Shown in pieces: positions 1-64,000 of a DNA stretch of 64,000 bases. The notes below the pieces were generated by a model, which was given only the letters and a program-made list of their open reading frames with translations, ran no database searches and was not told the DNA's origin. Location: the NCBI GenBank assembly GCA_919901855.1, contig CAKKQC010000040.1, positions 153,660 through 217,659 of the forward strand, read 5' to 3'. Made by a program: the position numbers and the translations under genes. Position 1 is the stretch's first letter. Each line of letters starts with the position of its first letter. The stretch comes from a bacterium (GTDB lineage Bacteria > Oederibacteriota > CAKKQC01).

Positions 1-2796
1 GGCGCGCGCGCGGCCAACCCGGCCCAATTCGCGATCACGGTGTCGATGGTGCCTGCGCCCGTGCCGGCGGTTTCCAAGACGGTCACGCCGGCCGTGCCGG
101 GCATCGGCGGGCCCTTGGCCTACCGCATCGTGGTCACGAACGGGGGCGCGGGAACGGTCACGTCCCTGACGGTCGTTGACACGGTTTCGCCCGTCTTCGT
201 GAACCCGGTCACGGACCAGCCGGGCGGGTTCGGCGCGCCGGTCGTGACGCAGGTGCCGGGCGCCGGCACCCGGTACGAGTGGAGCGCCGGGAGCCTGAGT
301 ATGGGCCCCAATGCCTCGCTGACCTTCACGATCACGGGGCAGGCCGGGTTCGTCTGCGCGGCGCAGGCCGTGAGCAACACGGCTTACGTGATCGCGACCG
401 GGCCGGGCGGCACAGCCGCCGTCTTCTCGCCGTCCGCAGGATTCGTCCTCCAGCCCGCGGTGGCCGCACTTTCGGTGGCGAAGTTCATGGCTCCGGTGAG
501 CCCAGTGGTGGGCGGGCCCGTGACCTACACCCTCGTCGTGACCAACACGGGGGCGGCCACGGTGACGTCGCTGGTCGTCACGGATACGGTCTCGCCGGTC
601 GTGACCGGGGCGGCGACCCAGCAGCCCGCGCCGTTCGGCGCGCCCGCGGTCGTTTCCGGAACGTCGGGGACGCTCTATGCCTGGAGCGCGGCGGTGGCCA
701 TGACCCCGGGCCTGACGTACACGTTCACGGTTTCGGGGACGGTCGGGCCGGTGACGGCGACCACGACCATCGGGAACACGGCCTACGCTTCGGGGGCGGC
801 GGGTTGCGCGCCGGTTCAGGATTCGGCGCCGGGGCCGGCGTTCACGGTCGCGGGCGCGGCAGCCCTGGTGGCCACGGCGACGGCCACCCCGTCCCCCGTG
901 TGCTCCGGGGCACCGGTCCTCGTTGTCGTGAACATCACGAACACGGGGACGGTGGCGGCGAACGGCGTGAACGTCAGTCCGTTCCTGACCTCGGGGGGCG
1001 GCTCGTTCGGGGCCTTCGCCGGGCCGACGCCGGCCCTCCCGGCCGTGATTCCGGGGGGAGGGTCCCAGTCCTTCTCCTGGACGACGTCGGGCGGGGTTTC
1101 GGGCGCGGCCTGGGTGACGACGACGGCGACGGGGACCGATGCGGTCAGCCTTCTGCCCGTGGCCTCGGGCGCGGCGACGACGGGGGTCGTGACCGTGAAC
1201 GCCCCGGCGGTACTCGCCGGGGCGCTGTCGGTGCCGCCGACGGCGTCGGTGGGGCAGACGGTCACGGTGGCGATGACGGTTACCAATACGGGCGACGTGA
1301 ATGCGACGGGGGTGGGGGTGAGCGCGACCACATCAGCGGGATCCGGCACCTTCGGGGCCGTGCCCGCCAGCCAGACGATTGCGCCCGCCGGGAGCTGGAC
1401 CTACGCGTGGAGCTACACCGTGGGTACGGCGGGCACCAACTCGTTCAGCGTGACCGCATCCGGGCTCACGTGCGGGTCGACCCCCGTGTCGATACTCGGC
1501 ACCGGGACGTTGAATGCGGTCGCGGCGGCCGCGTTCTCGGCCACCTTGATCGTGACGACGCCGGGCACCACCGTCCAGGGCCGGCTGGTCGTCGTGACGC
1601 TGACCGTCACCAACACGGGGTCGGCGAACGCCAACGGCGTGACCGCGAACCTGACGCCTGGCGGCGTCACGGGTACGTTCGGCGGACCGATCCCCGCCGG
1701 GCCGGTCGTCATCGCCGGCGGCGGATCGGCCCAGACGTTCATCTGGACCTACACGACCACGGGGGCGGGCGGGCTGTCGTTCAACGCGAGCGCGGGGGGG
1801 ACGGACGCCAACAGCGGGTCCCCGGTCGGCACGGGCGGGCTCACGTCGTCCGGGATCACCGTCCAGACGCAGGCGCAGCTCGTCGTGAGTTCCCTCGATG
1901 TCCTGGCCGGGATCCGCGTTGGCGAGGTGCTCTCGGCGACGGTCACCGTCCAGAACACGGGACAGGCGGATGCGAATGGGGTGACGATGGTCAGGCTCGT
2001 GGGGGATCCGAACGGGGCGCTGGGCGCTCCTTCTCCGGCGATGCCGGCGCCGTTCACGCTGGTCGGAGGCGCCAGCTCGTCCTTCGCTTGGGTTTACCCG
2101 AGCACGTCATGCGGCCCGCTGACGGTGTCGCTCACCGTTACCGGGACCGAGGCGTTGACGGGGGCTCCGCTCTTCGCGAGCGCGATGGCTTCCTCCGGGG
2201 TCGCGGGCCTTCCGTCGTTCGTGGTCATGAGCGCCAACCCGGCCCGGGGCAAGGTCGGCACGCTCTCGACGATCTCGGTGACCGTCTACGACTCCTGCGC
2301 GCCGGCCCAGCGGGTGCCGGGGGTCGCGGTCAGCCTCGCGGTCATCCTCGGGAACGGCGTGGTCGAGGCGCCCGCGGGGACGACGTCGACGAGCGGCGTC
2401 TACGGGTCCCGGTTCCGGCTGGGGACGACGGTGGGGACCAACGGGGTCCGGGCCGACGTCGCGGGCACGACCGGCGGCACCGTGTTCGTCGAGGGCACGA
2501 CGCCGGGGGAGGTCCAGGACTTCCTGACGAAGAACTTCTTCGATCCAAGACGTGGACAGAAGGTCCAGGTTCGCGTCTTCGTGCCGGCCGCGGTCCGCGT
2601 CTCCGTCCGGGTCTACAACCTGGCCGCGGAGCTCATCCGCGTGGTCCGCGAGGAGGATGTCCAGCCCGGGCTGACGGCCTGGGAATGGGACGGTCGGAAC
2701 GAGGCGGGCCAGATCGTCGGAAACGGCACTTATTTCATCCAAATTGTGGCCGGGAAGGACACCCAGATCAGGCGGGTCATCGTCCTCAAGCAGTGA
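1..2796 (+). CDS. Secreted DUF11/CARDB repeat protein with FlgD-like C-terminal domain (5' truncated)
   Basis: The reading frame is open from the first base of the window, so the true start lies upstream; GTG at 40 is only the first internal start codon. The visible 931 codons read as two DUF11-like domains (about 40-470 and 470-860), three CARDB-like domains (860-1870), a fourth CARDB-like domain (1870-2205), a Big_1-like Ig domain (2210-2500) and a FlgD-like Ig tail (2510-2796) ending in the NGTYFIQIVAG motif and RRVIVLKQ. The order of its last six domains is the same as that of the end of the giant downstream protein, so the two are paralogues. Seen: domain order and tail. Family knowledge: such tails are found on proteins exported to the surface of diderm bacteria. 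Inferred: a surface-attached or secreted structural/adhesive protein. No catalytic motif is visible. Confidence 0.85.
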   Translation, partial: GARAANPAQFAITVSMVPAPVPAVSKTVTPAVPGIGGPLAYRIVVTNGGAGTVTSLTVVDTVSPVFVNPVTDQPGGFGAPVVTQVPGAGTRYEWSAGSLSMGPNASLTFTITGQAGFVCAAQAVSNTAYVIATGPGGTAAVFSPSAGFVLQPAVAALSVAKFMAPVSPVVGGPVTYTLVVTNTGAATVTSLVVTDTVSPVVTGAATQQPAPFGAPAVVSGTSGTLYAWSAAVAMTPGLTYTFTVSGTVGPVTATTTIGNTAYASGAAGCAPVQDSAPGPAFTVAGAAALVATATATPSPVCSGAPVLVVVNITNTGTVAANGVNVSPFLTSGGGSFGAFAGPTPALPAVIPGGGSQSFSWTTSGGVSGAAWVTTTATGTDAVSLLPVASGAATTGVVTVNAPAVLAGALSVPPTASVGQTVTVAMTVTNTGDVNATGVGVSATTSAGSGTFGAVPASQTIAPAGSWTYAWSYTVGTAGTNSFSVTASGLTCGSTPVSILGTGTLNAVAAAAFSATLIVTTPGTTVQGRLVVVTLTVTNTGSANANGVTANLTPGGVTGTFGGPIPAGPVVIAGGGSAQTFIWTYTTTGAGGLSFNASAGGTDANSGSPVGTGGLTSSGITVQTQAQLVVSSLDVLAGIRVGEVLSATVTVQNTGQADANGVTMVRLVGDPNGALGAPSPAMPAPFTLVGGASSSFAWVYPSTSCGPLTVSLTVTGTEALTGAPLFASAMASSGVAGLPSFVVMSANPARGKVGTLSTISVTVYDSCAPAQRVPGVAVSLAVILGNGVVEAPAGTTSTSGVYGSRFRLGTTVGTNGVRADVAGTTGGTVFVEGTTPGEVQDFLTKNFFDPRRGQKVQVRVFVPAAVRVSVRVYNLAAELIRVVREEDVQPGLTAWEWDGRNEAGQIVGNGTYFIQIVAGKDTQIRRVIVLKQ

Positions 2797-2816
2797 CGGC
2801 GGGCACATCTTCAGAG

Positions 2817-2847
2817 CCCCAGAGGGGTAAAATACCCGTATCTGGGG
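2817..2847 (+). promoter_or_regulatory. Imperfect hairpin between the two surface-protein genes
   Basis: The outer arms CCCCAGA (2817-2823) and TCTGGGG (2841-2847) pair perfectly. Inside them GGGTA (2825-2829) pairs with TACCC (2833-2837) around an AAA loop. It lies 20 bases after the upstream stop and 6 bases before the proposed TTG start of the giant gene. No T-run follows, so it is not a classical intrinsic terminator. It could be an RNA processing, attenuation or translation-control structure. TAAAAT at 2828-2833 inside it also resembles a -10 element, without a clear -35. Confidence 0.4.
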
Positions 2848-2853
2848 CATGTC

Positions 2854-5800
2854 TTGAGCAGGCGGTGCGACTCGACTGACGGTTCGAACACAATCCGGGC
2901 GCTATCAATTCGCCTGGCCCTTCCTATGTTGCTCTGGGCTTCCGCGAGCGTCGCGGCCGACCCATTCGATCCCGTAGACGACCTGCGCATTTCCGGGAAC
3001 TGGGTGACCGCGCTCTCGACCACGGCCTGGTCCCAGCCGCACACGCTCGACGCCGTCGATGCCGTGGACTGGTACCGGGTCTGGCTGTCGGAAGGCGTCA
3101 GTTACGTCTTTTCTTCCACCTTCACCGGGGCGGCGGCGTCGATGGGAGCCGGCGACGTCCGGGCGTGGCTCTACGACGATCCGGTCAGCATGACCGCGGT
3201 GGGCAGTGACGACGACGGGGGCGGCAATTCGCAGTTCAACCTGTCGTACACGGCGATGGTGAGCGGCACGCACTATCTCGAGGTGCGCACCTACACCCTC
3301 GGGCAGACGTGGGCCGGTGCGGTCCGGGTTTTTACCGAGCCCGCCCGGCTCGCATCCAGCCTCTCCATGGTGCCTTACGTCGTCCCGGTGGGCGGATGGA
3401 CGGAGGTGCGACTAACGGTAACCAACACCGGCGGTACGGTGGCGAACGCGGTCCTGCCCGCCCTCCAGATCAACACGGGCGCGGCCGCGGTGGCATTGAT
3501 CGGCGGTCCCGTGCCCCCGGGGCCGATCCCGCTGTCGCCGGGGAACGCGGTCACGTTCGTGTGGACGTACAGCGGGAGCGGAGCGGGGATCGTCCGGTTC
3601 ACGGGGACGGCCGCGGGCACCGAGGCCGGGACCGGGGCGCCCAAGCTCGGAGCCGCGTCGGGCAACCTGATCGTGACCACGCTGGTGGGGGCCTTGTCGG
3701 TCGTGCCGGGGACTCCGGTCGGCGGCACGATGGCGCAGGTGATCTTGACCGTGACCAACCAGGGGGCGGCGGTCGCGAACGGGGTCACCGTGACGGTGTG
3801 GAACGATGCGGCGGATGGCGAATGGACATTCGCGAGCGGTCCCGTGCCGGCCGGCCCCCAGACGATCGGGCCGGGGGCCTCGCTCTCGTTCGCCTGGTCG
3901 TACAGCGTGGCGGGATGCTCGGCCGCCGTGTTCACGGCAACCGCTACCGGTTCGACCGGTGTGGCGATGGCCTCGCGGCTGGCCGTGCCGACGAGCGACG
4001 CCTTCGACCCCGCCGACGACGACGGGATGACGACGCCCACGGTGCTAACGCCCACGCTGGTGATGCAGTCGCACGGTCCGCACCGGCTGTGCGCCGGCGA
4101 TCTCGCGGACTGGTTCCAGATACCGCTGAATATCGGGGAGACCATCATCCTGACCTCCACGTACGCGGGAGCGGCGGTGTCGATCGGGGACGGAGACACC
4201 TACGGCGAGCTTTACAGCGATGCGGCCGGGACGAATGAAGTCGCCTACGACGACGACAGCGGCGACGCCAACCGCCAGTTCCGTGTCTCTTACATGGCCG
4301 AAGCGACGCAGACCTACTATCTCCGGGCTCGGACTTACACCGCGGGATCCCGTTGGCAGGGGTCGATCCGGTACTGGAAGATCGCGGCTCCGATCGCGCC
4401 GCCGGCGCCGGGCGTTACCGCCGTTCCGGGGCCGCATCAGGTCACGCTGTCCTGGCCGCTGCTCAACACCAGCCCGACCTCGGGACTGCCCATCAGCGCC
4501 TACCAGGTCATGCGGGCGACGGGGCCGCTGGGCCCGTTCTCGGTGCTCAAGTGGATCGGGGCTCCTGCGGGCGGGTTCTCCGGCACGGGGACCACGATCT
4601 TCGTCGATCCGTCGGCCAGCCCGGCGTACGGACATACCTGGTATTACCGCGTGAGGATTCGCGACAGCTTCCCCGCGTTCTCCGATGCGCTGGTTGTCTC
4701 GGCAAAGCCCGAGTGGTCCGGCTGGCACCGGTTCCGCGGCGATGCGTTCCTCTCCGGCCGGTCCCCGGTGTCCGTGCCGGACCGGCTCGAGTTCATGTGG
4801 AAGACCGCGGTCCTGCCGAACGGGCTCCACCAGGCGGTCCAGCACAAGGGGACCGTCTACCTCACCGATACGGGAGGCGCTCTGCGGCCCTACGACGCGT
4901 TCACGGGCGTGGCGGGGACGCCGGTGGCAAACAGCACGAACCCCATCTACATGGCGCCCATGGTCGGCCTCGACGAGATCATCTATTACTCGGCCATGGA
5001 CTCCAACGGTAAGACCGGGCTGTACGCCTGGAACATGCCGGGGCTCGGGGTGAAGTACGGGGCGATCATGACCTCGTCGAAGGGGTATGAGGGGGCCTGG
5101 ATGAACCTCTCGATGCTGGCGCCCGGCGAGGTCTTCACCGCCAACGACTACGGCGACTACTATCTGCTCGACGCGACTCCAGCGGTTGATTGGAAATACG
5201 TCGACATGCCTGGGCAGATCGGCGGGTCCGCCGTGCTCATGAACGGGGATGTGGTGTCGTTGCAGTGGACGACCGCCGGCGATGTGCTGTGCCTCACGCC
5301 GGAAGGCGATGTCCGGTGGACCTTCTCTATGGGGTTCTACCCTTCCGGCAAGTCCTACGAATCGAACCTCGCGGTCGGTCCCGATGGGACCGTTTTCGCC
5401 GCCACGGGCGACTCCAAGGCGGCTACGAATTACCTGTTTGCGATCCACCCGAAGACCGGAGCGCAGATCTGGACGGTGTCGGTGCCCGGGATGATAGGCG
5501 GGATCGCTTGTGGTCTGGACGGCTTCGTCTACCTGACGCGTACTGATGTCGGACAGGGATTCGTCCAGAAGGTGACTCCCGGGGGTAGCCTCCTCTGGAC
5601 GGTCACGCTGGGCGGGGGAGCCGGGGGAGAGGCGGCGCCGCCCGTCCTAACGGCGAACGATCGAATCCTGGTCGCCTACAAGGTGGGGACGACTGAGAAT
5701 GGCCTCGCGCTCCTGCGGGCCTCGGATGGCGGCTTCCTGTGGGACTGGCGGTCGGGCACCGCCACGGTGGCCAACGCTCTCGCCGCGCCGATCCTGACGC

Positions 5801-8800
5801 CCCAGGGCCGCGTGTATGCGTCTCTCGACAAGATCATGGCCTCGTTCGCGGTGCCGCCCGTCGTCTCCCTGACCAAGCAGGTGTCGGCGCCGGTGGCCGT
5901 GGCCGGAGACCAGTTGACCTACACGATCGCGTGGAGCAACGCGAGCGTCACCACCGCGACCAACGTCTGGATCTGGGACACGCTTCCGGGCTGGTGCGCG
6001 TACGCGAACCCGAGCCTCGCGGTCAGGGTGCCGGCGGCGGTGACCGTGAGCGCGCTGAGCGCGACCGGGCTGTCCGGGCCCTGGGCGGCAGGGGAGCCCG
6101 CCAACGGCGCGGTCGCGCCCCGGATCATGGAGTGGCTCGTCTCGAGCATTCCCCCGTTCACGAGCGGCTCGCTTTCGTACACCGTGAACCTGAGCCTCAC
6201 CATCACGGGTTCGCCGGCCCTGATTTCGAACCAGGCCAGCGGGACCTGGTTCTTCGGTTCCACGACCACGATGCAGTCGAGTGGGGTGGTCATGACGACG
6301 GCGTGGGGGAGCCCGGCTGTCGCCCTCAACGTGCGGCGTCCCGATCCCGTGTACGCCGCGGCCGGCGAAGTCCAGACCTGGCGGATCGACATGGGCAACA
6401 CCGCGGTGTCCGCGACGGCATTCAACCTCGTGCTCACGAGCCGCACCTTCAACGGCCGGGCCTACGAGGCGGGGAGCCTCTCGACGTGGGTGGGCGGGGT
6501 GGGGACGGTGACGTCTTCGTGGGCGACCGCAGGCGGGGGGCCGTGGACGCCGGGAGAGCCCGCCGGCGGGACGCAGGAGCCGCTCCTGCTGAGGTGGACC
6601 GTCGCGCAACTACTTCCCGGGATGAGCGGGTACGTACAGTGGCAGGTGCGCCCGGTGGCAACGGGGAGCTCCCGGCTGGGCGTCACGCTCTCGGCCACGT
6701 TCTCGTGCGATCCGTCGCTCGCCATCGGCCGGGCGGTGTCTCCCGACGACATCGAGCGCGGCGGTCGCGTCGATCTCCCCATGCAGTGGATCAGGCTGCA
6801 CGACGGGGCGTGGCCCCGCCACGGCACGCCCCAGAGCGGTCGGGCCGTCGCCGTGGACCCGGGCGGCAACGTGATCGCGGTCGGGTACGACGACCTCACG
6901 GCGTTCGGGATGAACCACGACTTCCTGATCCGGAAGTACGACCCGGCGGGGACCCTGATCTGGAGCCTGACGTACAACTTCAACGCCGCGGTGCCGAACA
7001 CGGACGAGGCGTTCGGGGTGGCGACGGACGCCACGGGGAACATCGTGGTGGCGGGGAACACGGTGCTGGCGAAGACGGACTGGCTGGTTCTGAAGCTCGA
7101 CCCGTCGGGGGCGATCCTGTGGACGCGGACGCTGAACGCGCTGGGGAACGGCGACGACTTCGTGGGCGGGTCGACGGGCACTAGCGGGTTCGGGAATCCC
7201 GTGGGCATCGACGCGAGCGGGAGCATCTACGTGGCGGGGACGGAGCGGAACGCGAGCTTCCAGAACGCGTGGCTGATCGCGAAGTACGACCCGGCGGGCA
7301 CGTTGCTCTGGACGAAGACGTGGAATGGAGCGGCGTCGGGAGGCAGTACCGCAAACGCGATTGCCGTGGATCCGGCCGGCAACTTCGTCGTGGCGGGCAC
7401 GGCCGGCTTCGGGGGATCGGGGACCGAACTGGTCCGCAAGTACGACTCCGGCGGGAACGAGGTCTGGACGACGTCGTGGACCAACCCGGCGGCGATGATG
7501 GGGCTGGGCGCCCTCGGGGTCGGTCTCGACCGGGACGGGAACGTGTTGGCGGCCTGTTTCGAGAGCCTCCAGTGCATGCAGGGGGACTGGAAGATCCGGA
7601 AGCTGGATCCGCTCGGGATCCCCCTGTGGGAGCGCGGATTCGATGCGGGGGGCGGATGCTCCGAGGACGAGCCGTACGGGGTCGCGGTCGACGGGGCCGG
7701 GAACTGGCTGGTGGGGGGGATGGCCAGGCCGCCATCCGTGCCGGGGTACTGGATGCTGCGCAAATATGATCCGGCCGGCAACCTGGTGGACGCGATCGCC
7801 CGGAACGATCTCACGGACTCTGGCGGGTTCCCCGGCACGCGCCTCCTGGGGGTGGCCGCCGCGGCGGGGAGCCAGGACGCCTGCCTCGCCGGGGACGAAC
7901 AGATGCTGGAGGGCAACTACGACATGGCGGTGGCCCGGTACGCGACGGCGCCGTTCAGCGCGCCGTCGCCTCCGGTCACGCTCACGGCGAACGCGACGGG
8001 GTTCGCGATCACCGTAGGCTGGTCGCAGGCTGGCGCCGGGACGAACCCGGTGGCGGGCTACCGGATCTACCGCCAGACCTGGCCGGGCGTGCTTTCGACG
8101 GCGGGGGTGCTGGTGGCCACCGTTGCGGGCGCGACGTCGACGTACTACCGGGACGCGTTCGTAGTGCCGGGCGTCCAGTATTCCTATCGCGTCCTCGCGG
8201 TCGATACCGCAGGCGTGCCGGGCTACCTCTCGCCCGAGGGGTGGGCGGCGATCACGGGGTCGCCCGCGTGCGTGCACAAGCAGGGCTCGCCGGCGGGGCC
8301 GATGTGCGTGGGTGCGGTGATGACCTACACGATCTCGTGGAGCAACGCCGGCGCGGTGACGGTGACCGGGCTCACGATCACGGACACCCTGCCGGGGGCG
8401 GTCGGGTATGTGGGGGCGAGTCTCGTGACGTGGATGCAAGCCGACGGGTCGGGGACGCCGGGGCTCTCGGCCTCGGCGTACGCGCCGTCGCTGGGCGGCC
8501 CGTGGACGCCCGGCCAACCCGCCAACGGGACCGTGGGCGTGGTCCTGCGGTGGGTCGTGAACCGGGTGGTGCCGGGGGCGTCCGGGTATCTCACGTTCCA
8601 GGCGGCCGTGCAGGACAGCGGGGCGCTGGGCGACGGGGCGTCGTTCGGAAACCAGGCGTCGTCCACGAGTTCGATCACGAGCGATCCGCTGATGACCGAG
8701 GCGGCGGCGAACACGGCCAGCCGGCCCCCGCTTCCCGTGTCGCTCTATCTCAGGAATCCGGACCCGCTCTATGCCTCCATCGGCGACGCGATCCAGTATG

Positions 8801-11800
8801 CGCTGACGGTCTCCAACGGCAGTTCGGTGACGGTTACGAACCTGGCGGTCATGACGCGGCCGGGCATGTTCGCGAACCGGTCGTACGTCACGCCGTCATT
8901 CAGTGCCCTGATCCTGGGTTCGAACGTGACCTCGTCGGCTTGGGGCGTCACCGAGTTCGGACCGTGGATACCGGGAGAGCCGCCCGACGGCACGGCCGAT
9001 CCGGTCTACGTGCGCTGGACCTTCGACGTGCTGAGGCCCGGGGGGGCGGGTACCATCCAGTTCCGGGCGCGGGCGCTCGCCGGTGGGACGACCATGCTCT
9101 ATGGGTACGCCGGGGCCACGGGTGATACGGGGGTGGGGTGCCGTGCCGGCTTGCCCTACACGACCACGGACACCGGCGAACGCCTCTTCCCGCCCCCGTT
9201 GGCATGGATCCGGCTGACGTCTACGGGCGCAGTGAACATGGGGTCGGGGTCCGTGGACGTCGCCTACGGGGTGGCCGTGGATGCGTCCGGCGGCGTCGTG
9301 GTGGCGGGCGCGGGCGACCGGAGCGACATCTTCCAGGGCAAGAACTGGCTCGTGCGGAAGTACGACGCCGCCGGGAATCCGGGCTGGACCGACAACTTCG
9401 ACTCGGGGATGGGCGACGACAAGGCGGAGGCGGTCGCCATGGACGGCGTGGGCAACGCCTACGTGGCCGGGGTTACGGGCGGGTCGGACTGGCTCGTGCG
9501 CAAGTACGGCCCGGGCGGCGGCCTCCTGTGGAACCAGACGTACAACGGACCGGGCAGCAGCATGGACGAGGCGACCTCCATCGCCGTGGACGCAATGAGC
9601 GGGAGCGTCTACGTCGGCGGCTGGCAGTGGACGGGCGGGGCGGCGGGGTACGAGTGGGCGGTGCGCAAGTACGATTCCGGGGGCGGACTCGTCTGGATGC
9701 AATCCGGCAACGGCCCGCGCGCCAACAGCGAGTACCTCTATGGCGTGGCCGTGGACCCGTGGGGCGACATCGTGGCTGGCGGGCACGAGACGAACCTGTC
9801 GACCGGCCAGGACGTGTCCGTGGCGATGTGGGACGCCACGGGGTCGCTCCTCTGGAGCCGGAGCTGGGCTGCATCCGGCATGTCGGACGACGAGGCGAGG
9901 GCCGTGGCCACGGACCGGAACGGGAACGTGTATGTCGCCGGCATCTCGAATCCCGCCTCGGCGTACAACTGGCTGGTCCAGAAGTACGACAACGCGGGCA
10001 ACCTGGTGTGGACCCGCAAGTACGCGAATCCCGGCAACAGCAACAACTGCGGGGCGTACGGGATCACGGTGGACGACGCCGGCAATGTGGTCGTGACGGG
10101 ACAGGTCGACTACGGGATGAGCACCGAGGACATGTGGAACTGGGTGACGCGCAAGTACGACAACGCCGGCAATCTGATAGGTGTCGAGGAACACACGGGC
10201 ATTGTGCCGACGCCGCTGGGCGGAGTGGGGGGGCCTCACGGTAAGGACGGCCTCAATGCCGTGGCGCCGGTGCCCGCGAGCCAGGCGGTCGTGGTCGCGG
10301 GGTCCGAGGATGTGCAGGGCGAGGTCCAGAACTTCGCGGTCGCGAAGTACATACTCACCCCGTGGTCGCCGCCGCAGGCGCCTCTCAACATGACGGCCGC
10401 GGGCGGAGGCCTGCAGGCGGCGCTGTCGTGGACGCCCGCAGCGGCCGGCAGCCGCCCGGTTTCGGGCTACCGGATCTACCGGCAAACTTGGGGCGGCGTG
10501 CGGCCGGTCGTGCAGACGCTCCTGGCCGAGGTGAACGGCCCGGCGTCGGGCGCGTTCACGGACTTCGCGGTGACGGCCGCGACGCGCGTGTACTACCGCA
10601 TCCTGGCCGTGGACGACCAGGGCGCGGAGAGCCGGCTCACGGACGAGGTGGATGTGCTGCCGGTTGTCTCCTTGCCTCCATCCGCGCCGCCGTCGTTGAC
10701 CGCCCTCGGTCAGAACCAGCAGGTTGCCCTGAACTGGGCGCCGTCGACGCAGGGAACCGATCCGCTCGCGTTCTACGACATCTTCCGCGCGACGTGCGCG
10801 GACTGCCCGTACAACATCGTCGGAGGGGTGGCCGCGACGACGACGTCCACGCTCGATCCGGGCGGGCTCGTCAATGGCACGACCTACTGGTACAAGGTGC
10901 GGGCGGGGTCGACCGTTCCCGACTACAGCGCCTTCTCGATGACGGCTTCCGGAACGCCGCTCGACGAGAATCTCAACCCGCCCGGGTGCTTCACTGCCGC
11001 CCAACGTGGGACTTCCAACGTGATCGACCTGGCCTGGTGCTTCGCCCCGGCGGGAACGCACCCCGCGACCGCGTACGCGATCTACCGGACGACATATGCG
11101 GGCCCCGCGCTGGGGGCCGTGGCCGTGGTGGATGCCCTGACGAACGCGGCCGTGGACCGGGTTCCCGCCCCCGGGACCTATTGGTGGCATGCCCGGGCGG
11201 TGGGATCGCTCTCCGATCCGAGCCCGCTGTCGGGCCCGATCGTGATCGCGGGTTCGCCTCCCGGCGTGCCGATGAACCTGACCGCGATCGGGCAGGTCGC
11301 TGCGATCGCGCTGGCGTGGGACGCGTCCGTCGCGGGGACCTACGCCGTGTCCGGGTACTTCGTCTATCGCGGGAGCTTCCCCGGCGGCGAGTCGCCGGCC
11401 TTCATCGCCCGGCTGATCGGCATGTATGCGACCGCGTACACGGACACGGCGATCCTTCCCGGGATCATGTACTACTACACGGTCAACGCCTACGACGCGC
11501 TGCTGCCGATTCCGAACGAGAGCGGAGCGTCGGCGGAGGCAACGGCCGCCGCGCTGGCCCCCCTCGTCGCGGGTGCCGGCACCTGGATCGAGCAGTGGAA
11601 CCCTTCACGGACCTACGTTCCGGGGAGCACATTCTTCCTGCAGGACGTCGCCTCCCCGTCCCGGAAGGTCGGGTACGCGGTCGGGTTCAACGGGACCGTC
11701 CTTAAGACCGTGGACGGCGGGCTGGATTGGAAGCGGCTGGCCTCCTTCGGTGCCGTCACCGACCTCTACGCGGTCGCGTTCAGTGACACCTCGACCGGTG

Positions 11801-14800
11801 TCGTCGCCGGGGGGGCGAGCGGTTCCGGTAACTACATCTGGCGCACGTCGGACGGCGGCCAGTCCTGGGTCGTGACCGGATCGGCGACCCAGGCGGTGCG
11901 CGCCCTGGCCTTCACGACATCGTGGACCGGGTTCGCGGCCTCGCTCAACGGGGAGGTGTACCGGACGGACACCGCCGGCGCCTCTTGGACGCTCCTGCCG
12001 ACTGCCGTCTCCGAGAACCTGAACGGCATCTCGGCCGTCGAGGTCTCGCCCGGCGTCGAGCATGTCTGGGCGGTAGGGGCGGCCGGCCGGGTGATCAAGT
12101 CCGTGAACGGCGGGGCGGGCTGGGGGACCTACGTGCTGGGATCGGGCAAGGCCGACATGGAGGATGTCGCATTCGGGGGGCCGGACGTGGGGTGGATCGT
12201 GGGAGCCCCGGCGGATGCCTTCATGACGAACGCCGGCGGCGACACCGCGGTCGAATGGGTGAACATGACGGTCGGCGGGGCGGCCAAGTACGGCGTGACG
12301 TTCACGGACACGGTGTCGGGATGGATCACGGGGAGCCGGTCGGGGGTCGTTGACGGGATCATCAAGATGACCAAGAACTCGGGTCTCACCTGGGCGGATG
12401 AGGCGACTCGCAGCTACCTCTCGATCAGCACCGGTCCCCGGAGTTTCCGCCAGTCGGCGTTCGCCGGGGTGGCGGACGGGTGGGCGGTCGGGGAGAAGGG
12501 GATCGTCGTCCGCCGGACGCAGGACGATCCGCCCGTGCCCCCGCTGGACCTCAGCGCCCGGGCGGGAAGCGATCGCGTCAACCTCTCGTGGTCGGAGGCC
12601 ACCCCGGGCACCTACCCGCTGTCCGGGTACATGGTCTACCGTTCCACGTATACGGGCGGCGGCTACGACCGCATCCAGAGGCTCTACGATCCGCTGACGA
12701 CGACGTTCACGGACTTCGGCGTGACCGTCTCCTTGCGAGTGTATTACGTCGTCCGCGGGTACGACACCGACGGTATCGAGAGCGCGAACTCGAACGAAGC
12801 GAATGCGATGCCGTCCGGGGGATTGCCCAATCCCCCCGGGGCTCCGTCGGCGCTGACAGGCAAGCCGATGGACGCGATGGCCCGGCTCGTGTGGCGGCCA
12901 TCACCGGTGGGCACGTACCCGGTCTCCGGCTACCAGGTGTATCGGGCTACCTACTCCGGTTTCGCGCTGGCCGGCGGCACCTACATCGGACGGACTTGGG
13001 GCTTGAGCGCGACGGGCTACCTCGATTCGCCCCTCGTGAATGCGACGCCGTACTACTTCCGCGTACGGGCGCTCGACGACCAGGCGACACCGAACTACAG
13101 CCTGCCGTCGGGCGAGCTCTTCGTCCTCACCTTCCGGCCACCCCTGCCGAACCTGGTTTGGACCCAGGGCGCTCCGGCCCTGTTCACGCACTACATGCCG
13201 GCGGTCGCGGAGCTGGACGGATACGTCTACGCGGTCGGGGACGGCACAAACTGGAGCCAGAAGACCGAACGGTATCATCCCGGCACCGGGGTCTGGACGG
13301 AACTTGGCGACCTCGACAGCGGACGCAGCGGGCCGGGCCGGTTCGAGGTCGCGGCATTGGGCGGGACGCTGTACGCGCTCGATCCGTACGGCGGCAGCTC
13401 GGTGGAGCGCTTCGATCCGGCGACGGGTAAGTGGATCCTGACCGGGGTCGCGATCGCGGGGACGCGGACCCGGTTCGACTACGCGGGAGACGCGCTGGGC
13501 GGGAGCTTCTACTTCTTCGGTGGTTCCATGTCCATCCTGACCGACAAGCAGGTGGACTCGTTCACGGTGCCGGCCGCGTACACGGCGCATCCGAACTGGA
13601 CTTTCTCCCGCAGCGGCTACGACGCCACGACTTTCGGGTCCCGGATATACGTGACCGGCGGGAGCGAATACACTAGCCTGAGCCGGGTCGAGGCCTACGA
13701 TCCTGGTGCCGAGTCGTGGACAATGCGCGAGCCGATGCCCACGGGGCGGTATGGACTCCGCACGGAGAGGCTGGGCGGGCTCATCATCGCGATGGGCGGC
13801 ATGTCCTGCACCGGCGTGGTCGAGGCCTACGATCCCAAGGCCGATATCTGGTACCGCGGGTTCAAGGCCATGCCCGTGAGCGGCGATAACTTCGGGTCCG
13901 TCGTCGTCGGCGGCAAGGTCCGGGCGGTGGGCGGGGTGACCTCGTCGTCGTTCAATGGCGAGGCGCGCATCCTGGAGGCAGTCGGCGGACCGGGCCGGGT
14001 CGGTCTGCAGTGGGAGTACCAGCCGGGGACGTGGCCGATCGCGCAATTCCGGATCTGGCGGGCGACGTACTCGGGGGGTCAGAACCTCCTGGGCGCGCCG
14101 CAGTTCCCGATGGCGGGAACGGCGACGGCGACCGTGGACTCGGCGGCCGTGGACGGCATCACCTACTTCTACGTCATGGACGCGGTGGACACCCGGGGCA
14201 ACCGGAGCCCTATGTCGCCGGAGGTGTACGCCGCGGCGTTCGTCCCGCCTTCGGCGCCCGCGTCCGCGGTCGTGTCGGACGCGGGGGATGCGTATCTCGA
14301 AATCCAGTGGTCGCCGTCGGTGCCCGGGTCCTTCCCGATAGACGGATACAACGTCTACCGCGGAGGTTTCCCCGGGGGGCCCTACTCGCTCATCGCGTCC
14401 GTTTCCGGGGCGTATGCGACGACGTACACGGATGCCGGGATCCTGAACGGTTTCCCCCGGTACTACGTGATCCGGGCGCGGGACAGCCAGCCCGCCCCGC
14501 TCCCCCCTGCGCTGAGCGGTCCCTCTCCCGAGGCGTGGGGGACTCCGGCGGCGCCGCCCCTGCTCGGGCTGGAGTGGCGTTTGCGGTCGAAGATGGCCGC
14601 GGCCCGGAAGGGGTTCGCCCTCGGACTCATCGACGGCAAGATCTACGTGGCCGGCGGCGAGGGTGCCATGTTCGGCAACGACGTCCCCACTGTCGAGGTC
14701 TTCGACCCGTTCACGAACAAGTGGAGCCCCCGCAGCAACCTCGGATTCACGTCCCGGAAATGGCTCTCCTCCGCCGTATGGGGCGGCCGCCTCTACACGT

Positions 14801-17800
14801 TCGGCGGTGACATCGCGAACCTGCCCCAGACGACCGTCGAGGCCTATGACCCCGCGACAGACAGCTGGTCGGCCAAGTTCCCCCTGCCCCGCGCGCGCGA
14901 GAAAACCGGGGCAGCGCAACTCGGCGGCCTGGTCTACGTCACGGGAGGGGCTCCGCCGGGGTTCATGGGGAACACGTGGATGGACATCTACAATCCCGCG
15001 TCGGACACTTGGCAGGCGTTCCCTTCCGATATTCCGACGGCCCGGTCGTACCACATCAGCGACGTGCAGGACGGCCGGGTGTGGCTGGTCGGGCACGAGT
15101 CGATGACGTTGACACCCTACGATGCCCTCGATCCGGCCACCGGCACGTGGCGGACCTACGACGACGAGGGAATGCTGACACCCGGGGGCATGACCCAGCA
15201 CAGCCACAACTTCTTCGGCGGCAACTGGCAGGACAAGATCCTGATCATCGGCGGCACATCGGGCGGCCCGGCCAGCCCCATCGTGGACGTCTACTACCCG
15301 CGCGGGCGGACCATGCGGCGGACCGGGGACCTGAACGTGCCCCGCGGGCTCGGCCGGCTGGTTACCACGGAAGTCGGCAAGGTCTACGCGGTCGGCGGCG
15401 ACATGAACCCGACGACATCCGACGACTGCGAAGAGGGCCGGTCGCTGATCGTCAGGAACCGGAACGGGAACGCGATCGACCTGCGATGGGTCCACCAGAA
15501 GGGGACGAACAGCATCCTGAACTATCAGGTGTTCCGCGCGACCTTCTGCGGCGGCGGCACGCTCTACCAGCGGGTCGCGGCGCTGGATGCCCTGAATGTG
15601 CCGCCCGCGACGCAGACGACGAGCCTGTACGCGGACCTCACCGTAGTCCCCGGCACCTGGTATTACTACCAGGTCAGGATCACGGACAACGCGGGCAAGA
15701 GCGCGATCACGAACGAGGACTGGGCACTCGCGGCGGTTCCGCCTTCGGCGCCGACGAATCTGACCGTCCTGACCGAGGGGTCGCGGTTCCTGATCTTGAG
15801 CTGGGCGCCTTCGGCCAGCGGCGGCACCTACGGGATCACGCGGTACGCCGTGTACCGGAGCACCGGGTCGGACGGGCCGTTCATGCCGGCGGGGACCACG
15901 CTGGACGCGGGGACCACGGCGTTCATCGACATGTTCCTGACCGACGGCGTCAGATACACGTACGCGGTCGCGGCGCAGGACGCCGCGGACCCGGCGAACG
16001 AGGGGGCGTGGTCGGCCACGAACTCGGGGGAGCCCTACGAGCCGCCCGCGCCGTTCATCGTGGCCTGGACGGCTCTCCCGTCGCTGAACACGGCCCGGTG
16101 GGGCCACGGGCTCGCGGCCTGGAACAACCAGTTGTACGCGTTCGGCGGCGACGGCGGGGCCGGCACGCTTGCCTCGATGGAAGTCCTCAGCCCGCTCGCG
16201 TTCGGCTCGCCGTGGGTCCCGCTGGCGCCGTCGGGCGTGCCGTTCGTCGCCCGCCGGCTGTTCGGATGCACCCTCCGGGACGGCAAGTTCTGGGTCGTGG
16301 GCGGCAACAGCGGGCTCTCGGTCACGCCCATCACGGCGATGCAGGTGTTCGACCCGTCGACGACCGGATGGAGCGACGTCGTGACGGCCGGATTCGACCC
16401 CATGGAGGGCTTCGGGATGGAGGCCGATCCGGTGACCGGCTGGCTGGTCGCGTTCGACGGGTACAACGGGTCCGGTTACTCGTACGAGCTCCAGTACCGG
16501 AACCCGGTCTCGTCGGGCTGGACCGTGATAAGCAATCCCATGTTCGGCGGCTGGCCGGCGCGGTCGAGGCTCGGGAGCGCGACGTCGGGGTTCAGTGCCT
16601 TCTTCTTCGGAGGCGACAACGGGAGCGCCCAGAACGCGGTCCAGGAGTACGTCTTCTGGCGGCAGGACCTCGTCGACCACCAGTGGATGCCGGTGGCGAC
16701 GGCGGGGCCCGCGGGGGCAACCCTCGTCTACCGCCCGTACGCGATCGGCGGCAACGGGCTGATCGCCGCGGGGACTACGCCCGTCATGGAGTACAACCCC
16801 TCGAAGCGGACCTGGGCCACCCGGGCGGCGCTTCCGGCGCCGCGCACGGACGCGCGCGCGGTGAACATGAACTTCAAGCTCTACGTGGTCGGGGGCCGGA
16901 CCGCGGTCGGCGGCGCGGCGCTGGCCTCCGCCTTCGAGGGGGAGCCCCTGCATGCCGTTCCCGGCGACGACGTCGTCGGCCTGAACTGGGGCGTCGAGGC
17001 CGGGACGTACCCGCTCGCGTCGTACAAGCTCTACCGGTCCACGAGTTCCCCGGAGAGCTGGGGGGGGCTCGGAGCTCCGGCCTACTCGTTCGGGCCGGGG
17101 ACCACTTCGTATACGGACGCGGCCGTCACGAACGGAAACGCCTACTTCTACATCGGCGTCGCCGACGACGTGCGGGGCCACCAGGGGCTGATGTGGGACG
17201 TCGCGACCCTCCCGATCAGCGCGCCGGCGAACCTCACCGCGGTCGCCGGGAGCTCGGCCATCGCGCTCTCGTGGGATCCGATCGCGAACCCCGACGGCGA
17301 GAACCTCATCGGCTACTCCGTGTTCCGGACGACGTACGCCGGGGTCGGGCTGATCGACATGCCCTCGGCCAGCCTTTACATGGCGGGCATGGTCAGCCGC
17401 AACCAGACCTGGTTCACGGATGTGGGGCTGACCAACGGCACCAAGTACTTCTACGTCGTGCGGGCGATCTCGTCCCAGACGTTCTGGGGCAACCCGTCGA
17501 ACGAGGCCTGGGCGACCCCGGCGTACATCCAGCCGCCGGGCGTCCCGCAAGACCTGGTGGCCACGCCGGGACTGGACCAGGTCGTGAAGCTGACCTGGAC
17601 GGCGTCGTGCGCCGGAGGCGCCGCGATCACGGGGTATCGGGTGTGGCGGACGACGATGCCCGCCACCAGCCCGAAGGTGACCGGTATCCAGATCGCGAGC
17701 GTAATCCTTCCGCAGTCCGCGACCGTCTTCATGATGCTCGTGGACCAGACGGCCTCCGCCGCCTTCGGCCGGACATACTACTACGCCCTCGATGCCCTCG

Positions 17801-20800
17801 ACGAGAACAAGCCGCCCACGCTGTCGGGCGAGTCGGCGGTGGCCTCCGCGATGCCGGGCGCCGGCTACTGGCGCATGGCGCGCGGCGATGTGGAGGGGAC
17901 GGGCCGGTCCCAGCTTGCGGACGGCCTGCGGACCTCGCTCGCCGTGGGCTGGTCGATCCCGACTTCGGGAACGGTCTGGGGAACGCCGGCCGTCAACGCG
18001 GCCGACGGGAGCCTGTACGTCACGGACGATGGCGCCCTGGGAGGATTCCTCTACCACATCGATGCGACGGGCGGGGTGCTCTGGAGCCCGGCGCTGCCGG
18101 TCGGGGGGGTAGGCACAGTGTCCTCGCCGTCGATCTCCTACGCGGACGAGTTCGGGACCGTGGATCGGATCTACGTGGGTGGACGCAGTGGTGCTGCCGG
18201 ATACCTCTACTCATTCGACAACGCCGGCGTCCTCGTCTGGTCGCGCCTGCTCGGGGGGCCGGTGAACGCTTCACCTCTGCCCCTGCCGGGTGGTGGCGTG
18301 ATCGTCGGCGCGGACAACGGAGTCGTCCGGGCCTACCAGAGGGACGGTTCCATCGCGTGGACCGCGAACCTGCCGGGAGCGATCGTCGGGGCCGTTGGCT
18401 TCGTCAACGATGCGATCGTGGTCGGGTGCGGCGACTGGAACCTGTACGGCCTGCGGCCCGACGACGGTCTCGTGCTCGGGTCGATCGCGCTGACGGGGAC
18501 CCCGTCCGGGTTCTCCGCCGACCCGGTCCGCAAGCATTTGTACGTTGCGACCCGGGGCGGACGCCTGCACGACGTGGATGTCAACGTCGGGCCGACAATC
18601 GCCTGGACGGGGAACGCGGGCGGCGCCTTTGTCGGGGCGCCCGCCTTCGACCAGACGACGGGGAACGTCTTCGCCGCCTGCACGGACGGCCTCGTCTACG
18701 GGTTCAACGTCGCGGATCCGGCCGGCACGTTTGCGTCGGAGGATACGGGCGCGCCCATCCTCTCGTCGATCGCGGTCGCGGCCAAGGGCCGGCTCTATTG
18801 GACCGACGAGGCCGGTCGCGCGGTGGAGGCGGCTGGTCCCGGGGTGGGCCTGTCGGTCTGCGCGCCCGCGGGCGCCGGGCCGTTTGGGACCGCGTCGCCG
18901 GCGCTGTGGCAGGACGGATCGGGCCGGGGGCGGGTCTACGCGGGTTCGCGGTCCCAGGCCGTCCACGCGTTCGTGGACGCGCCGGGCCGGCCGCAGGGGC
19001 TGGTCGCGACGACGCTGCCGGGGGCGGTACGGCTAGACTGGACCGTTTCCGTCGCGGGCTTCTACCCGGTCTCTGGCTACACGGTCTGGCGGGCGACCTG
19101 CGCGGCCTGCCCGGCGTCGTGGGCGGGGTACACGCCTGATGCCCTGTCCACCACGTGGGCCGACACGACCGTCGCCCCGGCGACGCCGTACTGGTACAGG
19201 TTGTACGCCTACGACGACAGTCCGTACCTGAACCCGAGCCTCGCGGCGACGGTGACGGGCACCTCGGGCGGGGCATGCGCGCCCAGCTTGACCCTGAAGG
19301 CCCGGAATCCCGAGCCGCTGTACGTCAACTGCTCGGAACAGCAGCTCTGGCGCGTCGCGTTCAGCAATCCCGGGGCGTCCACGGTCTTCAACCTCACGAT
19401 CACGGCGAAACTGCCCCAGCTCGCGGAGCGCTACTACGCGGTCGAGTCCTTCAGCGCGACGCTGACCGGCGGGGCCGCCATCACGGCCTCGGCATGGGCC
19501 CAGTTCGCGGGGTACACGCCTGGCGAGCCGACGCTGGGGACCACGACGGATCCCCTGTACCTGCGCTGGACGGTCGGGGCGCTGGGACCGGGCCGGAGCG
19601 GGGAGGTCTCGTTCCGGACGATCGCGGCGTGCAACCCGCCGGAGGCCCTCCTCGAGGTGATGGTGTCCGCCACGATGTCGTGCGACCCGGGCGGCGTCTC
19701 CCAGTTCGTTGTGCCGTACAGCGACACGGCGACCGGCAAGCGCATCGAGCCGCCGCTGTACGCCTTGAGGTTGCGATCGGCTCCGGGGATGGCTGCGACT
19801 CCGTTTGACATGGACACTGACAGTGCCGGCAACGTGTATGTCGTCGGGCGGGAGGCGAGCGCCGCCGGGGACATCAACGGACGAATCTGCAAGTTCAACC
19901 CATCCGTGGCGGCGCAACTGGCAACGACGACCTACGAGGGCACCGCCGGCGGTACCGGCGAGGCCCTGGGGGTTGTCGTGGATGCCGGCGGCAATCCAAT
20001 CGTGGCGGGGTACGAGAACATGACCCTGGGCGGATACAACTGGCGTATCCGCCGGTACGATCCGTCCTTGACGGCCGTGCTGGCCTCCACGACCTACGAT
20101 GCGCCGAACGGTGGATCCGACCGGGCGATCGCGATCGCGCTCGATGCATCGGGCAATGTATTCGTGGGAGGCAAGGAGGACGGGCCCGGTGGCCAGGACG
20201 AGTGGAGTCTTCGCATGTACAACCCGGCACTGTCGGTTCTGCTGGGCGCGACCATCTGGGGCGGGGCCGATGCGCTCGACGACCAGGTCGAGTCTCTCGC
20301 CCTCGACGCCTCCGGAAACGTGTACGCGGCCGGCCTCGAGACCACCGTGGCCGCCGGTAACAACTGGCGCATACGCAAGTACGGCCCCGGGCTCGCGACG
20401 CTGCTTGCCTCGACGAACTTCGATGGTTCGGCAGGAGGCAACGACGAAGCGCGGGAGATCCTCGTGGACGCCGCCGGATTCGTCTACGTGGCGGGCTGGG
20501 AACTCGCCGCCGCGGGTGGCAATAACTGGCTGATCCGCAAGTACGATGCATCGCTCTCGACGGTGCTGGCGATCGCCTCCTACAACGCGCCGACGAACGG
20601 CTCGGACCGCCTCTACGGTGCGGCACTCGACCGTGCCGGGAACCTCGTCCTGGCCGGGAAGGAAGACGGTCCCGGAGGCGTGGACAACTGGTCCCTGCGC
20701 CGCTACGACAATGCGCTCAATTTCCTGGACGGCCTCACGCACGACGGCATTGCGGCCGATGAGGATAATCTGATGGCCGTTCGTCCGTTCGGCTCCGGCA

Positions 20801-23800
20801 CGGTGTACGTGACGGGACTCGAGACGGTGCGCGGCGGCGAGAGCCAGGCAGCCGTGGCACGCTATGTCCTGGGGTCGTGGTATCCGCCCGCCGCCAGTAT
20901 CGGCCTGACCGCCACCGCAGGGCTGTCCCTGGTGACGCTCGCATGGACGCCCGCCGTGCCGGGGACGCGTTCCGTCTCCGCCTATCGGATCTACCGACAG
21001 ACCTTCGCGGGTGTCATTCCTGGAGAGGGCGGATTCCTGGCCCAAGTGGACGGCGCGACGGTCAGCGCCTACTCGGACTCGACGGTGGCTGGCGGAACGA
21101 CCTACTTCTACCGCGTGCTCGTCGTGGATCTGGCGGGGGCCGCGTCCGTTCCCTCCATGGAGTCTGCCGCCACACCACTGGCCGCGTGCGTGCCGAACCT
21201 GACGCTCAAGGTGCGGAACCCGGAGCCGTTGTACGTGAACGGCGGCGAGGTCCAGCTCTGGCGGATCGCATTCAGCAATTCCGGCGCGCAGACCGTGTTC
21301 AACCTCACGGTCACGACCGCCACCGGCGGGTTCTTCTCGCAGACGTACTCGGCCGGGCCGTCGCTGAGCGTCACGGTCACGGGCGGAGGCTCGCTGGCGT
21401 CCGCCGCCTGGTCCTCGGACGGGATCGCCTGGACGCCGGGGGAGTGCTCCGGCGGGTGCGGCGGGCCGCTCCAGCTCCGGTGGGTGGTGTCTCCGCTGGG
21501 CCCGGGCCGGAGCGGCGAGCTCTCCTTCCGGACGACGATGCTGGGCGGCGGGGAGCAGGCGGTCGACGTGACCGTGTCGGCCACGATGTCGTGCGACCCC
21601 GCCGGGTTGGCTGGTGCAGTCCTGTCCTATTCCGACACGGCCACGGGCAAGCGCATCGAGCCGCCGCTCATGGCGCTCCGTTCTTACGACGGCCCGGCGA
21701 GCGGGGTCGATATCGCCCACAGCGCGGCGACCGATGCGGCGGGAAACGTCTATGTGGCGGGCCGTGAGGCGGGCCTTGTCGGGCTCGCTAACTGGCGGGT
21801 GCGTCGTTACGATCCGGAGCTGTCCGCGGTGCTGTCGTCGACGGATTTCGACGGACCTGGAAGCAACAGCGAAGCCGCGTACGACGTGGCAGTGGACGGG
21901 GCGGGCAATGTCCTGGTCGCCGGTTCGGAATTCGATTTCGCGGGGGGGGGCAATTGGCGGATCCGGAGATACGACCCGACGCTCACGGCGCTCCTATCGT
22001 CGGCCGTCTACAACGGTCCAGGCAACACCAACGACTCCGCCTACGGCCTGGCCATCGACGGCGCGGGCAATGTCGTGGTGGCGGGATACGAAACGGGCAG
22101 TGTCGGCGGCACCAACTGGATGGTGCGCAAGTACGACGCGACGCTCGGGACGCTTATCGCAGCGACCGATTACAACGGCCCGGGGAACGCGGGCGATTTC
22201 GCCTACAGCGTGGCGGTGGACGCGAGCGGCAATGTGGTGGTCGCGGGATCCGAGACGGGCACCGTCGGCGGTACGAACTGGTCGGTGCGAAAGTACGACC
22301 CCATGCTCGCGGTGCTGCTCGGGTCCACCGACTATGACGGACCGGCTGGGGGCTCCGACATCGCCCGCAGGCTGGTGGTGGATGGCGCGGGAAATGTGGT
22401 GGTCGTTGGCCGCGAAGCCGGTAGTGCCGGAGGCGTCAACTGGCGGATTCGCCGTTACGATCCATCGCTGACGGTCCTGCTGTCCACGACCGACTATAAC
22501 GGCCCAGGCAATCTGTCGGACGATGCATGGACGGTGGCGCTGGATGGAGTCGGAAACCTGGTGGTGGCCGGGTCCGAGTGGGGTGCCGTGGGCGCCAATA
22601 ACTGGCGGATTCGCAAGTACGACAGCGCCCTCAACCTGATCGACTCGCAGGCCCACGACGGCCTGGTTGCCGGTGGTACCGAGGTGGCGGGCTACAGGAT
22701 TGCGGTCGTCGGGAGCGCGACCGTGTATGTCCCGGGCCAGGAGGACGTGCGGGACGAAGGCACGAACTTCATGATAGCGCGATACGAACTCGCCTCTTTC
22801 TTCCCGCCGGCCACCCCGGCGGGGCTGACGGCATCGGGGTACGTCGGATATGTCGGTCTCCAGTGGACGCCGGCGGCGGCGGGAACCCGGGCCGTCTCGG
22901 GCTACCGGGTCTTCCGTCAGACGTTCGCCGGGGTGCAGGGCAGCGGCCTGCTGGTCGATCTGGCGAATGTGACCACGAGCACGTACAACGACGCGAGCGC
23001 GATTCCGGGGACCCCGTACTTTTACCGCGTCCTCGCCGTGGACTGGATGGGGGCGGAATCCGGACTCTCGATGGAGGCGACAGGCTCGCCGCTGGCCGTG
23101 TGCGTACCGAGTCTGACGCTCAAGGCCAGGAACCCGGAGCCGCTGTACGTGAGCGCAGGCGAGCAGCAGTTGTGGCGGATCGCTTTCAGCAATTCGAGCG
23201 TCCAGACCGTATACAACCTCACGATCACGACCCAGGCGGGCTCGTTCGGCGAGCGCACGTACGTGCCCGCGTCCTTCAGCGTGACGGTGGCAGGGGCCAC
23301 GGTCACGGTTGCGCACACGACGAACATGGCGGCGGCGTGGGCCCAGGTCGAGCCGCCCGCGCCGCAGACCGATCCCCTGTACCTCCGTTGGGTGATCTCC
23401 TCGCTGGGGCCGTCCCAAAGCGGAGAGCTTTCATATAGAACGACGGCGATCGCAGGCCTCGAGATGGCGTATGCCACCGCCGTGACGGCGACCATGGCGT
23501 GCGATGCGGGCGGGCTATCCGGCGTGTCCCTGTCCTACTCGGACACCGCCACGGGCAAGCGCATCGCCCCGCCGTTGATGGCCCTGCGGACGTACAACGG
23601 TCCCGTGAGTGCCGGGGACTACGGCAACGCGGTGGCGGTGAGTCCCGCCGGCGATGTCTTCGTCGCCGCGAGGGAGAGCGGGCTCGCGGGCGGGTTCAAT
23701 TGGCGGATCCGGAGTTACGACGCCACGTTGGGAACGCTGCTGGCCAGCACTGACTACAACGGGCCGGCGAACGTCAGCGACGAGACGACGGGCATCGCCG

Positions 23801-26800
23801 TGGACGCGGCGGGGAACGTGGTCGTGGCCGGCTACGAGACGGGACTCGTCGGCGGCGGCAACTGGCGGATCCGGAAGTACGACGCGACACTGACCGTCCT
23901 GCTGGCGTCCACGGACTATGACGGACCGGGATCGGGCACCGATCTCGCGAACGGCGTGGTCGTCGATGCGGCCGGCGGGATCGTCGTCGTGGGACTCGAG
24001 CGAGGTTCCGCGGGGAGCGACAACTGGCGCATCCGGCGTTACGACGCGACACTCTCGACCCTCCTGGCGGCGACGGACTATGACGGGCCCGCGAACGGGG
24101 CGGATGCCGCCCTCGCGGTGGCCCGGGACCCGGCGGGCGGGGTCGTCGTGGTCGGTCGCGAAGACGGGAGCGCGGGCGGATACAACTGGCGCGTCCGGCG
24201 GTACGACGTGACGTTGTCGACGCTTCTCGCCACGACGGATTACAACGGTGCGGTGGGCAATGTCGACATCGCGACCGCGGTGGCCGTGGACCGGGATGGA
24301 CGGATCTTCGTGGCGGGGTCCGAGTGGACTCCGGGCGGAGGCGACAACACCCGCGTGCGCTGCTACGACTCGTCCCTTCAGTTCCTGAAGGCGTCCGCCA
24401 TGTTCGACAGCCCGATCACGGCGCTGGACACGGCGGCCGGGGCGTCGCTGGACTCGTCGGGGAATCTCGTGCTCGCGGGATACGAGGTCGGCGCCGGGAG
24501 TACCTACGACTGGTGGGTCCGCAAGCTCGACAACGCGCTGAATCCGGTGGGAGCGAAGATCTCGCATGACGGTCTTCTGGCCGGCTACGACATCCTCAGG
24601 GCAGTGGCCGCCAACGGCACCGCGTCCGTGTATGTGACGGGCGTCGAGACGGTGCGGGACGAGAACAGCAATGCCGCGGTGGCCCGGTACGAACTCCCGG
24701 CCTTCTACCCGCCAGCCGCTCCCGCCGGGCTGACGGCATCGGGATACCCGGGTTACATCGGGTTGCAGTGGACTCCGGCGGCCGTGGGCACGCGGGCCGT
24801 GTCCGGTTACCGGTTCTTCCGCCAGACCTGGGCGGGGGTGACGGAGGGGAGCTACCTCGGCCAGGTGTCGGACGGCACGACCAGTACGTTCCAGGATGCG
24901 ACAGTCGTCGGCGGGGTCCAGTACTTCTACCGCGTTCTCGCCGTGGACTGGATGGGCGTCGAGTCGGCGATCTCCATGGAAGCGACGGCGACGGCGTGTC
25001 CCGGCCTCCTGCCGCTCGTCACGATGGAGCAGGCGCCCGCGAGCCCGGGCATCGGCGATCTGGTCACATACCGGATCATCGTGACCAACCCGCCCGGCGG
25101 GGCCACTGTCACGAACGTGACGGTCTTCGACACCCTGTCGCCCGTGATCGCCGGGCCCGCGGCCGTCGTCAGGCCGGGACAGGTGGCGGTGTTCTCTCCC
25201 GTCGCGGGCGGGACCCTCTTCCGGACGGTCGGGGTGCCGCTGTCCCCGCTGTCGCCGGGGGCAACCTTCACCTACACGGTCACGGGACGGGTGGCCGCCG
25301 TGTGCGGCGTGACGACGGTTGCGAACGTCGCCTTCGTGGAGACGTCCGGTCTTTGCGGCGGCGGCGCGATGCTGTCCGGCACCGCCTCCTTCACGGTCAA
25401 TCCAGCGGCGGCCTCGTTCGCGGTGGCGCAGACGCAGGTGCCGGCCAGTCCGGGTATCGGCGCGACGGTCACCTACCAGATGGTGGTGACGAACACCGGG
25501 GCCGCGACGCTCCTCGACGTCTTGGTCGTCGACACCCTCACCGCCGTCGTCGTGGGCGTGACGTCGGCGCAGCCCGCGGGCTTCGGGCCGGTGGTGGCGG
25601 GGGTCGCGGGTTCCGCGTCGACCTACACGTTCAGCGGAACCCGGCTGACCTGGACGACGAAGCCGCCGATGCCGGGGTCGCTCAGCGGGCTCGGAGCCGC
25701 GGCGATCAACGAGAGCCTGTACGTCGCGGGCGGAACCAGCGGCGGCGCGCCGCTCGCCTCGGCCTATCGCTACGACCTGTCTACGGATTCGTGGGCCCCG
25801 ATCGCGCCGCTGCCGACCGGCCGGACCGGTGTGACTCTTGCCGCGGTGGGCGGAACGGTCTATGCGTTCGGCGGGTTCGACGGCGGCTCGTACCTCCAGG
25901 AGGTCCAGGCGTACGATCCCGCGACCGACACCTGGACACTCAGGAACAACGCCATGCCCACCGCCCGCAACGGGATGGCGGTCGCGGTCGTCGGCGGGAA
26001 TGTGTACCTCATCGACGGATTCCAGTCGGGCTCGCCCCAGGACGCGGTCGAGGTCTACGATCCAGTCGCGAACACGTGGGCGGTCAAGGCTCCCGATCCC
26101 GATCCGCGCACGGGCGCCGGGGCGGGGGTGGCGGGTGGGCTGATCTACGTCTTCGGCGGCACGGACAGCGGCGGATACACGGCCCTGACCGAGGTCTTCG
26201 ATCCGGTCGCGAACACGTGGTCTACGAAGGCGTCCCTGCCCATGGCGCGCGGCGAGATCGCGGGCGTCAGCCTCAATGGCCGCGTCTACGCCGTCGGAGG
26301 CGTGGACGGCGGCGGCTATGGCCCGGCGGTGGTCGAGTATGACCCGGCGAACGACCGCTGGGTCGCGCAGCCGAACATGGCGACGGGGCGGGGCAGCCTG
26401 GCGTCAACGGCTTTCGCCGGCCGGATCGCCGCGGTCGGCGGTTTCTCGGGCGTCACCGCCCTCAAGACCCTGGAGCTCGGCGCGCCGGGATTCGGCCCCG
26501 GGGCCGTCCTGACCTTCACGATCACGGGGCAGGTCGGGGTGGTGTGCGGCACGACGGGGGTGTCGAGCACGGCTTTTGCGACAGGGTCCACGGCTTGCGC
26601 CGAGCTCGACCAGTTCGGCGGCGTATCCGGATTCGTGCTTGCGCCGCCGCCCGTGCCGGTGCTCTCGGTCGTGAAAGCGCACGCGCCAGCCTCGCCGCTG
26701 CCGGGGACGGCTGTCACCTACACGACCGTCGTCACCAACGCGGGGGCGTCCACAATCACCGCCCTGGTGGTTACGGACACCCTGGCGGCGGGGCTGACGT

Positions 26801-29800
26801 TCACCGGGCAGTCGACATCGGCGGGCCTCGCGTGGAACGGGGCCACGACGGGCGTGATCGCGTGGTCGGGCACCGTCACGCTCGCGCCGGGGGCCAGCGT
26901 GACGGTCATTCTCGACGCGACCGTGGCGTGCGCAGCGGGCACGATCTCGAGCACCTCGTGGGCGCGCGGGACGCGCGGCTGTGTGTGGGGTGAGGCCGCG
27001 AGTGCGCCCGATGCCTTCACCGTGGTGTCGCCGGGGGCTCTGGCAGCCGCGGTTTCCGCGCCGGCCATCGTGTCGGTGGGGCAGATCTTTGCCGTCACTC
27101 TCACCGCGACCAACACCGGGGGAGCAGCGGTCGGGACGCTCACTGCGACCGCGTTCGTGGGGCCGGGGGTCGCAGCCGTCCTGGGGCCGGTGCCGGCGGG
27201 CTACGGGGTCTTGGCGCCGGGGTTGGGGGACACCTTCGCATGGACCGTGACGGCGACGGCCGCCGGGCCGGTTACCTTCACGCTGACGGCGGCCGGGTTC
27301 GCGTGCGGGACGACGACGGTGCTGGCGGCTTCGACGGTGGTCACGACCGTGCAGACGCCACCCGCACTGGCAGTTCACGTGGCCGCATTCCCCGATCCAG
27401 TCGTCCAGGCGAGCACGTTCCTCGTGACCGTCACCGTGACGAACACGGGTCAGGCGGGGGCCTCCGGGCTCGTCTTCGACGCGTTTGCGCAGGCGGGTGC
27501 CGGCGGAGCCTCGTTGTCGTCCGCTCCCGTCCTGCCGGGGGCCCTCGCCGGGGGAGCGGCGGTAACCCTGACCTGGACGTTCACGGGCTCGACCATCGGG
27601 TTGGTTGCCTTTACGGCAACCGTCTCCGGGGTCGACGTGAACTCGGGGGCCATGGTGGCCGCCGCCCGGGACACCTCGGTCCCGGTGACGGTCACCTCGC
27701 CCTCGTCCCTGGTCGCCGCGATCTACGCGTCCCGCACGTCGGTCAGCGTCGGGCAGGTCATCGAGCTCAGCCTCACCGTGACTAACACCGGCGGTGTCGC
27801 GGCGACGAACGTGGCCGCGGCGGCTTGGCAGTCGGGTGGCGCGGGGACGGCTACGCTGAGCCCCGCCGCACCGGTGTTGGTGCCCTCCATCGCGACGAAC
27901 GCGGGCGCTCTCTATACGTGGAGCGTGACGGCCACGGGGGCGGGCACCCTGTGCCTGTCGGCGACTGCGACCGCGGATGGCCCGATTGTCTCGGGGGCGT
28001 CCTCGGTCTGTATCGGCGTGGAGACGCCGGCGTCGCTCGCGGCAACGGCGACGTTCCTGCCCGCGACCGCGTGCGTGTTCCAGAGCGCGCTCTTCGTCCT
28101 AGATGTCGCCAACGCGGGACAGGCCGCGTCGTCCGGGACGACCGTGAACCTCTGGCCGTCCGGCGGCGCGGCCGGTTACGTGACGATGGGCCCGAACCCG
28201 GCCGGCCCGATCGCGATCCCGGGCGGAGCTTCGGTGTCGTTCACGTGGACGGTCATGGGCACGTCGGCGGGTACGCTCTCGTTGACGGCGACCGCCTCGG
28301 GAGCGGATGTCAATACGGGAGCGGCGGTCGTGACCGCACCCGCCGCCGCGGGCCCGGTCACGTTCTCCGATCCCGCGGACCTGTCGCCCGGCCTCACGGT
28401 TGCCGGGGTCGCGTCGGTGGGGCAGGTGGTGCCGCTCTCGTTCTCGCTGCGGAACGTCGGCGGCACCGATGCGACCGGTGTGACGCCCAGCGCGACGACG
28501 ACATCGGGTTCGGGTTTGCTCGGACCGATGGTGCCGGCCAGTCAGGATGTTCCGGTGGGCGCGACTCGGCTCTTTGCATTCGACTACACGGTCGAGACGC
28601 CGGGGGTTCACGTGTTCAGCATCACGGCAACCGGGCTGACGTGCGGGACCGCGACGACCTCGGCTTACATCACGGGAAGCCTGACGGCCGAAATGCCGGC
28701 CGTCCTCTCCGCGACCGCGATCGTGACGACGCCCGCGACGGTGACGGTGGGAGAGGTCGTGGTCGTGACGATGACCGTCACGAACACGGGGGAGGCGTCC
28801 GCGACGGGTGCGGCGGCGAACCTGCTGGCCGCCGGGGCGGCGGGCCTGCTCGGCGGACCGTACCCGGCCGGTCCCGTGGCGATCGCGGGGGCCGCGAGCC
28901 AGACCTTCGTCTGGACCTACACGACGACGGCGGCCGGGGCGGTAACCTTCACGGCGACCGCGGCGGGGGCGGATGCGAACAGCGGGGTGGTCACGGCCGT
29001 CGGGCCTCTCTCGATCCCGGGGGTCATGGTCCTGACGCCGGCGGGCCTCTCGGCGGCTGTGTCGGTCTCGCCGGCGGCCGTGTGCTCCAGCCAGACCTTC
29101 CAGGTGCGCCTCACGATCACGAACTCGGGGATGGCGGGCGCGACGGGGGTCGACGCGGGCGCGTTCGTGGTGTCGGGCGGCGGCGCGGCGACGCTGGTCG
29201 GCGGTCCGACCCCGGCCCTCCCGACCGGACTGGCGGGAGGCCTCTCGCGCGTGTTCACTTGGACCTTCACGGGTTCCTCGGCGGGCGCCGTCTGGTTCAC
29301 GACCACGGTCTCCGGGACCGATTCCGTGAACGGGGCCGCTCTGTCGACGGGCCCCGTGACATCGGCGGCCGAGGCGGTCGCGACGGGCGCCGTTCTCGCG
29401 GCGGCGCTCTCCTTCACGCCCGCGGTGGCCTCAGTGGACCAGGTGGTTGCCGTCGTGCTCACGGTCAGCAACACCGGTGACACGGCCGCGCTCGGGGTCG
29501 GCGCGAGCGCGACGACGGTAACGGGGGCGGGCCTCATGGGGTCCGCGGTTCCGGCGAGCCAGGGTGTGCCCGCGGGTGGGTTCGTGACGTTTGCATGGAC
29601 GTACACGGCCTCGGGTACGGCGCCCTCGCACGTCTTCAGCGTGACCGCGTCGGGGACGGCATGCGGCGGGCTGGTGGCGATGGCGGCGACGACCGGGACG
29701 CTGCCGGTGGAGACGGCGGCGGCGCTGTCGGGGACCCTGATCGTGACGACTTCGGCGATCGTCGAGGTGGGGCAGCTCATCGTGCTCACGATGACGGTGA

Positions 29801-32800
29801 CGAACACGGGGGCCGCGGACGTCACCGGCGTCTATCCGATCCTGAGTCCGTCGTCAGGAATCGTCTCCGGCACGCTTCTGTCGCCCGTCGGGCCGGTTGC
29901 CGTCGCCGGCGGGGCGGCGCAGACCTTCGTGTGGACCTACACCGCGACGGCGAGCGGGTTCGTGTCCTTCGCCGGGAGCGCGGCGGGGGCTGACGAGAAC
30001 AGCGGTATGGCGGTCGGGACGGGAGCGAAGGTGACGCCCGCGGTACAGATCATGACGCCGGCGAACGTGTCGGCGGCGATTACGATATCTCCCGTCGGCG
30101 TGTGTGTCGGGGAGAGCTTCCAGGTCCGGCTGACCGTGTCGAACACGGGTGAGGTGGATGTCCTGTCGCTCGACGCCGGGGCTTTCGTGGTTTCCGGCTC
30201 CGGGGGAGTGGTCCTGGTCGGTGGGCCGTCGCCCACGCTGCCGTCCACGGTCGGCGGCGGGCTGACGCGTACGTTCACGTGGACGTTCACGGGAGGGGCT
30301 GCCGGAAGCGTCTGGTTCACGACGACGGCCACGGGGTTGGACGCGCTGACCTCCGCGGCTCTCTCGACCGGCCCGGTGACGTCGCCGGCGGAGGCGGTCG
30401 CGACCGGCGCGGTCCTGTCGGCGGCGGTGTCGTTCACGCCCGCGGTGGCCTCGGTCGGCCAGCCGGTTGCGGTCACGCTCACGGTCAGCAACACGGGAGA
30501 CACGGCGGCCACCGGGGTCGCGGTGAGCGCGACCACGGCCACGGGGGCGGGGCTCCTGAGCGCGGCGGTGCCGGCCAGCCAGGGCGTGCCGGCGGGCGGA
30601 TTCGTGACGTATGCGTGGACGTACACGGTCTCGGGCACGGCGCCCGGGCACATCTTCAGCATGACCGCCTCGGGCACGGCCTGCGGCGGGCTGTTCGTGG
30701 GCGCCCCCGCCTCGGGGATCCTGACCGTCCAGGCGGCGGCCGCGCTCTCGGGGACGCTGATCGTGACGACTCCGGCTATCGTCGAGGTGGGGCAGCTCAT
30801 CGTGCTCACGATGACGGTCACGAACACGGGGGCCGCGGACGCCAACGGCGTCTACCCGCTCATGAGCCCGTCCTCCGGCATCGTGTCCGGGACCCTCCTG
30901 TCGCCGACATCTCCGGTCGTCCTGGCCTCCAATGCCTCGCAGACGTTCGTGTGGACGTACACGACGACGGCTGCCGGGTCGGTGTTCTTCGACGGGCGCG
31001 CCGATGGGACGGACGCGAACAGCGGCTTCGCCGTGGGGACCGGTCCGATGCCGGTGCCGGCGACGCAGGTGCTGACGCCTCCGAGCCTGGCGGCCGCGGT
31101 CACGGTTGAGCCGGTCTCGGTCTGTTCCGGGCAGGACTTCCAGGTCCGGCTCACGATTACCAACTCGGGACAGGTGACCGCGAATGGCGTGGATGCGGGT
31201 GCCCTCGTGCTCTCGGGCGCGGGCGCGGCCCTCGTCGGCGGGCCGACACCCGCCCTGCCAATGACCTTCGCCTCGGGTGTGTCCCGGACATTCACCTGGA
31301 CGTTCACGGGTGCGGCTGCGGGGAGCGTCTGGTTCACGACCACGGTCTCGGGAACCGACGCGATCACGGCGGCGGGGCTGTCGACCGGCCCGGTGACTTC
31401 GGCGCCGGTCGCGGTTTCCACGCCGGCGATCCTGGTGGCGAGCGTCTCGGCGCCGACGACGGCGTGCACGAGCTCGGTGGTGACCGTAGTCCTGACGGTG
31501 ACGAATACGGGCGGCGTGGACGCGACGGTGGTGGCTCCCAGCGCGACGACGACATCCGGCTCCGGGTCGTTCGGCGCCCCGGCTCCCGCCAGCCAGACGG
31601 TGCCCGCAGGCACGATGCGGACCTTCTCGTGGGCCTATACGGTCGACACGGCGGGGTCGCACGTGTTCAGCGCGACGGCCAGCGGGTTGACGTGTGGATC
31701 GTCCGCGGTCTCGGGGGACGCGATGGGGACGCTGGCGGCGACCGCCGCGGCCTCGCTGTCGGGGACCCTGATCGTGACGACTCCGGTGCCGACCGAAACG
31801 GGCCAGATGATCGTGCTGACGATGACGGTCACGAACACGGGGATGGCTGTGGCGACGGGGGTCACGGGATCGCTGGTGCCCGGCGCGGCGTTGGGCGTGC
31901 TGGCAGGGCCGTTCCCGGCCGGGCCCGTCTCGCTGGCGTCGAGCACGTCGCAGACGTTCGTCTGGACCTACACGACGACGGGGGCCGGGGGCGTCAGCTT
32001 CACGGGTGGCGCGACGGGGACGGATGCCTGCGGGTCGGCGTTGACCATCGGCTCTCCGGCGACGCCTGCCGTCCAGATCCTGACGCTTCCGAGCCTGGAG
32101 GCCGCGGTGACGGTCGAGCCGATCTCCGCGTGCTCGGGGCAGTCCTTCCAGGTTCGCCTGACGATCACGAACTCGGGTGAGGTGACCGCGAACGGCGTGG
32201 ACGCGGGCGCCCTCGTGCTCTCGGGCGCGGGCGCGGCCCTCGTCGGCGGGCCGACGCCCGCTCTGCCGATGGCCATTGCCGGGGGGGTCTCCCGGACATT
32301 CACGTGGACTTACACAGGCGCGGCTGCGGGGAGCGTCTGGTTCACGACCACGGTCTCGGGGACCGATGCGCTCACGGCGGCGGGCCTGACGACCGGTCCG
32401 GTGACGTCGGTGCCCGTGACGATCTCCACGCCAGCGGTCCTTGTTTCGAGCGTCTCGGCTCCGCCGGCCGCCTGCACGGGTTCGGTCGTGACGGTGACGC
32501 TGACGGTGACCAACGCGGGCGGCGTGGACGCGATGGCGGTTTCGCCCAGCGCTACGACGACATCCGGATCGGGGCTGTTCGGCGCCCCGACTCCCGCCAG
32601 CCAGACGGTGCCCGCGGGCACGATGCGGACCTTCGCGTGGAGCTACACGGTAGGGACGGTGGGAGCGCACAGCTTCAGTGCCACGGCGAGCGGGCTGACC
32701 TGCGGCTCCTCGGCGGTGTCGGGCGCGGGAGCCGCGAGCCTGGCCGCGACCGCGGCCGCCGCGTTGTCGGGAACCCTGATCGTGACGACGCCGGTGCCGC

Positions 32801-35058
32801 TGACCGTGGGCCAGGTCGTCGTGATGACGCTGACGGTGACGAACACGGGGGCCACCGCGGCCACGGGCGTGACGGCCTCGGTCGTGCCCGGCGGGCCTTT
32901 CGGGATCCTGGGCGGGCCGTATCCTGCCGGGCCGGTCGGGATCGCTGGCGGCGGGGCCGCCCAGACGTTCATGTGGACCTATACGGCCACGGGCGCGGGC
33001 GGCGTGAACTTCACCGGGGGCGTGGTAGGGACGGACGCCTGCGGGTCGGCGTTGACCATCGGCGCTCCGGCGACGCCTGCCGTCCAGATCCTGACGCCCG
33101 CGAGCCTCGCTGCGGCGGTCACCGTGGCTCCCGTGGCCGTCTGCGGCGGCCAGATCCTCCAGGTGCGGCTGACGGTCACGAACTCCGGACAGGCGGGAGC
33201 GGTGGGGGTAGATGCGGGGCTCTTCGTGGTCTCCGGCGGCGGCACGGCGGCCCTGGCGGCCGGGCCGTCTCCGGCGCTGCCGGTGGCGCTCGCGGGCGGC
33301 TCATCGCGCACGTTCACATGGACGTACACGGGTGGAACCGCCGGGAGCGTGTGGTTCACGACGACGGTGACGGGGACTGATGCGGTCTCGGGCGCGGCCC
33401 TCTCCACCGGTCCCCGCGTGTCGAGCGCGGCCGTGATCAGCACGGGCGCCTCGCTTGATGCGAGTCTGTCGGCTCCCGTGGGAGCTTCGAACGGCCAGGT
33501 GGTTGCGGTGACCCTTACCCTCACCAACACGGGTGGCGTCGACGCCACCGGCGTCGCGCCCGTGATCGGAGTCGTGGCCGGAACCGGCACGTTCGGGGCG
33601 CCGTCGCCCGTGAGCCAGACCGTGCCCGCCGGAGCCATGCGGACGTTCTCGTGGAACTACACGGTGGGGGCGGTGGGGACGCACGCCTTCAGCGCGACCG
33701 CCAGCGGGCTGACCTGCACGTCCCTGCCCGTGTCCGCCTCGGCCGCCACGAGCCTCGCCGCGGTGGCCCCCGCCGCCCTCGCGGGCTCGCTCGTGGTGAC
33801 GACGCCCTCGCCGCGCACCGTCGGGGAGCTGATCGTGATCACGATGACCGTCACGAATACGGGCGGAGCCGGGGCGTCGGGCGTCACGCCGGTCCTGAGC
33901 CCGACCGCCGCTCTCGGGGTCCTGGGCGGCCCCGTGCCGGCCGGCCCGGTGGCGATCGCGGGCGGCGGGAGCGCCGTGACGTTCGTCTGGACCTACACCG
34001 TCACGGGGCCGGGCACGGTGTCGTTCAACGGCAGCGCCGCGGGGGCCGATGCCAACAGCGGGCTGGGCGTCTCGACTGGCGGACTCGCGACCGGCAACGT
34101 GATCGTGACCGCCGCGGGAGCCCTGGCGGTTACCTCGCTCCTGATCTCGCCCGCGCCGAGCGTGAACACGGGCGACGGATTGACGGTCACGCTTACGGTC
34201 CGCAATCCGGGAGGCAACCCCGTGAACCTGACCGGGGTGACGCGCACGACGGGCAATCCGGCCTCGTTCGGGGCGGCCTCGGCGCTCGCGCCGGCGGTGC
34301 CGGTTACGGTGAACGCGGGCGCGTCCACGGTATTCACCTGGAGCTACGTGACGACAGCTTGCGGATCAGGGAGCGTCTGGGTGGACGTGTCGGGCACCGA
34401 TGCGGTCACGGGACTGCCGGTGCCAGCCGTGACGGCCGGGAGCAACGTCGTGGGCGTGGCCGGCAACGCGGGGGCGGTGGTCGTGACGCCGGCCCAGGGC
34501 CGCTCTCCGGCGGGATCTGCGGTGGCGTTCACCGCGCTGGTGCTCGACAGCTGCTCCGGGGTGCCTAAGCCGGGGGTGCCGGTGCGGGTGACCGTGCTCG
34601 CGGGCGGCGGCACGGCCGTCCTCTCGTCGACGGTGACCGACAACTCCGGGCTGGTGACCGGGACCCTCAACCTGGGTACCGAGCCGGTTCGGAACGCGAT
34701 CCGGGTGGACGTGACCGCGGGGCCGGTCCAGCCGGGCGGGACGGGCTACGTCGACGGCACGGCCTCCACCACGGTCGCCGCCTTCCTGAACCGCAACTAC
34801 TTCAACCCGGCCGCGGGGGAGACCCTCCGGGTGCGCACGAGTGTCCCAGCGCCGATGCGGCTCACGGTGCGCGTGTTCAACGTGGCGGGCGAACTGGTAC
34901 GCAAGGTCGCCGACGCGGACGTCATGCCCGGAGTCACGAGCTGGGAGTGGGATGGACGGACGGCCCAGGGAGGCCCCGCCAGCAACGGCACCTACCTGAT
35001 CCAGATCGTGGCCGGGAACGAGGTCCGCATCCGGAAGGTGATCGTCTACCGGCGATAG
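2854..35058 (+). CDS. Giant exported multi-propeller FN3/CARDB protein, 10,734 aa, FlgD-like tail
   Basis: One uninterrupted frame of 32.2 kb. TTG 2854 is chosen because it gives a full signal peptide (basic n-region, hydrophobic LALPMLLWASASVA, likely cut near residue 35); ATG 2926 would leave almost no signal. Approximate domains by residue: PPC-like 36-163 and 380-511 flanking two CARDB; FN3 512-618; PQQ propeller 620-1003; two DUF11; SBBP propeller 1310-1703; FN3; two DUF11; SBBP 2116-2503; four FN3; Ycf48/BNR propeller 2906-3224; Kelch propellers 3430-3710, 3906-4195 and 4403-4700 separated by FN3 pairs; three FN3; PQQ 5006-5376; FN3; three DUF11-SBBP-FN3 cassettes 5475-7382; DUF11; DUF11 split by a Kelch propeller 7522-7930; DUF11; 22 CARDB-like 8059-10536; Big_1-like Ig; FlgD-like tail 10641-10734. 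No enzyme motif is visible. Probable role, inferred: a surface filament, adhesin or scaffold. The family of each propeller is judged by eye from repeat motifs. Confidence 0.9.
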   Translation: MSRRCDSTDGSNTIRALSIRLALPMLLWASASVAADPFDPVDDLRISGNWVTALSTTAWSQPHTLDAVDAVDWYRVWLSEGVSYVFSSTFTGAAASMGAGDVRAWLYDDPVSMTAVGSDDDGGGNSQFNLSYTAMVSGTHYLEVRTYTLGQTWAGAVRVFTEPARLASSLSMVPYVVPVGGWTEVRLTVTNTGGTVANAVLPALQINTGAAAVALIGGPVPPGPIPLSPGNAVTFVWTYSGSGAGIVRFTGTAAGTEAGTGAPKLGAASGNLIVTTLVGALSVVPGTPVGGTMAQVILTVTNQGAAVANGVTVTVWNDAADGEWTFASGPVPAGPQTIGPGASLSFAWSYSVAGCSAAVFTATATGSTGVAMASRLAVPTSDAFDPADDDGMTTPTVLTPTLVMQSHGPHRLCAGDLADWFQIPLNIGETIILTSTYAGAAVSIGDGDTYGELYSDAAGTNEVAYDDDSGDANRQFRVSYMAEATQTYYLRARTYTAGSRWQGSIRYWKIAAPIAPPAPGVTAVPGPHQVTLSWPLLNTSPTSGLPISAYQVMRATGPLGPFSVLKWIGAPAGGFSGTGTTIFVDPSASPAYGHTWYYRVRIRDSFPAFSDALVVSAKPEWSGWHRFRGDAFLSGRSPVSVPDRLEFMWKTAVLPNGLHQAVQHKGTVYLTDTGGALRPYDAFTGVAGTPVANSTNPIYMAPMVGLDEIIYYSAMDSNGKTGLYAWNMPGLGVKYGAIMTSSKGYEGAWMNLSMLAPGEVFTANDYGDYYLLDATPAVDWKYVDMPGQIGGSAVLMNGDVVSLQWTTAGDVLCLTPEGDVRWTFSMGFYPSGKSYESNLAVGPDGTVFAATGDSKAATNYLFAIHPKTGAQIWTVSVPGMIGGIACGLDGFVYLTRTDVGQGFVQKVTPGGSLLWTVTLGGGAGGEAAPPVLTANDRILVAYKVGTTENGLALLRASDGGFLWDWRSGTATVANALAAPILTPQGRVYASLDKIMASFAVPPVVSLTKQVSAPVAVAGDQLTYTIAWSNASVTTATNVWIWDTLPGWCAYANPSLAVRVPAAVTVSALSATGLSGPWAAGEPANGAVAPRIMEWLVSSIPPFTSGSLSYTVNLSLTITGSPALISNQASGTWFFGSTTTMQSSGVVMTTAWGSPAVALNVRRPDPVYAAAGEVQTWRIDMGNTAVSATAFNLVLTSRTFNGRAYEAGSLSTWVGGVGTVTSSWATAGGGPWTPGEPAGGTQEPLLLRWTVAQLLPGMSGYVQWQVRPVATGSSRLGVTLSATFSCDPSLAIGRAVSPDDIERGGRVDLPMQWIRLHDGAWPRHGTPQSGRAVAVDPGGNVIAVGYDDLTAFGMNHDFLIRKYDPAGTLIWSLTYNFNAAVPNTDEAFGVATDATGNIVVAGNTVLAKTDWLVLKLDPSGAILWTRTLNALGNGDDFVGGSTGTSGFGNPVGIDASGSIYVAGTERNASFQNAWLIAKYDPAGTLLWTKTWNGAASGGSTANAIAVDPAGNFVVAGTAGFGGSGTELVRKYDSGGNEVWTTSWTNPAAMMGLGALGVGLDRDGNVLAACFESLQCMQGDWKIRKLDPLGIPLWERGFDAGGGCSEDEPYGVAVDGAGNWLVGGMARPPSVPGYWMLRKYDPAGNLVDAIARNDLTDSGGFPGTRLLGVAAAAGSQDACLAGDEQMLEGNYDMAVARYATAPFSAPSPPVTLTANATGFAITVGWSQAGAGTNPVAGYRIYRQTWPGVLSTAGVLVATVAGATSTYYRDAFVVPGVQYSYRVLAVDTAGVPGYLSPEGWAAITGSPACVHKQGSPAGPMCVGAVMTYTISWSNAGAVTVTGLTITDTLPGAVGYVGASLVTWMQADGSGTPGLSASAYAPSLGGPWTPGQPANGTVGVVLRWVVNRVVPGASGYLTFQAAVQDSGALGDGASFGNQASSTSSITSDPLMTEAAANTASRPPLPVSLYLRNPDPLYASIGDAIQYALTVSNGSSVTVTNLAVMTRPGMFANRSYVTPSFSALILGSNVTSSAWGVTEFGPWIPGEPPDGTADPVYVRWTFDVLRPGGAGTIQFRARALAGGTTMLYGYAGATGDTGVGCRAGLPYTTTDTGERLFPPPLAWIRLTSTGAVNMGSGSVDVAYGVAVDASGGVVVAGAGDRSDIFQGKNWLVRKYDAAGNPGWTDNFDSGMGDDKAEAVAMDGVGNAYVAGVTGGSDWLVRKYGPGGGLLWNQTYNGPGSSMDEATSIAVDAMSGSVYVGGWQWTGGAAGYEWAVRKYDSGGGLVWMQSGNGPRANSEYLYGVAVDPWGDIVAGGHETNLSTGQDVSVAMWDATGSLLWSRSWAASGMSDDEARAVATDRNGNVYVAGISNPASAYNWLVQKYDNAGNLVWTRKYANPGNSNNCGAYGITVDDAGNVVVTGQVDYGMSTEDMWNWVTRKYDNAGNLIGVEEHTGIVPTPLGGVGGPHGKDGLNAVAPVPASQAVVVAGSEDVQGEVQNFAVAKYILTPWSPPQAPLNMTAAGGGLQAALSWTPAAAGSRPVSGYRIYRQTWGGVRPVVQTLLAEVNGPASGAFTDFAVTAATRVYYRILAVDDQGAESRLTDEVDVLPVVSLPPSAPPSLTALGQNQQVALNWAPSTQGTDPLAFYDIFRATCADCPYNIVGGVAATTTSTLDPGGLVNGTTYWYKVRAGSTVPDYSAFSMTASGTPLDENLNPPGCFTAAQRGTSNVIDLAWCFAPAGTHPATAYAIYRTTYAGPALGAVAVVDALTNAAVDRVPAPGTYWWHARAVGSLSDPSPLSGPIVIAGSPPGVPMNLTAIGQVAAIALAWDASVAGTYAVSGYFVYRGSFPGGESPAFIARLIGMYATAYTDTAILPGIMYYYTVNAYDALLPIPNESGASAEATAAALAPLVAGAGTWIEQWNPSRTYVPGSTFFLQDVASPSRKVGYAVGFNGTVLKTVDGGLDWKRLASFGAVTDLYAVAFSDTSTGVVAGGASGSGNYIWRTSDGGQSWVVTGSATQAVRALAFTTSWTGFAASLNGEVYRTDTAGASWTLLPTAVSENLNGISAVEVSPGVEHVWAVGAAGRVIKSVNGGAGWGTYVLGSGKADMEDVAFGGPDVGWIVGAPADAFMTNAGGDTAVEWVNMTVGGAAKYGVTFTDTVSGWITGSRSGVVDGIIKMTKNSGLTWADEATRSYLSISTGPRSFRQSAFAGVADGWAVGEKGIVVRRTQDDPPVPPLDLSARAGSDRVNLSWSEATPGTYPLSGYMVYRSTYTGGGYDRIQRLYDPLTTTFTDFGVTVSLRVYYVVRGYDTDGIESANSNEANAMPSGGLPNPPGAPSALTGKPMDAMARLVWRPSPVGTYPVSGYQVYRATYSGFALAGGTYIGRTWGLSATGYLDSPLVNATPYYFRVRALDDQATPNYSLPSGELFVLTFRPPLPNLVWTQGAPALFTHYMPAVAELDGYVYAVGDGTNWSQKTERYHPGTGVWTELGDLDSGRSGPGRFEVAALGGTLYALDPYGGSSVERFDPATGKWILTGVAIAGTRTRFDYAGDALGGSFYFFGGSMSILTDKQVDSFTVPAAYTAHPNWTFSRSGYDATTFGSRIYVTGGSEYTSLSRVEAYDPGAESWTMREPMPTGRYGLRTERLGGLIIAMGGMSCTGVVEAYDPKADIWYRGFKAMPVSGDNFGSVVVGGKVRAVGGVTSSSFNGEARILEAVGGPGRVGLQWEYQPGTWPIAQFRIWRATYSGGQNLLGAPQFPMAGTATATVDSAAVDGITYFYVMDAVDTRGNRSPMSPEVYAAAFVPPSAPASAVVSDAGDAYLEIQWSPSVPGSFPIDGYNVYRGGFPGGPYSLIASVSGAYATTYTDAGILNGFPRYYVIRARDSQPAPLPPALSGPSPEAWGTPAAPPLLGLEWRLRSKMAAARKGFALGLIDGKIYVAGGEGAMFGNDVPTVEVFDPFTNKWSPRSNLGFTSRKWLSSAVWGGRLYTFGGDIANLPQTTVEAYDPATDSWSAKFPLPRAREKTGAAQLGGLVYVTGGAPPGFMGNTWMDIYNPASDTWQAFPSDIPTARSYHISDVQDGRVWLVGHESMTLTPYDALDPATGTWRTYDDEGMLTPGGMTQHSHNFFGGNWQDKILIIGGTSGGPASPIVDVYYPRGRTMRRTGDLNVPRGLGRLVTTEVGKVYAVGGDMNPTTSDDCEEGRSLIVRNRNGNAIDLRWVHQKGTNSILNYQVFRATFCGGGTLYQRVAALDALNVPPATQTTSLYADLTVVPGTWYYYQVRITDNAGKSAITNEDWALAAVPPSAPTNLTVLTEGSRFLILSWAPSASGGTYGITRYAVYRSTGSDGPFMPAGTTLDAGTTAFIDMFLTDGVRYTYAVAAQDAADPANEGAWSATNSGEPYEPPAPFIVAWTALPSLNTARWGHGLAAWNNQLYAFGGDGGAGTLASMEVLSPLAFGSPWVPLAPSGVPFVARRLFGCTLRDGKFWVVGGNSGLSVTPITAMQVFDPSTTGWSDVVTAGFDPMEGFGMEADPVTGWLVAFDGYNGSGYSYELQYRNPVSSGWTVISNPMFGGWPARSRLGSATSGFSAFFFGGDNGSAQNAVQEYVFWRQDLVDHQWMPVATAGPAGATLVYRPYAIGGNGLIAAGTTPVMEYNPSKRTWATRAALPAPRTDARAVNMNFKLYVVGGRTAVGGAALASAFEGEPLHAVPGDDVVGLNWGVEAGTYPLASYKLYRSTSSPESWGGLGAPAYSFGPGTTSYTDAAVTNGNAYFYIGVADDVRGHQGLMWDVATLPISAPANLTAVAGSSAIALSWDPIANPDGENLIGYSVFRTTYAGVGLIDMPSASLYMAGMVSRNQTWFTDVGLTNGTKYFYVVRAISSQTFWGNPSNEAWATPAYIQPPGVPQDLVATPGLDQVVKLTWTASCAGGAAITGYRVWRTTMPATSPKVTGIQIASVILPQSATVFMMLVDQTASAAFGRTYYYALDALDENKPPTLSGESAVASAMPGAGYWRMARGDVEGTGRSQLADGLRTSLAVGWSIPTSGTVWGTPAVNAADGSLYVTDDGALGGFLYHIDATGGVLWSPALPVGGVGTVSSPSISYADEFGTVDRIYVGGRSGAAGYLYSFDNAGVLVWSRLLGGPVNASPLPLPGGGVIVGADNGVVRAYQRDGSIAWTANLPGAIVGAVGFVNDAIVVGCGDWNLYGLRPDDGLVLGSIALTGTPSGFSADPVRKHLYVATRGGRLHDVDVNVGPTIAWTGNAGGAFVGAPAFDQTTGNVFAACTDGLVYGFNVADPAGTFASEDTGAPILSSIAVAAKGRLYWTDEAGRAVEAAGPGVGLSVCAPAGAGPFGTASPALWQDGSGRGRVYAGSRSQAVHAFVDAPGRPQGLVATTLPGAVRLDWTVSVAGFYPVSGYTVWRATCAACPASWAGYTPDALSTTWADTTVAPATPYWYRLYAYDDSPYLNPSLAATVTGTSGGACAPSLTLKARNPEPLYVNCSEQQLWRVAFSNPGASTVFNLTITAKLPQLAERYYAVESFSATLTGGAAITASAWAQFAGYTPGEPTLGTTTDPLYLRWTVGALGPGRSGEVSFRTIAACNPPEALLEVMVSATMSCDPGGVSQFVVPYSDTATGKRIEPPLYALRLRSAPGMAATPFDMDTDSAGNVYVVGREASAAGDINGRICKFNPSVAAQLATTTYEGTAGGTGEALGVVVDAGGNPIVAGYENMTLGGYNWRIRRYDPSLTAVLASTTYDAPNGGSDRAIAIALDASGNVFVGGKEDGPGGQDEWSLRMYNPALSVLLGATIWGGADALDDQVESLALDASGNVYAAGLETTVAAGNNWRIRKYGPGLATLLASTNFDGSAGGNDEAREILVDAAGFVYVAGWELAAAGGNNWLIRKYDASLSTVLAIASYNAPTNGSDRLYGAALDRAGNLVLAGKEDGPGGVDNWSLRRYDNALNFLDGLTHDGIAADEDNLMAVRPFGSGTVYVTGLETVRGGESQAAVARYVLGSWYPPAASIGLTATAGLSLVTLAWTPAVPGTRSVSAYRIYRQTFAGVIPGEGGFLAQVDGATVSAYSDSTVAGGTTYFYRVLVVDLAGAASVPSMESAATPLAACVPNLTLKVRNPEPLYVNGGEVQLWRIAFSNSGAQTVFNLTVTTATGGFFSQTYSAGPSLSVTVTGGGSLASAAWSSDGIAWTPGECSGGCGGPLQLRWVVSPLGPGRSGELSFRTTMLGGGEQAVDVTVSATMSCDPAGLAGAVLSYSDTATGKRIEPPLMALRSYDGPASGVDIAHSAATDAAGNVYVAGREAGLVGLANWRVRRYDPELSAVLSSTDFDGPGSNSEAAYDVAVDGAGNVLVAGSEFDFAGGGNWRIRRYDPTLTALLSSAVYNGPGNTNDSAYGLAIDGAGNVVVAGYETGSVGGTNWMVRKYDATLGTLIAATDYNGPGNAGDFAYSVAVDASGNVVVAGSETGTVGGTNWSVRKYDPMLAVLLGSTDYDGPAGGSDIARRLVVDGAGNVVVVGREAGSAGGVNWRIRRYDPSLTVLLSTTDYNGPGNLSDDAWTVALDGVGNLVVAGSEWGAVGANNWRIRKYDSALNLIDSQAHDGLVAGGTEVAGYRIAVVGSATVYVPGQEDVRDEGTNFMIARYELASFFPPATPAGLTASGYVGYVGLQWTPAAAGTRAVSGYRVFRQTFAGVQGSGLLVDLANVTTSTYNDASAIPGTPYFYRVLAVDWMGAESGLSMEATGSPLAVCVPSLTLKARNPEPLYVSAGEQQLWRIAFSNSSVQTVYNLTITTQAGSFGERTYVPASFSVTVAGATVTVAHTTNMAAAWAQVEPPAPQTDPLYLRWVISSLGPSQSGELSYRTTAIAGLEMAYATAVTATMACDAGGLSGVSLSYSDTATGKRIAPPLMALRTYNGPVSAGDYGNAVAVSPAGDVFVAARESGLAGGFNWRIRSYDATLGTLLASTDYNGPANVSDETTGIAVDAAGNVVVAGYETGLVGGGNWRIRKYDATLTVLLASTDYDGPGSGTDLANGVVVDAAGGIVVVGLERGSAGSDNWRIRRYDATLSTLLAATDYDGPANGADAALAVARDPAGGVVVVGREDGSAGGYNWRVRRYDVTLSTLLATTDYNGAVGNVDIATAVAVDRDGRIFVAGSEWTPGGGDNTRVRCYDSSLQFLKASAMFDSPITALDTAAGASLDSSGNLVLAGYEVGAGSTYDWWVRKLDNALNPVGAKISHDGLLAGYDILRAVAANGTASVYVTGVETVRDENSNAAVARYELPAFYPPAAPAGLTASGYPGYIGLQWTPAAVGTRAVSGYRFFRQTWAGVTEGSYLGQVSDGTTSTFQDATVVGGVQYFYRVLAVDWMGVESAISMEATATACPGLLPLVTMEQAPASPGIGDLVTYRIIVTNPPGGATVTNVTVFDTLSPVIAGPAAVVRPGQVAVFSPVAGGTLFRTVGVPLSPLSPGATFTYTVTGRVAAVCGVTTVANVAFVETSGLCGGGAMLSGTASFTVNPAAASFAVAQTQVPASPGIGATVTYQMVVTNTGAATLLDVLVVDTLTAVVVGVTSAQPAGFGPVVAGVAGSASTYTFSGTRLTWTTKPPMPGSLSGLGAAAINESLYVAGGTSGGAPLASAYRYDLSTDSWAPIAPLPTGRTGVTLAAVGGTVYAFGGFDGGSYLQEVQAYDPATDTWTLRNNAMPTARNGMAVAVVGGNVYLIDGFQSGSPQDAVEVYDPVANTWAVKAPDPDPRTGAGAGVAGGLIYVFGGTDSGGYTALTEVFDPVANTWSTKASLPMARGEIAGVSLNGRVYAVGGVDGGGYGPAVVEYDPANDRWVAQPNMATGRGSLASTAFAGRIAAVGGFSGVTALKTLELGAPGFGPGAVLTFTITGQVGVVCGTTGVSSTAFATGSTACAELDQFGGVSGFVLAPPPVPVLSVVKAHAPASPLPGTAVTYTTVVTNAGASTITALVVTDTLAAGLTFTGQSTSAGLAWNGATTGVIAWSGTVTLAPGASVTVILDATVACAAGTISSTSWARGTRGCVWGEAASAPDAFTVVSPGALAAAVSAPAIVSVGQIFAVTLTATNTGGAAVGTLTATAFVGPGVAAVLGPVPAGYGVLAPGLGDTFAWTVTATAAGPVTFTLTAAGFACGTTTVLAASTVVTTVQTPPALAVHVAAFPDPVVQASTFLVTVTVTNTGQAGASGLVFDAFAQAGAGGASLSSAPVLPGALAGGAAVTLTWTFTGSTIGLVAFTATVSGVDVNSGAMVAAARDTSVPVTVTSPSSLVAAIYASRTSVSVGQVIELSLTVTNTGGVAATNVAAAAWQSGGAGTATLSPAAPVLVPSIATNAGALYTWSVTATGAGTLCLSATATADGPIVSGASSVCIGVETPASLAATATFLPATACVFQSALFVLDVANAGQAASSGTTVNLWPSGGAAGYVTMGPNPAGPIAIPGGASVSFTWTVMGTSAGTLSLTATASGADVNTGAAVVTAPAAAGPVTFSDPADLSPGLTVAGVASVGQVVPLSFSLRNVGGTDATGVTPSATTTSGSGLLGPMVPASQDVPVGATRLFAFDYTVETPGVHVFSITATGLTCGTATTSAYITGSLTAEMPAVLSATAIVTTPATVTVGEVVVVTMTVTNTGEASATGAAANLLAAGAAGLLGGPYPAGPVAIAGAASQTFVWTYTTTAAGAVTFTATAAGADANSGVVTAVGPLSIPGVMVLTPAGLSAAVSVSPAAVCSSQTFQVRLTITNSGMAGATGVDAGAFVVSGGGAATLVGGPTPALPTGLAGGLSRVFTWTFTGSSAGAVWFTTTVSGTDSVNGAALSTGPVTSAAEAVATGAVLAAALSFTPAVASVDQVVAVVLTVSNTGDTAALGVGASATTVTGAGLMGSAVPASQGVPAGGFVTFAWTYTASGTAPSHVFSVTASGTACGGLVAMAATTGTLPVETAAALSGTLIVTTSAIVEVGQLIVLTMTVTNTGAADVTGVYPILSPSSGIVSGTLLSPVGPVAVAGGAAQTFVWTYTATASGFVSFAGSAAGADENSGMAVGTGAKVTPAVQIMTPANVSAAITISPVGVCVGESFQVRLTVSNTGEVDVLSLDAGAFVVSGSGGVVLVGGPSPTLPSTVGGGLTRTFTWTFTGGAAGSVWFTTTATGLDALTSAALSTGPVTSPAEAVATGAVLSAAVSFTPAVASVGQPVAVTLTVSNTGDTAATGVAVSATTATGAGLLSAAVPASQGVPAGGFVTYAWTYTVSGTAPGHIFSMTASGTACGGLFVGAPASGILTVQAAAALSGTLIVTTPAIVEVGQLIVLTMTVTNTGAADANGVYPLMSPSSGIVSGTLLSPTSPVVLASNASQTFVWTYTTTAAGSVFFDGRADGTDANSGFAVGTGPMPVPATQVLTPPSLAAAVTVEPVSVCSGQDFQVRLTITNSGQVTANGVDAGALVLSGAGAALVGGPTPALPMTFASGVSRTFTWTFTGAAAGSVWFTTTVSGTDAITAAGLSTGPVTSAPVAVSTPAILVASVSAPTTACTSSVVTVVLTVTNTGGVDATVVAPSATTTSGSGSFGAPAPASQTVPAGTMRTFSWAYTVDTAGSHVFSATASGLTCGSSAVSGDAMGTLAATAAASLSGTLIVTTPVPTETGQMIVLTMTVTNTGMAVATGVTGSLVPGAALGVLAGPFPAGPVSLASSTSQTFVWTYTTTGAGGVSFTGGATGTDACGSALTIGSPATPAVQILTLPSLEAAVTVEPISACSGQSFQVRLTITNSGEVTANGVDAGALVLSGAGAALVGGPTPALPMAIAGGVSRTFTWTYTGAAAGSVWFTTTVSGTDALTAAGLTTGPVTSVPVTISTPAVLVSSVSAPPAACTGSVVTVTLTVTNAGGVDAMAVSPSATTTSGSGLFGAPTPASQTVPAGTMRTFAWSYTVGTVGAHSFSATASGLTCGSSAVSGAGAASLAATAAAALSGTLIVTTPVPLTVGQVVVMTLTVTNTGATAATGVTASVVPGGPFGILGGPYPAGPVGIAGGGAAQTFMWTYTATGAGGVNFTGGVVGTDACGSALTIGAPATPAVQILTPASLAAAVTVAPVAVCGGQILQVRLTVTNSGQAGAVGVDAGLFVVSGGGTAALAAGPSPALPVALAGGSSRTFTWTYTGGTAGSVWFTTTVTGTDAVSGAALSTGPRVSSAAVISTGASLDASLSAPVGASNGQVVAVTLTLTNTGGVDATGVAPVIGVVAGTGTFGAPSPVSQTVPAGAMRTFSWNYTVGAVGTHAFSATASGLTCTSLPVSASAATSLAAVAPAALAGSLVVTTPSPRTVGELIVITMTVTNTGGAGASGVTPVLSPTAALGVLGGPVPAGPVAIAGGGSAVTFVWTYTVTGPGTVSFNGSAAGADANSGLGVSTGGLATGNVIVTAAGALAVTSLLISPAPSVNTGDGLTVTLTVRNPGGNPVNLTGVTRTTGNPASFGAASALAPAVPVTVNAGASTVFTWSYVTTACGSGSVWVDVSGTDAVTGLPVPAVTAGSNVVGVAGNAGAVVVTPAQGRSPAGSAVAFTALVLDSCSGVPKPGVPVRVTVLAGGGTAVLSSTVTDNSGLVTGTLNLGTEPVRNAIRVDVTAGPVQPGGTGYVDGTASTTVAAFLNRNYFNPAAGETLRVRTSVPAPMRLTVRVFNVAGELVRKVADADVMPGVTSWEWDGRTAQGGPASNGTYLIQIVAGNEVRIRKVIVYRR
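19276..25010 (+). repeat. Three tandem 1.91 kb DUF11-SBBP propeller-FN3 cassettes
   Basis: Within the giant gene, cassettes begin at 19276, 21187 and 23101 (periods 1911 and 1914 bp). Each starts with a cysteine and the words LTLK(A/V)RNPEPLYV, goes on through ATGKRI(E/A)PPL into a propeller of roughly 57-residue blades (key words YDGP, VAVDAAGNVVVAG, NWRIRKYD), then an FN3 domain with SGYR(I/V/F)(Y/F)RQT. Periods are multiples of three, so the frame is kept. The pattern shows whole-cassette duplication. Confidence 0.85.
25651..26480 (+). other. Kelch propeller inserted inside a DUF11 domain (part of giant gene)
   Basis: A DUF11-like domain starts near 25417 and runs to the words STYTFSGT. 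A run of about six Kelch-type blades follows (YVAGGTSGG, YAFGGFDGG, YVFGGTDSG, YAVGGVDGG, with conserved DPATDTW-like ends). After it, GPGAVLTFTITGQ resumes the DUF11 fold at about 26490. The uninterrupted version of this junction is visible in the upstream gene around 290-345, where GPNASLTFTITGQ follows directly on the YEWSAG strand. Confidence 0.7.
28372..34460 (+). repeat. About 1.01 kb tandem super-repeat of CARDB triads
   Basis: The last 18 of the 22 CARDB-like domains follow a three-type rotation: type A (short SATT/GLTCG words), type B (GTLIVTTP, MTVTNTG) and type C (CSGQ-FQVRLTITNSG, VDAG). Type A units begin at 28372, 29386, 30406, 31423, 32431 and 33445, a period of 1008-1020 bp. 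Long stretches are nearly identical at DNA level between copies, for example around 31207 and 32215, and around 29755 and 30772. This means recent duplication or gene conversion. The final domain before the Ig/FlgD tail is divergent. Confidence 0.85.
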
Positions 35059-35081
35059 GGGCCTGGGGCGGCGATCGGACG

Positions 35082-35087
35082 TATAAT
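35082..35087 (+). promoter_or_regulatory. Candidate -10 element TATAAT for the Nramp gene
   Basis: A perfect TATAAT in very GC-rich DNA, 24 bases after the giant gene's stop and 16 bases before the GTG start of the transporter. No good -35 hexamer is visible at 16-18 bp. If used, the 5' leader would be only about 10 nt. Confidence 0.5.
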
Positions 35088-35103
35088 ATGCCACGGTGAT
35101 GAT

Positions 35104-36513
35104 GTGACAGGCCCCCGGCAGCGCGCCGAATCCGCGGGACCCGCGGGCGGCACACGTCACCCCTCCCTCGAAGGCCTCCATGGAACGGTCGGAGTGCCCG
35201 GGACGAAGTCCGGATTCTGGCGGCAATGGCGCGCCTTCGTCGGCCCGGCTCTCCTGGTCAGCGTGGGCTACATGGACCCCGGCAACTGGGGCACCGACCT
35301 GCAGGCGGGTGCCAGGTACAAGTACGGACTCCTGTGGGTGGTCGCGCTCGCTAGCACCATGGCCATCTTCCTCCAGGTGATGTCCGCCCGGCTCGGCATC
35401 GTCACGGGGAGGGACCTGGCCCAGTGCTGTCATGACTGGTATCCGCGCTGGACCCGGTGGCCCAACTGGCTCCTGTGCGAGTTCGCGATCTGCGCGACCG
35501 ATCTGGCCGAGGTGCTGGGGAGCGCGGTCGCCATCAACCTGCTTTTCCACATCCCCCTCTTCTGGGCGGTCCTTATCACGGGGCTGGACGTGCTCGTCAT
35601 TCTCGCGTTGCAGGGGTACGGCATGCGGATGATCGAGAGCGTGGTGCTGGTGCTGGTCGCGACGATATGCGGGTGCTACTTCATCGAGCTCTTCGTCATT
35701 CCCCAGACGCGCCCCGATGCGGTCGAGATGGCCCGGGCCCTGGCCCATCCGCGCCTGTGGGAAGCGGGGATGCTCTACACGGCCATCGGGATCATCGGGG
35801 CCACGGTCATGCCGCATAATCTCTACCTGCACTCGGCCCTCGTCCAGAGCCGCAGGTTGCAGGGGGACGAGGATTCCGTCCGGCAGGCCATCCGGTTCAA
35901 CACCATCGATACGACCATCGCCCTCGTGGTCGCCTTCCTGATAAACGCGGCCATCCTGGTGCTGGCCGCGACCGTGTTCTTCGGTCGAGAGTCCGTCGTG
36001 ATCGCGGGTGGCGCGGTGGTCCGGTTCGAGGCCGACAGCGACTGGATCAGGATCGCGTACCTGACGCTCGCCCCCCTGCTCGGGACGGCGGCGGCCAGCA
36101 TCCTGTTCGCGGTCGCGCTGCTCGCGAGCGGCCAGAGCAGCACGATCACGGGGACCCTGGCCGGGCAGGTCGTGATGGAGGGCTTCATGGAGTGGAGACT
36201 CCGGCCGTGGGTGCGCCGGCTGGTCACGCGCCTCCTTGCGATCGTGCCCGCGATCTTCGTGGTCGGCATTCGGGGGGAGGGCAGCGTCACGGACCTGCTG
36301 ACGCTGAGCCAGGTGATTCTGGCCCTCCAGTTGCCGTTCGCCGTGTTCCCCCTGCTTCACTTCACCAGTTCGGGCCGGCGAATGGGCGTCTGGAAGAACG
36401 GATGGATATTGCTGGCGGCCGGGTGGGCGAGCGCTCTGCTGATCGCGACCATGGATGTGGTCGGACTTCCGGGCCTCTTGAGCGCCGCCTGGCAAATCGT
36501 GACCGGGCCCTGA
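35104..36513 (+). CDS. Nramp-family divalent metal ion transporter
   Basis: A 469-residue membrane protein with about 11 hydrophobic segments. It carries the Nramp metal-binding signatures DPGNWGTD in the first membrane helix and MPHN in the sixth, and the family word ARLGIVTGRDLAQ. It should take up Mn2+ or Fe2+ with protons across the inner membrane. The GTG start at 35104 is preferred over internal starts because the cytoplasmic segment SLEGLHGTVGVP before the first helix resembles N-termini of related Nramp proteins; there is little Shine-Dalgarno sequence. The uspA-like gene follows 29 bases later, probably in one operon. I call the family with confidence but not the mntH subfamily. Confidence 0.92.
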   Translation: MTGPRQRAESAGPAGGTRHPSLEGLHGTVGVPGTKSGFWRQWRAFVGPALLVSVGYMDPGNWGTDLQAGARYKYGLLWVVALASTMAIFLQVMSARLGIVTGRDLAQCCHDWYPRWTRWPNWLLCEFAICATDLAEVLGSAVAINLLFHIPLFWAVLITGLDVLVILALQGYGMRMIESVVLVLVATICGCYFIELFVIPQTRPDAVEMARALAHPRLWEAGMLYTAIGIIGATVMPHNLYLHSALVQSRRLQGDEDSVRQAIRFNTIDTTIALVVAFLINAAILVLAATVFFGRESVVIAGGAVVRFEADSDWIRIAYLTLAPLLGTAAASILFAVALLASGQSSTITGTLAGQVVMEGFMEWRLRPWVRRLVTRLLAIVPAIFVVGIRGEGSVTDLLTLSQVILALQLPFAVFPLLHFTSSGRRMGVWKNGWILLAAGWASALLIATMDVVGLPGLLSAAWQIVTGP

Positions 36514-36542
36514 TGGTGGGGCTCCGGGGGAGAGGACAAGGC

Positions 36543-36959
36543 ATGTACGGGAACATCCTGGTGACGCTGGACTGCACGCCGACTGATCGGGCGATAATCC
36601 GTCACGTGAAGAGACTGGGGAGGCGAATGCGCAGCCGGTTCGTCCTCATGCACGTGGCGGACGGGTGGGCGGCGCGGGCCTTCGGGGCCAACGCGGTCAG
36701 TGCCGAGATCAGGCGGGACACGGCCTATCTGTCGCGGGTGCGCGCCGAGTTCCGGTCCGCGGGGCTCAGGGCCGAGACGATCCTCGCCTACGGCGATCCG
36801 GCGGACGAGATCGTGAAATGGGTAAAGGGCCACCGTTGCGACCTCGTCGCGATGAGCACGCACGGGCACGAGTTCATTGCGGACCTCGTGCTCGGCTCCA
36901 CCGCGAACCAGGTGCGCCACCGCATCAGCGTGCCGCTGCTGCTCCTCCTGGGGCGCTGA
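36543..36959 (+). CDS. Universal stress protein, UspA family
   Basis: 138 residues. It begins MYGNILVTLD, the usual first strand of the Usp fold, and has the core AYGDPADEIVKWVKGHRCDLVAMSTHGH followed by the ATP-binding-type loop GSTANQVRHRISVPLLL. ATG 36543 is preceded by AGAGGA at 36531-36536 with good spacing. It lies 29 bases behind the Nramp gene. Pairing of Nramp transporters with Usp proteins, or fusion of the two, is known in several bacteria, so a role in metal or stress sensing for the transporter is a reasonable inference. Confidence 0.9.
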   Translation: MYGNILVTLDCTPTDRAIIRHVKRLGRRMRSRFVLMHVADGWAARAFGANAVSAEIRRDTAYLSRVRAEFRSAGLRAETILAYGDPADEIVKWVKGHRCDLVAMSTHGHEFIADLVLGSTANQVRHRISVPLLLLLGR

Positions 36960-37028
36960 ATCCCGCCGAGCGGGGGAACGCGATCGGGCCGTATGGGCGT
37001 CCGGGGGTGTCGAATCCGGGTTGAAATA

Positions 37029-37068
37029 TGTCAGAAACTGCCACTTTCGACTGACAGTTGTCACTTTC
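37029..37068 (+). promoter_or_regulatory. Interleaved inverted and direct repeats upstream of sigma-like gene
   Basis: TGTCAG (37029-37034) is the exact inverse of CTGACA (37051-37056). TGACA-GT-TGTCA forms a dyad at 37052-37063. A 10-bp direct repeat TG(C/T)CACTTTC occurs at 37039-37048 and 37059-37068, exactly 20 bp (two helical turns) apart. The block lies 38-77 bp upstream of the sigma-54-like site, where enhancer-binding proteins often bind. It is also less GC-rich than its surroundings. Confidence 0.45.
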
Positions 37069-37105
37069 CCTTCGGTTATTCCATTGCCCTGTCATGAACC
37101 CGTCT

Positions 37106-37121
37106 TGGCATGGAGCATGCA
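37106..37121 (+). promoter_or_regulatory. Candidate sigma-54 (-24/-12) promoter
   Basis: TGGCATG, four bases, then ATGCA. The invariant GG (37107-37108) and GC (37119-37120) are spaced by exactly 12 nt as in the RpoN consensus TGGCAC-N5-TTGC. Two consensus positions differ. The predicted start of transcription, near 37132, would give a leader of about 13 nt containing the GGAAGA ribosome-binding site (37135-37140) of the next gene. Confidence 0.45.
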
Positions 37122-37144
37122 CTTCTTGTTATGTGGAAGACAAG

Positions 37145-37477
37145 ATGGGACCTGAACCGATCGACGCGTATCTGAGTTCTGTCCGGGAGATTCCGGAACT
37201 GGCACCGGATGATGCCCGGTCGCTGGGCTGGCTGTCATGGTCGGGCGACTGGGCTGCCCGCCAGGAGCTCATCGAGAGGCATCTCTGGCTCGTGGTCGAA
37301 ATGGCCGAGCGTTTGCGCCCTGGAGGCTCTGCACAGGCGGACTTGATCGTGGATGGGAATGTCGCGTTGGTACGGGCGGCCGAAGTCTACCGTCCCTGGC
37401 AGGACGGCGAGTTCGGCGCCTACGCGGAGGAGTATCTCCTTCGCGAGATTGGAAAGGAGGTGCTCCCGGCGGCCTGA
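37145..37477 (+). CDS. Sigma-70-like protein limited to regions 1.2 and 2
   Basis: 110 residues. IDAYLSSVREIPELAPDDA (6-24) matches region 1.2 of primary-type sigma factors. RQELIERHLWLVVEMAERL (39-57) matches region 2.1. DLIVDGNVALVRAAEVY (66-82) matches the core-binding region 2.2. EFGAYAEEYLLREI (89-102) matches regions 2.3/2.4. Then it stops: there are no regions 3 or 4. In the -10 melting segment F90 and Y93 are kept, but the usual Trp-Trp pair is Glu-Tyr. GGAAGA lies 4 bases before ATG 37145. The other two frames after the stop show no region 3/4, so it is not a simple frameshift. It may bind RNA polymerase core and compete with, or modulate, other sigma factors. It could also be a decaying fragment. 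Confidence 0.7.
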   Translation: MGPEPIDAYLSSVREIPELAPDDARSLGWLSWSGDWAARQELIERHLWLVVEMAERLRPGGSAQADLIVDGNVALVRAAEVYRPWQDGEFGAYAEEYLLREIGKEVLPAA

Positions 37478-37610
37478 CAAACGAGAATCCGGGGGGAAGG
37501 CGGCGGCGGAACTGGCACAAGCCCTCCCTAAAGGCAGTTCGGCTCCAAGATCGAGCCGTCCGCCTCTCCCTCCGGGTCTTCGTCAGGTTGAAAAGGGAGC
37601 TTGGCTCGCA

Positions 37611-39626
37611 ATGAGCACAGCACACGGGGGCCGGCCCCGCGCCATCCTGGCGCTGGCGGCCGGCCTCCTCATCTCTCCGCTCCTCGCCGGGGCCGGCCAG
37701 ACGGCGTCTGCGCCGCAGGCGCCGGCGGGAGTCGCCGCGTCCACACGCGCCGGGTTCGTGCTGGTGACGTGGAATCCGGCGGCGCAGCCCGACGAGGTCG
37801 AGGGGTACCACGTGTACCGGTCGATGTCGGCGGGCGGGCCGTACGCGCTCGTGGCGACCGCTCCGTGCCTGCCGGCCTGCGAGTACCGGGACGCTACGGT
37901 CCCGAACGGCACCCGGTGCTTCTTCGTCGTCCGCGTCTTCGGCCGGGACGGCAAGGAGGGGCCGTCGTCGGCGGAGGTCAACGCCGTCGGAGACACCGTG
38001 GCGCCGAGCGCGTCCCTGCGCCTGCCCGGGCCGAGCCCCCGATTCAGCGGACGCGGGCCGGCGGACATCGCGGGCCCCGCGGTCGATGCGGGGTCGGGGG
38101 TGGCGACCGTGCGAGTGGCCCTCCGGCGCAACGATACGGGGGAGTGGTGGGGCGGGAGCCGCTGGGAATCCGGCGCGAAGCCCGTCTACCTGCCTGCCGT
38201 CCTCTCGGGCAAGGGACCGGCGGTGAAGTGGTCCTTCGACACGTCGAAGGTGGAGTGGTCGCAGGGCACCGCCTATGCGGTCCGGATCGCCGTACGCGAC
38301 CTGGCGGGATTCGAGCTGGACCCCTCGGACTCGGCCTCCCTGTTCGTCGACGCTCCCGCGATCCTGACCGCGAGCGTCGCCGCCGCTCCGGGGGTCGTGA
38401 CGGCGGGGCAGATTGTCCACGTGACGCTGCTGGTGGCGAATACGGGCGGGAGCGAGGCGTCCGCTGTGACGCCGGACGCGCCCGTCGCCACCGGAAGCGC
38501 CGGGGCCTCGATGCTCTCGGCGCCGGCCGCGGGTCCGGTGCGCTCGCTGGCCCCCGGGGAATTCGCCACGTTCTCGTGGACGTTCTCCGCGTCGGGGTCC
38601 GGCGCGATCGTCTTCCGGTCGGGATGCCGGGGCGTCGACGCGCCGAGCGGCGGGCCGGCGACCGTCGTGCCCGGTGTCTCGAACGACATCATGGTGCGCC
38701 TGCCGGCGCGGCTCGATGTGGCCGTCACGCCGTTCCCGGCGAACGTGCGGCAGGGCATGGCGATGTCGGTCCGGATGCGGATCACGAACGCGGGCCAGGC
38801 GGACTGCCAGGTGACCACGATCTCGCTGGGGGCGGGGTCGCGCGGGCTCATCGGGACGCTGCGGGGGCCCGATCCCCAGCCGCCGTTCCGGCTCAAGGGC
38901 GGCGAGAGCCGCGAGGTGGCCTGGACGGCTTCGGCGACCGGCGCGGGTGCCGTCGCGTTCACGGGCGTGGTGTCGGGATTCGACGAGAGTTCGGGCGAAA
39001 TCGTGGACTCCGCCCCGGCCGTCTCGACTCCCGTAGGCGTGGCTTCGGCGCCCGCGACCCTCCAGCTTGCGGCGAACGCCGAGAGTGCGGTGACCGGGAC
39101 CGCCGTGGGGATCACGGCGACGGTGCGGGACATCCAGGGGATCCCGGTGCCGGGGGTCCGCGTGGCCTTCGGGATACTGGCGGGGCGGGGCCGGGTGGAT
39201 CCGCCGTTCGCGATCTCGGACGAGCACGGGGTGGCGGAGGGGAAGATCACGATGGGCACGGACCCGGGTATGGTCACCGTCGAGAGCCAGGCGGGGGCGG
39301 TCCTGTCGTCCCTGTCGGTCGAGAGCATCCTGCCCGGCGGCGTCGCCCAGATCCTGTCGCGCAGCTTCATCGATCCGTCCCGCGGAGAGAAGGTCGATGT
39401 GAAGGTGCACCTGCCCCGGGCGGTCCGGGTGCGGGTACGCGTGTTCAACATGAGTGGCGAGCTGATCACGACCCTGGCCGACCGCGATGCCTCGGCGGGG
39501 GACGCGACCTTCGCGTGGGACGGTCGGGGCGCGGCCGGCGGGCCGGTGGCGAACGGCGTCTACTTCATCTCGCTCCAGGCCGGGTCGGATCTTCAGAGCC
39601 GGCGCATCAGCGTGCTGAAGCGATGA
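37611..39626 (+). CDS. Secreted FN3/CARDB protein with FlgD-like C-terminal domain
   Basis: 671 residues from ATG 37611, preceded by GGGAG. The signal peptide (ILALAAGLLISPLLAGAG) ends near residue 30. An FN3 domain with GYHVYRSMSAGGPY covers about 38-125. A second beta domain with a (T/S)-x-D-x-AGSGV-type segment covers about 125-245. Two CARDB-like domains follow (about 247-480), then a Big_1-like Ig domain (about 480-575) and a FlgD-like tail (about 580-671; VRVFNMSGELITTL, WDGRG, NGVYFISLQAG). The tail is clearly of the same type as those of the two large proteins upstream. No enzyme motif is seen. A surface-exposed structural or binding role is inferred. It lies 133 bases after the sigma-like gene, on the same strand. 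Confidence 0.88.
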   Translation: MSTAHGGRPRAILALAAGLLISPLLAGAGQTASAPQAPAGVAASTRAGFVLVTWNPAAQPDEVEGYHVYRSMSAGGPYALVATAPCLPACEYRDATVPNGTRCFFVVRVFGRDGKEGPSSAEVNAVGDTVAPSASLRLPGPSPRFSGRGPADIAGPAVDAGSGVATVRVALRRNDTGEWWGGSRWESGAKPVYLPAVLSGKGPAVKWSFDTSKVEWSQGTAYAVRIAVRDLAGFELDPSDSASLFVDAPAILTASVAAAPGVVTAGQIVHVTLLVANTGGSEASAVTPDAPVATGSAGASMLSAPAAGPVRSLAPGEFATFSWTFSASGSGAIVFRSGCRGVDAPSGGPATVVPGVSNDIMVRLPARLDVAVTPFPANVRQGMAMSVRMRITNAGQADCQVTTISLGAGSRGLIGTLRGPDPQPPFRLKGGESREVAWTASATGAGAVAFTGVVSGFDESSGEIVDSAPAVSTPVGVASAPATLQLAANAESAVTGTAVGITATVRDIQGIPVPGVRVAFGILAGRGRVDPPFAISDEHGVAEGKITMGTDPGMVTVESQAGAVLSSLSVESILPGGVAQILSRSFIDPSRGEKVDVKVHLPRAVRVRVRVFNMSGELITTLADRDASAGDATFAWDGRGAAGGPVANGVYFISLQAGSDLQSRRISVLKR

Positions 39627-39924
39627 ATGCCCAGAGGGCCGACACCGCGGGATCGAGATCGGGGCCGCCGGGTGGCGGCGAGGGGAGGTGGATCATGGCA
39701 CCAACGAGCCTGGTCGAACTGCCGGATGTGCTGACTACCGGCTGCGACGAGGGGGTCGAGTTCGTGTTCCTCGAAGGGGATGGGGACACGAAGGAGGAGA
39801 CCCGGAACGACGACGGGGGAAGGATTGCGGGGCAAGGGGAAGGGATGCTAAGATAGCGAACCTTGACCAGACGACTTGACAGTCCGCCAAGTTGCGAACC
39901 TGCCCGGTAGGCTGAGGTATTCCG
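39627..39924. other. Intergenic region before the trp operon
   Basis: 298 bases. An ORF of 77 codons (ATG 39623 to 39856) overlaps the upstream stop as ATGA, but its product (Gly/Asp/Glu-rich, no known motif) is not convincing. A possible promoter is TTGCGG (39825-39830), 18 bp, extended TGC-TAAGAT (39849-39854). Downstream of it GCGAACCT occurs twice as a direct repeat (39856-39863 and 39894-39901), and ACTTG/CAAGT (39874-39878, 39888-39892) can pair. No run of Trp codons is visible, so there is no sign of a classical trp leader peptide. Confidence 0.35.
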
Positions 39925-40935
39925 TTGATCCAGGAAGCCATCCGTATCCTCGTCGAAGGCAAGCCCCTGACCGCGGCCCAGTCCGAGGCCGCCATGGGGG
40001 AGATCATGGATGGGACCGTCACACCCGCCCAGATCGCAGGGCTGGCGGTGGCGTTGCGAATGCGGGGGGAGACCGTCGACGAGGTGGCCGGTTTCGCCCG
40101 GGCGATGCGCCGGCGGGCGGCAAAGATAGCTGCCCCGAAGGGCGTGATCGCCGACACGTGCGGCACCGGCGGGGACGGAATGCACACGCTCAACATCTCC
40201 ACCGCGGCCGCCCTGGTGGCGGCCGGGGCCGGGGTGACCATGGCGAAGCACGGCAACCGCGCCATGTCGAGCCGTTGCGGGAGCGCGGACGTGCTGGGCG
40301 CGCTCGGGGTCAAGGTCGACGCGGACCCGTCCGCGGTCGAGCGTTGCCTGCTCGAGGCGGGCGTCGCCTTCTGCTTCGCCCAGGTGTTCCATCCCGCGAT
40401 GAAGCACGCCGGCCCCCCGCGCCGCGAGCTGGGGGTCCGCACGATATTCAACCTGCTGGGGCCGCTCACGAACCCGGCCGGGGCGTCGGCCCAGCTTATC
40501 GGCGTCGCGGCCGGGGAACTGCTCGCGCTCGAGGCGGGCGCCCTCGCCGCGCTCGGCACCGGCCATTCGCTCGTCGTGCACGGGCGGGACGGCATCGACG
40601 AGCTGACGACCACCGCGCCGACCAAGGCGATCGAGGTGCGAGGTCATCGCGTCGTGCGCCGGCTGACGCTGGATGCCCGCGTGTTCGGTTTCCGCCGCGT
40701 CAGGATCAGCGATCTCGCGGGGGGATCCCCGGAGGAGAACGCGGCCGCCATCACGGGGGTTCTCGAGGGGCAGAAGGGCGCCTTCCGGGATGTGACCATC
40801 TATAACGCGGGTTTCGTATGCTGGCTCGCGGGGCTGGCTCGCACCCCCAGGCTCGGGATGGAAGCCGCCAGGAAATCGATCGATGCGGGGGCTGCCAGGG
40901 CCAAGCTCCGGCAGCTTCAGGAGGCGACGCGATGA
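39925..40935 (+). CDS. trpD: Anthranilate phosphoribosyltransferase
   Basis: 336 residues; transfers the phosphoribosyl group of PRPP to anthranilate, the second step of tryptophan synthesis in the cytoplasm. The glycine-rich PRPP loop GTGGDG (80-85), KHGNR (108-112), the anthranilate-site segment FHPAMKHAGPPRRELGVRT and the metal-binding Asp-Glu pair (225-226, in DGIDELT) are all present. The TTG start at 39925 gives MIQEAIRILVEGKPL, which matches the usual N-terminus, and GAGG lies 7 bases before it. There is no TrpG fusion. It is the first gene of the trp cluster and overlaps trpC by ATGA. Confidence 0.96.
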   Translation: MIQEAIRILVEGKPLTAAQSEAAMGEIMDGTVTPAQIAGLAVALRMRGETVDEVAGFARAMRRRAAKIAAPKGVIADTCGTGGDGMHTLNISTAAALVAAGAGVTMAKHGNRAMSSRCGSADVLGALGVKVDADPSAVERCLLEAGVAFCFAQVFHPAMKHAGPPRRELGVRTIFNLLGPLTNPAGASAQLIGVAAGELLALEAGALAALGTGHSLVVHGRDGIDELTTTAPTKAIEVRGHRVVRRLTLDARVFGFRRVRISDLAGGSPEENAAAITGVLEGQKGAFRDVTIYNAGFVCWLAGLARTPRLGMEAARKSIDAGAARAKLRQLQEATR

Positions 40936-41726
40936 AACAGTCATCGATGCTCAAACGGATCCTGTCGGTGAAGCGCGGCGAGGTGGCTCGGGCGAAGAAG
41001 GGCATGCCCCAGGGCGGGGTGGTGGAGGCGCTGGCCAGCGCTCCGCCGACCCGGGCCTTTCGCGAGGCGATCCTGCGCCGCCGCCCCTACGAGATCCATA
41101 TCATCGGCGAGATCAAGAAGGCGTCCCCCTCGAAAGGCGTTTTCCGGGCGAAGGTGGACATCGCCGGGACGGCGCGGGAGTTCGAGGATGCCGGGGTCTC
41201 CGCCTTGTCCGTCCTGACCGACGAGAAGTTCTTCCAGGGATCGCTCGAGAACCTCCGGCTCGTCAAGGGCGCATCCAGCCTGCCCGTCCTGCGCAAGGAC
41301 TTCATCGTCGACGAGTACCAGCTTTACCAATCCCGGCTTTCGGGGGCGGACGCGGTCCTCCTGATCGTCCGGCTCCTGCCCCAGCGCAAACTCAAGGAGT
41401 TCGTGACCCTCGCGCGCAATCTTTCGCTCGGGGCGCTCGTCGAGGTGCACACGTCAGCCGAGCTCAAGCGCGCGCTGGACGCGGGCGCGGACATGATCGG
41501 CGTGAACACGCGGGACCTCTCCACCTTCAAGACCGACTTCGCGGTCGCGAAGGAGTTGCGCCCCAGGATCCCGCCGGACCGGGCGGCCGTCTGCGCTAGC
41601 GGGATCGACAGTCCGCGCCAGATTGAGGTCCTGCGGACCCTGCGTTACGACGCGGTGCTCATCGGGGAGGCCCTCATGCGCACGCGGAAGCCGGCCCAGT
41701 TCGTGCACGAGCTCCTGCACACCTAG
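40932..41726 (+). CDS. trpC: Indole-3-glycerol-phosphate synthase
   Basis: 264 residues, one TIM barrel; closes the indole ring from CdRP. Expected catalytic and binding residues are E60 and K62 (IIGEIKKASPSKG), K122 (LRKDFI), E171 (LVEVH) and N192 (IGVNTRDL). The usual ESG at the end of strand 7 reads A222-S223-G224, so the glutamate equivalent to E210 of the Sulfolobus enzyme is missing. AGGAGG (40919-40924) gives a strong ribosome-binding site, and the start overlaps the trpD stop as ATGA. It is monofunctional; trpF is separate. Function is very likely retained since general acid and base are in place. Confidence 0.95.
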   Translation: MKQSSMLKRILSVKRGEVARAKKGMPQGGVVEALASAPPTRAFREAILRRRPYEIHIIGEIKKASPSKGVFRAKVDIAGTAREFEDAGVSALSVLTDEKFFQGSLENLRLVKGASSLPVLRKDFIVDEYQLYQSRLSGADAVLLIVRLLPQRKLKEFVTLARNLSLGALVEVHTSAELKRALDAGADMIGVNTRDLSTFKTDFAVAKELRPRIPPDRAAVCASGIDSPRQIEVLRTLRYDAVLIGEALMRTRKPAQFVHELLHT

Positions 41727-41762
41727 AGACGGCGTGGACGCCGGGAAGGTTCCGGTGACGGC

Positions 41763-42377
41763 ATGGTAAGGGTGAAGATCTGCGGAATCACGAACCGCGT
41801 CGACGCGTGGCGGGCCCTGGACGCCGGCGCGGACGCGCTTGGGTTCAACTTTCACCGTCCGAGCCCGCGGTACGTGACCCCGGCGGCGGCGCGGGCGATC
41901 GTGCGAAGCCTCCCGCCCCTCGTGGCGGCCGTGGGCGTCTGCGTGGGCGGAACGTCGCGCGATCTGCGGGCGTTGGCCGCCGGGAGCGGCGTGGGCGTGC
42001 TCCAGGTCCATCCACCATTCGCTTCGCGACTGGTGCCTGCCCTGCGGCCGTTCCCGGTGATCCAGGCCGTTCAGGTCCGAGTCCGGGCCGACCTGCGGGG
42101 CCTGCGGGGGTCGGGGGCCGCCCTCTTCCTGCTCGATGCCTACGACCCGGTTCTTTCGGGTGGCACCGGGCGCCGGCTGGATCCACGTGTCCTCGCCGGG
42201 GCCCGGCTGCCCGCGCCGTTCCTGCTGGCCGGGGGTCTCACGGCGGGGAACGTCGCCGCGGCGATCCGGCGCGTCCGCCCCTACGGGGTGGATGTCAGCA
42301 GCGGCGTGGAGCGCGCGCCCGGGCGCAAGGACCCCGGCAAGATGATCCGGTTCGTGCGGGCGGCCAAGTGCGCATGA
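41763..42377 (+). CDS. trpF: Phosphoribosylanthranilate isomerase
   Basis: 204 residues; converts phosphoribosylanthranilate to CdRP. The catalytic base C7 (VKICGIT) and acid D125 (FLLDAYDP) are present, with the phosphate-binding GGTG (133-136), LAGGL and VDVSSGVE. The VQLHG word of most family members is replaced by LQVHPP, a mild divergence. It starts 36 bases after trpC; the ATG at 41763 gives the usual short lead into strand 1. The stop overlaps the trpB start (ATGA). Confidence 0.94.
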
Positions 42378-43582
42378 CGCCCATTCGCCGCATAGGTCCC
42401 GGATGGTTCGGCGCCTTCGGGGGTCAGTTCGCGCCGGAGACTCTCCAGCCGGCCCTGCGGGCCCTGGCGCAGGCCTACGATACGGTCAAGCGGGACCCCG
42501 GTTTTCTCCGCGAGTTCCGGGAGGCGCTGCGGGTCCACGCGGGCCGGCCGTCCCTGCTGAGCCCCGCCAGCCGGCTATCCGCGGACCTCGGGCGCGGGAT
42601 ACGCGTCTTCCTCAAGCGCGAGGACCTCAACCACACGGGCTCGCACAAGATCAACAACACGCTCGGCCAGCTCATCCTGGCCCGGCGGATGGGGAAGCGC
42701 CGGGTGATTGCGGAGACCGGCGCGGGCCAGCACGGGGTCGCGACCGCGACCGCGGCCGCGCTTTACGGGGCGGAATGCGTGATCTACATGGGAGCGGAGG
42801 ACGTGCGGCGGCAGGCGCTCAACGTCTTCCGGATGGAACTCCTCGGCGCGCGCGTCGTGTCGGTCACGGCGGGGACCGCCACCCTCAAGGATGCCATCAA
42901 CGAGGCGTTCCGGGACTGGATCTCGCACGTGGACACGACGCACTACGTCTTCGGCACCGTGGCGGGGCCGCATCCGTTCCCGACCATGGTCCGCGACTTC
43001 CAGTCCGTGATCGGCCGCGAGGCCCGTGCTCAGATGCTCCACCAGGTGGGACGTCTCCCGACGCACGTGCTGGCATGCGTGGGTGGGGGGAGCAACGCCA
43101 TGGGGATATTCTCCGGCTTCCTCCGGGACCGCCGGGTGGCCCTGGTCGGCGTCGAGGCGGGAGGGCGCGGACGCGCTCCGGGCCGGCACGCGGCGACCCT
43201 GACGCGCGGCCGGCCCGGCATCCTGCACGGGAGCTTCTCCTATCTCCTGCAGGACCGCGAGGGCCAGGTCCAGCCGACGCACTCGATATCGGCCGGGCTG
43301 GATTACCCGGGCGTTGGTCCAGAGCACTCGTGGCTCAAAGCCTCGGGCCGGGCGCGGTACGTGAGCGCGACCGACACGGAGGCGCTCGAGGGGTTCCTCT
43401 GGCTCGCGCGGCGCGAGGGCATCATCCCGGCGCTCGAGCCGGCGCACGCGCTCGGGTATCTCCATAGCTGCGGGCGGCGGTTCCCGCCGGGGTCGCGGAT
43501 CGTCGTGAATCTCTCGGGGCGCGGGGACAAGGACGTGGCGGAGGTCCGGCGGCTCCTGTCGGGGCGGCGGAGCCGCCCGTGA
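42374..43582 (+). CDS. trpB: Tryptophan synthase beta chain
   Basis: 402 residues; joins indole and serine to make tryptophan with PLP. N-terminus [15 protein letters not shown], the PLP lysine K92 in [10 protein letters not shown], the phosphate-binding loop GGGSNAMG and the C-terminal [10 protein letters not shown] are all typical of the standard TrpB1 type that pairs with TrpA. Start: ATG 42374 overlapping the trpF stop; GTG 42368 is a possible two-codon extension. The 3' end carries a perfect hairpin directly before the trpA start. Confidence 0.96.
43562..43578 (+). promoter_or_regulatory. Perfect GC hairpin abutting the trpA start codon
   Basis: GGGCGGC (43562-43568), loop GGA, GCCGCCC (43572-43578), followed at once by the GTG start of trpA at 43579. 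A seven-pair all-GC stem here would hide the ribosome-binding region of trpA unless ribosomes translating trpB open it. This suggests strict translational coupling of the two subunits that form one enzyme complex. Confidence 0.45.
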
Positions 43583-44394
43583 AGCCCATGGTGCTCGAGT
43601 CGTACTTCCGCGCCACGGGAACGGGCCGGCGGGGGGCGTTCATGCCCTACGTGACCGCGGGCTACCCCAGCGCCGGGGCGATGCCCGGCATTCTCGGAAT
43701 GCTGGCCGGGTCGGGCGCGGACTGCGTCGAGATCGGGGTGCCGTTTTCGGACCCGGTCGCGGACGGGGTCACGATCCAGCGGGCCTCCGAGGTGGCACTG
43801 GCGCGAGGCGGGGGTCTCGCGGGAGCCCTGCGAGCGGTTCAGACCGCCGCGCGCATGGGACTGCGGCCGGTCCTCATGAGCTACGCGAACCCGCTGTGGC
43901 AGGCCGGCCTTCCGGCGCTCGCGCGCCGGCTGGCGGACGCGGGGGCCCAGGGCGTGATCGTGCCGGATCTGCCGCTCGAGCTCGCCGGTTCGTGGAGCGC
44001 CGCCTTCGCGGAGCAGGGGCTGGCCCTCGTCCTGTTCGCCGCGCCCACGACGCCGGCCGCGCGGCTGCGGCAGGCGGGACGGAACACACGCGGATTCCTC
44101 TACTACGTCTCGCTGGCGGGGGTTACGGGGGAGCGCCGGTCCTTGCCGCGCGGGCTCGCGGCGCGGCTCCGGACGGTTCGGCGCATCGCCCGCTCCCCGG
44201 TGTGTGTCGGATTCGGCGTTTCGACCCCGCGCCAGGCGGCCGCGGTGGCCAGGGTCGCGGACGGCGTGATCGTCGGCGCCGCCGTGGTCCGGCGGCTGGA
44301 GGGCTGGGGCCGGGGCGTCGAAAAGCGACGCGCCATCGCGCGCTGGACGGCATCCATGGCGCGAGCCGTTCACGGCGCGGCCTATTCACGGTAG
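43579..44394 (+). CDS. trpA: Tryptophan synthase alpha chain
   Basis: 271 residues; cleaves indole-glycerol phosphate and passes indole to TrpB. E51 ([10 protein letters not shown]) and D62 (PVADG) correspond to the catalytic E49 and D60 of Salmonella Trp[11 protein letters not shown] (loop 6) and the phosphate-site words [10 protein letters not shown] and [10 protein letters not shown] are present. GTG 43579 overlaps the trpB stop (GTGA); ATG 43588 is an alternative start three codons in. The C-terminus is rather Arg-rich. Usual family length. Confidence 0.95.
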
Positions 44395-44412
44395 GATGCA
44401 ATCAGGCTGACC

Positions 44413-46113
44413 GTGGCGCGAGAACAGGACATCCTCGAGCAGTCCCTACGCACCAAGGATCGCGAGATCCGCGGTCTCGAGGAGAAGCTGCGCGCGCAGG
44501 AGGCCACCCTCCAGAACATCAACCGGATCCTGGACCACCAGGACCGGGCGATCGCCGCGCTCACGAATCTCCAGCACCTGTATGCGACGGCCGCGAGCAT
44601 GCGGGAGGTGGCCGGCCCGTTCATCGAGCTGGCCGTGAAGGGCGCCCGGTGCGAGGGCGGCCTCCTGGCTCTTCGGGAAACGCCCCAGGGTTCGCTGTCC
44701 GTCGTCTCCGCGATCGGGGACCGTTCGGAGCTCGTGCGCGGCCAGATCTACGGGGAGGACGAGGGGATCGTGGGCGAAGTTGCGCGCAGCGGGATGCCGC
44801 TCCTGGTCCCGGATGCCCGGCGGGAGCCGCGCCTGCGCGGGGACGGCCCCGAGCACGTGATTCGCGAGACCCGGAATGCCCTGTGTGTGCCGATCGTGGG
44901 CGGGTCCGGGCCGTGGGGGGCTCTGCTCCTCGTCAACACGCTCGACCGCAAGCGGTTCAGCAAGGGCGACGTCGACCTGCTTACGATCTTCGCCCTTCGT
45001 CTCGCGCGGGAGCTGGAGCGAGAGGCGGAATCCTCGCGGACGCGCGACGAGGCGGCCCGGCTCTCGACGCTCGTGCGCGTCACCGAACTCCTGCATGTAG
45101 CCGGCGACCGGCAGAAGATGGCCGACCTGCTCGTCCAGCTCTCGGCCCGGATGGTGAAGGCCGCCGGAGCGGCCGTATATATCCTGGACGAGACCCAGCA
45201 GTCGCTGGCCTGCATCGCATCCTCCGGGCGGCTGGCCGCGCCAGTCCAGTTCGCCGTCGGTACGGGGGTAGCGGGATGGGTGGCCCTGGAAGGGAAAGCC
45301 GTGAACTCGGCGACCGACGGGGATCGCTGGGTCGCGGGCCAGACGTCCCCCGTCTTTTCCTTTCCCATCCAGTCCGTGGCCGCGGTGCCGATTCGCGGGG
45401 CGCGCCGGATGATGGGCGTGCTCGAGGTTGTCAATCGCGCCCAGGGCGTGGGCTTCGACCAGTCCGACGTGAACCTGCTGGCGGTGCTGGGCCGCGAGGC
45501 CGGGCTCGCGCTGGACCACAAGCAGCAGACTCTCGAGGACCAGCGGACGATCATGGAGCTCCTGCGGGGCATGGCCAGGTTCCTGGATGCGAAGTCGCCG
45601 CACCTGCTCGGGCATTCGGAACGCGTCGCCAAGGTATCCCAGACCCTGGCCGAGGAGCTGGGACTGTCGCCGGAGGAGGTCCACCAGGCGTACATGGCGG
45701 GTCTGCTGCACGACCTCGGGAACGTCGGGGTCGACGACGAGCTGTTCGCGGCGCCGCGAACGCTGACGGAGGCGGAGATCCAGCAGATGCGGGGGCACAC
45801 GAGTATCGGGGCCGAAATCCTGCGCGAGGTGACCGCGCTCCGGCATCTGATGGCCGGACCCCTGTATCATCATGAAAGATATGACGGTGGCGGATACCCC
45901 CAGGGACTGGTCGGGGACGGCATCCCGGTGCTGGCGCGGATCGTCGCGGTGGCCGAGGCGTTCGACGCCGTCCGGTCGGCCCGCCCGTACCGCCCGGCCA
46001 TGAGCCTGCCCGAGGCGCTGGCCCACGTGCGGAGCGGCCTGGGGACCGCCTTCGACCCCAAGGTCGTCAACGCCCTCATCGCCGCGTACCAGCGCGGCAA
46101 GCTCCCGGCGTAA
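44413..46113 (+). CDS. GAF-GAF-HD-GYP signalling protein (putative c-di-GMP phosphodiesterase)
   Basis: 566 residues from GTG 44413. An N-terminal coiled coil (about 5-55) is followed by GAF 1 (about 60-220), GAF 2 (about 230-375) and an HD-GYP domain (about 380-560). The HD pair is H433-D434 (LLHDLGN). Further metal ligands sit in GHS (near 398), GHT (near 461) and H486-H487, with HHERYDGGGYP ending in the GYP triad (494-496). It is soluble, with no membrane segment. Known family role: hydrolysis of cyclic di-GMP, or related dinucleotides, controlled by small molecules bound at GAF. It starts 18 bases after trpA on the same strand, so it may be co-transcribed, and accD follows 7 bases later. 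Why it sits between trp genes and accD is unclear. Confidence 0.88.
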   Translation: MAREQDILEQSLRTKDREIRGLEEKLRAQEATLQNINRILDHQDRAIAALTNLQHLYATAASMREVAGPFIELAVKGARCEGGLLALRETPQGSLSVVSAIGDRSELVRGQIYGEDEGIVGEVARSGMPLLVPDARREPRLRGDGPEHVIRETRNALCVPIVGGSGPWGALLLVNTLDRKRFSKGDVDLLTIFALRLARELEREAESSRTRDEAARLSTLVRVTELLHVAGDRQKMADLLVQLSARMVKAAGAAVYILDETQQSLACIASSGRLAAPVQFAVGTGVAGWVALEGKAVNSATDGDRWVAGQTSPVFSFPIQSVAAVPIRGARRMMGVLEVVNRAQGVGFDQSDVNLLAVLGREAGLALDHKQQTLEDQRTIMELLRGMARFLDAKSPHLLGHSERVAKVSQTLAEELGLSPEEVHQAYMAGLLHDLGNVGVDDELFAAPRTLTEAEIQQMRGHTSIGAEILREVTALRHLMAGPLYHHERYDGGGYPQGLVGDGIPVLARIVAVAEAFDAVRSARPYRPAMSLPEALAHVRSGLGTAFDPKVVNALIAAYQRGKLPA

Positions 46114-46120
46114 TCCCCGG

Positions 46121-46960
46121 ATGGCCTGGTTCAAGAAGAAGGACAAGGCGATCGGCGCGGGGGCGCGCAAGGAGATCCCCCAGGGCGTCTGGGTGAAGTG
46201 CGAGGGATGCTCCGCCGCCCTCTTTTCGCGCGAACTCGACGCGAACCAGCGGGTCTGCCCGAAGTGCACGTATCACTTCCGGCTGACCGCCTGGGAACGA
46301 ATCGCCCTGCTGGCCGACGTCGGTTCGTTCGAGGAGATCGACCACGCCATACATGCGGGCGACCCGCTCGGATTCACCGACAGCCGGCCCTACCCGGTTC
46401 GGGTCAAGGAGAGCCAGGCGAAGACGGGGTTGCCCGAGGTCGTGCTCACGGGGAGGGCGAAGATGGACGAGCACCAGGTGATGCTGTCGGTCATGGACTT
46501 CGGCTTCATCGGCGGCAGCATGGGCAGCGCGATGGGGGAGAAGTTCACACGGGCGGCGGAGACGGCGCTGGCGGAGCGCCGGCCGTTCGTGTCCGTCGCC
46601 GCCTCGGGCGGCGCCCGGATGCAGGAGGGGATCCTATCCCTGATGCAGATGGCGAAGACGTCGGCGGCGGTCGGGCGCCTTCACGAGGCCCGGGTGCCCT
46701 ACATTTCGGTCCTCACGAATCCGACGACGGCCGGCGTCATGGCTTCGTTCGCATCGCTCGGTGACGTCATCCTCGCGGAACCGGGCGCGCTCATCGGGTT
46801 CGCCGGACCGCGCGTGATCGAGCAGACGATCCGGCAGAAGCTGCCCAAGGGTTTCCAGACCTCCGAGTTCGTCCTCAGCCACGGGTTCGTGGACCGGATC
46901 GTGTCCCGGCGCCAGCTCAAGGGCACGCTGGTCCAGCTCATCGACCTCCTGACGGGCTGA
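46121..46960 (+). CDS. accD: Acetyl-CoA carboxylase carboxyltransferase subunit beta
   Basis: 279 residues; with AccA it transfers the carboxyl group from carboxybiotin to acetyl-CoA, first step of fatty acid synthesis. The zinc ribbon ligands C27, C30, C46 and C49 are at the same positions as in E. coli. The crotonase-type core reads FGFIGGSMGSAMGEK, SGGARMQEG, NPTTAGVMASFA and GALIGFAGPRVIEQT. It starts 7 bases after the HD-GYP gene and ends 3 bases before a secreted-protein gene, so it is embedded in a long same-strand run. There is no clear Shine-Dalgarno sequence. Confidence 0.96.
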   Translation: MAWFKKKDKAIGAGARKEIPQGVWVKCEGCSAALFSRELDANQRVCPKCTYHFRLTAWERIALLADVGSFEEIDHAIHAGDPLGFTDSRPYPVRVKESQAKTGLPEVVLTGRAKMDEHQVMLSVMDFGFIGGSMGSAMGEKFTRAAETALAERRPFVSVAASGGARMQEGILSLMQMAKTSAAVGRLHEARVPYISVLTNPTTAGVMASFASLGDVILAEPGALIGFAGPRVIEQTIRQKLPKGFQTSEFVLSHGFVDRIVSRRQLKGTLVQLIDLLTG

Positions 46961-46963
46961 AGG

Positions 46964-48589
46964 ATGCGGCGAGCGGCGCTCCTGATCGCGCTCGTGACCG
47001 GCGGCTGGCTGGCGGCGCCGGATGTCCGGGCGGAGGGATACCAGCTCCTGTGGACGGCCACCTATGACGGGCCCGCGCACCGCGACGACCACGCCGAAGA
47101 CATCGCGCTCGACCCGGCCGGGAACGTTTTCGTGGCCGGTTGGACCGATCGGAGCGATATAGGCGAGGACTTGAACATTCTCGTGCTCAAGTACAGCCCC
47201 ACCGGGACCCTCCTGTGGACCCGCACTCATAACAGCTTCCCGGGCGGCATGGACCTCGGGTTCGGCATCGCCGTGGACAGCGGCGGCAACTGCTACGTCG
47301 CCGGCAGCGTGTCGATCACGGGGGGGGCGTCCGAGGGATGGCTCAGGAAATACGACACCAACGGGAACGTCCTCTGGACACTCGAGTACCCTTCCCCCAG
47401 CGCCGGGGACCAGGCGGTATTCCGGGATGTGGCCGTGGACGAGGCCGGCGGCAACCTCTACGTTGCCGGATGTCAGGGGCGGGGTGATCTCCTGCAGTCC
47501 GGGAACGCCCTGCTGGTCAAGGTGCCGATGGGCGGCGGCGTTCCCGTGTGGGCCGTCGATGCGGACGGGCACGGGTTGTGGGATGAATTCCTGAGCGTGG
47601 CGGTGGCCCCGAACGGCGACGTGCTGGTCACGGGCTACGAGGGCGTGCTCGACTTGTTCGGCATCATGGCGGCCTACTGGCCCGCGATTATTGTCCGTAC
47701 GTCGTCGATGTACAATCCGACGCTCCTGTCCATCGACGAGGATCTCGTGGTCTGCCGGTACGGCCCGTCGGGTTCGCCGGTGTGGCGGCGAACTTACGGC
47801 TCCCTCAATGACATCCCGCTGAGCAGGTACACGTGGGATTCCGGATACGGGGTGTCATCCGGGCATGGCGACTCCGTTGTGGTCTCGGGGACGGTTGCCA
47901 GAATTGGCAACGGTCTCGCGAACTTCGACCGGTTGGTGCGGGCCTGGTCCGGCGACGGGAATTCGGTGCTGTGGACCAGGATGATCGACAAGGGCGAGGG
48001 CACTTACATGACGGACGCGGGGTTCAGGTGCGCGACGGGGCCGGACGGCCGGGTCCTCGTAGCCGGCTACACGGCCATGACGGACTCCTACCGGTTCGGG
48101 GTCCTGACGCTGGAGCAGTTCGACCCGAGTTCCGGGTTCACGATTCACGAGGATGGTTACAGCGGCGGGTACTTCCTGGTCGACGAGGGAAGGTCGGTGG
48201 CTGTCGATTCCTCCGGCGGGTATGTCATGGCCGCGATCCAGTATCGAACGGATCTCACCCAGGGGTACGACGCCCTGATCCGCCGCTGGAGTGGGCCCGC
48301 GGTCCCCGCGCAGACGGCCGGGCGGATCGTCGCCTATCCGAATCCCTTCGACCCGGGAAAGGCGGTCGGTGGCGTGTTCAAGTTCGCGAACCTGCCGCCC
48401 CGCGCGAACGTACGCATCTGGTCGCTCGCGGGGCTCCTCGTGTCCCGCGTCGAGGTCCGGGGCGCGGGAGCCGCCTGGGACGGGCGGACGGGCAACGGGA
48501 GCCCCGCGGCGCCGGGAATGTACTACTACACGGTCGAGGCGCCGGGCGCGAAACGGGTAACCGGCATCGTCGCCGTGGTGCGGCCATGA
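46964..48589 (+). CDS. Secreted SBBP-type beta-propeller protein with FlgD-like tail
   Basis: 541 residues. Signal peptide MRRAALLIALVTGGWLAAPDVRA (cut near 23). Six or seven SBBP-like blades follow (DHAEDIALDPAGNVFVAGWT, AVDSGGNCYVAGS, WLRKYDTNGNVLWT and others). The C-terminal 80-90 residues begin YPNPFDPGKAVGG and contain VRIWSLAGLLV, AAWDGRTGNG and GMYYYTVEAPG, a FlgD/type IX-like tail of a somewhat different subtype from the three upstream proteins. The blades resemble those of the giant protein, so it may be a single-propeller relative. The gene overlaps the PorV-like gene by ATGA, which suggests the pair work together in export. Confidence 0.85.
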   Translation: MRRAALLIALVTGGWLAAPDVRAEGYQLLWTATYDGPAHRDDHAEDIALDPAGNVFVAGWTDRSDIGEDLNILVLKYSPTGTLLWTRTHNSFPGGMDLGFGIAVDSGGNCYVAGSVSITGGASEGWLRKYDTNGNVLWTLEYPSPSAGDQAVFRDVAVDEAGGNLYVAGCQGRGDLLQSGNALLVKVPMGGGVPVWAVDADGHGLWDEFLSVAVAPNGDVLVTGYEGVLDLFGIMAAYWPAIIVRTSSMYNPTLLSIDEDLVVCRYGPSGSPVWRRTYGSLNDIPLSRYTWDSGYGVSSGHGDSVVVSGTVARIGNGLANFDRLVRAWSGDGNSVLWTRMIDKGEGTYMTDAGFRCATGPDGRVLVAGYTAMTDSYRFGVLTLEQFDPSSGFTIHEDGYSGGYFLVDEGRSVAVDSSGGYVMAAIQYRTDLTQGYDALIRRWSGPAVPAQTAGRIVAYPNPFDPGKAVGGVFKFANLPPRANVRIWSLAGLLVSRVEVRGAGAAWDGRTGNGSPAAPGMYYYTVEAPGAKRVTGIVAVVRP

Positions 48590-49566
48590 GCGCCGGACGC
48601 GCGCTCTTCTGCCCCGGGCTTGCGGTTGCTGCGCTCGCGTGGGCGCTGACCGCGACCGCTCCGGCCGCGGCGGGGTACGCGGGCGGGAGCGAAGCCGCCG
48701 AACTCGAGCTCCCGGGGAGCGCCCTGGCATTGGTGGCGGGTTCCGCTACGGGAGGGCTCTCGCGGGACGCCCTCGCGGTCGGGGAGAACCCGGCGCGGAT
48801 CGGGGAAGCCGCGGGGGGGAGCGCGGCGGCGACGTATGCCTTGCACCCGGGCGGGCTGTCGGACAGCCAGATCGCGATCGGCCTCGCGCGCGGCTCGGCG
48901 GGCGCGTTCGGCGCATCGCTGCGGCTCGTGCGGGCCTCGTTTCCGGTTGCGCTCGAGGACGGGGCGGGGGCGTACGGGGGGACGCGGGGCGACGTGACCT
49001 GTCAGACCGTCGCCGGGACCGTGGGATGGGCGCCGGATCCATCGGGCGCGGCGGAGTGGTTCGGAAGAGCGGTGCGCGCGGGTGTCTCGGTGACCTATCT
49101 GCAGCGCGAAGTGGGGGGGCAGCCCGCTTCCGGCGGCGGCGTCGGCGGGGGGGTCGTGGTGCCGTGCGGGGCGGGCGTGGATGCGTTCGCGGTCGTCCGG
49201 AACGTCGGTTGGACCGGGCCCCGGGTCTGGCCGGCCGCGGTCTCCGCGGGCGCGTCCATCGACCGGGCGGACCTGCCGTTGTCGGGCGGGGCGCTGCGGG
49301 CGTCGCTGGCCGGCGCGTGGTCGCGGGAACGCGGGGGGAGCGCGGCGGGCGGCATCGAGCTCGGGTTCGGCAGAGAGAGCATGGGCGCCGCCCTGCGCGC
49401 GGGATACGAGATCGGCACCGTGCGCGCGATCAGCCCTTGGCCCTCCGGCGGGCTCGCCGTCCGCGTCGCCGGCCTCTCGGTCGAAGTCGGGATCGGATCC
49501 CTCGGAGGACTGGGTCTCGAGCGGATCGTGACGCTGAGCTACCGGGAGACGTCGGCGGAAGAGTGA
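48586..49566 (+). CDS. PorV/PorQ-like outer-membrane beta-barrel protein
   Basis: 326 residues. An N-terminal signal (LAVAALAWALTATAPAAAG) is followed by ALAVGENPARIGEAAGGSAAATYALHPGGLSD, the degenerate form of the segment (ALGMGGA, NPA, HPGGL) that opens UPF0164/PorV-type barrels. After it come alternating Gly-rich strands to an aromatic-containing end (LERIVTLSYRE). Known family role: PorV is the outer-membrane shuttle that binds the C-terminal domain of type IX cargo. Here the gene overlaps the stop of the FlgD-tailed propeller gene (ATGA), so a cargo/shuttle relationship is a fair inference but not shown. Similarity is by eye; another barrel family is possible. Confidence 0.65.
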   Translation: MSAGRALFCPGLAVAALAWALTATAPAAAGYAGGSEAAELELPGSALALVAGSATGGLSRDALAVGENPARIGEAAGGSAAATYALHPGGLSDSQIAIGLARGSAGAFGASLRLVRASFPVALEDGAGAYGGTRGDVTCQTVAGTVGWAPDPSGAAEWFGRAVRAGVSVTYLQREVGGQPASGGGVGGGVVVPCGAGVDAFAVVRNVGWTGPRVWPAAVSAGASIDRADLPLSGGALRASLAGAWSRERGGSAAGGIELGFGRESMGAALRAGYEIGTVRAISPWPSGGLAVRVAGLSVEVGIGSLGGLGLERIVTLSYRETSAEE

Positions 49567-49573
49567 TCCGCGG

Positions 49574-50437
49574 TCAGGAAGGTCCCGCGAGCGCGACCTT
49601 GACGCCGGCGCGGATGTAGATTCCGGTGTAGTCGAGGGAGATGGGCTTGTTGGCAGAGGTCGCCAGCCGGCCGGCCCCGCCTTGGTTGCCCAGCCATTGC
49701 ACTTTCGGGATGATGCACCAGTTGTACCCGGTTTCCCCGAAGATCGAGACCGTCCGGGCAACCGCGTATTCGACACCGGCCATTCCGCCGGCGCTCCAGC
49801 CTTTGGCGGTCAGATCCGTGGAGAACGAGACGGGTGGGTCGGTCCCGGCCCTCGTGAAACTCCCCGAGATTGTCGCGCCGATGAGGCTGCCGTAGGCTCC
49901 CCAGCCGCCCAAGTAGGTCCGGAGGTTGGGCTCTTCCTCGTAGCGGAAGACCTTGTGGAGGAAGACGCCGATCGTCAGGAGCGGGAGCGAGACCTTCTCG
50001 TCGACCCGGTAGGTCGTGCTCGAGGTCACCGTGCCGGTCACCGTGGCCGTGATCTGGAATATGGCCGTGGACGTGTCCACGACTCCGATGCGATAGTCCT
50101 GTTTCCAGACCCCGTTCATGCCAAGGAACACGCCGCCCCGCAGGTCCTCGTTGAACTCGTATGCCACCGAAATCTGGCCGCCGAAGCCCCACTCGATCTT
50201 GGCGAAGTCCGTGGGCACCTTGGCTCCCGCCGAGGCGCCGGAGTCCCGCCACGCCCGGTCGAGGACGTTCAGCCCCTCGTAAGCCAGCGCGTTGTCCATG
50301 CCGTGCATCCGCGGCGAGAAGACGGACGGTGCGGCTTCCAGGGTCCAGTGCCACGCGTCGGGCCACGCGGCGCGGACGGCGCCCGGGGCCGCCAGGGCTG
50401 CGAGGGCGGCCGTGAGCACGAGCGCCCGGCGGATCAT
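49574..50437 (-). CDS. Predicted outer-membrane beta-barrel protein
   Basis: 287 residues. Signal peptide MIRRALVLTAALAALAAPGAVRA. The mature chain is rich in alternating hydrophobic/polar strands with many aromatic and Gly residues (WGFGGQISVAYEFNEDLRGGVFLG, GGMAGVEYAVARTVSIFGETGYNW, YTGIYIRAGVKVAL) and has the look of an 8-12 stranded OmpA/OprF-like or OMP_b-brl porin. The exact family is not recognised. The start overlaps the stop of the lipoprotein gene by ATGA, so the two form an operon. It converges with the PorV-like gene, 7 bases apart. Confidence 0.7.
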   Translation of the reverse strand: MIRRALVLTAALAALAAPGAVRAAWPDAWHWTLEAAPSVFSPRMHGMDNALAYEGLNVLDRAWRDSGASAGAKVPTDFAKIEWGFGGQISVAYEFNEDLRGGVFLGMNGVWKQDYRIGVVDTSTAIFQITATVTGTVTSSTTYRVDEKVSLPLLTIGVFLHKVFRYEEEPNLRTYLGGWGAYGSLIGATISGSFTRAGTDPPVSFSTDLTAKGWSAGGMAGVEYAVARTVSIFGETGYNWCIIPKVQWLGNQGGAGRLATSANKPISLDYTGIYIRAGVKVALAGPS

Positions 50438-52740
50438 CGGGCGGGGACGATCGTGCCGCCCGAGATCCGCAGGATCACGGGATCGCGTTCGAGCTCGCGC
50501 TGAGCCGTGAGCTGGGCCGGGCCGACCACGGTGTCGAACGAGCCGGTGCCCGCGAGCGACTGTCGGAAGCCTTCCCGGGTGCTGTCCGAAGCGAGGGCCG
50601 CGCGCATGAGGAGCCGGGCGGCGTCGTAGGAGGCGGCCGCAATGGCGTCCGGCGGCGCCGCGAAGCGCTCCTGGTATTTCCTGGTGAAATCCGCCGTGCG
50701 CGAATCGGGAAGGTCCGGCCAGAAGGCGGTGGTGAAATAGCCGTCGAGCGTTACCGCTTCCGGCCGTTTCCGCAACGCCTCGTCATCCCATGTGTCGGAG
50801 CCGAACAGGGTCACGCTGAGATTATGATACACCAACTGCGGAACGAGATGGAGTAGTTGCGTGCCGGAGACGGGGAGGTAGAGGGCCTCGATCCCGTACC
50901 GGTTCCCGGGGCTGGGGAGGGGGCGGCGCGCCCGGAACTCGTGCCGGGCCATCCGGCGGCCCGTGCGGGTGTCGTACATGGCGAACGCGCAGAGGAGGGT
51001 CTGGGTCTGGGGGGTGACCGCGTCCTCGTGCACCGCCACGAGGACCGCCAGGGGGGCGTCCCGCCCGCTCTGGGCCTCGCCCAGGAGCTCCGAGAGGGCG
51101 AGCTCTTCCGGGCCCGAGACGGTGCCATGGCTGGCGGCCTCCGGGCGGGTGAGGTACGCCGAGAACTGCGTGCCGCTCTCGGGGTTCAGCACGGTCACGG
51201 TCTTCACCGGAAGCGCGGCCGCGCGCAGGCGTTGGGCGAGTTCGAAGGTATAGGGCTCCGAGGTGAGGGTGAAGCAGGCCACCCGGGTGGCCTGCGGCGG
51301 CGCGTTGGACGGCGCGACGGCGGCCGGAGCCTGGATGGGAGTGGCGCTGGCCGGGTCGGCGGCGATCGTCGCGCTGGGCGGCGCCACAGGCGCCGGGGCC
51401 GGCGCGAGGTCGCCCGCCGCCGAGAAGAACTTCTGGAGGAACACCTCGAGTTCGGCCTGGCCACCGCGCCTGAACTCCTCGTCGGATTCCTTGAAGGAGG
51501 CGATGTCCGCGCCGCCGACGTCGACGATGGCGTCGCTGAAGTCCGCGGCCGACGCCGGGTATCGGGACTCTGCGAGCACCGTGCCGCCGGCCGCGACGAG
51601 CGCGGTCGTGAAGGCCGCCGCGAGGCTCCGTCCGTAGGCCGTGTCCGGGGCCAGGATGCCGAACCTCCGGCACTGGCGCGCCTGGACGGCGAAACGGGCG
51701 ATCGCGGCTGCCTGCTGTTCCGGCGTGATCGCCGACCGGAAGACGTAAGGCCCGGTCTGTGTCAACCTGGCGGAGAGCGCGGCCGGCGTCATCAGCACGA
51801 CGCCAAGCGCGTTGGCCTCGGCCGCGCAGGCGAGCGCCGTCTTGCTGAAGAGCGGGCCCAGGAGGGCGATAACCTGGCGCTCCGACACGAGCGTCTGGAG
51901 CGCGCGCACGGCCTGCGCGGGGTCCTCGGCGGTGTCCGCGAACACGAATTCGAACGGTGGGCCGCCCGGTGGCGGCATGGTTTCGGCCGCCAGCCGTACG
52001 CCCTGCGCGAGGGAGGTGCCGAGGGGCGCGCTTGGACCGGTTTCGGGCACGAGCACTCCGATGACGCGCCCGTTCACGGGGATCTTCTTCGAGAGCTCCC
52101 GGAGGATCTCGAAGGCGCGCGGCGCGGCCGCCGACGAGGGGAACCGGGCGACCAGGATGCGCAGGTTCCGGCTGGCTTCGTCATCGGCGCCCCGTTCGGC
52201 TTCGAGCCGTCCGAGGGCGAGGAGGACGTCGGGGGCCAGCGGTCCGTCGGAGGATCCGGACAGGAAGGTCTCGAGGTCCGATTGAGAGGCGGCCGCGACC
52301 GCGGCCGCTACCAGCTCCTGCGCGGCGGAGGCGAACGATTGGTCCTGCGGGAACCGGCGCAGTCCGTCGTCGATGCGCTGGAGGAGGCGCAGGGCGCCTT
52401 CGGTATGCTTCGCGGTTTCCAGGCGGAGATACAGGATAGGCGGAAGCCACGGGCTGGCCGGGACGTCCTTTTCGAACTTCGACGACAGCACGTCGACATC
52501 GCCCCAGCGGCCCTGGCGGACGGCCTGGCGAACGAGCAGGAAGGCGGCCGGGCCTCCCTCGGGACCCCTGGGGTCGCGCTCGAGGGTGGCGCGGGCCCGG
52601 ATCAGCTCTTCCTCGGTCGCCATGTCGCGCACGGTACCGTAGGCCTCCGCGGGGGCCCTGACGGCCTGGCGGCCGGCGCATCCCCAGAGGAGGCCGGCGG
52701 CGGACACGATCGCGAACAGGCGCGCGGGACGAAGCCTCAT
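50434..52740 (-). CDS. Lipoprotein with periplasmic-binding (LpoA/LivJ-like) domain
   Basis: 768 residues. Signal and lipobox LLWGC with C21 as the lipid-modified residue (Trp at -2 is unusual). Residues about 40-225 are helical, TPR-like (AFLLVRQAVRQGRWGDV, RFPSSAAAPRAFEIL). From about 230 there is a type 1 periplasmic-binding fold (IGVLVPETGPSAPLGTSLAQGVRLAAE, VIALLGPLFSKTA, RFGILAPDTAYGRSLAAAF, PDAIAAASYDAARLLMRA). This order is that of LpoA, the activator of penicillin-binding proteins, and of Leu/Ile/Val-binding relatives. A Pro/Ala-rich segment (about 445-490) interrupts the fold. Function beyond ligand binding at the envelope is inferred. A near-perfect -10 lies 8 bases upstream of the ATG. 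Confidence 0.75.
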   Translation of the reverse strand: MRLRPARLFAIVSAAGLLWGCAGRQAVRAPAEAYGTVRDMATEEELIRARATLERDPRGPEGGPAAFLLVRQAVRQGRWGDVDVLSSKFEKDVPASPWLPPILYLRLETAKHTEGALRLLQRIDDGLRRFPQDQSFASAAQELVAAAVAAASQSDLETFLSGSSDGPLAPDVLLALGRLEAERGADDEASRNLRILVARFPSSAAAPRAFEILRELSKKIPVNGRVIGVLVPETGPSAPLGTSLAQGVRLAAETMPPPGGPPFEFVFADTAEDPAQAVRALQTLVSERQVIALLGPLFSKTALACAAEANALGVVLMTPAALSARLTQTGPYVFRSAITPEQQAAAIARFAVQARQCRRFGILAPDTAYGRSLAAAFTTALVAAGGTVLAESRYPASAADFSDAIVDVGGADIASFKESDEEFRRGGQAELEVFLQKFFSAAGDLAPAPAPVAPPSATIAADPASATPIQAPAAVAPSNAPPQATRVACFTLTSEPYTFELAQRLRAAALPVKTVTVLNPESGTQFSAYLTRPEAASHGTVSGPEELALSELLGEAQSGRDAPLAVLVAVHEDAVTPQTQTLLCAFAMYDTRTGRRMARHEFRARRPLPSPGNRYGIEALYLPVSGTQLLHLVPQLVYHNLSVTLFGSDTWDDEALRKRPEAVTLDGYFTTAFWPDLPDSRTADFTRKYQERFAAPPDAIAAASYDAARLLMRAALASDSTREGFRQSLAGTGSFDTVVGPAQLTAQRELERDPVILRISGGTIVPAR

Positions 52741-52748
52741 GGCCCGTC

Positions 52749-52754
52749 ATTATA
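52749..52754 (-). promoter_or_regulatory. TATAAT -10 element 8 nt before the lipoprotein start
   Basis: On the minus strand TATAAT is followed by 8 bases and then the ATG at 52740. Transcription would start at, or one to two bases before, the start codon, giving a leaderless message. No convincing -35 is visible. Confidence 0.5.
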
Positions 52755-52791
52755 GCGGCTTCGTGGACCCGGGCGAGGGGGCAGGAGTAGA

Positions 52792-54051
52792 GTGAACCCT
52801 GGTGATGACGACCTTGGGGCGCCCCTACCTGTGACGGTTCTTCCCGTGCTTCGGCGGGTGGACGCCTATCCCGTCGAGGTCGAGGGCGAGGAATACATCG
52901 CGCTCCGGGACCCCGAGGGTGTGGTCGAAGACGTCATGCTCCTCTCGCCGGCCGCCTTCCTGATCGCATCCATGCTCGACGGAACCGCCACGGTGACGGA
53001 CATGCGCGCGACCTACGCCCGGGCGTTCGATGGCCGGATGGTCGAGGAACACGAAATCCGGAAGGTGATCGCCGAGCTCGATCTCCGGGGGTTCCTGGAC
53101 ACCCCCGGGTTCCGTCTCAAGCGCGCCGAGGCCCGGCGTCGCTGGGGCGATCTCCCCGTGCGGCCCGCTTCGCACGCGGGCGGCGCCTACCCCGACGATC
53201 CCCGGGAGCTCGCGGCGTATCTGGGCGGGTTCTTCACGGCCGAGGGGGGGCCGGGCCTGCTCGCCGGCGCGACCCCGCGTAGGGCGCCGCGCGGCCTGGT
53301 GGCCCCGCACATCGACTTCCAGCGCGGCGGGCTGGCCTATGCCCACGCGCACCGCACCCACCGGGAAGAGCCGCTTCCCGACCTCGTGATCGTGCTCGGC
53401 GTCGTCCACAGCGCGCCGCCGGTGCCCTTCATCGTCACGGACAAGGCGTTCCAGACCCCGCTGGGCGTCGTGTCCGCCGACCGCGAGGCCGTGGCCGCCA
53501 TATCGGCGGGTTGCGGGGGCTGGGCGCGGGAGGAGGAGATCGCGCACAGGAGCGAGCACTCGATCGAGTTCCAGCTCGTCTGGCTCCAGGCGACCCACCC
53601 GGGGCAGGACTTCACGATCGTGCCGGTCCTGTGCTCGGCCTTCGAGCAGTTCTGCGGCGAGCACTCGCCCCAGTCGGACGAGCGGATCGCGCGGGGGCTG
53701 GAGAGCCTGGCGGGGGTGCTCCGCGGCCGGCGCGCGCTCGTGATCGCTTCCGTGGATTTCTCGCACGTCGGGCCGAAGTTCGGCGACGACATCCGGCTGG
53801 ACGAGTCGGTGGCCGCGGGCGTGGAGGAGTCCGACCGCGCCCTGCTGGCGCCCCTGTGCGCGGGCGACGCGGAGGGGTTCTGGGCGGAGGGGGCCGGGGA
53901 CGGCAACCCCCGCCACGTGGACGCCCTGTCGGCGGCCTACACGCTCCTGCACCTGCTCGGACCGGACGCGCGAGGGACCGAGCTGGCGTACGGGCAGGCG
54001 CCGGACCCGGAGGGCGGGATCGTGAGCTTCGCGGCGGTGGAGTTTCCCTGA
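52792..54051 (+). CDS. MEMO1-family protein (AmmeMemoRadiSam system protein B type) with N-terminal PqqD-like domain
   Basis: 419 residues from GTG 52792, preceded by CAGGAG. Residues about 10-110 form a PqqD-like winged helix (EDVMLLSPAAFLIASMLDGTATV, VIAELDLRGFLDTPGF). From about 125 comes the MEMO fold: PASHAGGAYP, APHIDFQRGG, VIVLGVVHSA, EHSIEFQLVWL, VIASVDFSHVGPKFGDD and HVDALSAAYTLLHLL, containing the histidine and aspartate residues of the dioxygenase-like metal site. Known context: MEMO proteins occur with AMMECR1 and a radical-SAM enzyme; neither partner is in this window. The biochemical role is unknown in the family. It is divergent from the lipoprotein gene (51 bp between). Confidence 0.88.
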   Translation: MNPGDDDLGAPLPVTVLPVLRRVDAYPVEVEGEEYIALRDPEGVVEDVMLLSPAAFLIASMLDGTATVTDMRATYARAFDGRMVEEHEIRKVIAELDLRGFLDTPGFRLKRAEARRRWGDLPVRPASHAGGAYPDDPRELAAYLGGFFTAEGGPGLLAGATPRRAPRGLVAPHIDFQRGGLAYAHAHRTHREEPLPDLVIVLGVVHSAPPVPFIVTDKAFQTPLGVVSADREAVAAISAGCGGWAREEEIAHRSEHSIEFQLVWLQATHPGQDFTIVPVLCSAFEQFCGEHSPQSDERIARGLESLAGVLRGRRALVIASVDFSHVGPKFGDDIRLDESVAAGVEESDRALLAPLCAGDAEGFWAEGAGDGNPRHVDALSAAYTLLHLLGPDARGTELAYGQAPDPEGGIVSFAAVEFP

Positions 54052-54097
54052 CCGGGGGATGGGCGGGGACTGAAGGGGATTGAGGGGCGGATCGCTC

Positions 54098-54862
54098 CTA
54101 ACCTATGTCACAGGTCTTGAACGCCTCCTCGAGGGCGGCTACGGGATTGCTCTTGGGGATGAATTCCTGGCCCACGTACCCGAAGTAGGTCGAGGCGGCC
54201 AGCGTCTTCATGACGGCCCGGTAGTTGATCTCCTGGGTCGAGTCGGGGTCGTTGCGGCCGGGATTGCCCCCCACGTGCACGTGCCCGATCGCCTCGAGGT
54301 TCGCCGTCATCGTCCGGATGAGGTCGCCCTCCATGATCTGCATGTGGTAGACGTCGTAGAGCAGGCGGACGCGCATCGACCCGACCTGGCGGATCACCTC
54401 GGCGCCCCAGGCGGTGTGGTCGCACTGGTAATCCTTGTGGTCGACCCGGCTGTTCAGGAGTTCGAGCGCGAGCGTGACGTTCTTCTCCTCGGCGTACCCG
54501 GCCACCCGCTTCAGCCCGGCGACCGTGTTCGCGAGCCCCTCGGCGTCGGAGATGCCCCGCCGGTTACCCGAGAAGCAGATGAGGACGGGGATGTCGTTGG
54601 CCGCGGCCTTGTCGATGTTCGCCCGGAGCTCGCCCTCGAGGCGGGCGTGGTGCTCGGTGCGGTTGAGCCCCTCGGTGAGCGACGATTGACCGACGTGGGT
54701 CACGATCCGGAGCTTCTGGAACTTCGCGATTTCCCAGTGGTCCTCGGGCACCATCTCGAGGCCCTCGTACCCGATGCGCCGCGCCTCCGCGCAGAGCTTG
54801 AGGAAGGGGATCTCGGGCCGGTTGAAGGCCCAGTAGCAGAGCGTCTGCCGGATGCGGCTCAT
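54098..54862 (-). CDS. Hydroxypyruvate isomerase-like sugar-phosphate isomerase/epimerase (TIM barrel)
   Basis: 254 residues, AP-endonuclease-2 type barrel. Likely metal and catalytic residues are E134 (LALELLN), D170 and H173 (LLYDVYHMQ), H196 (HVHVGG) and E233 (GYVGQEFIP). The words EGDLIRT and HVHVGGNPGRNDP are those of the hydroxypyruvate isomerase family. It should interconvert a small keto/aldo sugar acid in the cytoplasm; substrate not certain. It starts 4 bases after the VanZ gene and is probably the last gene of that minus-strand operon, although TAGACT 6 bases before its ATG could be an internal promoter (it overlaps the VanZ stop, so may be chance). Confidence 0.82.
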   Translation of the reverse strand: MSRIRQTLCYWAFNRPEIPFLKLCAEARRIGYEGLEMVPEDHWEIAKFQKLRIVTHVGQSSLTEGLNRTEHHARLEGELRANIDKAAANDIPVLICFSGNRRGISDAEGLANTVAGLKRVAGYAEEKNVTLALELLNSRVDHKDYQCDHTAWGAEVIRQVGSMRVRLLYDVYHMQIMEGDLIRTMTANLEAIGHVHVGGNPGRNDPDSTQEINYRAVMKTLAASTYFGYVGQEFIPKSNPVAALEEAFKTCDIG

Positions 54863-54866
54863 GCGC

Positions 54867-55262
54867 CTAGTCTACACCGACTCTGCCGAGCCATGGTTGC
54901 CGGCGCAGGGCGAGCAGGGCGAGGGCCAGGAGCAGGGCGCCGGATGCGTCGGCGACCACGTCAAGGGGATCGCAGCTCCGGTTGGGGACGAATGCCTGGT
55001 GGGCCTCGTCGAAGATGCCGTAGAGGAAACATCCGATGACAACGATCGCCCACCGCCGGGCCGCGGGAAGTCGCCGCAGGCGGGGGAAGATCGCTCGCGC
55101 GAGCAGGAATGCCAGGATTGCGTACTCGATCGCGTGCAGGCCCTTGTCGATCCCGGGGACGCCGGGGACGGGGACCGTGGACTGGCTCGACAGCCAGACG
55201 TTCGCGGCCACCCAGGCCGCAACCATGAACCATCGGGATGCGGGCCGGTCGAGCGCCGTCAC
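54867..55262 (-). CDS. VanZ-family membrane protein
   Basis: 131 residues from GTG 55262, overlapping the upstream stop as GTGA. Four hydrophobic segments. VanZ signature residues: DKGLHAIEYAILAFLLA, LYGIFDEAHQAFVPNR and DPLDVVADASGALLLALAL. The function of the family is poorly known; members are linked to envelope traits such as teicoplanin resistance. Here it follows two polysaccharide-ligase-like genes. Confidence 0.85.
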   Translation of the reverse strand: MTALDRPASRWFMVAAWVAANVWLSSQSTVPVPGVPGIDKGLHAIEYAILAFLLARAIFPRLRRLPAARRWAIVVIGCFLYGIFDEAHQAFVPNRSCDPLDVVADASGALLLALALLALRRQPWLGRVGVD

Positions 55263-57025
55263 GGCGAGAGCTGGGCCTTGAGCTGGAGCGCCTTCGGGTT
55301 GGCGGGGTCCTGCCGGAGCAGGATCTCGACCTCGGCAAGGGCGGCCTTGATCTTGCGCTGGTAGTAGTACGTCATCGCGAGGTTGAACCGCGCGTCCCGG
55401 TGCCCGGGATCTCGCTCGAGCACCTTGCGGAAGACGATCCCCGCCTCGTCGAATCTCGACATCATGAACCAGCAGTTGCCGAGGTTGACCGCCGCGCCCG
55501 TGTTGGCGGGGTCCAGCCGCAGGGCGTCCTCGAAGGCCTTGATGGCGCGGGGGAAGTTCTTCTCCTGCGCCCAGGCGTTCCCGAGCGCGACGAGGAACTG
55601 CGGGTCCGTGGCGTGGGCGTCCCGTTGAGCCTCGAGCTGGGCGGCCGGTACTCCGGCGCTCTGCGTGAGGAAGTCCACCTCGCGGGCGACCTTGAAGGAA
55701 GCCAGCAGTGGACGCAGGGAGACGGCGGCGAGCGCGATGGCGCCGAGGAGCGGGAGCCATGCCCAGCCCGGAGCTTTCGTTCCCGCCGGCGCGCCTTCGC
55801 GCCGCGCGAACAGCACTCCCGCGACAAGCCAGAAGGGGATCGCCGTGGATGCCAGCCGGAAGTTCCGGTCCACGAGGATGTGGACGAGCACGGCGACGAG
55901 GGCACCGAGCGCCCCCGCAGCCATGCGGTCTCCCGCGCGGGCCCGGTACAGGCCCTGGCGGAGCACGACGGCCAACAACCAGACGAAGAGGCCGAGGGCG
56001 GGTAGGCCGGCCTCGACGGCGACGTGCAGGTACTCGCAATGCGGGTGTTCGGCGAAAGTGTTGTCGGCTTTCATCTTCGCCGCGAATGCCGGCGGCGCGA
56101 ACGGCGGATACTCGGAGGGGAAAGAGCCGACGCCCCACCCAGTGATCGGCTTGGCCCGGACCATGGCCATCGTGCCCTGCCATAGCGGGATACGGTCGGT
56201 GCGGCGGTTCAGCGCGTCGCGTACGGACGGGGCAAGCCAGATCGCGGCGATGACGAAGGCGACCGCGATAACGGCGATGGCAACGGACCGCATCCGGCGG
56301 TCCATGGACTCCCATTCCGATCGCCGGAAGAGCAGGGGGATCGCGATCGCGATGCCCGCGGAGGCACCGAGCCAGGCGCCGCGGCTTCCCGTCCAGACGA
56401 GGAGGACGAGCGTTCCGAAGAGCGTCGCGTGCAGGAGGATGTCCCGTGCCATCCTGGGGCCCTTGCGGGCGGCGTGGACGATGAGCGAAAGCAGGATCGG
56501 GACCAGGAAGGCGAGGTGGACGCCGAGGAAGTCCGGATTCCCGAACGTCGAGAACGGCCGGGATTGGGAGTTGAACTTCCGGAACTCCTCGATCGGGTCC
56601 CAGCCCGCCTTCTGCATGATCGCGTACCCGCCGACGAAGACGATCGTCGTGGCCCAGAGCGCGGCCAGTCGCCGGAGGTCGCCGGGGCGGAGCAGGAGCA
56701 TGGCTCCGAGGAACGCGACGAGGCACAGGGCCTGGCGCGCGAGTTCCGCCATCGCCGTCGGGGCGAGGATGCCGCGGCCGTGCGCGACGGCGACGGAGAC
56801 CGAGAGGCCGGCGAGCCATGCAGCGGCCGCCAGAGGCGCGCCGCGACGGTCCCGGAGCCGGCTGTGGGCGAGGACCACGGTCCCGGCGGCGGCGCCCAGG
56901 AGGATGAGGACCTGCGACGACAGGAGCTTGTAGTCCCGGCCGCCCTTGGCGAACAGGAGCGGGACCAGCGCCGCCGCGGTAAGCAGCGCGAGCCGTGCCA
57001 ATCGCGCGAGCCGGGAGTTCGTCAT
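55259..57025 (-). CDS. Wzy/O-antigen ligase-family membrane protein with C-terminal TPR
   Basis: 588 residues from ATG 57025 (ATGA overlap with the upstream gene). About ten membrane segments (1-420) hold the Wzy_C-type words VWTGSRGAWLG, TGWGVGSFPSEYPPF and HPHCEYLHVAVEAGLPALGLFVW. The C-terminal part (about 470-588) has TPR repeats (FLVALGNAWAQEKNFPRAIKAFEDAL, GAAVNLGNCWFMMSRFDEAGIVF, ARFNLAMTYYYQRKIKAAL). Likely role, from the family: polymerising or ligating surface glycans, or O-glycosylating exported proteins, at the periplasmic face. It is a paralogue of the next gene upstream. Confidence 0.85.
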   Translation of the reverse strand: MTNSRLARLARLALLTAAALVPLLFAKGGRDYKLLSSQVLILLGAAAGTVVLAHSRLRDRRGAPLAAAAWLAGLSVSVAVAHGRGILAPTAMAELARQALCLVAFLGAMLLLRPGDLRRLAALWATTIVFVGGYAIMQKAGWDPIEEFRKFNSQSRPFSTFGNPDFLGVHLAFLVPILLSLIVHAARKGPRMARDILLHATLFGTLVLLVWTGSRGAWLGASAGIAIAIPLLFRRSEWESMDRRMRSVAIAVIAVAFVIAAIWLAPSVRDALNRRTDRIPLWQGTMAMVRAKPITGWGVGSFPSEYPPFAPPAFAAKMKADNTFAEHPHCEYLHVAVEAGLPALGLFVWLLAVVLRQGLYRARAGDRMAAGALGALVAVLVHILVDRNFRLASTAIPFWLVAGVLFARREGAPAGTKAPGWAWLPLLGAIALAAVSLRPLLASFKVAREVDFLTQSAGVPAAQLEAQRDAHATDPQFLVALGNAWAQEKNFPRAIKAFEDALRLDPANTGAAVNLGNCWFMMSRFDEAGIVFRKVLERDPGHRDARFNLAMTYYYQRKIKAALAEVEILLRQDPANPKALQLKAQLSP

Positions 57026-59256
57026 CGGGCGAGCAGGTTCGCGAGCTCGGCCGCGGCTTGGCGGTGCCCCGGGACCGCGGCGAGGACGCGCCGGTACTCG
57101 GCTTCGGCTTCCTTCAACCGGCCTTGCATGGCCCGTAGGCGGGCGAGGCCGAGATGGACGTCGGGGTTGTCGGGGGCGAGCGCGAGCGCACGGGTGAGGT
57201 ACTTCTCCGCCGGCGCGGGCTGGCGGGCGTTCAGGGCGATCATGGCGAGGTTGAGCTGGGCGGTGAGCGAGTCGGGGACGAGCTTCGCCTCCCGGATGTA
57301 GCACTCGCGGGCTTCGCCCGACCGGCCCTGGCCGTGCAGGATGAACCCGAGCGTCTCCCAGCCGCCGGGGAAGGCGGGCCAGCGGTGCGTGACCTCCCGC
57401 GCGCGTCGCTCGGCCTCGCCGATCCTTCCGGCGTTGAGCGCGGCCTCGGCTTCGGTGATGGCCATCCGGGACTCGAGCGCGTCCGCCTTGTCGCGCTCTA
57501 GTCCCGAGGCCCTATGGTTGCCCTGGCCCTCGAACCACCGGGCCCGGAGCCGGTGCCAATCGGGGGACCCGCCGAGGTCCGCCGGAGCCTCGCCCAGGAA
57601 GCGCCACGTCTCCCGGGCCTCCCCGGCCTCGAGTGCGAGCTCGCCGCCCCAGATCCGGGGTTCGAGCATGTAGGGATTCCCCCCGACGGCGTGGAGCAGG
57701 GCGTCGATCGCCCGGGCGCGTGCCCCGTGCCGCAGGAGGGGGAACGCGCGGTAACGTTCACGCTCGATCCGGCCGACGTTGAGCCACGCGATCGCGTGGT
57801 GCGGGGCCAGTGCGAGGGCCTTCGTGTAGGCCGTGAGCGCCCCGTTCCAGTCGCGCTGGATCTCGCGGGCGCGACCGAGGTACTGCCAGAGGTGGCGTTC
57901 GAGGGCTTCCACGCGAACCGCGCGCTCGAGCCAGCGCGCTCCATTGACGCCATCACCCCGGTCCACGCATTCGGCGCCGAAGTGATAGTAGCCCGTGGAC
58001 ACGAGCAGCCGGCCGGCGCCGATCGCGAGCAGGAGGGCGAGCAGCCGGAGGGCGGTTTTGGCCCGCTTGGGAGTGGCGGTGTCCGGGTCCGCGCGGCCGC
58101 CGGCCAGCAGGCCCGCGTGCATCCAGAGGAAGAAGGCGCTGGAGGGGAGATAGACGAAGAAGTTGGTCCCCATCGACACCGCCATGGCGACGAGGCTCAG
58201 CGCGAGGGCCGCCGGGACGCCTCCTTCGCGGACCCGCCCGAGGTGCCGGAAGAGGACGAACATGACCAGCAGGAGCCCGACGAGCCCGAAGTCGCACGCG
58301 ATCTCGGCGAAGTCGTCGTGGGCGTGGTTGACGCTGACGGTCACCCCCAGGGTGCGGCTCAAGGCGTCCGGTTGGACGCGCGGGAACTCGACCGGGAACT
58401 GCCCCGTTCCCCAGCCCAGTAGCGGGGAGTCGGCGAGGAGCGCGGCGGAGCCCTTGAGGATTTCGAGGCGCTGGGAGAACGAGAAACGCTCGCTCCGCGC
58501 GGTCCAGCGGGAGAGCGAGGATCGGGCGGAGGGCACGAGGTGGAGGACGGCGACAGCCGCGATCGCGCCGGCCAGGGCGCCGGTCATGATCGTCCGGGAA
58601 GACCAGGCCCGCCGCCGGGCCTCGAGGGCGAGCCAGATGCCTCCCGCGACCAGGGCCGCGAGCTGGCCGCCCTTCGATCCCGACAGCACGATCGTCGCGC
58701 CGATCATGCCCGCGCAGGTGCCCCATGCCAGCCGGGCCCTCGGAGCCCGCGCGGAAGCGCACAGGAAAAGCGCCAGCGGGAGATGGAGGGCGAGGTAGTC
58801 GGCGAGGAAGGTGGGGTTGCCGAGCGTCGAGAGGACCCGGGTGCCGAACGGGTTCACGAGCCGGACCGAGGTGAAGAGCGTGTTCCAGACCGCCTGCCCG
58901 AGGCCGTTGGCGGCGACGGCCGTGGCTACCCCGACCGTCAGGCGGATATACCGGTCGACCGCGGCGCGGTCGGCGGACGCCTCCCGTGCGCGCAGGTAGA
59001 CGACGGCCCCTACGAGCCAGGGAGCGAGCGGCCACACGCTGGCCGGGCCGCGGAGGGATTCGAGCGCCGCGAGGAGCACCAGAATGACCAGAGGCCACGG
59101 CCGCCAGCGCAAGGGCGGCCCCACGGCGAGGAGGAGACCGCCGCCGATCAGCCAGGCGGCCGCCTTCGGCGCGAGCGGGTCCACGCTCCACCGGAACGAG
59201 AGCGCCAGCGGCAGGCACGCCGCGAGCCAGCAGAGGACCAGTCGGGGGAGGAGCAT
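57022..59256 (-). CDS. Wzy/O-antigen ligase-family membrane protein with C-terminal TPR
   Basis: 744 residues. Ten or more membrane segments up to about residue 420 with VLSGSKGGQLAALVAGG, LLGWGTGQFPVEFP and NHAHDDFAEIACDFGLVGLLLVM, the periplasmic-loop motif of the ligase family (His-Ala-His-Asp-Asp). Its C-terminal 300 residues are TPR repeats (WLERAVRVEALERHLWQYLGRAREIQRDWNGALTAYTKAL, EAALNAGRIGEAERRA, LTAQLNLAMIALNARQPAPAEKYL, PDVHLGLARLRAMQGRLKEAEAEY). First gene of the four-gene minus-strand operon. It is divergent from the GH42 gene, with two dyads in the 82 bp between. A -10 element lies 8 bases before the ATG. Confidence 0.86.
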   Translation of the reverse strand: MLLPRLVLCWLAACLPLALSFRWSVDPLAPKAAAWLIGGGLLLAVGPPLRWRPWPLVILVLLAALESLRGPASVWPLAPWLVGAVVYLRAREASADRAAVDRYIRLTVGVATAVAANGLGQAVWNTLFTSVRLVNPFGTRVLSTLGNPTFLADYLALHLPLALFLCASARAPRARLAWGTCAGMIGATIVLSGSKGGQLAALVAGGIWLALEARRRAWSSRTIMTGALAGAIAAVAVLHLVPSARSSLSRWTARSERFSFSQRLEILKGSAALLADSPLLGWGTGQFPVEFPRVQPDALSRTLGVTVSVNHAHDDFAEIACDFGLVGLLLVMFVLFRHLGRVREGGVPAALALSLVAMAVSMGTNFFVYLPSSAFFLWMHAGLLAGGRADPDTATPKRAKTALRLLALLLAIGAGRLLVSTGYYHFGAECVDRGDGVNGARWLERAVRVEALERHLWQYLGRAREIQRDWNGALTAYTKALALAPHHAIAWLNVGRIERERYRAFPLLRHGARARAIDALLHAVGGNPYMLEPRIWGGELALEAGEARETWRFLGEAPADLGGSPDWHRLRARWFEGQGNHRASGLERDKADALESRMAITEAEAALNAGRIGEAERRAREVTHRWPAFPGGWETLGFILHGQGRSGEARECYIREAKLVPDSLTAQLNLAMIALNARQPAPAEKYLTRALALAPDNPDVHLGLARLRAMQGRLKEAEAEYRRVLAAVPGHRQAAAELANLLAR

Positions 59257-59264
59257 CGTTCCCT

Positions 59265-59270
59265 ATTCTA
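59265..59270 (-). promoter_or_regulatory. TAGAAT -10 element 8 nt before the Wzy-TPR start
   Basis: TAGAAT on the minus strand, 8 bases from ATG 59256. The expected start of transcription falls at or next to the start codon, so the message would be leaderless. No clear -35. Confidence 0.4.
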
Positions 59271-59276
59271 CGGGGA

Positions 59277-59303
59277 GCGGATCGTCCGAATTGGGCGATC
59301 CGC
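59277..59303. promoter_or_regulatory. 27-bp dyad, operator-like, in divergent promoter region
   Basis: Arms GCGGATCGTCC (59277-59287) and GGGCGATCCGC (59293-59303) around GAATT; 10 of 11 positions pair. It lies between the -10 elements of the Wzy-TPR operon and of the GH42 gene and could control both. Confidence 0.5.
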
Positions 59304-59304
59304 A

Positions 59305-59320
59305 CGGACCGTCCGGTCCG
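59305..59320. promoter_or_regulatory. 16-bp perfect dyad next to the GH42 promoter
   Basis: CGGACCG (59305-59311), centre TC, CGGTCCG (59314-59320). All seven pairs match. It ends 5 bases before the TACTGT -10 element (59326-59331), so a bound protein would block polymerase there. Confidence 0.45.
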
Positions 59321-59325
59321 CGTGA

Positions 59326-59331
59326 TACTGT
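59326..59331 (+). promoter_or_regulatory. Candidate -10 TACTGT, 7 nt before the GH42 start
   Basis: TACTGT preceded by TGA; seven bases separate it from GTG 59339, consistent with a leaderless message. Weak match to the consensus; supported mainly by position. Confidence 0.3.
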
Positions 59332-59338
59332 AGTCCGC

Positions 59339-61363
59339 GTGATCCCGTACGGCGCCGCCTACTACCCCGAGCATTGGCCCCGCGACCGCTGGGAAACCGA
59401 CGCCCGCATGATGGCCGAGTGCGGGTTCAACGTGGTGCGGATGGGCGAGTTCGCGTGGTCCCGGTTCGAGCCCCGGCCCGGTCATTTCGAGTTCGAGTGG
59501 ATGGACGAGGTGCTCGAGACCCTTTACCGGCGCGGCATCAAGACCGTCATGGGAACTCCCACGGGCGGCGTGCCGCCGTGGTTCACGACCGCCAATCCGG
59601 ACTCTCTCATCGTGGACGCGCAAGGGCGCCGGGCGGGGGCCGTGAACCGCTACTTCACCTGCTTCACGCACAAGCCGTTCCTCGAGGCCTCGCGGCGGAT
59701 CGTGGACGCGATGGCGGCCCGGTATGGGACGGACAAGCGCATTCTCGGTTGGCACCTGCACAACGAGCTCGGGGGGAACCGGTGCCACTGCGACCGGTGC
59801 CGGGCGGCGTTCCAGTCGTGGCTCAAGGACCGGTACGGCTCGCTCAAGGAGCTCAACCGCCGGTGGGGCACGATCTTCTGGTCCCACGTCTACAACGAGT
59901 GGGAGGAGATCCCGGTGCCGCTCGAGACGCACCGCAACCCCGCACCCGCGCTCGCGCTCGCGTGGCGGCGGTGGTACATGGACCTGATCACCGAATACGC
60001 GAAGACGCAGGCGGACCTCATTCGGGCGAAGGCCAGGGACCAGTGGATCTCCACGAACCTCGACCCGCATGACGCGCGCATGTTCGAGGTCCTTGACCGG
60101 GTCGGGTACAACTTCTATCCCCACACGTGGGACAACGGCGACGACCCCGGCAACTCGATGACGCTGGACGCGATGCGGCCGCCGTCGGCCAAGATGCCCC
60201 CGTTCTCGTTCGAACAGCGCGGCGGCCAGCCGGGCTGGGACCTCGTCTCGCGGCTCAACCGGCCGGGGGAGCAGCGCCTGCTCGCGTGGCAGGCCTTCGC
60301 GCACGGGGCGGACGGCATGACGTACTTCCGCTGGCGGATCGCGTGGTTCGGCCACGAGAACCTCTGGGGCGGGATCGTGCGCCACGACGGCTCCCTGCAC
60401 CCGCACGTGGCTCCGGCCGCGGTCCAGATCGGGCAGGAGCTCCGGCGCGTCGGCGCGATCATGGAGGGAAGCCGGGTCGACAGTCCGGTCGCGATCCTGC
60501 GCACCCAGGACTGCGCGTGGGCCTTCGAGCGCCAGCCCCAACAGGAGCGCTGGTCGTACGACGGCGAGCTGGGCCGCTGGTACCGCGGGGCGGTCCGGTA
60601 CGGCGTCAACGTCGACGTCGTCGAGGCCCGGGAGGCGCTTGAGCGATACCGGGTGATCCTCGCGCCCGCGCACTACGTCATGAACCCCGCGCTCGCCGAG
60701 CGGCTTCAGAAGTTCGTCGAGCACGGCGGAATCCTGCTCTCGACCTTCCGGACCGCGGTCGTGGACGAGGACGTCGCCGTGCCCGAGCAGGAGGCCCCGG
60801 CGTGGCTGCACGATCTCTTCGGGGTCCGGGTCGAGGCCTACGACGTGCAGGAGATCGCCCGGTACCACACAACCCCGAACGAACCGCCCGGCCGGATCCG
60901 GATGAAGGACCCGGCGATCGGGCGGGGGACCGCGCAGGCGCACACGTGGTACGACCTCCTGTCGCTGAAGGCCGGGACGAAGGCGCTGGCCGTATACGCC
61001 ACCGGGTTCTACAAGGGCACGCCCGCGATCGCGGAACGGCAGGCGGGGAAGGGCCGGGCTATCTATGTCGGATGCGGAACGGAGCAGTGGGTGGTCAACG
61101 CCCTCGTGGCCCGCGCTTGCCGGCTCGCGGGCGTGAAGCCGCTCGCCCGGGTGCCCGAGGGCGTCGAGATCCGGGAGCGCACCGTGCACCGCGGCGTGCT
61201 CCGTTTCCTGCTCAACTTCACGACCTCGCCCAAGCAGGCCGTCGTGGGCCCCGGGTTCATGGATGCCGTGACCGGCAAGCGCGCGGGGCCCGTCGTGCGC
61301 CTGCCCGCCTATGGCGTCACGGTGCTTCACCGGATGGACCGGAAGGCGCCCGTCCGCCCCTGA
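59339..61363 (+). CDS. Glycoside hydrolase family 42 (beta-galactosidase type)
   Basis: 674 residues from GTG 59339, which gives MIPYGAAYYPEHWP, the usual GH42 beginning. TIM-barrel domain to about residue 390: acid/base E143 in WHLHNELGG, nucleophile E292 in FSFEQRGG, and the Cys cluster (CHCDRC, near 148-153) that binds zinc in many members. The trimerisation domain (about 400-600; VRYGVNVDVV, YRVILAPAHYVMNP, GGILLSTFRTAVVDED) and a small C-terminal beta domain follow. No signal peptide, so probably cytoplasmic. It hydrolyses beta-galactosides or other short glycans. The stop lies 8 bases before the DUF2723 gene. Confidence 0.93.
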   Translation: MIPYGAAYYPEHWPRDRWETDARMMAECGFNVVRMGEFAWSRFEPRPGHFEFEWMDEVLETLYRRGIKTVMGTPTGGVPPWFTTANPDSLIVDAQGRRAGAVNRYFTCFTHKPFLEASRRIVDAMAARYGTDKRILGWHLHNELGGNRCHCDRCRAAFQSWLKDRYGSLKELNRRWGTIFWSHVYNEWEEIPVPLETHRNPAPALALAWRRWYMDLITEYAKTQADLIRAKARDQWISTNLDPHDARMFEVLDRVGYNFYPHTWDNGDDPGNSMTLDAMRPPSAKMPPFSFEQRGGQPGWDLVSRLNRPGEQRLLAWQAFAHGADGMTYFRWRIAWFGHENLWGGIVRHDGSLHPHVAPAAVQIGQELRRVGAIMEGSRVDSPVAILRTQDCAWAFERQPQQERWSYDGELGRWYRGAVRYGVNVDVVEAREALERYRVILAPAHYVMNPALAERLQKFVEHGGILLSTFRTAVVDEDVAVPEQEAPAWLHDLFGVRVEAYDVQEIARYHTTPNEPPGRIRMKDPAIGRGTAQAHTWYDLLSLKAGTKALAVYATGFYKGTPAIAERQAGKGRAIYVGCGTEQWVVNALVARACRLAGVKPLARVPEGVEIRERTVHRGVLRFLLNFTTSPKQAVVGPGFMDAVTGKRAGPVVRLPAYGVTVLHRMDRKAPVRP

Positions 61364-61371
61364 ATCCGGGC

Positions 61372-63168
61372 ATGGGGCTGTTCCTCGCGGTCGCCACCCC
61401 GCTCTGGGCCCTGTACCTCCGGCATTTCGCACCCACGGTCGCGCTCGAGGACTCGGGGGAGATGATCCGCGCCGCCCTCGCGCTCGGGATCACGCACGAG
61501 CCGGGGTACCCGCTATACGTCCTCGCGGGCCATCTGGCGGCCCTCCTGCCCGTTGGGTGTGTCGCGTTCCGGCTGAACCTCGTCTCGGCGACGGCCTCGG
61601 CGCTGGCCGCGGGGACGCTCGCGTGCCTGGCGCGCCGGCTCCTGCTGGACCCCGCGCGCCCGGCCTGTGCCCCGGCGGTGGCGTGGGGTTGTGCGGCCGC
61701 CGCGGGCTGGGCGCTCGGGCTCGCGCCCACGATCTGGTGGGAGTCCATGTTCGCGGAGAAGTACGCCGTGAGCCTCCTCTGGTTCGTCCTGTGCCTTGCC
61801 GTCGTCGTCGCGATGACGCGCAATGAGCGTCCCGCCGGGGTGGCGCTGGCCGGCCTCGTCTTGGGGTTGGCGCTCGCGCACCACGGGCAGGCGACGTACG
61901 TCCTGCCCGGTCTCGCGGTCGCGTTGTGGGTGGTAGCTCGTCGCCATGCGACGGGCACTTGGACCGGCGCCGTCATCCGGATGGCGATCATGGGCCTCCT
62001 CGGATTCTCGGTCAAGCTGGTCTCGATCCCGATCCGGGCCGCCGCGCACCCGTGGCCGGACTGGAACCATCCTGCGGTGTACGAGCGCTGGGCCGACTAC
62101 CTATCCGCCCGGACCTACCACTTCCGGCTCTTCCGATGGGGCGTCTGGGGCACGTCGAGCCGCCTCATCGAGCACTCGACCACGGTCCTGCCGGACGAGT
62201 TCGGCTGGGCTGCCATCGTGCTCGCGGTTGCCGGGCTCTTGTGGCTGATCTATCGCCGCCAATGGCGTGACCTCGCCTGGCTACTGCCCGGGGCTACCGG
62301 AGCGGTCTTCGCCGCCGGGTTCGGGCTGGTGACCGTGTCCCTGCGGCTTTACTACATCCCCGCGTTCGCGGTCTTCGTCGTCCTGGCGGCGTTCGGGCTG
62401 GCCCGTGTCGCGGTCTTGGCCCGCTGGAGGCCGGTCCGAATGGCGCTTGCCGTCGCGGTCGTCGGCTGGCTGGGGTGGCGGCTGGCGGACCGGGTCGAGC
62501 GGGCCGACTGGAGCCGGTACTACCTTGCGCACGACAATGCCCGGAACCTGCTCGACAGCGCGGGGGAGGGGTCGATCCTGGTTGCCCACGGTGACTACGC
62601 CTATTTCCCGGTTTCGTTCGTCCGGTACGTGGATCGGCCGGAGTCGAAGACCGTCGTCGTGATGGCGAATGCCCTGCCGCCCGGCGCCTTCCCGGAGCAG
62701 GCGAAGCGGATCCAGCTCATCTACCCGCCCGAGGAGGCGGCATTCGCGGCCAAATGGCCGTGGGGCGAGGACCTGATGGCATTCGACCCCGGGAAGCCCG
62801 TCCGGTTCGCCGTGATCTTCGCCGCCATCGAGCGGGGAGCCTTCGTGACGTGCGGCCAGGCCTACGCTCCGGTCCGGCGGCAGGCGGATCTCGCGCCCGC
62901 GAGCATCCTCAAGGACCGGGCCTGGTTCCGCCGGTGGGGGAGGACCCGGGGGCTGTATGATGCTCGCATGCCCAACGACGAGCACACGCGGCAGTTGCTG
63001 GTCCGGTACCCGTTCTCGGACTACTGGCGGGCGAGACTGCTCGCTCTCCACGGCCGGTGCGCCGAGGCGATCCTGCTCTACCGGGCCGTCCTCGCGTCGC
63101 CTCCCGAGTGGCCGGTCAACCGGCCCGGCATCGTCGAAGGTCTCCGCGCGTGCGGCGGGAGGCCGTGA
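61372..63168 (+). CDS. DUF2723 (TMEM260-like) multi-pass membrane protein
   Basis: 598 residues. The N-terminal family motif reads LEDSGEMIRAALALGITHEPGYPLYVLAGHLAALLP, then VAFRLNLVSA. About 11-12 membrane segments follow to residue 400, then a periplasmic part (about 400-598; EGSILVAHGDYAYFPVSFVRYVD, VVVMANALPPGAF). The fold is that of GT-C type glycosyltransferases; a DxE-like DSGE sits in the first loop. Eukaryotic TMEM260 O-mannosylates extracellular domains, so glycosylation of exported Ig/FN3-type proteins by this protein is a possible but unproven role. ATG 61372 is chosen because membrane segment 1 begins right after it. It overlaps the next gene by ATGA. Confidence 0.85.
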   Translation: MGLFLAVATPLWALYLRHFAPTVALEDSGEMIRAALALGITHEPGYPLYVLAGHLAALLPVGCVAFRLNLVSATASALAAGTLACLARRLLLDPARPACAPAVAWGCAAAAGWALGLAPTIWWESMFAEKYAVSLLWFVLCLAVVVAMTRNERPAGVALAGLVLGLALAHHGQATYVLPGLAVALWVVARRHATGTWTGAVIRMAIMGLLGFSVKLVSIPIRAAAHPWPDWNHPAVYERWADYLSARTYHFRLFRWGVWGTSSRLIEHSTTVLPDEFGWAAIVLAVAGLLWLIYRRQWRDLAWLLPGATGAVFAAGFGLVTVSLRLYYIPAFAVFVVLAAFGLARVAVLARWRPVRMALAVAVVGWLGWRLADRVERADWSRYYLAHDNARNLLDSAGEGSILVAHGDYAYFPVSFVRYVDRPESKTVVVMANALPPGAFPEQAKRIQLIYPPEEAAFAAKWPWGEDLMAFDPGKPVRFAVIFAAIERGAFVTCGQAYAPVRRQADLAPASILKDRAWFRRWGRTRGLYDARMPNDEHTRQLLVRYPFSDYWRARLLALHGRCAEAILLYRAVLASPPEWPVNRPGIVEGLRACGGRP

Positions 63169-63434
63169 TGACGGTCCGCATCCCGGAGGAGGGCGAGATC
63201 AAGCTCGCGCACGCGTGCACGGCCGTGTACTACGGCCGTACGGTGGACGTCAGTGCCCCCGAGGACGAGGAGGTCCTGGTCCCTCTCGCCGAAGGCGCCC
63301 GGGTGGTCTCCGTCGCCGCGGTCCCGCATTCCGGGGAAGAGCAGCCGCACCGGTTCGCCGAAGGACCGGACGGCGTCCTCGTGGCCGTCCCCGCCTCGAC
63401 GGGCCCGGTCCGCTGCATCCGGATCCGGTGGTAG
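63168..63434 (+). CDS. Small protein of unknown function
   Basis: 88 residues, ATG overlapping the DUF2723 stop (ATGA), which supports its being real and translated with it. It is beta-rich (EIKLAHACTAVYYGRTVDVS, EVLVPLAEGARVVSVAAVPH) and acidic in the first half, with no signal peptide, membrane segment or known motif. I do not recognise the family. Confidence 0.5.
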   Translation: MTVRIPEEGEIKLAHACTAVYYGRTVDVSAPEDEEVLVPLAEGARVVSVAAVPHSGEEQPHRFAEGPDGVLVAVPASTGPVRCIRIRW

Positions 63435-63495
63435 GGGGGGGGAAGAGGCGCGTTAGAGCGACTGCCCCGCAACCGGCAGGTCCGTCCACTGGATC

Positions 63496-63514
63496 TTCGG
63501 CATCAATCGCCGAA
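63496..63514. other. Hairpin at the 3' end of the RHH gene
   Basis: TTCGGC (63496-63501) and GCCGAA (63509-63514) with a 7-base loop, spanning the stop of the RHH gene and lying between two converging genes. No T-run on either side; a weak bidirectional terminator at best. Confidence 0.25.
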
Positions 63515-63760
63515 CGTCAGGCGGGCGAGTTCCTCCTTAAGGCGGGCGCGTGAAGCGGGGCTCTTGGCCTGAGCGAGCCGGTCGGCCAAGGCCATGAAGC
63601 GTTTCTTCTCGTTCTCCTTGGATTCCAGCCCGAGATCGATCAGTTCGGCCAGGACGCGGCTGGCGGTCGTGTGACCCGCTTGAGCCAGCGTGCGCACGCG
63701 CTCGGCGGCGCGGGGTGGGAGCGTCACGCTCCGGCGGACGGCCCGTTCGGTTCCCGGCAT
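63503..63760 (-). CDS. Ribbon-helix-helix DNA-binding protein
   Basis: 85 residues. RRSVTLPPRAAERVRTLAQAGHTTASRVLAELIDLGLES (9-47) has the strand-helix-helix pattern of MetJ/Arc/CopG regulators. The charged helical C-terminus (ENEKKRFMALADRLAQAKSPASRARLKEELARL) could contact a partner protein. Such proteins are usually antitoxins or autoregulators. No toxin-like gene is adjacent: the next gene downstream on this strand is in the opposite direction. A dyad in its promoter suggests self-repression. TAGACT lies 6 bases before the ATG, again leaderless. Confidence 0.75.
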   Translation of the reverse strand: MPGTERAVRRSVTLPPRAAERVRTLAQAGHTTASRVLAELIDLGLESKENEKKRFMALADRLAQAKSPASRARLKEELARLTFGD

Positions 63761-63766
63761 GTCCCC

Positions 63767-63772
63767 AGTCTA
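63767..63772 (-). promoter_or_regulatory. TAGACT -10 element of the RHH gene
   Basis: Minus-strand TAGACT, six bases before ATG 63760; predicted transcription begins at the start codon itself. Confidence 0.4.
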
Positions 63773-63780
63773 CATCAAAT

Positions 63781-63797
63781 TGGTGCAACTTACACCA
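63781..63797. promoter_or_regulatory. 17-bp operator-like dyad upstream of the RHH gene
   Basis: TGGTGCAACTTACACCA: outer arms TGGTG/CACCA are perfect, and inner AA/TT also pair, with only two non-pairing positions besides the centre. It would cover the -35 position of the RHH promoter (8 bp upstream of TAGACT), as expected for an autoregulatory site. Confidence 0.55.
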
Positions 63798-63808
63798 GGA
63801 GCGTGTTT

Positions 63809-63933
63809 GGGGACACCCTTCGGATTGCCGGATTCCCGGGGCGGCTGCCGTTCAGTATTGACCCTGATGGGTGTGCGTGTGGTCCCGTCTGCAAGGTCGG
63901 CGGTTAGAATCCGGCAATCCGAAGGATGTCCCC
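63809..63933. mobile_element. 125-bp inverted-repeat element (MITE- or REP-like)
   Basis: A 26-bp end at 63809-63834 beginning GGGGACACCC is repeated in inverse orientation at 63908-63933, ending TGTCCCC, with 25 of 26 positions matching. The 73 bases between contain no gene. Long terminal inverted repeats around a short non-coding core are typical of MITEs, or of paired REP units mobilised by an IS200/RAYT-like transposase. No second copy is seen in this window, and no flanking target duplication is obvious. Confidence 0.55.
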
Positions 63934-64000
63934 GAGCTTAGAGGGCTAGCCCAAGTTCCGCAGTTGGCGCCCATCTGAGGGGAGTTTCGATCCAGAACGT
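63934..64000. other. Non-coding end of the window
   Basis: 67 bases after the inverted-repeat element. A perfect palindrome GGGCTAGCCC lies at 63943-63952. I see no gene. Confidence 0.3.

Follow-up and report, generated by a model that had tools for sequence, protein, structure and literature searches.

The locus described here raises the question of whether a single frame of 32.2 kb is a genuine gene and, if so, how its product would leave the cell and what it would do there. The reading that we prefer, with a probability of about 0.6, is that the product is a very large type IX-like secretion cargo, displayed on the cell surface as a multivalent binding fibre.

One intact gene of 32 kb

The window, i.e. 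the whole 64-kb stretch of DNA analysed (C40:153660-217659), belongs to a 4.68-Mb draft genome in 91 contigs, which is 93% complete, and does not contain any N. The gene, called here G3, is a single uninterrupted frame (2854..35058, forward strand) with a TTG start and one stop, encoding 10,734 amino acids with a calculated mass of 1,087 kDa (1.09 MDa) and a pI of 4.7; the stop-to-stop frame around it comprises 10,753 codons. In every 200-aa slice of G3 the third codon position has the highest GC content of the three (0.81-0.94), thus there is no sign of a frameshift, and large antisense frames over this region are a by-product of 70% GC. The one intact frame described in the sequence-only reading is therefore borne out by the translation, the absence of N and the even coding signal. 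The start codon and the Sec signal peptide appear plausible, as judged by eye.

One might suspect that such a long frame is an assembly chimera, especially in a draft genome whose neighbouring giant gene (G2) bears an exact repeat that short-read assemblers can mishandle (see below). However, no stop or N occurs across 32 kb, the coding signal is even, and the order of domains is identical in an independent genome. Given this coding signal and the order conserved in a sister genus, we judged a chimera unlikely to the point of being barely credible.

Order of domains in G3

Domain searches with Pfam HMMs, proposed earlier as a check, returned all the expected families above their cut-offs (DUF11, fn3, SBBP, PSII_BNR/Ycf48, Kelch_1 and others, PQQ_2, CARDB and FlgD_ig). 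Since Pfam tables give the best stretch only, HMMs trained on the repeats of G3 itself (own-repeat HMMs) were also used; these gave no matches on 20 locally shuffled copies of G3. The features found are as follows.

2854..35058, +, giant exported protein G3 (translation, codon-position GC, own-repeat HMMs against shuffled copies)
2854..2958, +, putative Sec signal peptide (TTG start, ...RLALPMLLWASASVAA-DP; inspection by eye)
3340..3951, +, two N-terminal CARDB domains with weak PPC-like domains on both sides (own-repeat HMMs; PPC 18.4 bits, under its cut-off)
4726..5853, +, PQQ-type propeller 1, aa ~625-1000 (weak: a single blade found marginally by the own-repeat HMM; position and similarity to G1 and to the sister genus genome G001)
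6784..7923, +, SBBP propeller 1, aa 1311-1690 (seven own-HMM blade matches)
9160..10335, +, SBBP propeller 2, aa 2103-2494 (Pfam; seven blade matches)
11566..12525, +, Ycf48/BNR propeller, aa 2905-3224 (PSII_BNR 32.2 bits, cut-off 27; five blade matches)
13141..13962, +, Kelch propeller 1, aa 3430-3703 (Pfam, own-repeat HMMs)
14551..15447, +, Kelch propeller 2, aa 3900-4198 (Pfam, own-repeat HMMs)
16051..16938, +, Kelch propeller 3, aa 4400-4695 (Pfam, own-repeat HMMs)
17860..18969, +, PQQ propeller 2, aa 5003-5372 (PQQ_2 32.8 bits, cut-off 27.6; five blade matches)
19762..20862, +, SBBP propeller 3, aa 5637-6003 (own-repeat HMMs; module alignment)
21661..22788, +, SBBP propeller 4, aa 6270-6645 (seven blade matches; module alignment)
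23566..24687, +, SBBP propeller 5, aa 6905-7278 (own-repeat HMMs; AlphaFold2 closed ring)
25396..25653, +, N-terminal part of a DUF11 domain interrupted by Kelch4 (HMM positions 2-84 of 127, 80.6 bits)
25660..26433, +, Kelch propeller 4 (Kelch4), aa 7603-7860, inserted in DUF11 (own-repeat HMM; AlphaFold2 closed six-bladed ring)
26437..26628, +, C-terminal part of the DUF11 domain, after Kelch4 (HMM positions 79-124 of 127, 41.4 bits)
27031..34398, +, stalk of 22 CARDB domains, aa 8060-10515 (Pfam, own-repeat HMMs)
34474..34782, +, Big_1-like Ig domain just ahead of the tail (weak: 18.5 bits, cut-off 34.9)
34822..35055, +, C-terminal FlgD_ig / T9SS type A-like sorting domain (FlgD_ig 42.4 bits, cut-off 27; TIGR04183 24.0, cut-off 23)

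The own-repeat HMMs counted 12 propellers (2 PQQ, 5 SBBP, 1 Ycf48 and 4 Kelch), 19 FN3 domains and the 22 CARDB domains of the stalk. The numbers of propellers and of stalk domains agree with those read earlier from the letters, with the first PQQ propeller recovered weakly, and the FlgD-like tail assigned in the same reading exceeds its FlgD_ig cut-off. We consider PQQ propeller 1 the least secure of the 12, on the weak match given above. The propellers had been described as separated by FN3 and DUF11 domains; such spacers are indeed present within the string, except that Kelch4 sits inside a DUF11 domain. The N-terminal CARDB and PPC-like domains before the first propeller and the Big_1-like domain before the tail had gone unmentioned.

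Predicted structures of the propellers

AlphaFold2 was run on two of the 12 propeller sites, Kelch4 and SBBP propeller 5 (SBBP5), and both gave the closed propellers that had been expected from structure prediction. Kelch4, modelled as aa 7515-7935 with two paralogous rows, forms a closed six-bladed ring with pLDDT mostly above 90. It matches a human Kelch domain (PDB 5YY8) at Z 39.8, with 274 residues aligned to an rmsd of 1.7 A, and 8PJR with a TM score of 0.88 by target length; designed six-bladed Kelch proteins also match. SBBP5 was modelled within one DUF11-SBBP-FN3 module (aa 6749-7383) together with nine further modules from G2 and G3, and is likewise a closed ring (pLDDT 85, pTM 0.83). 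That it has seven blades follows from its seven SBBP repeat units and from its match to the propeller of CylK (PDB 7ROO), the nearest solved fold, with Z 47, rmsd 2.3 A over 359 residues and 21% identity. Kelch1-3 are probably propellers too according to the HMMs, and so are SBBP1-4 according to the HMMs and alignment.

CylK is an enzyme, and its resemblance to SBBP5 leads to the possibility that the propellers of G3 are enzymes, so that the protein would be a chain of catalysts or a weapon for predation, a role suggested for some giants of Omnitrophota (PMC10066038). The presence of lactonase-type propellers in the paralogue G2 would fit this idea. However, CylK contains a further domain, and the alignment to SBBP5 covers only the propeller. 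Moreover, no known catalytic domain was found in G3 by Pfam, or by NCBIfam in its N-terminal 3,200 and C-terminal 3,434 aa, and the NCBIfam models of YjhT mutarotase and N-acetylneuraminate epimerase scored far under their cut-offs. An enzymatic role thus appears very unlikely.

A propeller inserted into a DUF11 domain

The position of Kelch4 was analysed with an HMM of 127 positions built from uninterrupted DUF11 domains. Sequences flanking the propeller match positions 2-84 and 79-124 of this model, which indicates that Kelch4 sits in a loop of one DUF11 domain. G2 and the sister genus each have two examples of the same arrangement, and a 1,970-aa frame on contig C6 has one; at full length it was seen in no other of the 192 genomes searched, among the matches listed. 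In G2, a different insert divides three further DUF11 domains near the same point. The putative insertion of Kelch4 rests on the HMM split and its recurrence, the DUF11 flanks being of low confidence in the AlphaFold2 model. As whole propellers have entered the DUF11 loop repeatedly, insertion there may be how such proteins acquire further heads. In the reading preferred here, DUF11 domains serve as spacers and have also accepted whole domains, for example a Kelch propeller, into a loop.

The giant gene cluster and its relatives

G3 is the largest of three giant genes (G1, G2 and G3) that form one cluster on the same strand, with G1 and G2 spanning C40:103127-151738, upstream of the window and in tandem with G3. 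The product of G1 has at most 6,366 aa, with two PQQ-type propellers recognized by eye, a DUF11/CARDB stalk and a FlgD tail. G2 is a frame of 9,672 codons, or ~9.5 k aa if its signal-like segment marks the start; it contains at least six SBBP blocks as well as Kelch, PQQ and lactonase-type propellers (~13 propellers by eye), and has no FlgD tail. The exact repeat mentioned above lies in G2 at C40:131913-133389, as a 1,477-nt match at a 1,470-nt period, which makes it a perfect tandem copy of a lactonase-propeller and DUF11 unit; it may have arisen by a very recent duplication or else stem from the assembly.

Two genes with related tails stand on either side of G3 in the window.

1..2796, +, upstream gene of 956 aa that starts before the window, DUF11/CARDB domains and FlgD_ig tail as in G3 (Pfam; 57 nt before G3)
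37353..39626, +, downstream gene of 757 aa, Big_1-like domain and FlgD_ig tail (Pfam)

Two short genes located after G2 and before the 956-aa gene (C40:151767-153313) encode exported proteins of 193 and 309 aa, neither of which matches any Pfam family over cut-off; the end of the former resembles the C-terminus of G2 (FTVTINAVAP / FQVTVTAVLP). A 541-aa protein with SBBP repeats and a FlgD_ig tail, encoded at 46964-48589 of the window, is a miniature of the G3 plan. On contig C21 (105075-114836; positions 5075-14836 of locus L134), a 3,254-aa frame carries ~27 FN3 domains and a FlgD-like tail at its end. The genes trpE/trpG and trpD/C/F/A flank the giant-gene region on the same strand, ~96 kb apart (window 39925-44394; C40:95374-97508); trpB was not found. 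No Rfam family reached its gathering score in the window.

A search for the same architecture in related genomes, suggested in the sequence-only reading, revealed it in the sister genus, represented by a genome of the same family (G001) in 670 contigs, some of which end inside homologues. Over ~2,550 aa, with the order of domains kept, identity to G3 is 43-50%. One locus (L032) aligns to residues 3113-4432 of G3 at ~50.5% identity, in two pieces of 875 and 453 aa split by a stop codon, and another (L011) to residues 4627-5851 at 43% identity with matching domain order. These alignments indicate that the orders Ycf48-FN3-FN3-Kelch-FN3-FN3-Kelch and Kelch-FN3x3-PQQ-FN3-DUF11-SBBP are conserved between the genera. 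The same genome encodes, on contig C80 (L037 1309-11226), a 3,306-aa frame in which four Kelch propellers alternate with CARDB domains and are followed by a DUF11/CARDB stalk. In another family of the phylum (genome G020), a 1,642-aa frame has three Kelch propellers and a weak match to the T9SS tail. A search of named genomes with a 1,200-aa tile returned no relative.

The mixed string of propellers had been called unusual, and in the open-access literature searched we found no direct precedent for propeller-string surface proteins. Within its own lineage this description holds less well, as G3 is the largest of three giants, its domain order is kept in the sister genus, and shorter propeller strings exist elsewhere in the phylum. 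On these alignments, G3 is an extreme of a local protein style rather than a one-off. Several genomes of the phylum (G003, G006, G017, G027 and others) have other frames, of 5,000-7,200 aa, with matches to the PorU model in its sorting-domain-like C-terminal region, and judging from such sequences giants may be common in this phylum.

Export route

The tail of G3 exceeds the cut-off of the T9SS type A sorting-domain model (TIGR04183) by one bit and is under that of Pfam Por_Secre_tail (PF18962; 17.5 vs 27). FlgD_ig has 52 matches genome-wide at E <= 0.001. For seven of them, on contig C40, the end of the frame was checked, and each is within ~60 nt of the stop. We rejected the possibility that the tail is a plain flagellar FlgD, because such domains end many long exported frames and this one passes the T9SS tail cut-off.

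SprA was detected in the genome of G3 with 268.5 bits (TIGR04189, cut-off 200) in part of a frame at C23:70116-73514, and SprA matches are present in 40 of the 45 genomes of the phylum; a 2,138-aa frame of a relative is SprA with 228.5 bits. A protein of the PorV/PorQ family is encoded on C40 at 42510-43541 (147.6 bits, cut-off 90; the PorV equivalog model gave 52.3 vs 250). At the level of these model matches, a translocon and a shuttle-like protein are shown to be encoded in the genome of G3, and export of G3 appears well supported. SprA_N (PF14349) and Peptidase_C25 gave no match in this genome, in searches without a positive control, and a conclusion that T9SS is missing was rejected when the full SprA model later found SprA, the first negative having been misleading. 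PorU had no match over cut-off in the 45 genomes, the listed matches below it being mostly to the C-terminal domain, and GldM had none in the same genomes, with no control genome matched either. Given the PorU and GldM results, T9SS may be incomplete or divergent here.

T9SS genes were reported in the FCB phyla and to be absent elsewhere (PMC11285876). RpoB of this bacterium has at most 55% identity to the named genomes found, in a collection that may leave out records very near this genome. The RpoB tree groups it with FCPU426 and Firestonebacteria at 98% SH-aLRT, though on long branches, outside the cluster of Fibrobacterota, Zixibacteria, KSB1 and Ignavibacteriota. If this placement holds, SprA in this lineage would extend the range of T9SS beyond FCB.

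The presence of SprA also brings to mind a moving gliding adhesin carried by the T9SS motor, since SprB, the protein known for this role, is a giant T9SS cargo as well (PMC9950754). However, the tail of G3 is type A-like, and the type B model TIGR04131 had no match in the C-terminal 3,434 aa (NCBIfam, E <= 0.01). Moreover, no PorP/SprF gene adjoins G3, whose neighbours encode a Nramp transporter downstream and the DUF11/FlgD_ig protein upstream, and GldM was not matched, though in that search without a working control. Judged by its tail and its neighbours, G3 is not SprB, and motor-driven movement seems highly improbable; by analogy, it may be a static counterpart of SprB in how it works.

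Proposed function

In the surface fibre that we favour, the putative Sec signal peptide would direct G3 into the periplasm, and recognition of the C-terminal Ig-like tail would allow the chain to cross the outer membrane through SprA. The tail and the CARDB stalk would stay at the cell, with the propeller string extending outwards, and the propellers, which belong to four sequence families, could serve as numerous heads that recognize glycans or proteins, either on surfaces or on nearby cells. Propellers often act as recognition modules, and from this analogy we infer that those of G3 bind as adhesive heads. A long stalk with 12 such heads, drawn from four families, most plausibly represents a multivalent adhesin or a fibre for recognition. 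A fibre of propellers on an Ig-like stalk ahead of a sorting tail had been proposed from the letters; its export side is strengthened by the TIGR04183 tail, SprA (268 vs 200) and the PorV-family protein, and binding by the heads is a prediction.

It is conceivable that the same export ends differently, with G3 released as an extracellular matrix or scaffold in which the propellers have a structural role or keep partner proteins assembled. Cargo with a type A tail may be anchored or released to the medium (PMC12618676), PorU lacks a match over cut-off, and several genes for exported partners adjoin G3. On the other hand, 22 Ig-like stalk domains beside the tail suggest display away from the cell, and Pfam detected no cohesin- or dockerin-like pairing domain in G3. 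We regard release into a matrix as unlikely; like motor-driven gliding and enzyme activity, it is less supported than the adhesin reading.

If G3 is indeed such a surface-displayed fibre, a wider picture may be drawn, which we offer tentatively and consider doubtful as a whole. A candidate phylum outside FCB would possess a type IX-like system that is based on SprA and lacks the usual sortase and motor, and would use it to build a coat of megadalton propeller fibres, with heads swapped as whole domains by tandem growth and DUF11-loop insertion. If true, cells of this phylum would bear a modular, evolvable recognition coat.

Comparison with known systems

The gliding adhesin SprB of Flavobacterium johnsoniae, of 6,497 aa (PMC9950754), is comparable to G3 in its giant size, its repeats and its T9SS tail at the C-terminus, and in the surface location and SprA-type export that are predicted for G3. 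G3 differs from it in being 1.65 times longer, in its type A-like instead of type B tail, in its 12 propellers of four families and in the lack of an adjacent PorP/SprF gene. PorZ of Porphyromonas gingivalis, a T9SS cargo with two propellers and a C-terminal domain for which glycan binding was proposed (PMC5121618), shares with G3 the beta-propellers and the C-terminal Ig-like domain, and is located on the surface, as predicted for G3. However, the ~776 aa of PorZ comprise two propellers and lack a stalk, whereas G3 has 12 and a stalk, and the PorZ model NF052228 did not match the N-terminal 3,200 or the C-terminal 3,434 aa of G3.

The cluster of giant genes resembles, in gene arrangement and size, Giant1-5 of Apilactobacillus kunkeei, a bacterium of a different phylum, in which consecutive genes encode extracellular proteins of 3,000-8,000 aa (PMC12863079). 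Frames longer than 20 kb, with proposed roles in adhesion or predation, were described in uncultured bacteria among Omnitrophota giants (PMC10066038) and other huge bacterial proteins (PMC11573180). DUF11-containing proteins, like G3, are among them. Unlike in G3, few domains are annotated in the giants of Omnitrophota, which often contain transmembrane helices (PMC10066038), and the word "propeller" is absent from the main text of both papers. G3 links such giants to the T9SS translocon, in a lineage that RpoB places outside the phyla with reported T9SS (PMC11285876).

Many giant bacterial proteins consist of one repeat type or of few recognizable domains. Nearly all of the 1.09-MDa G3 is readable as known folds, so that its export route and the binding by individual heads are open to piecewise tests.
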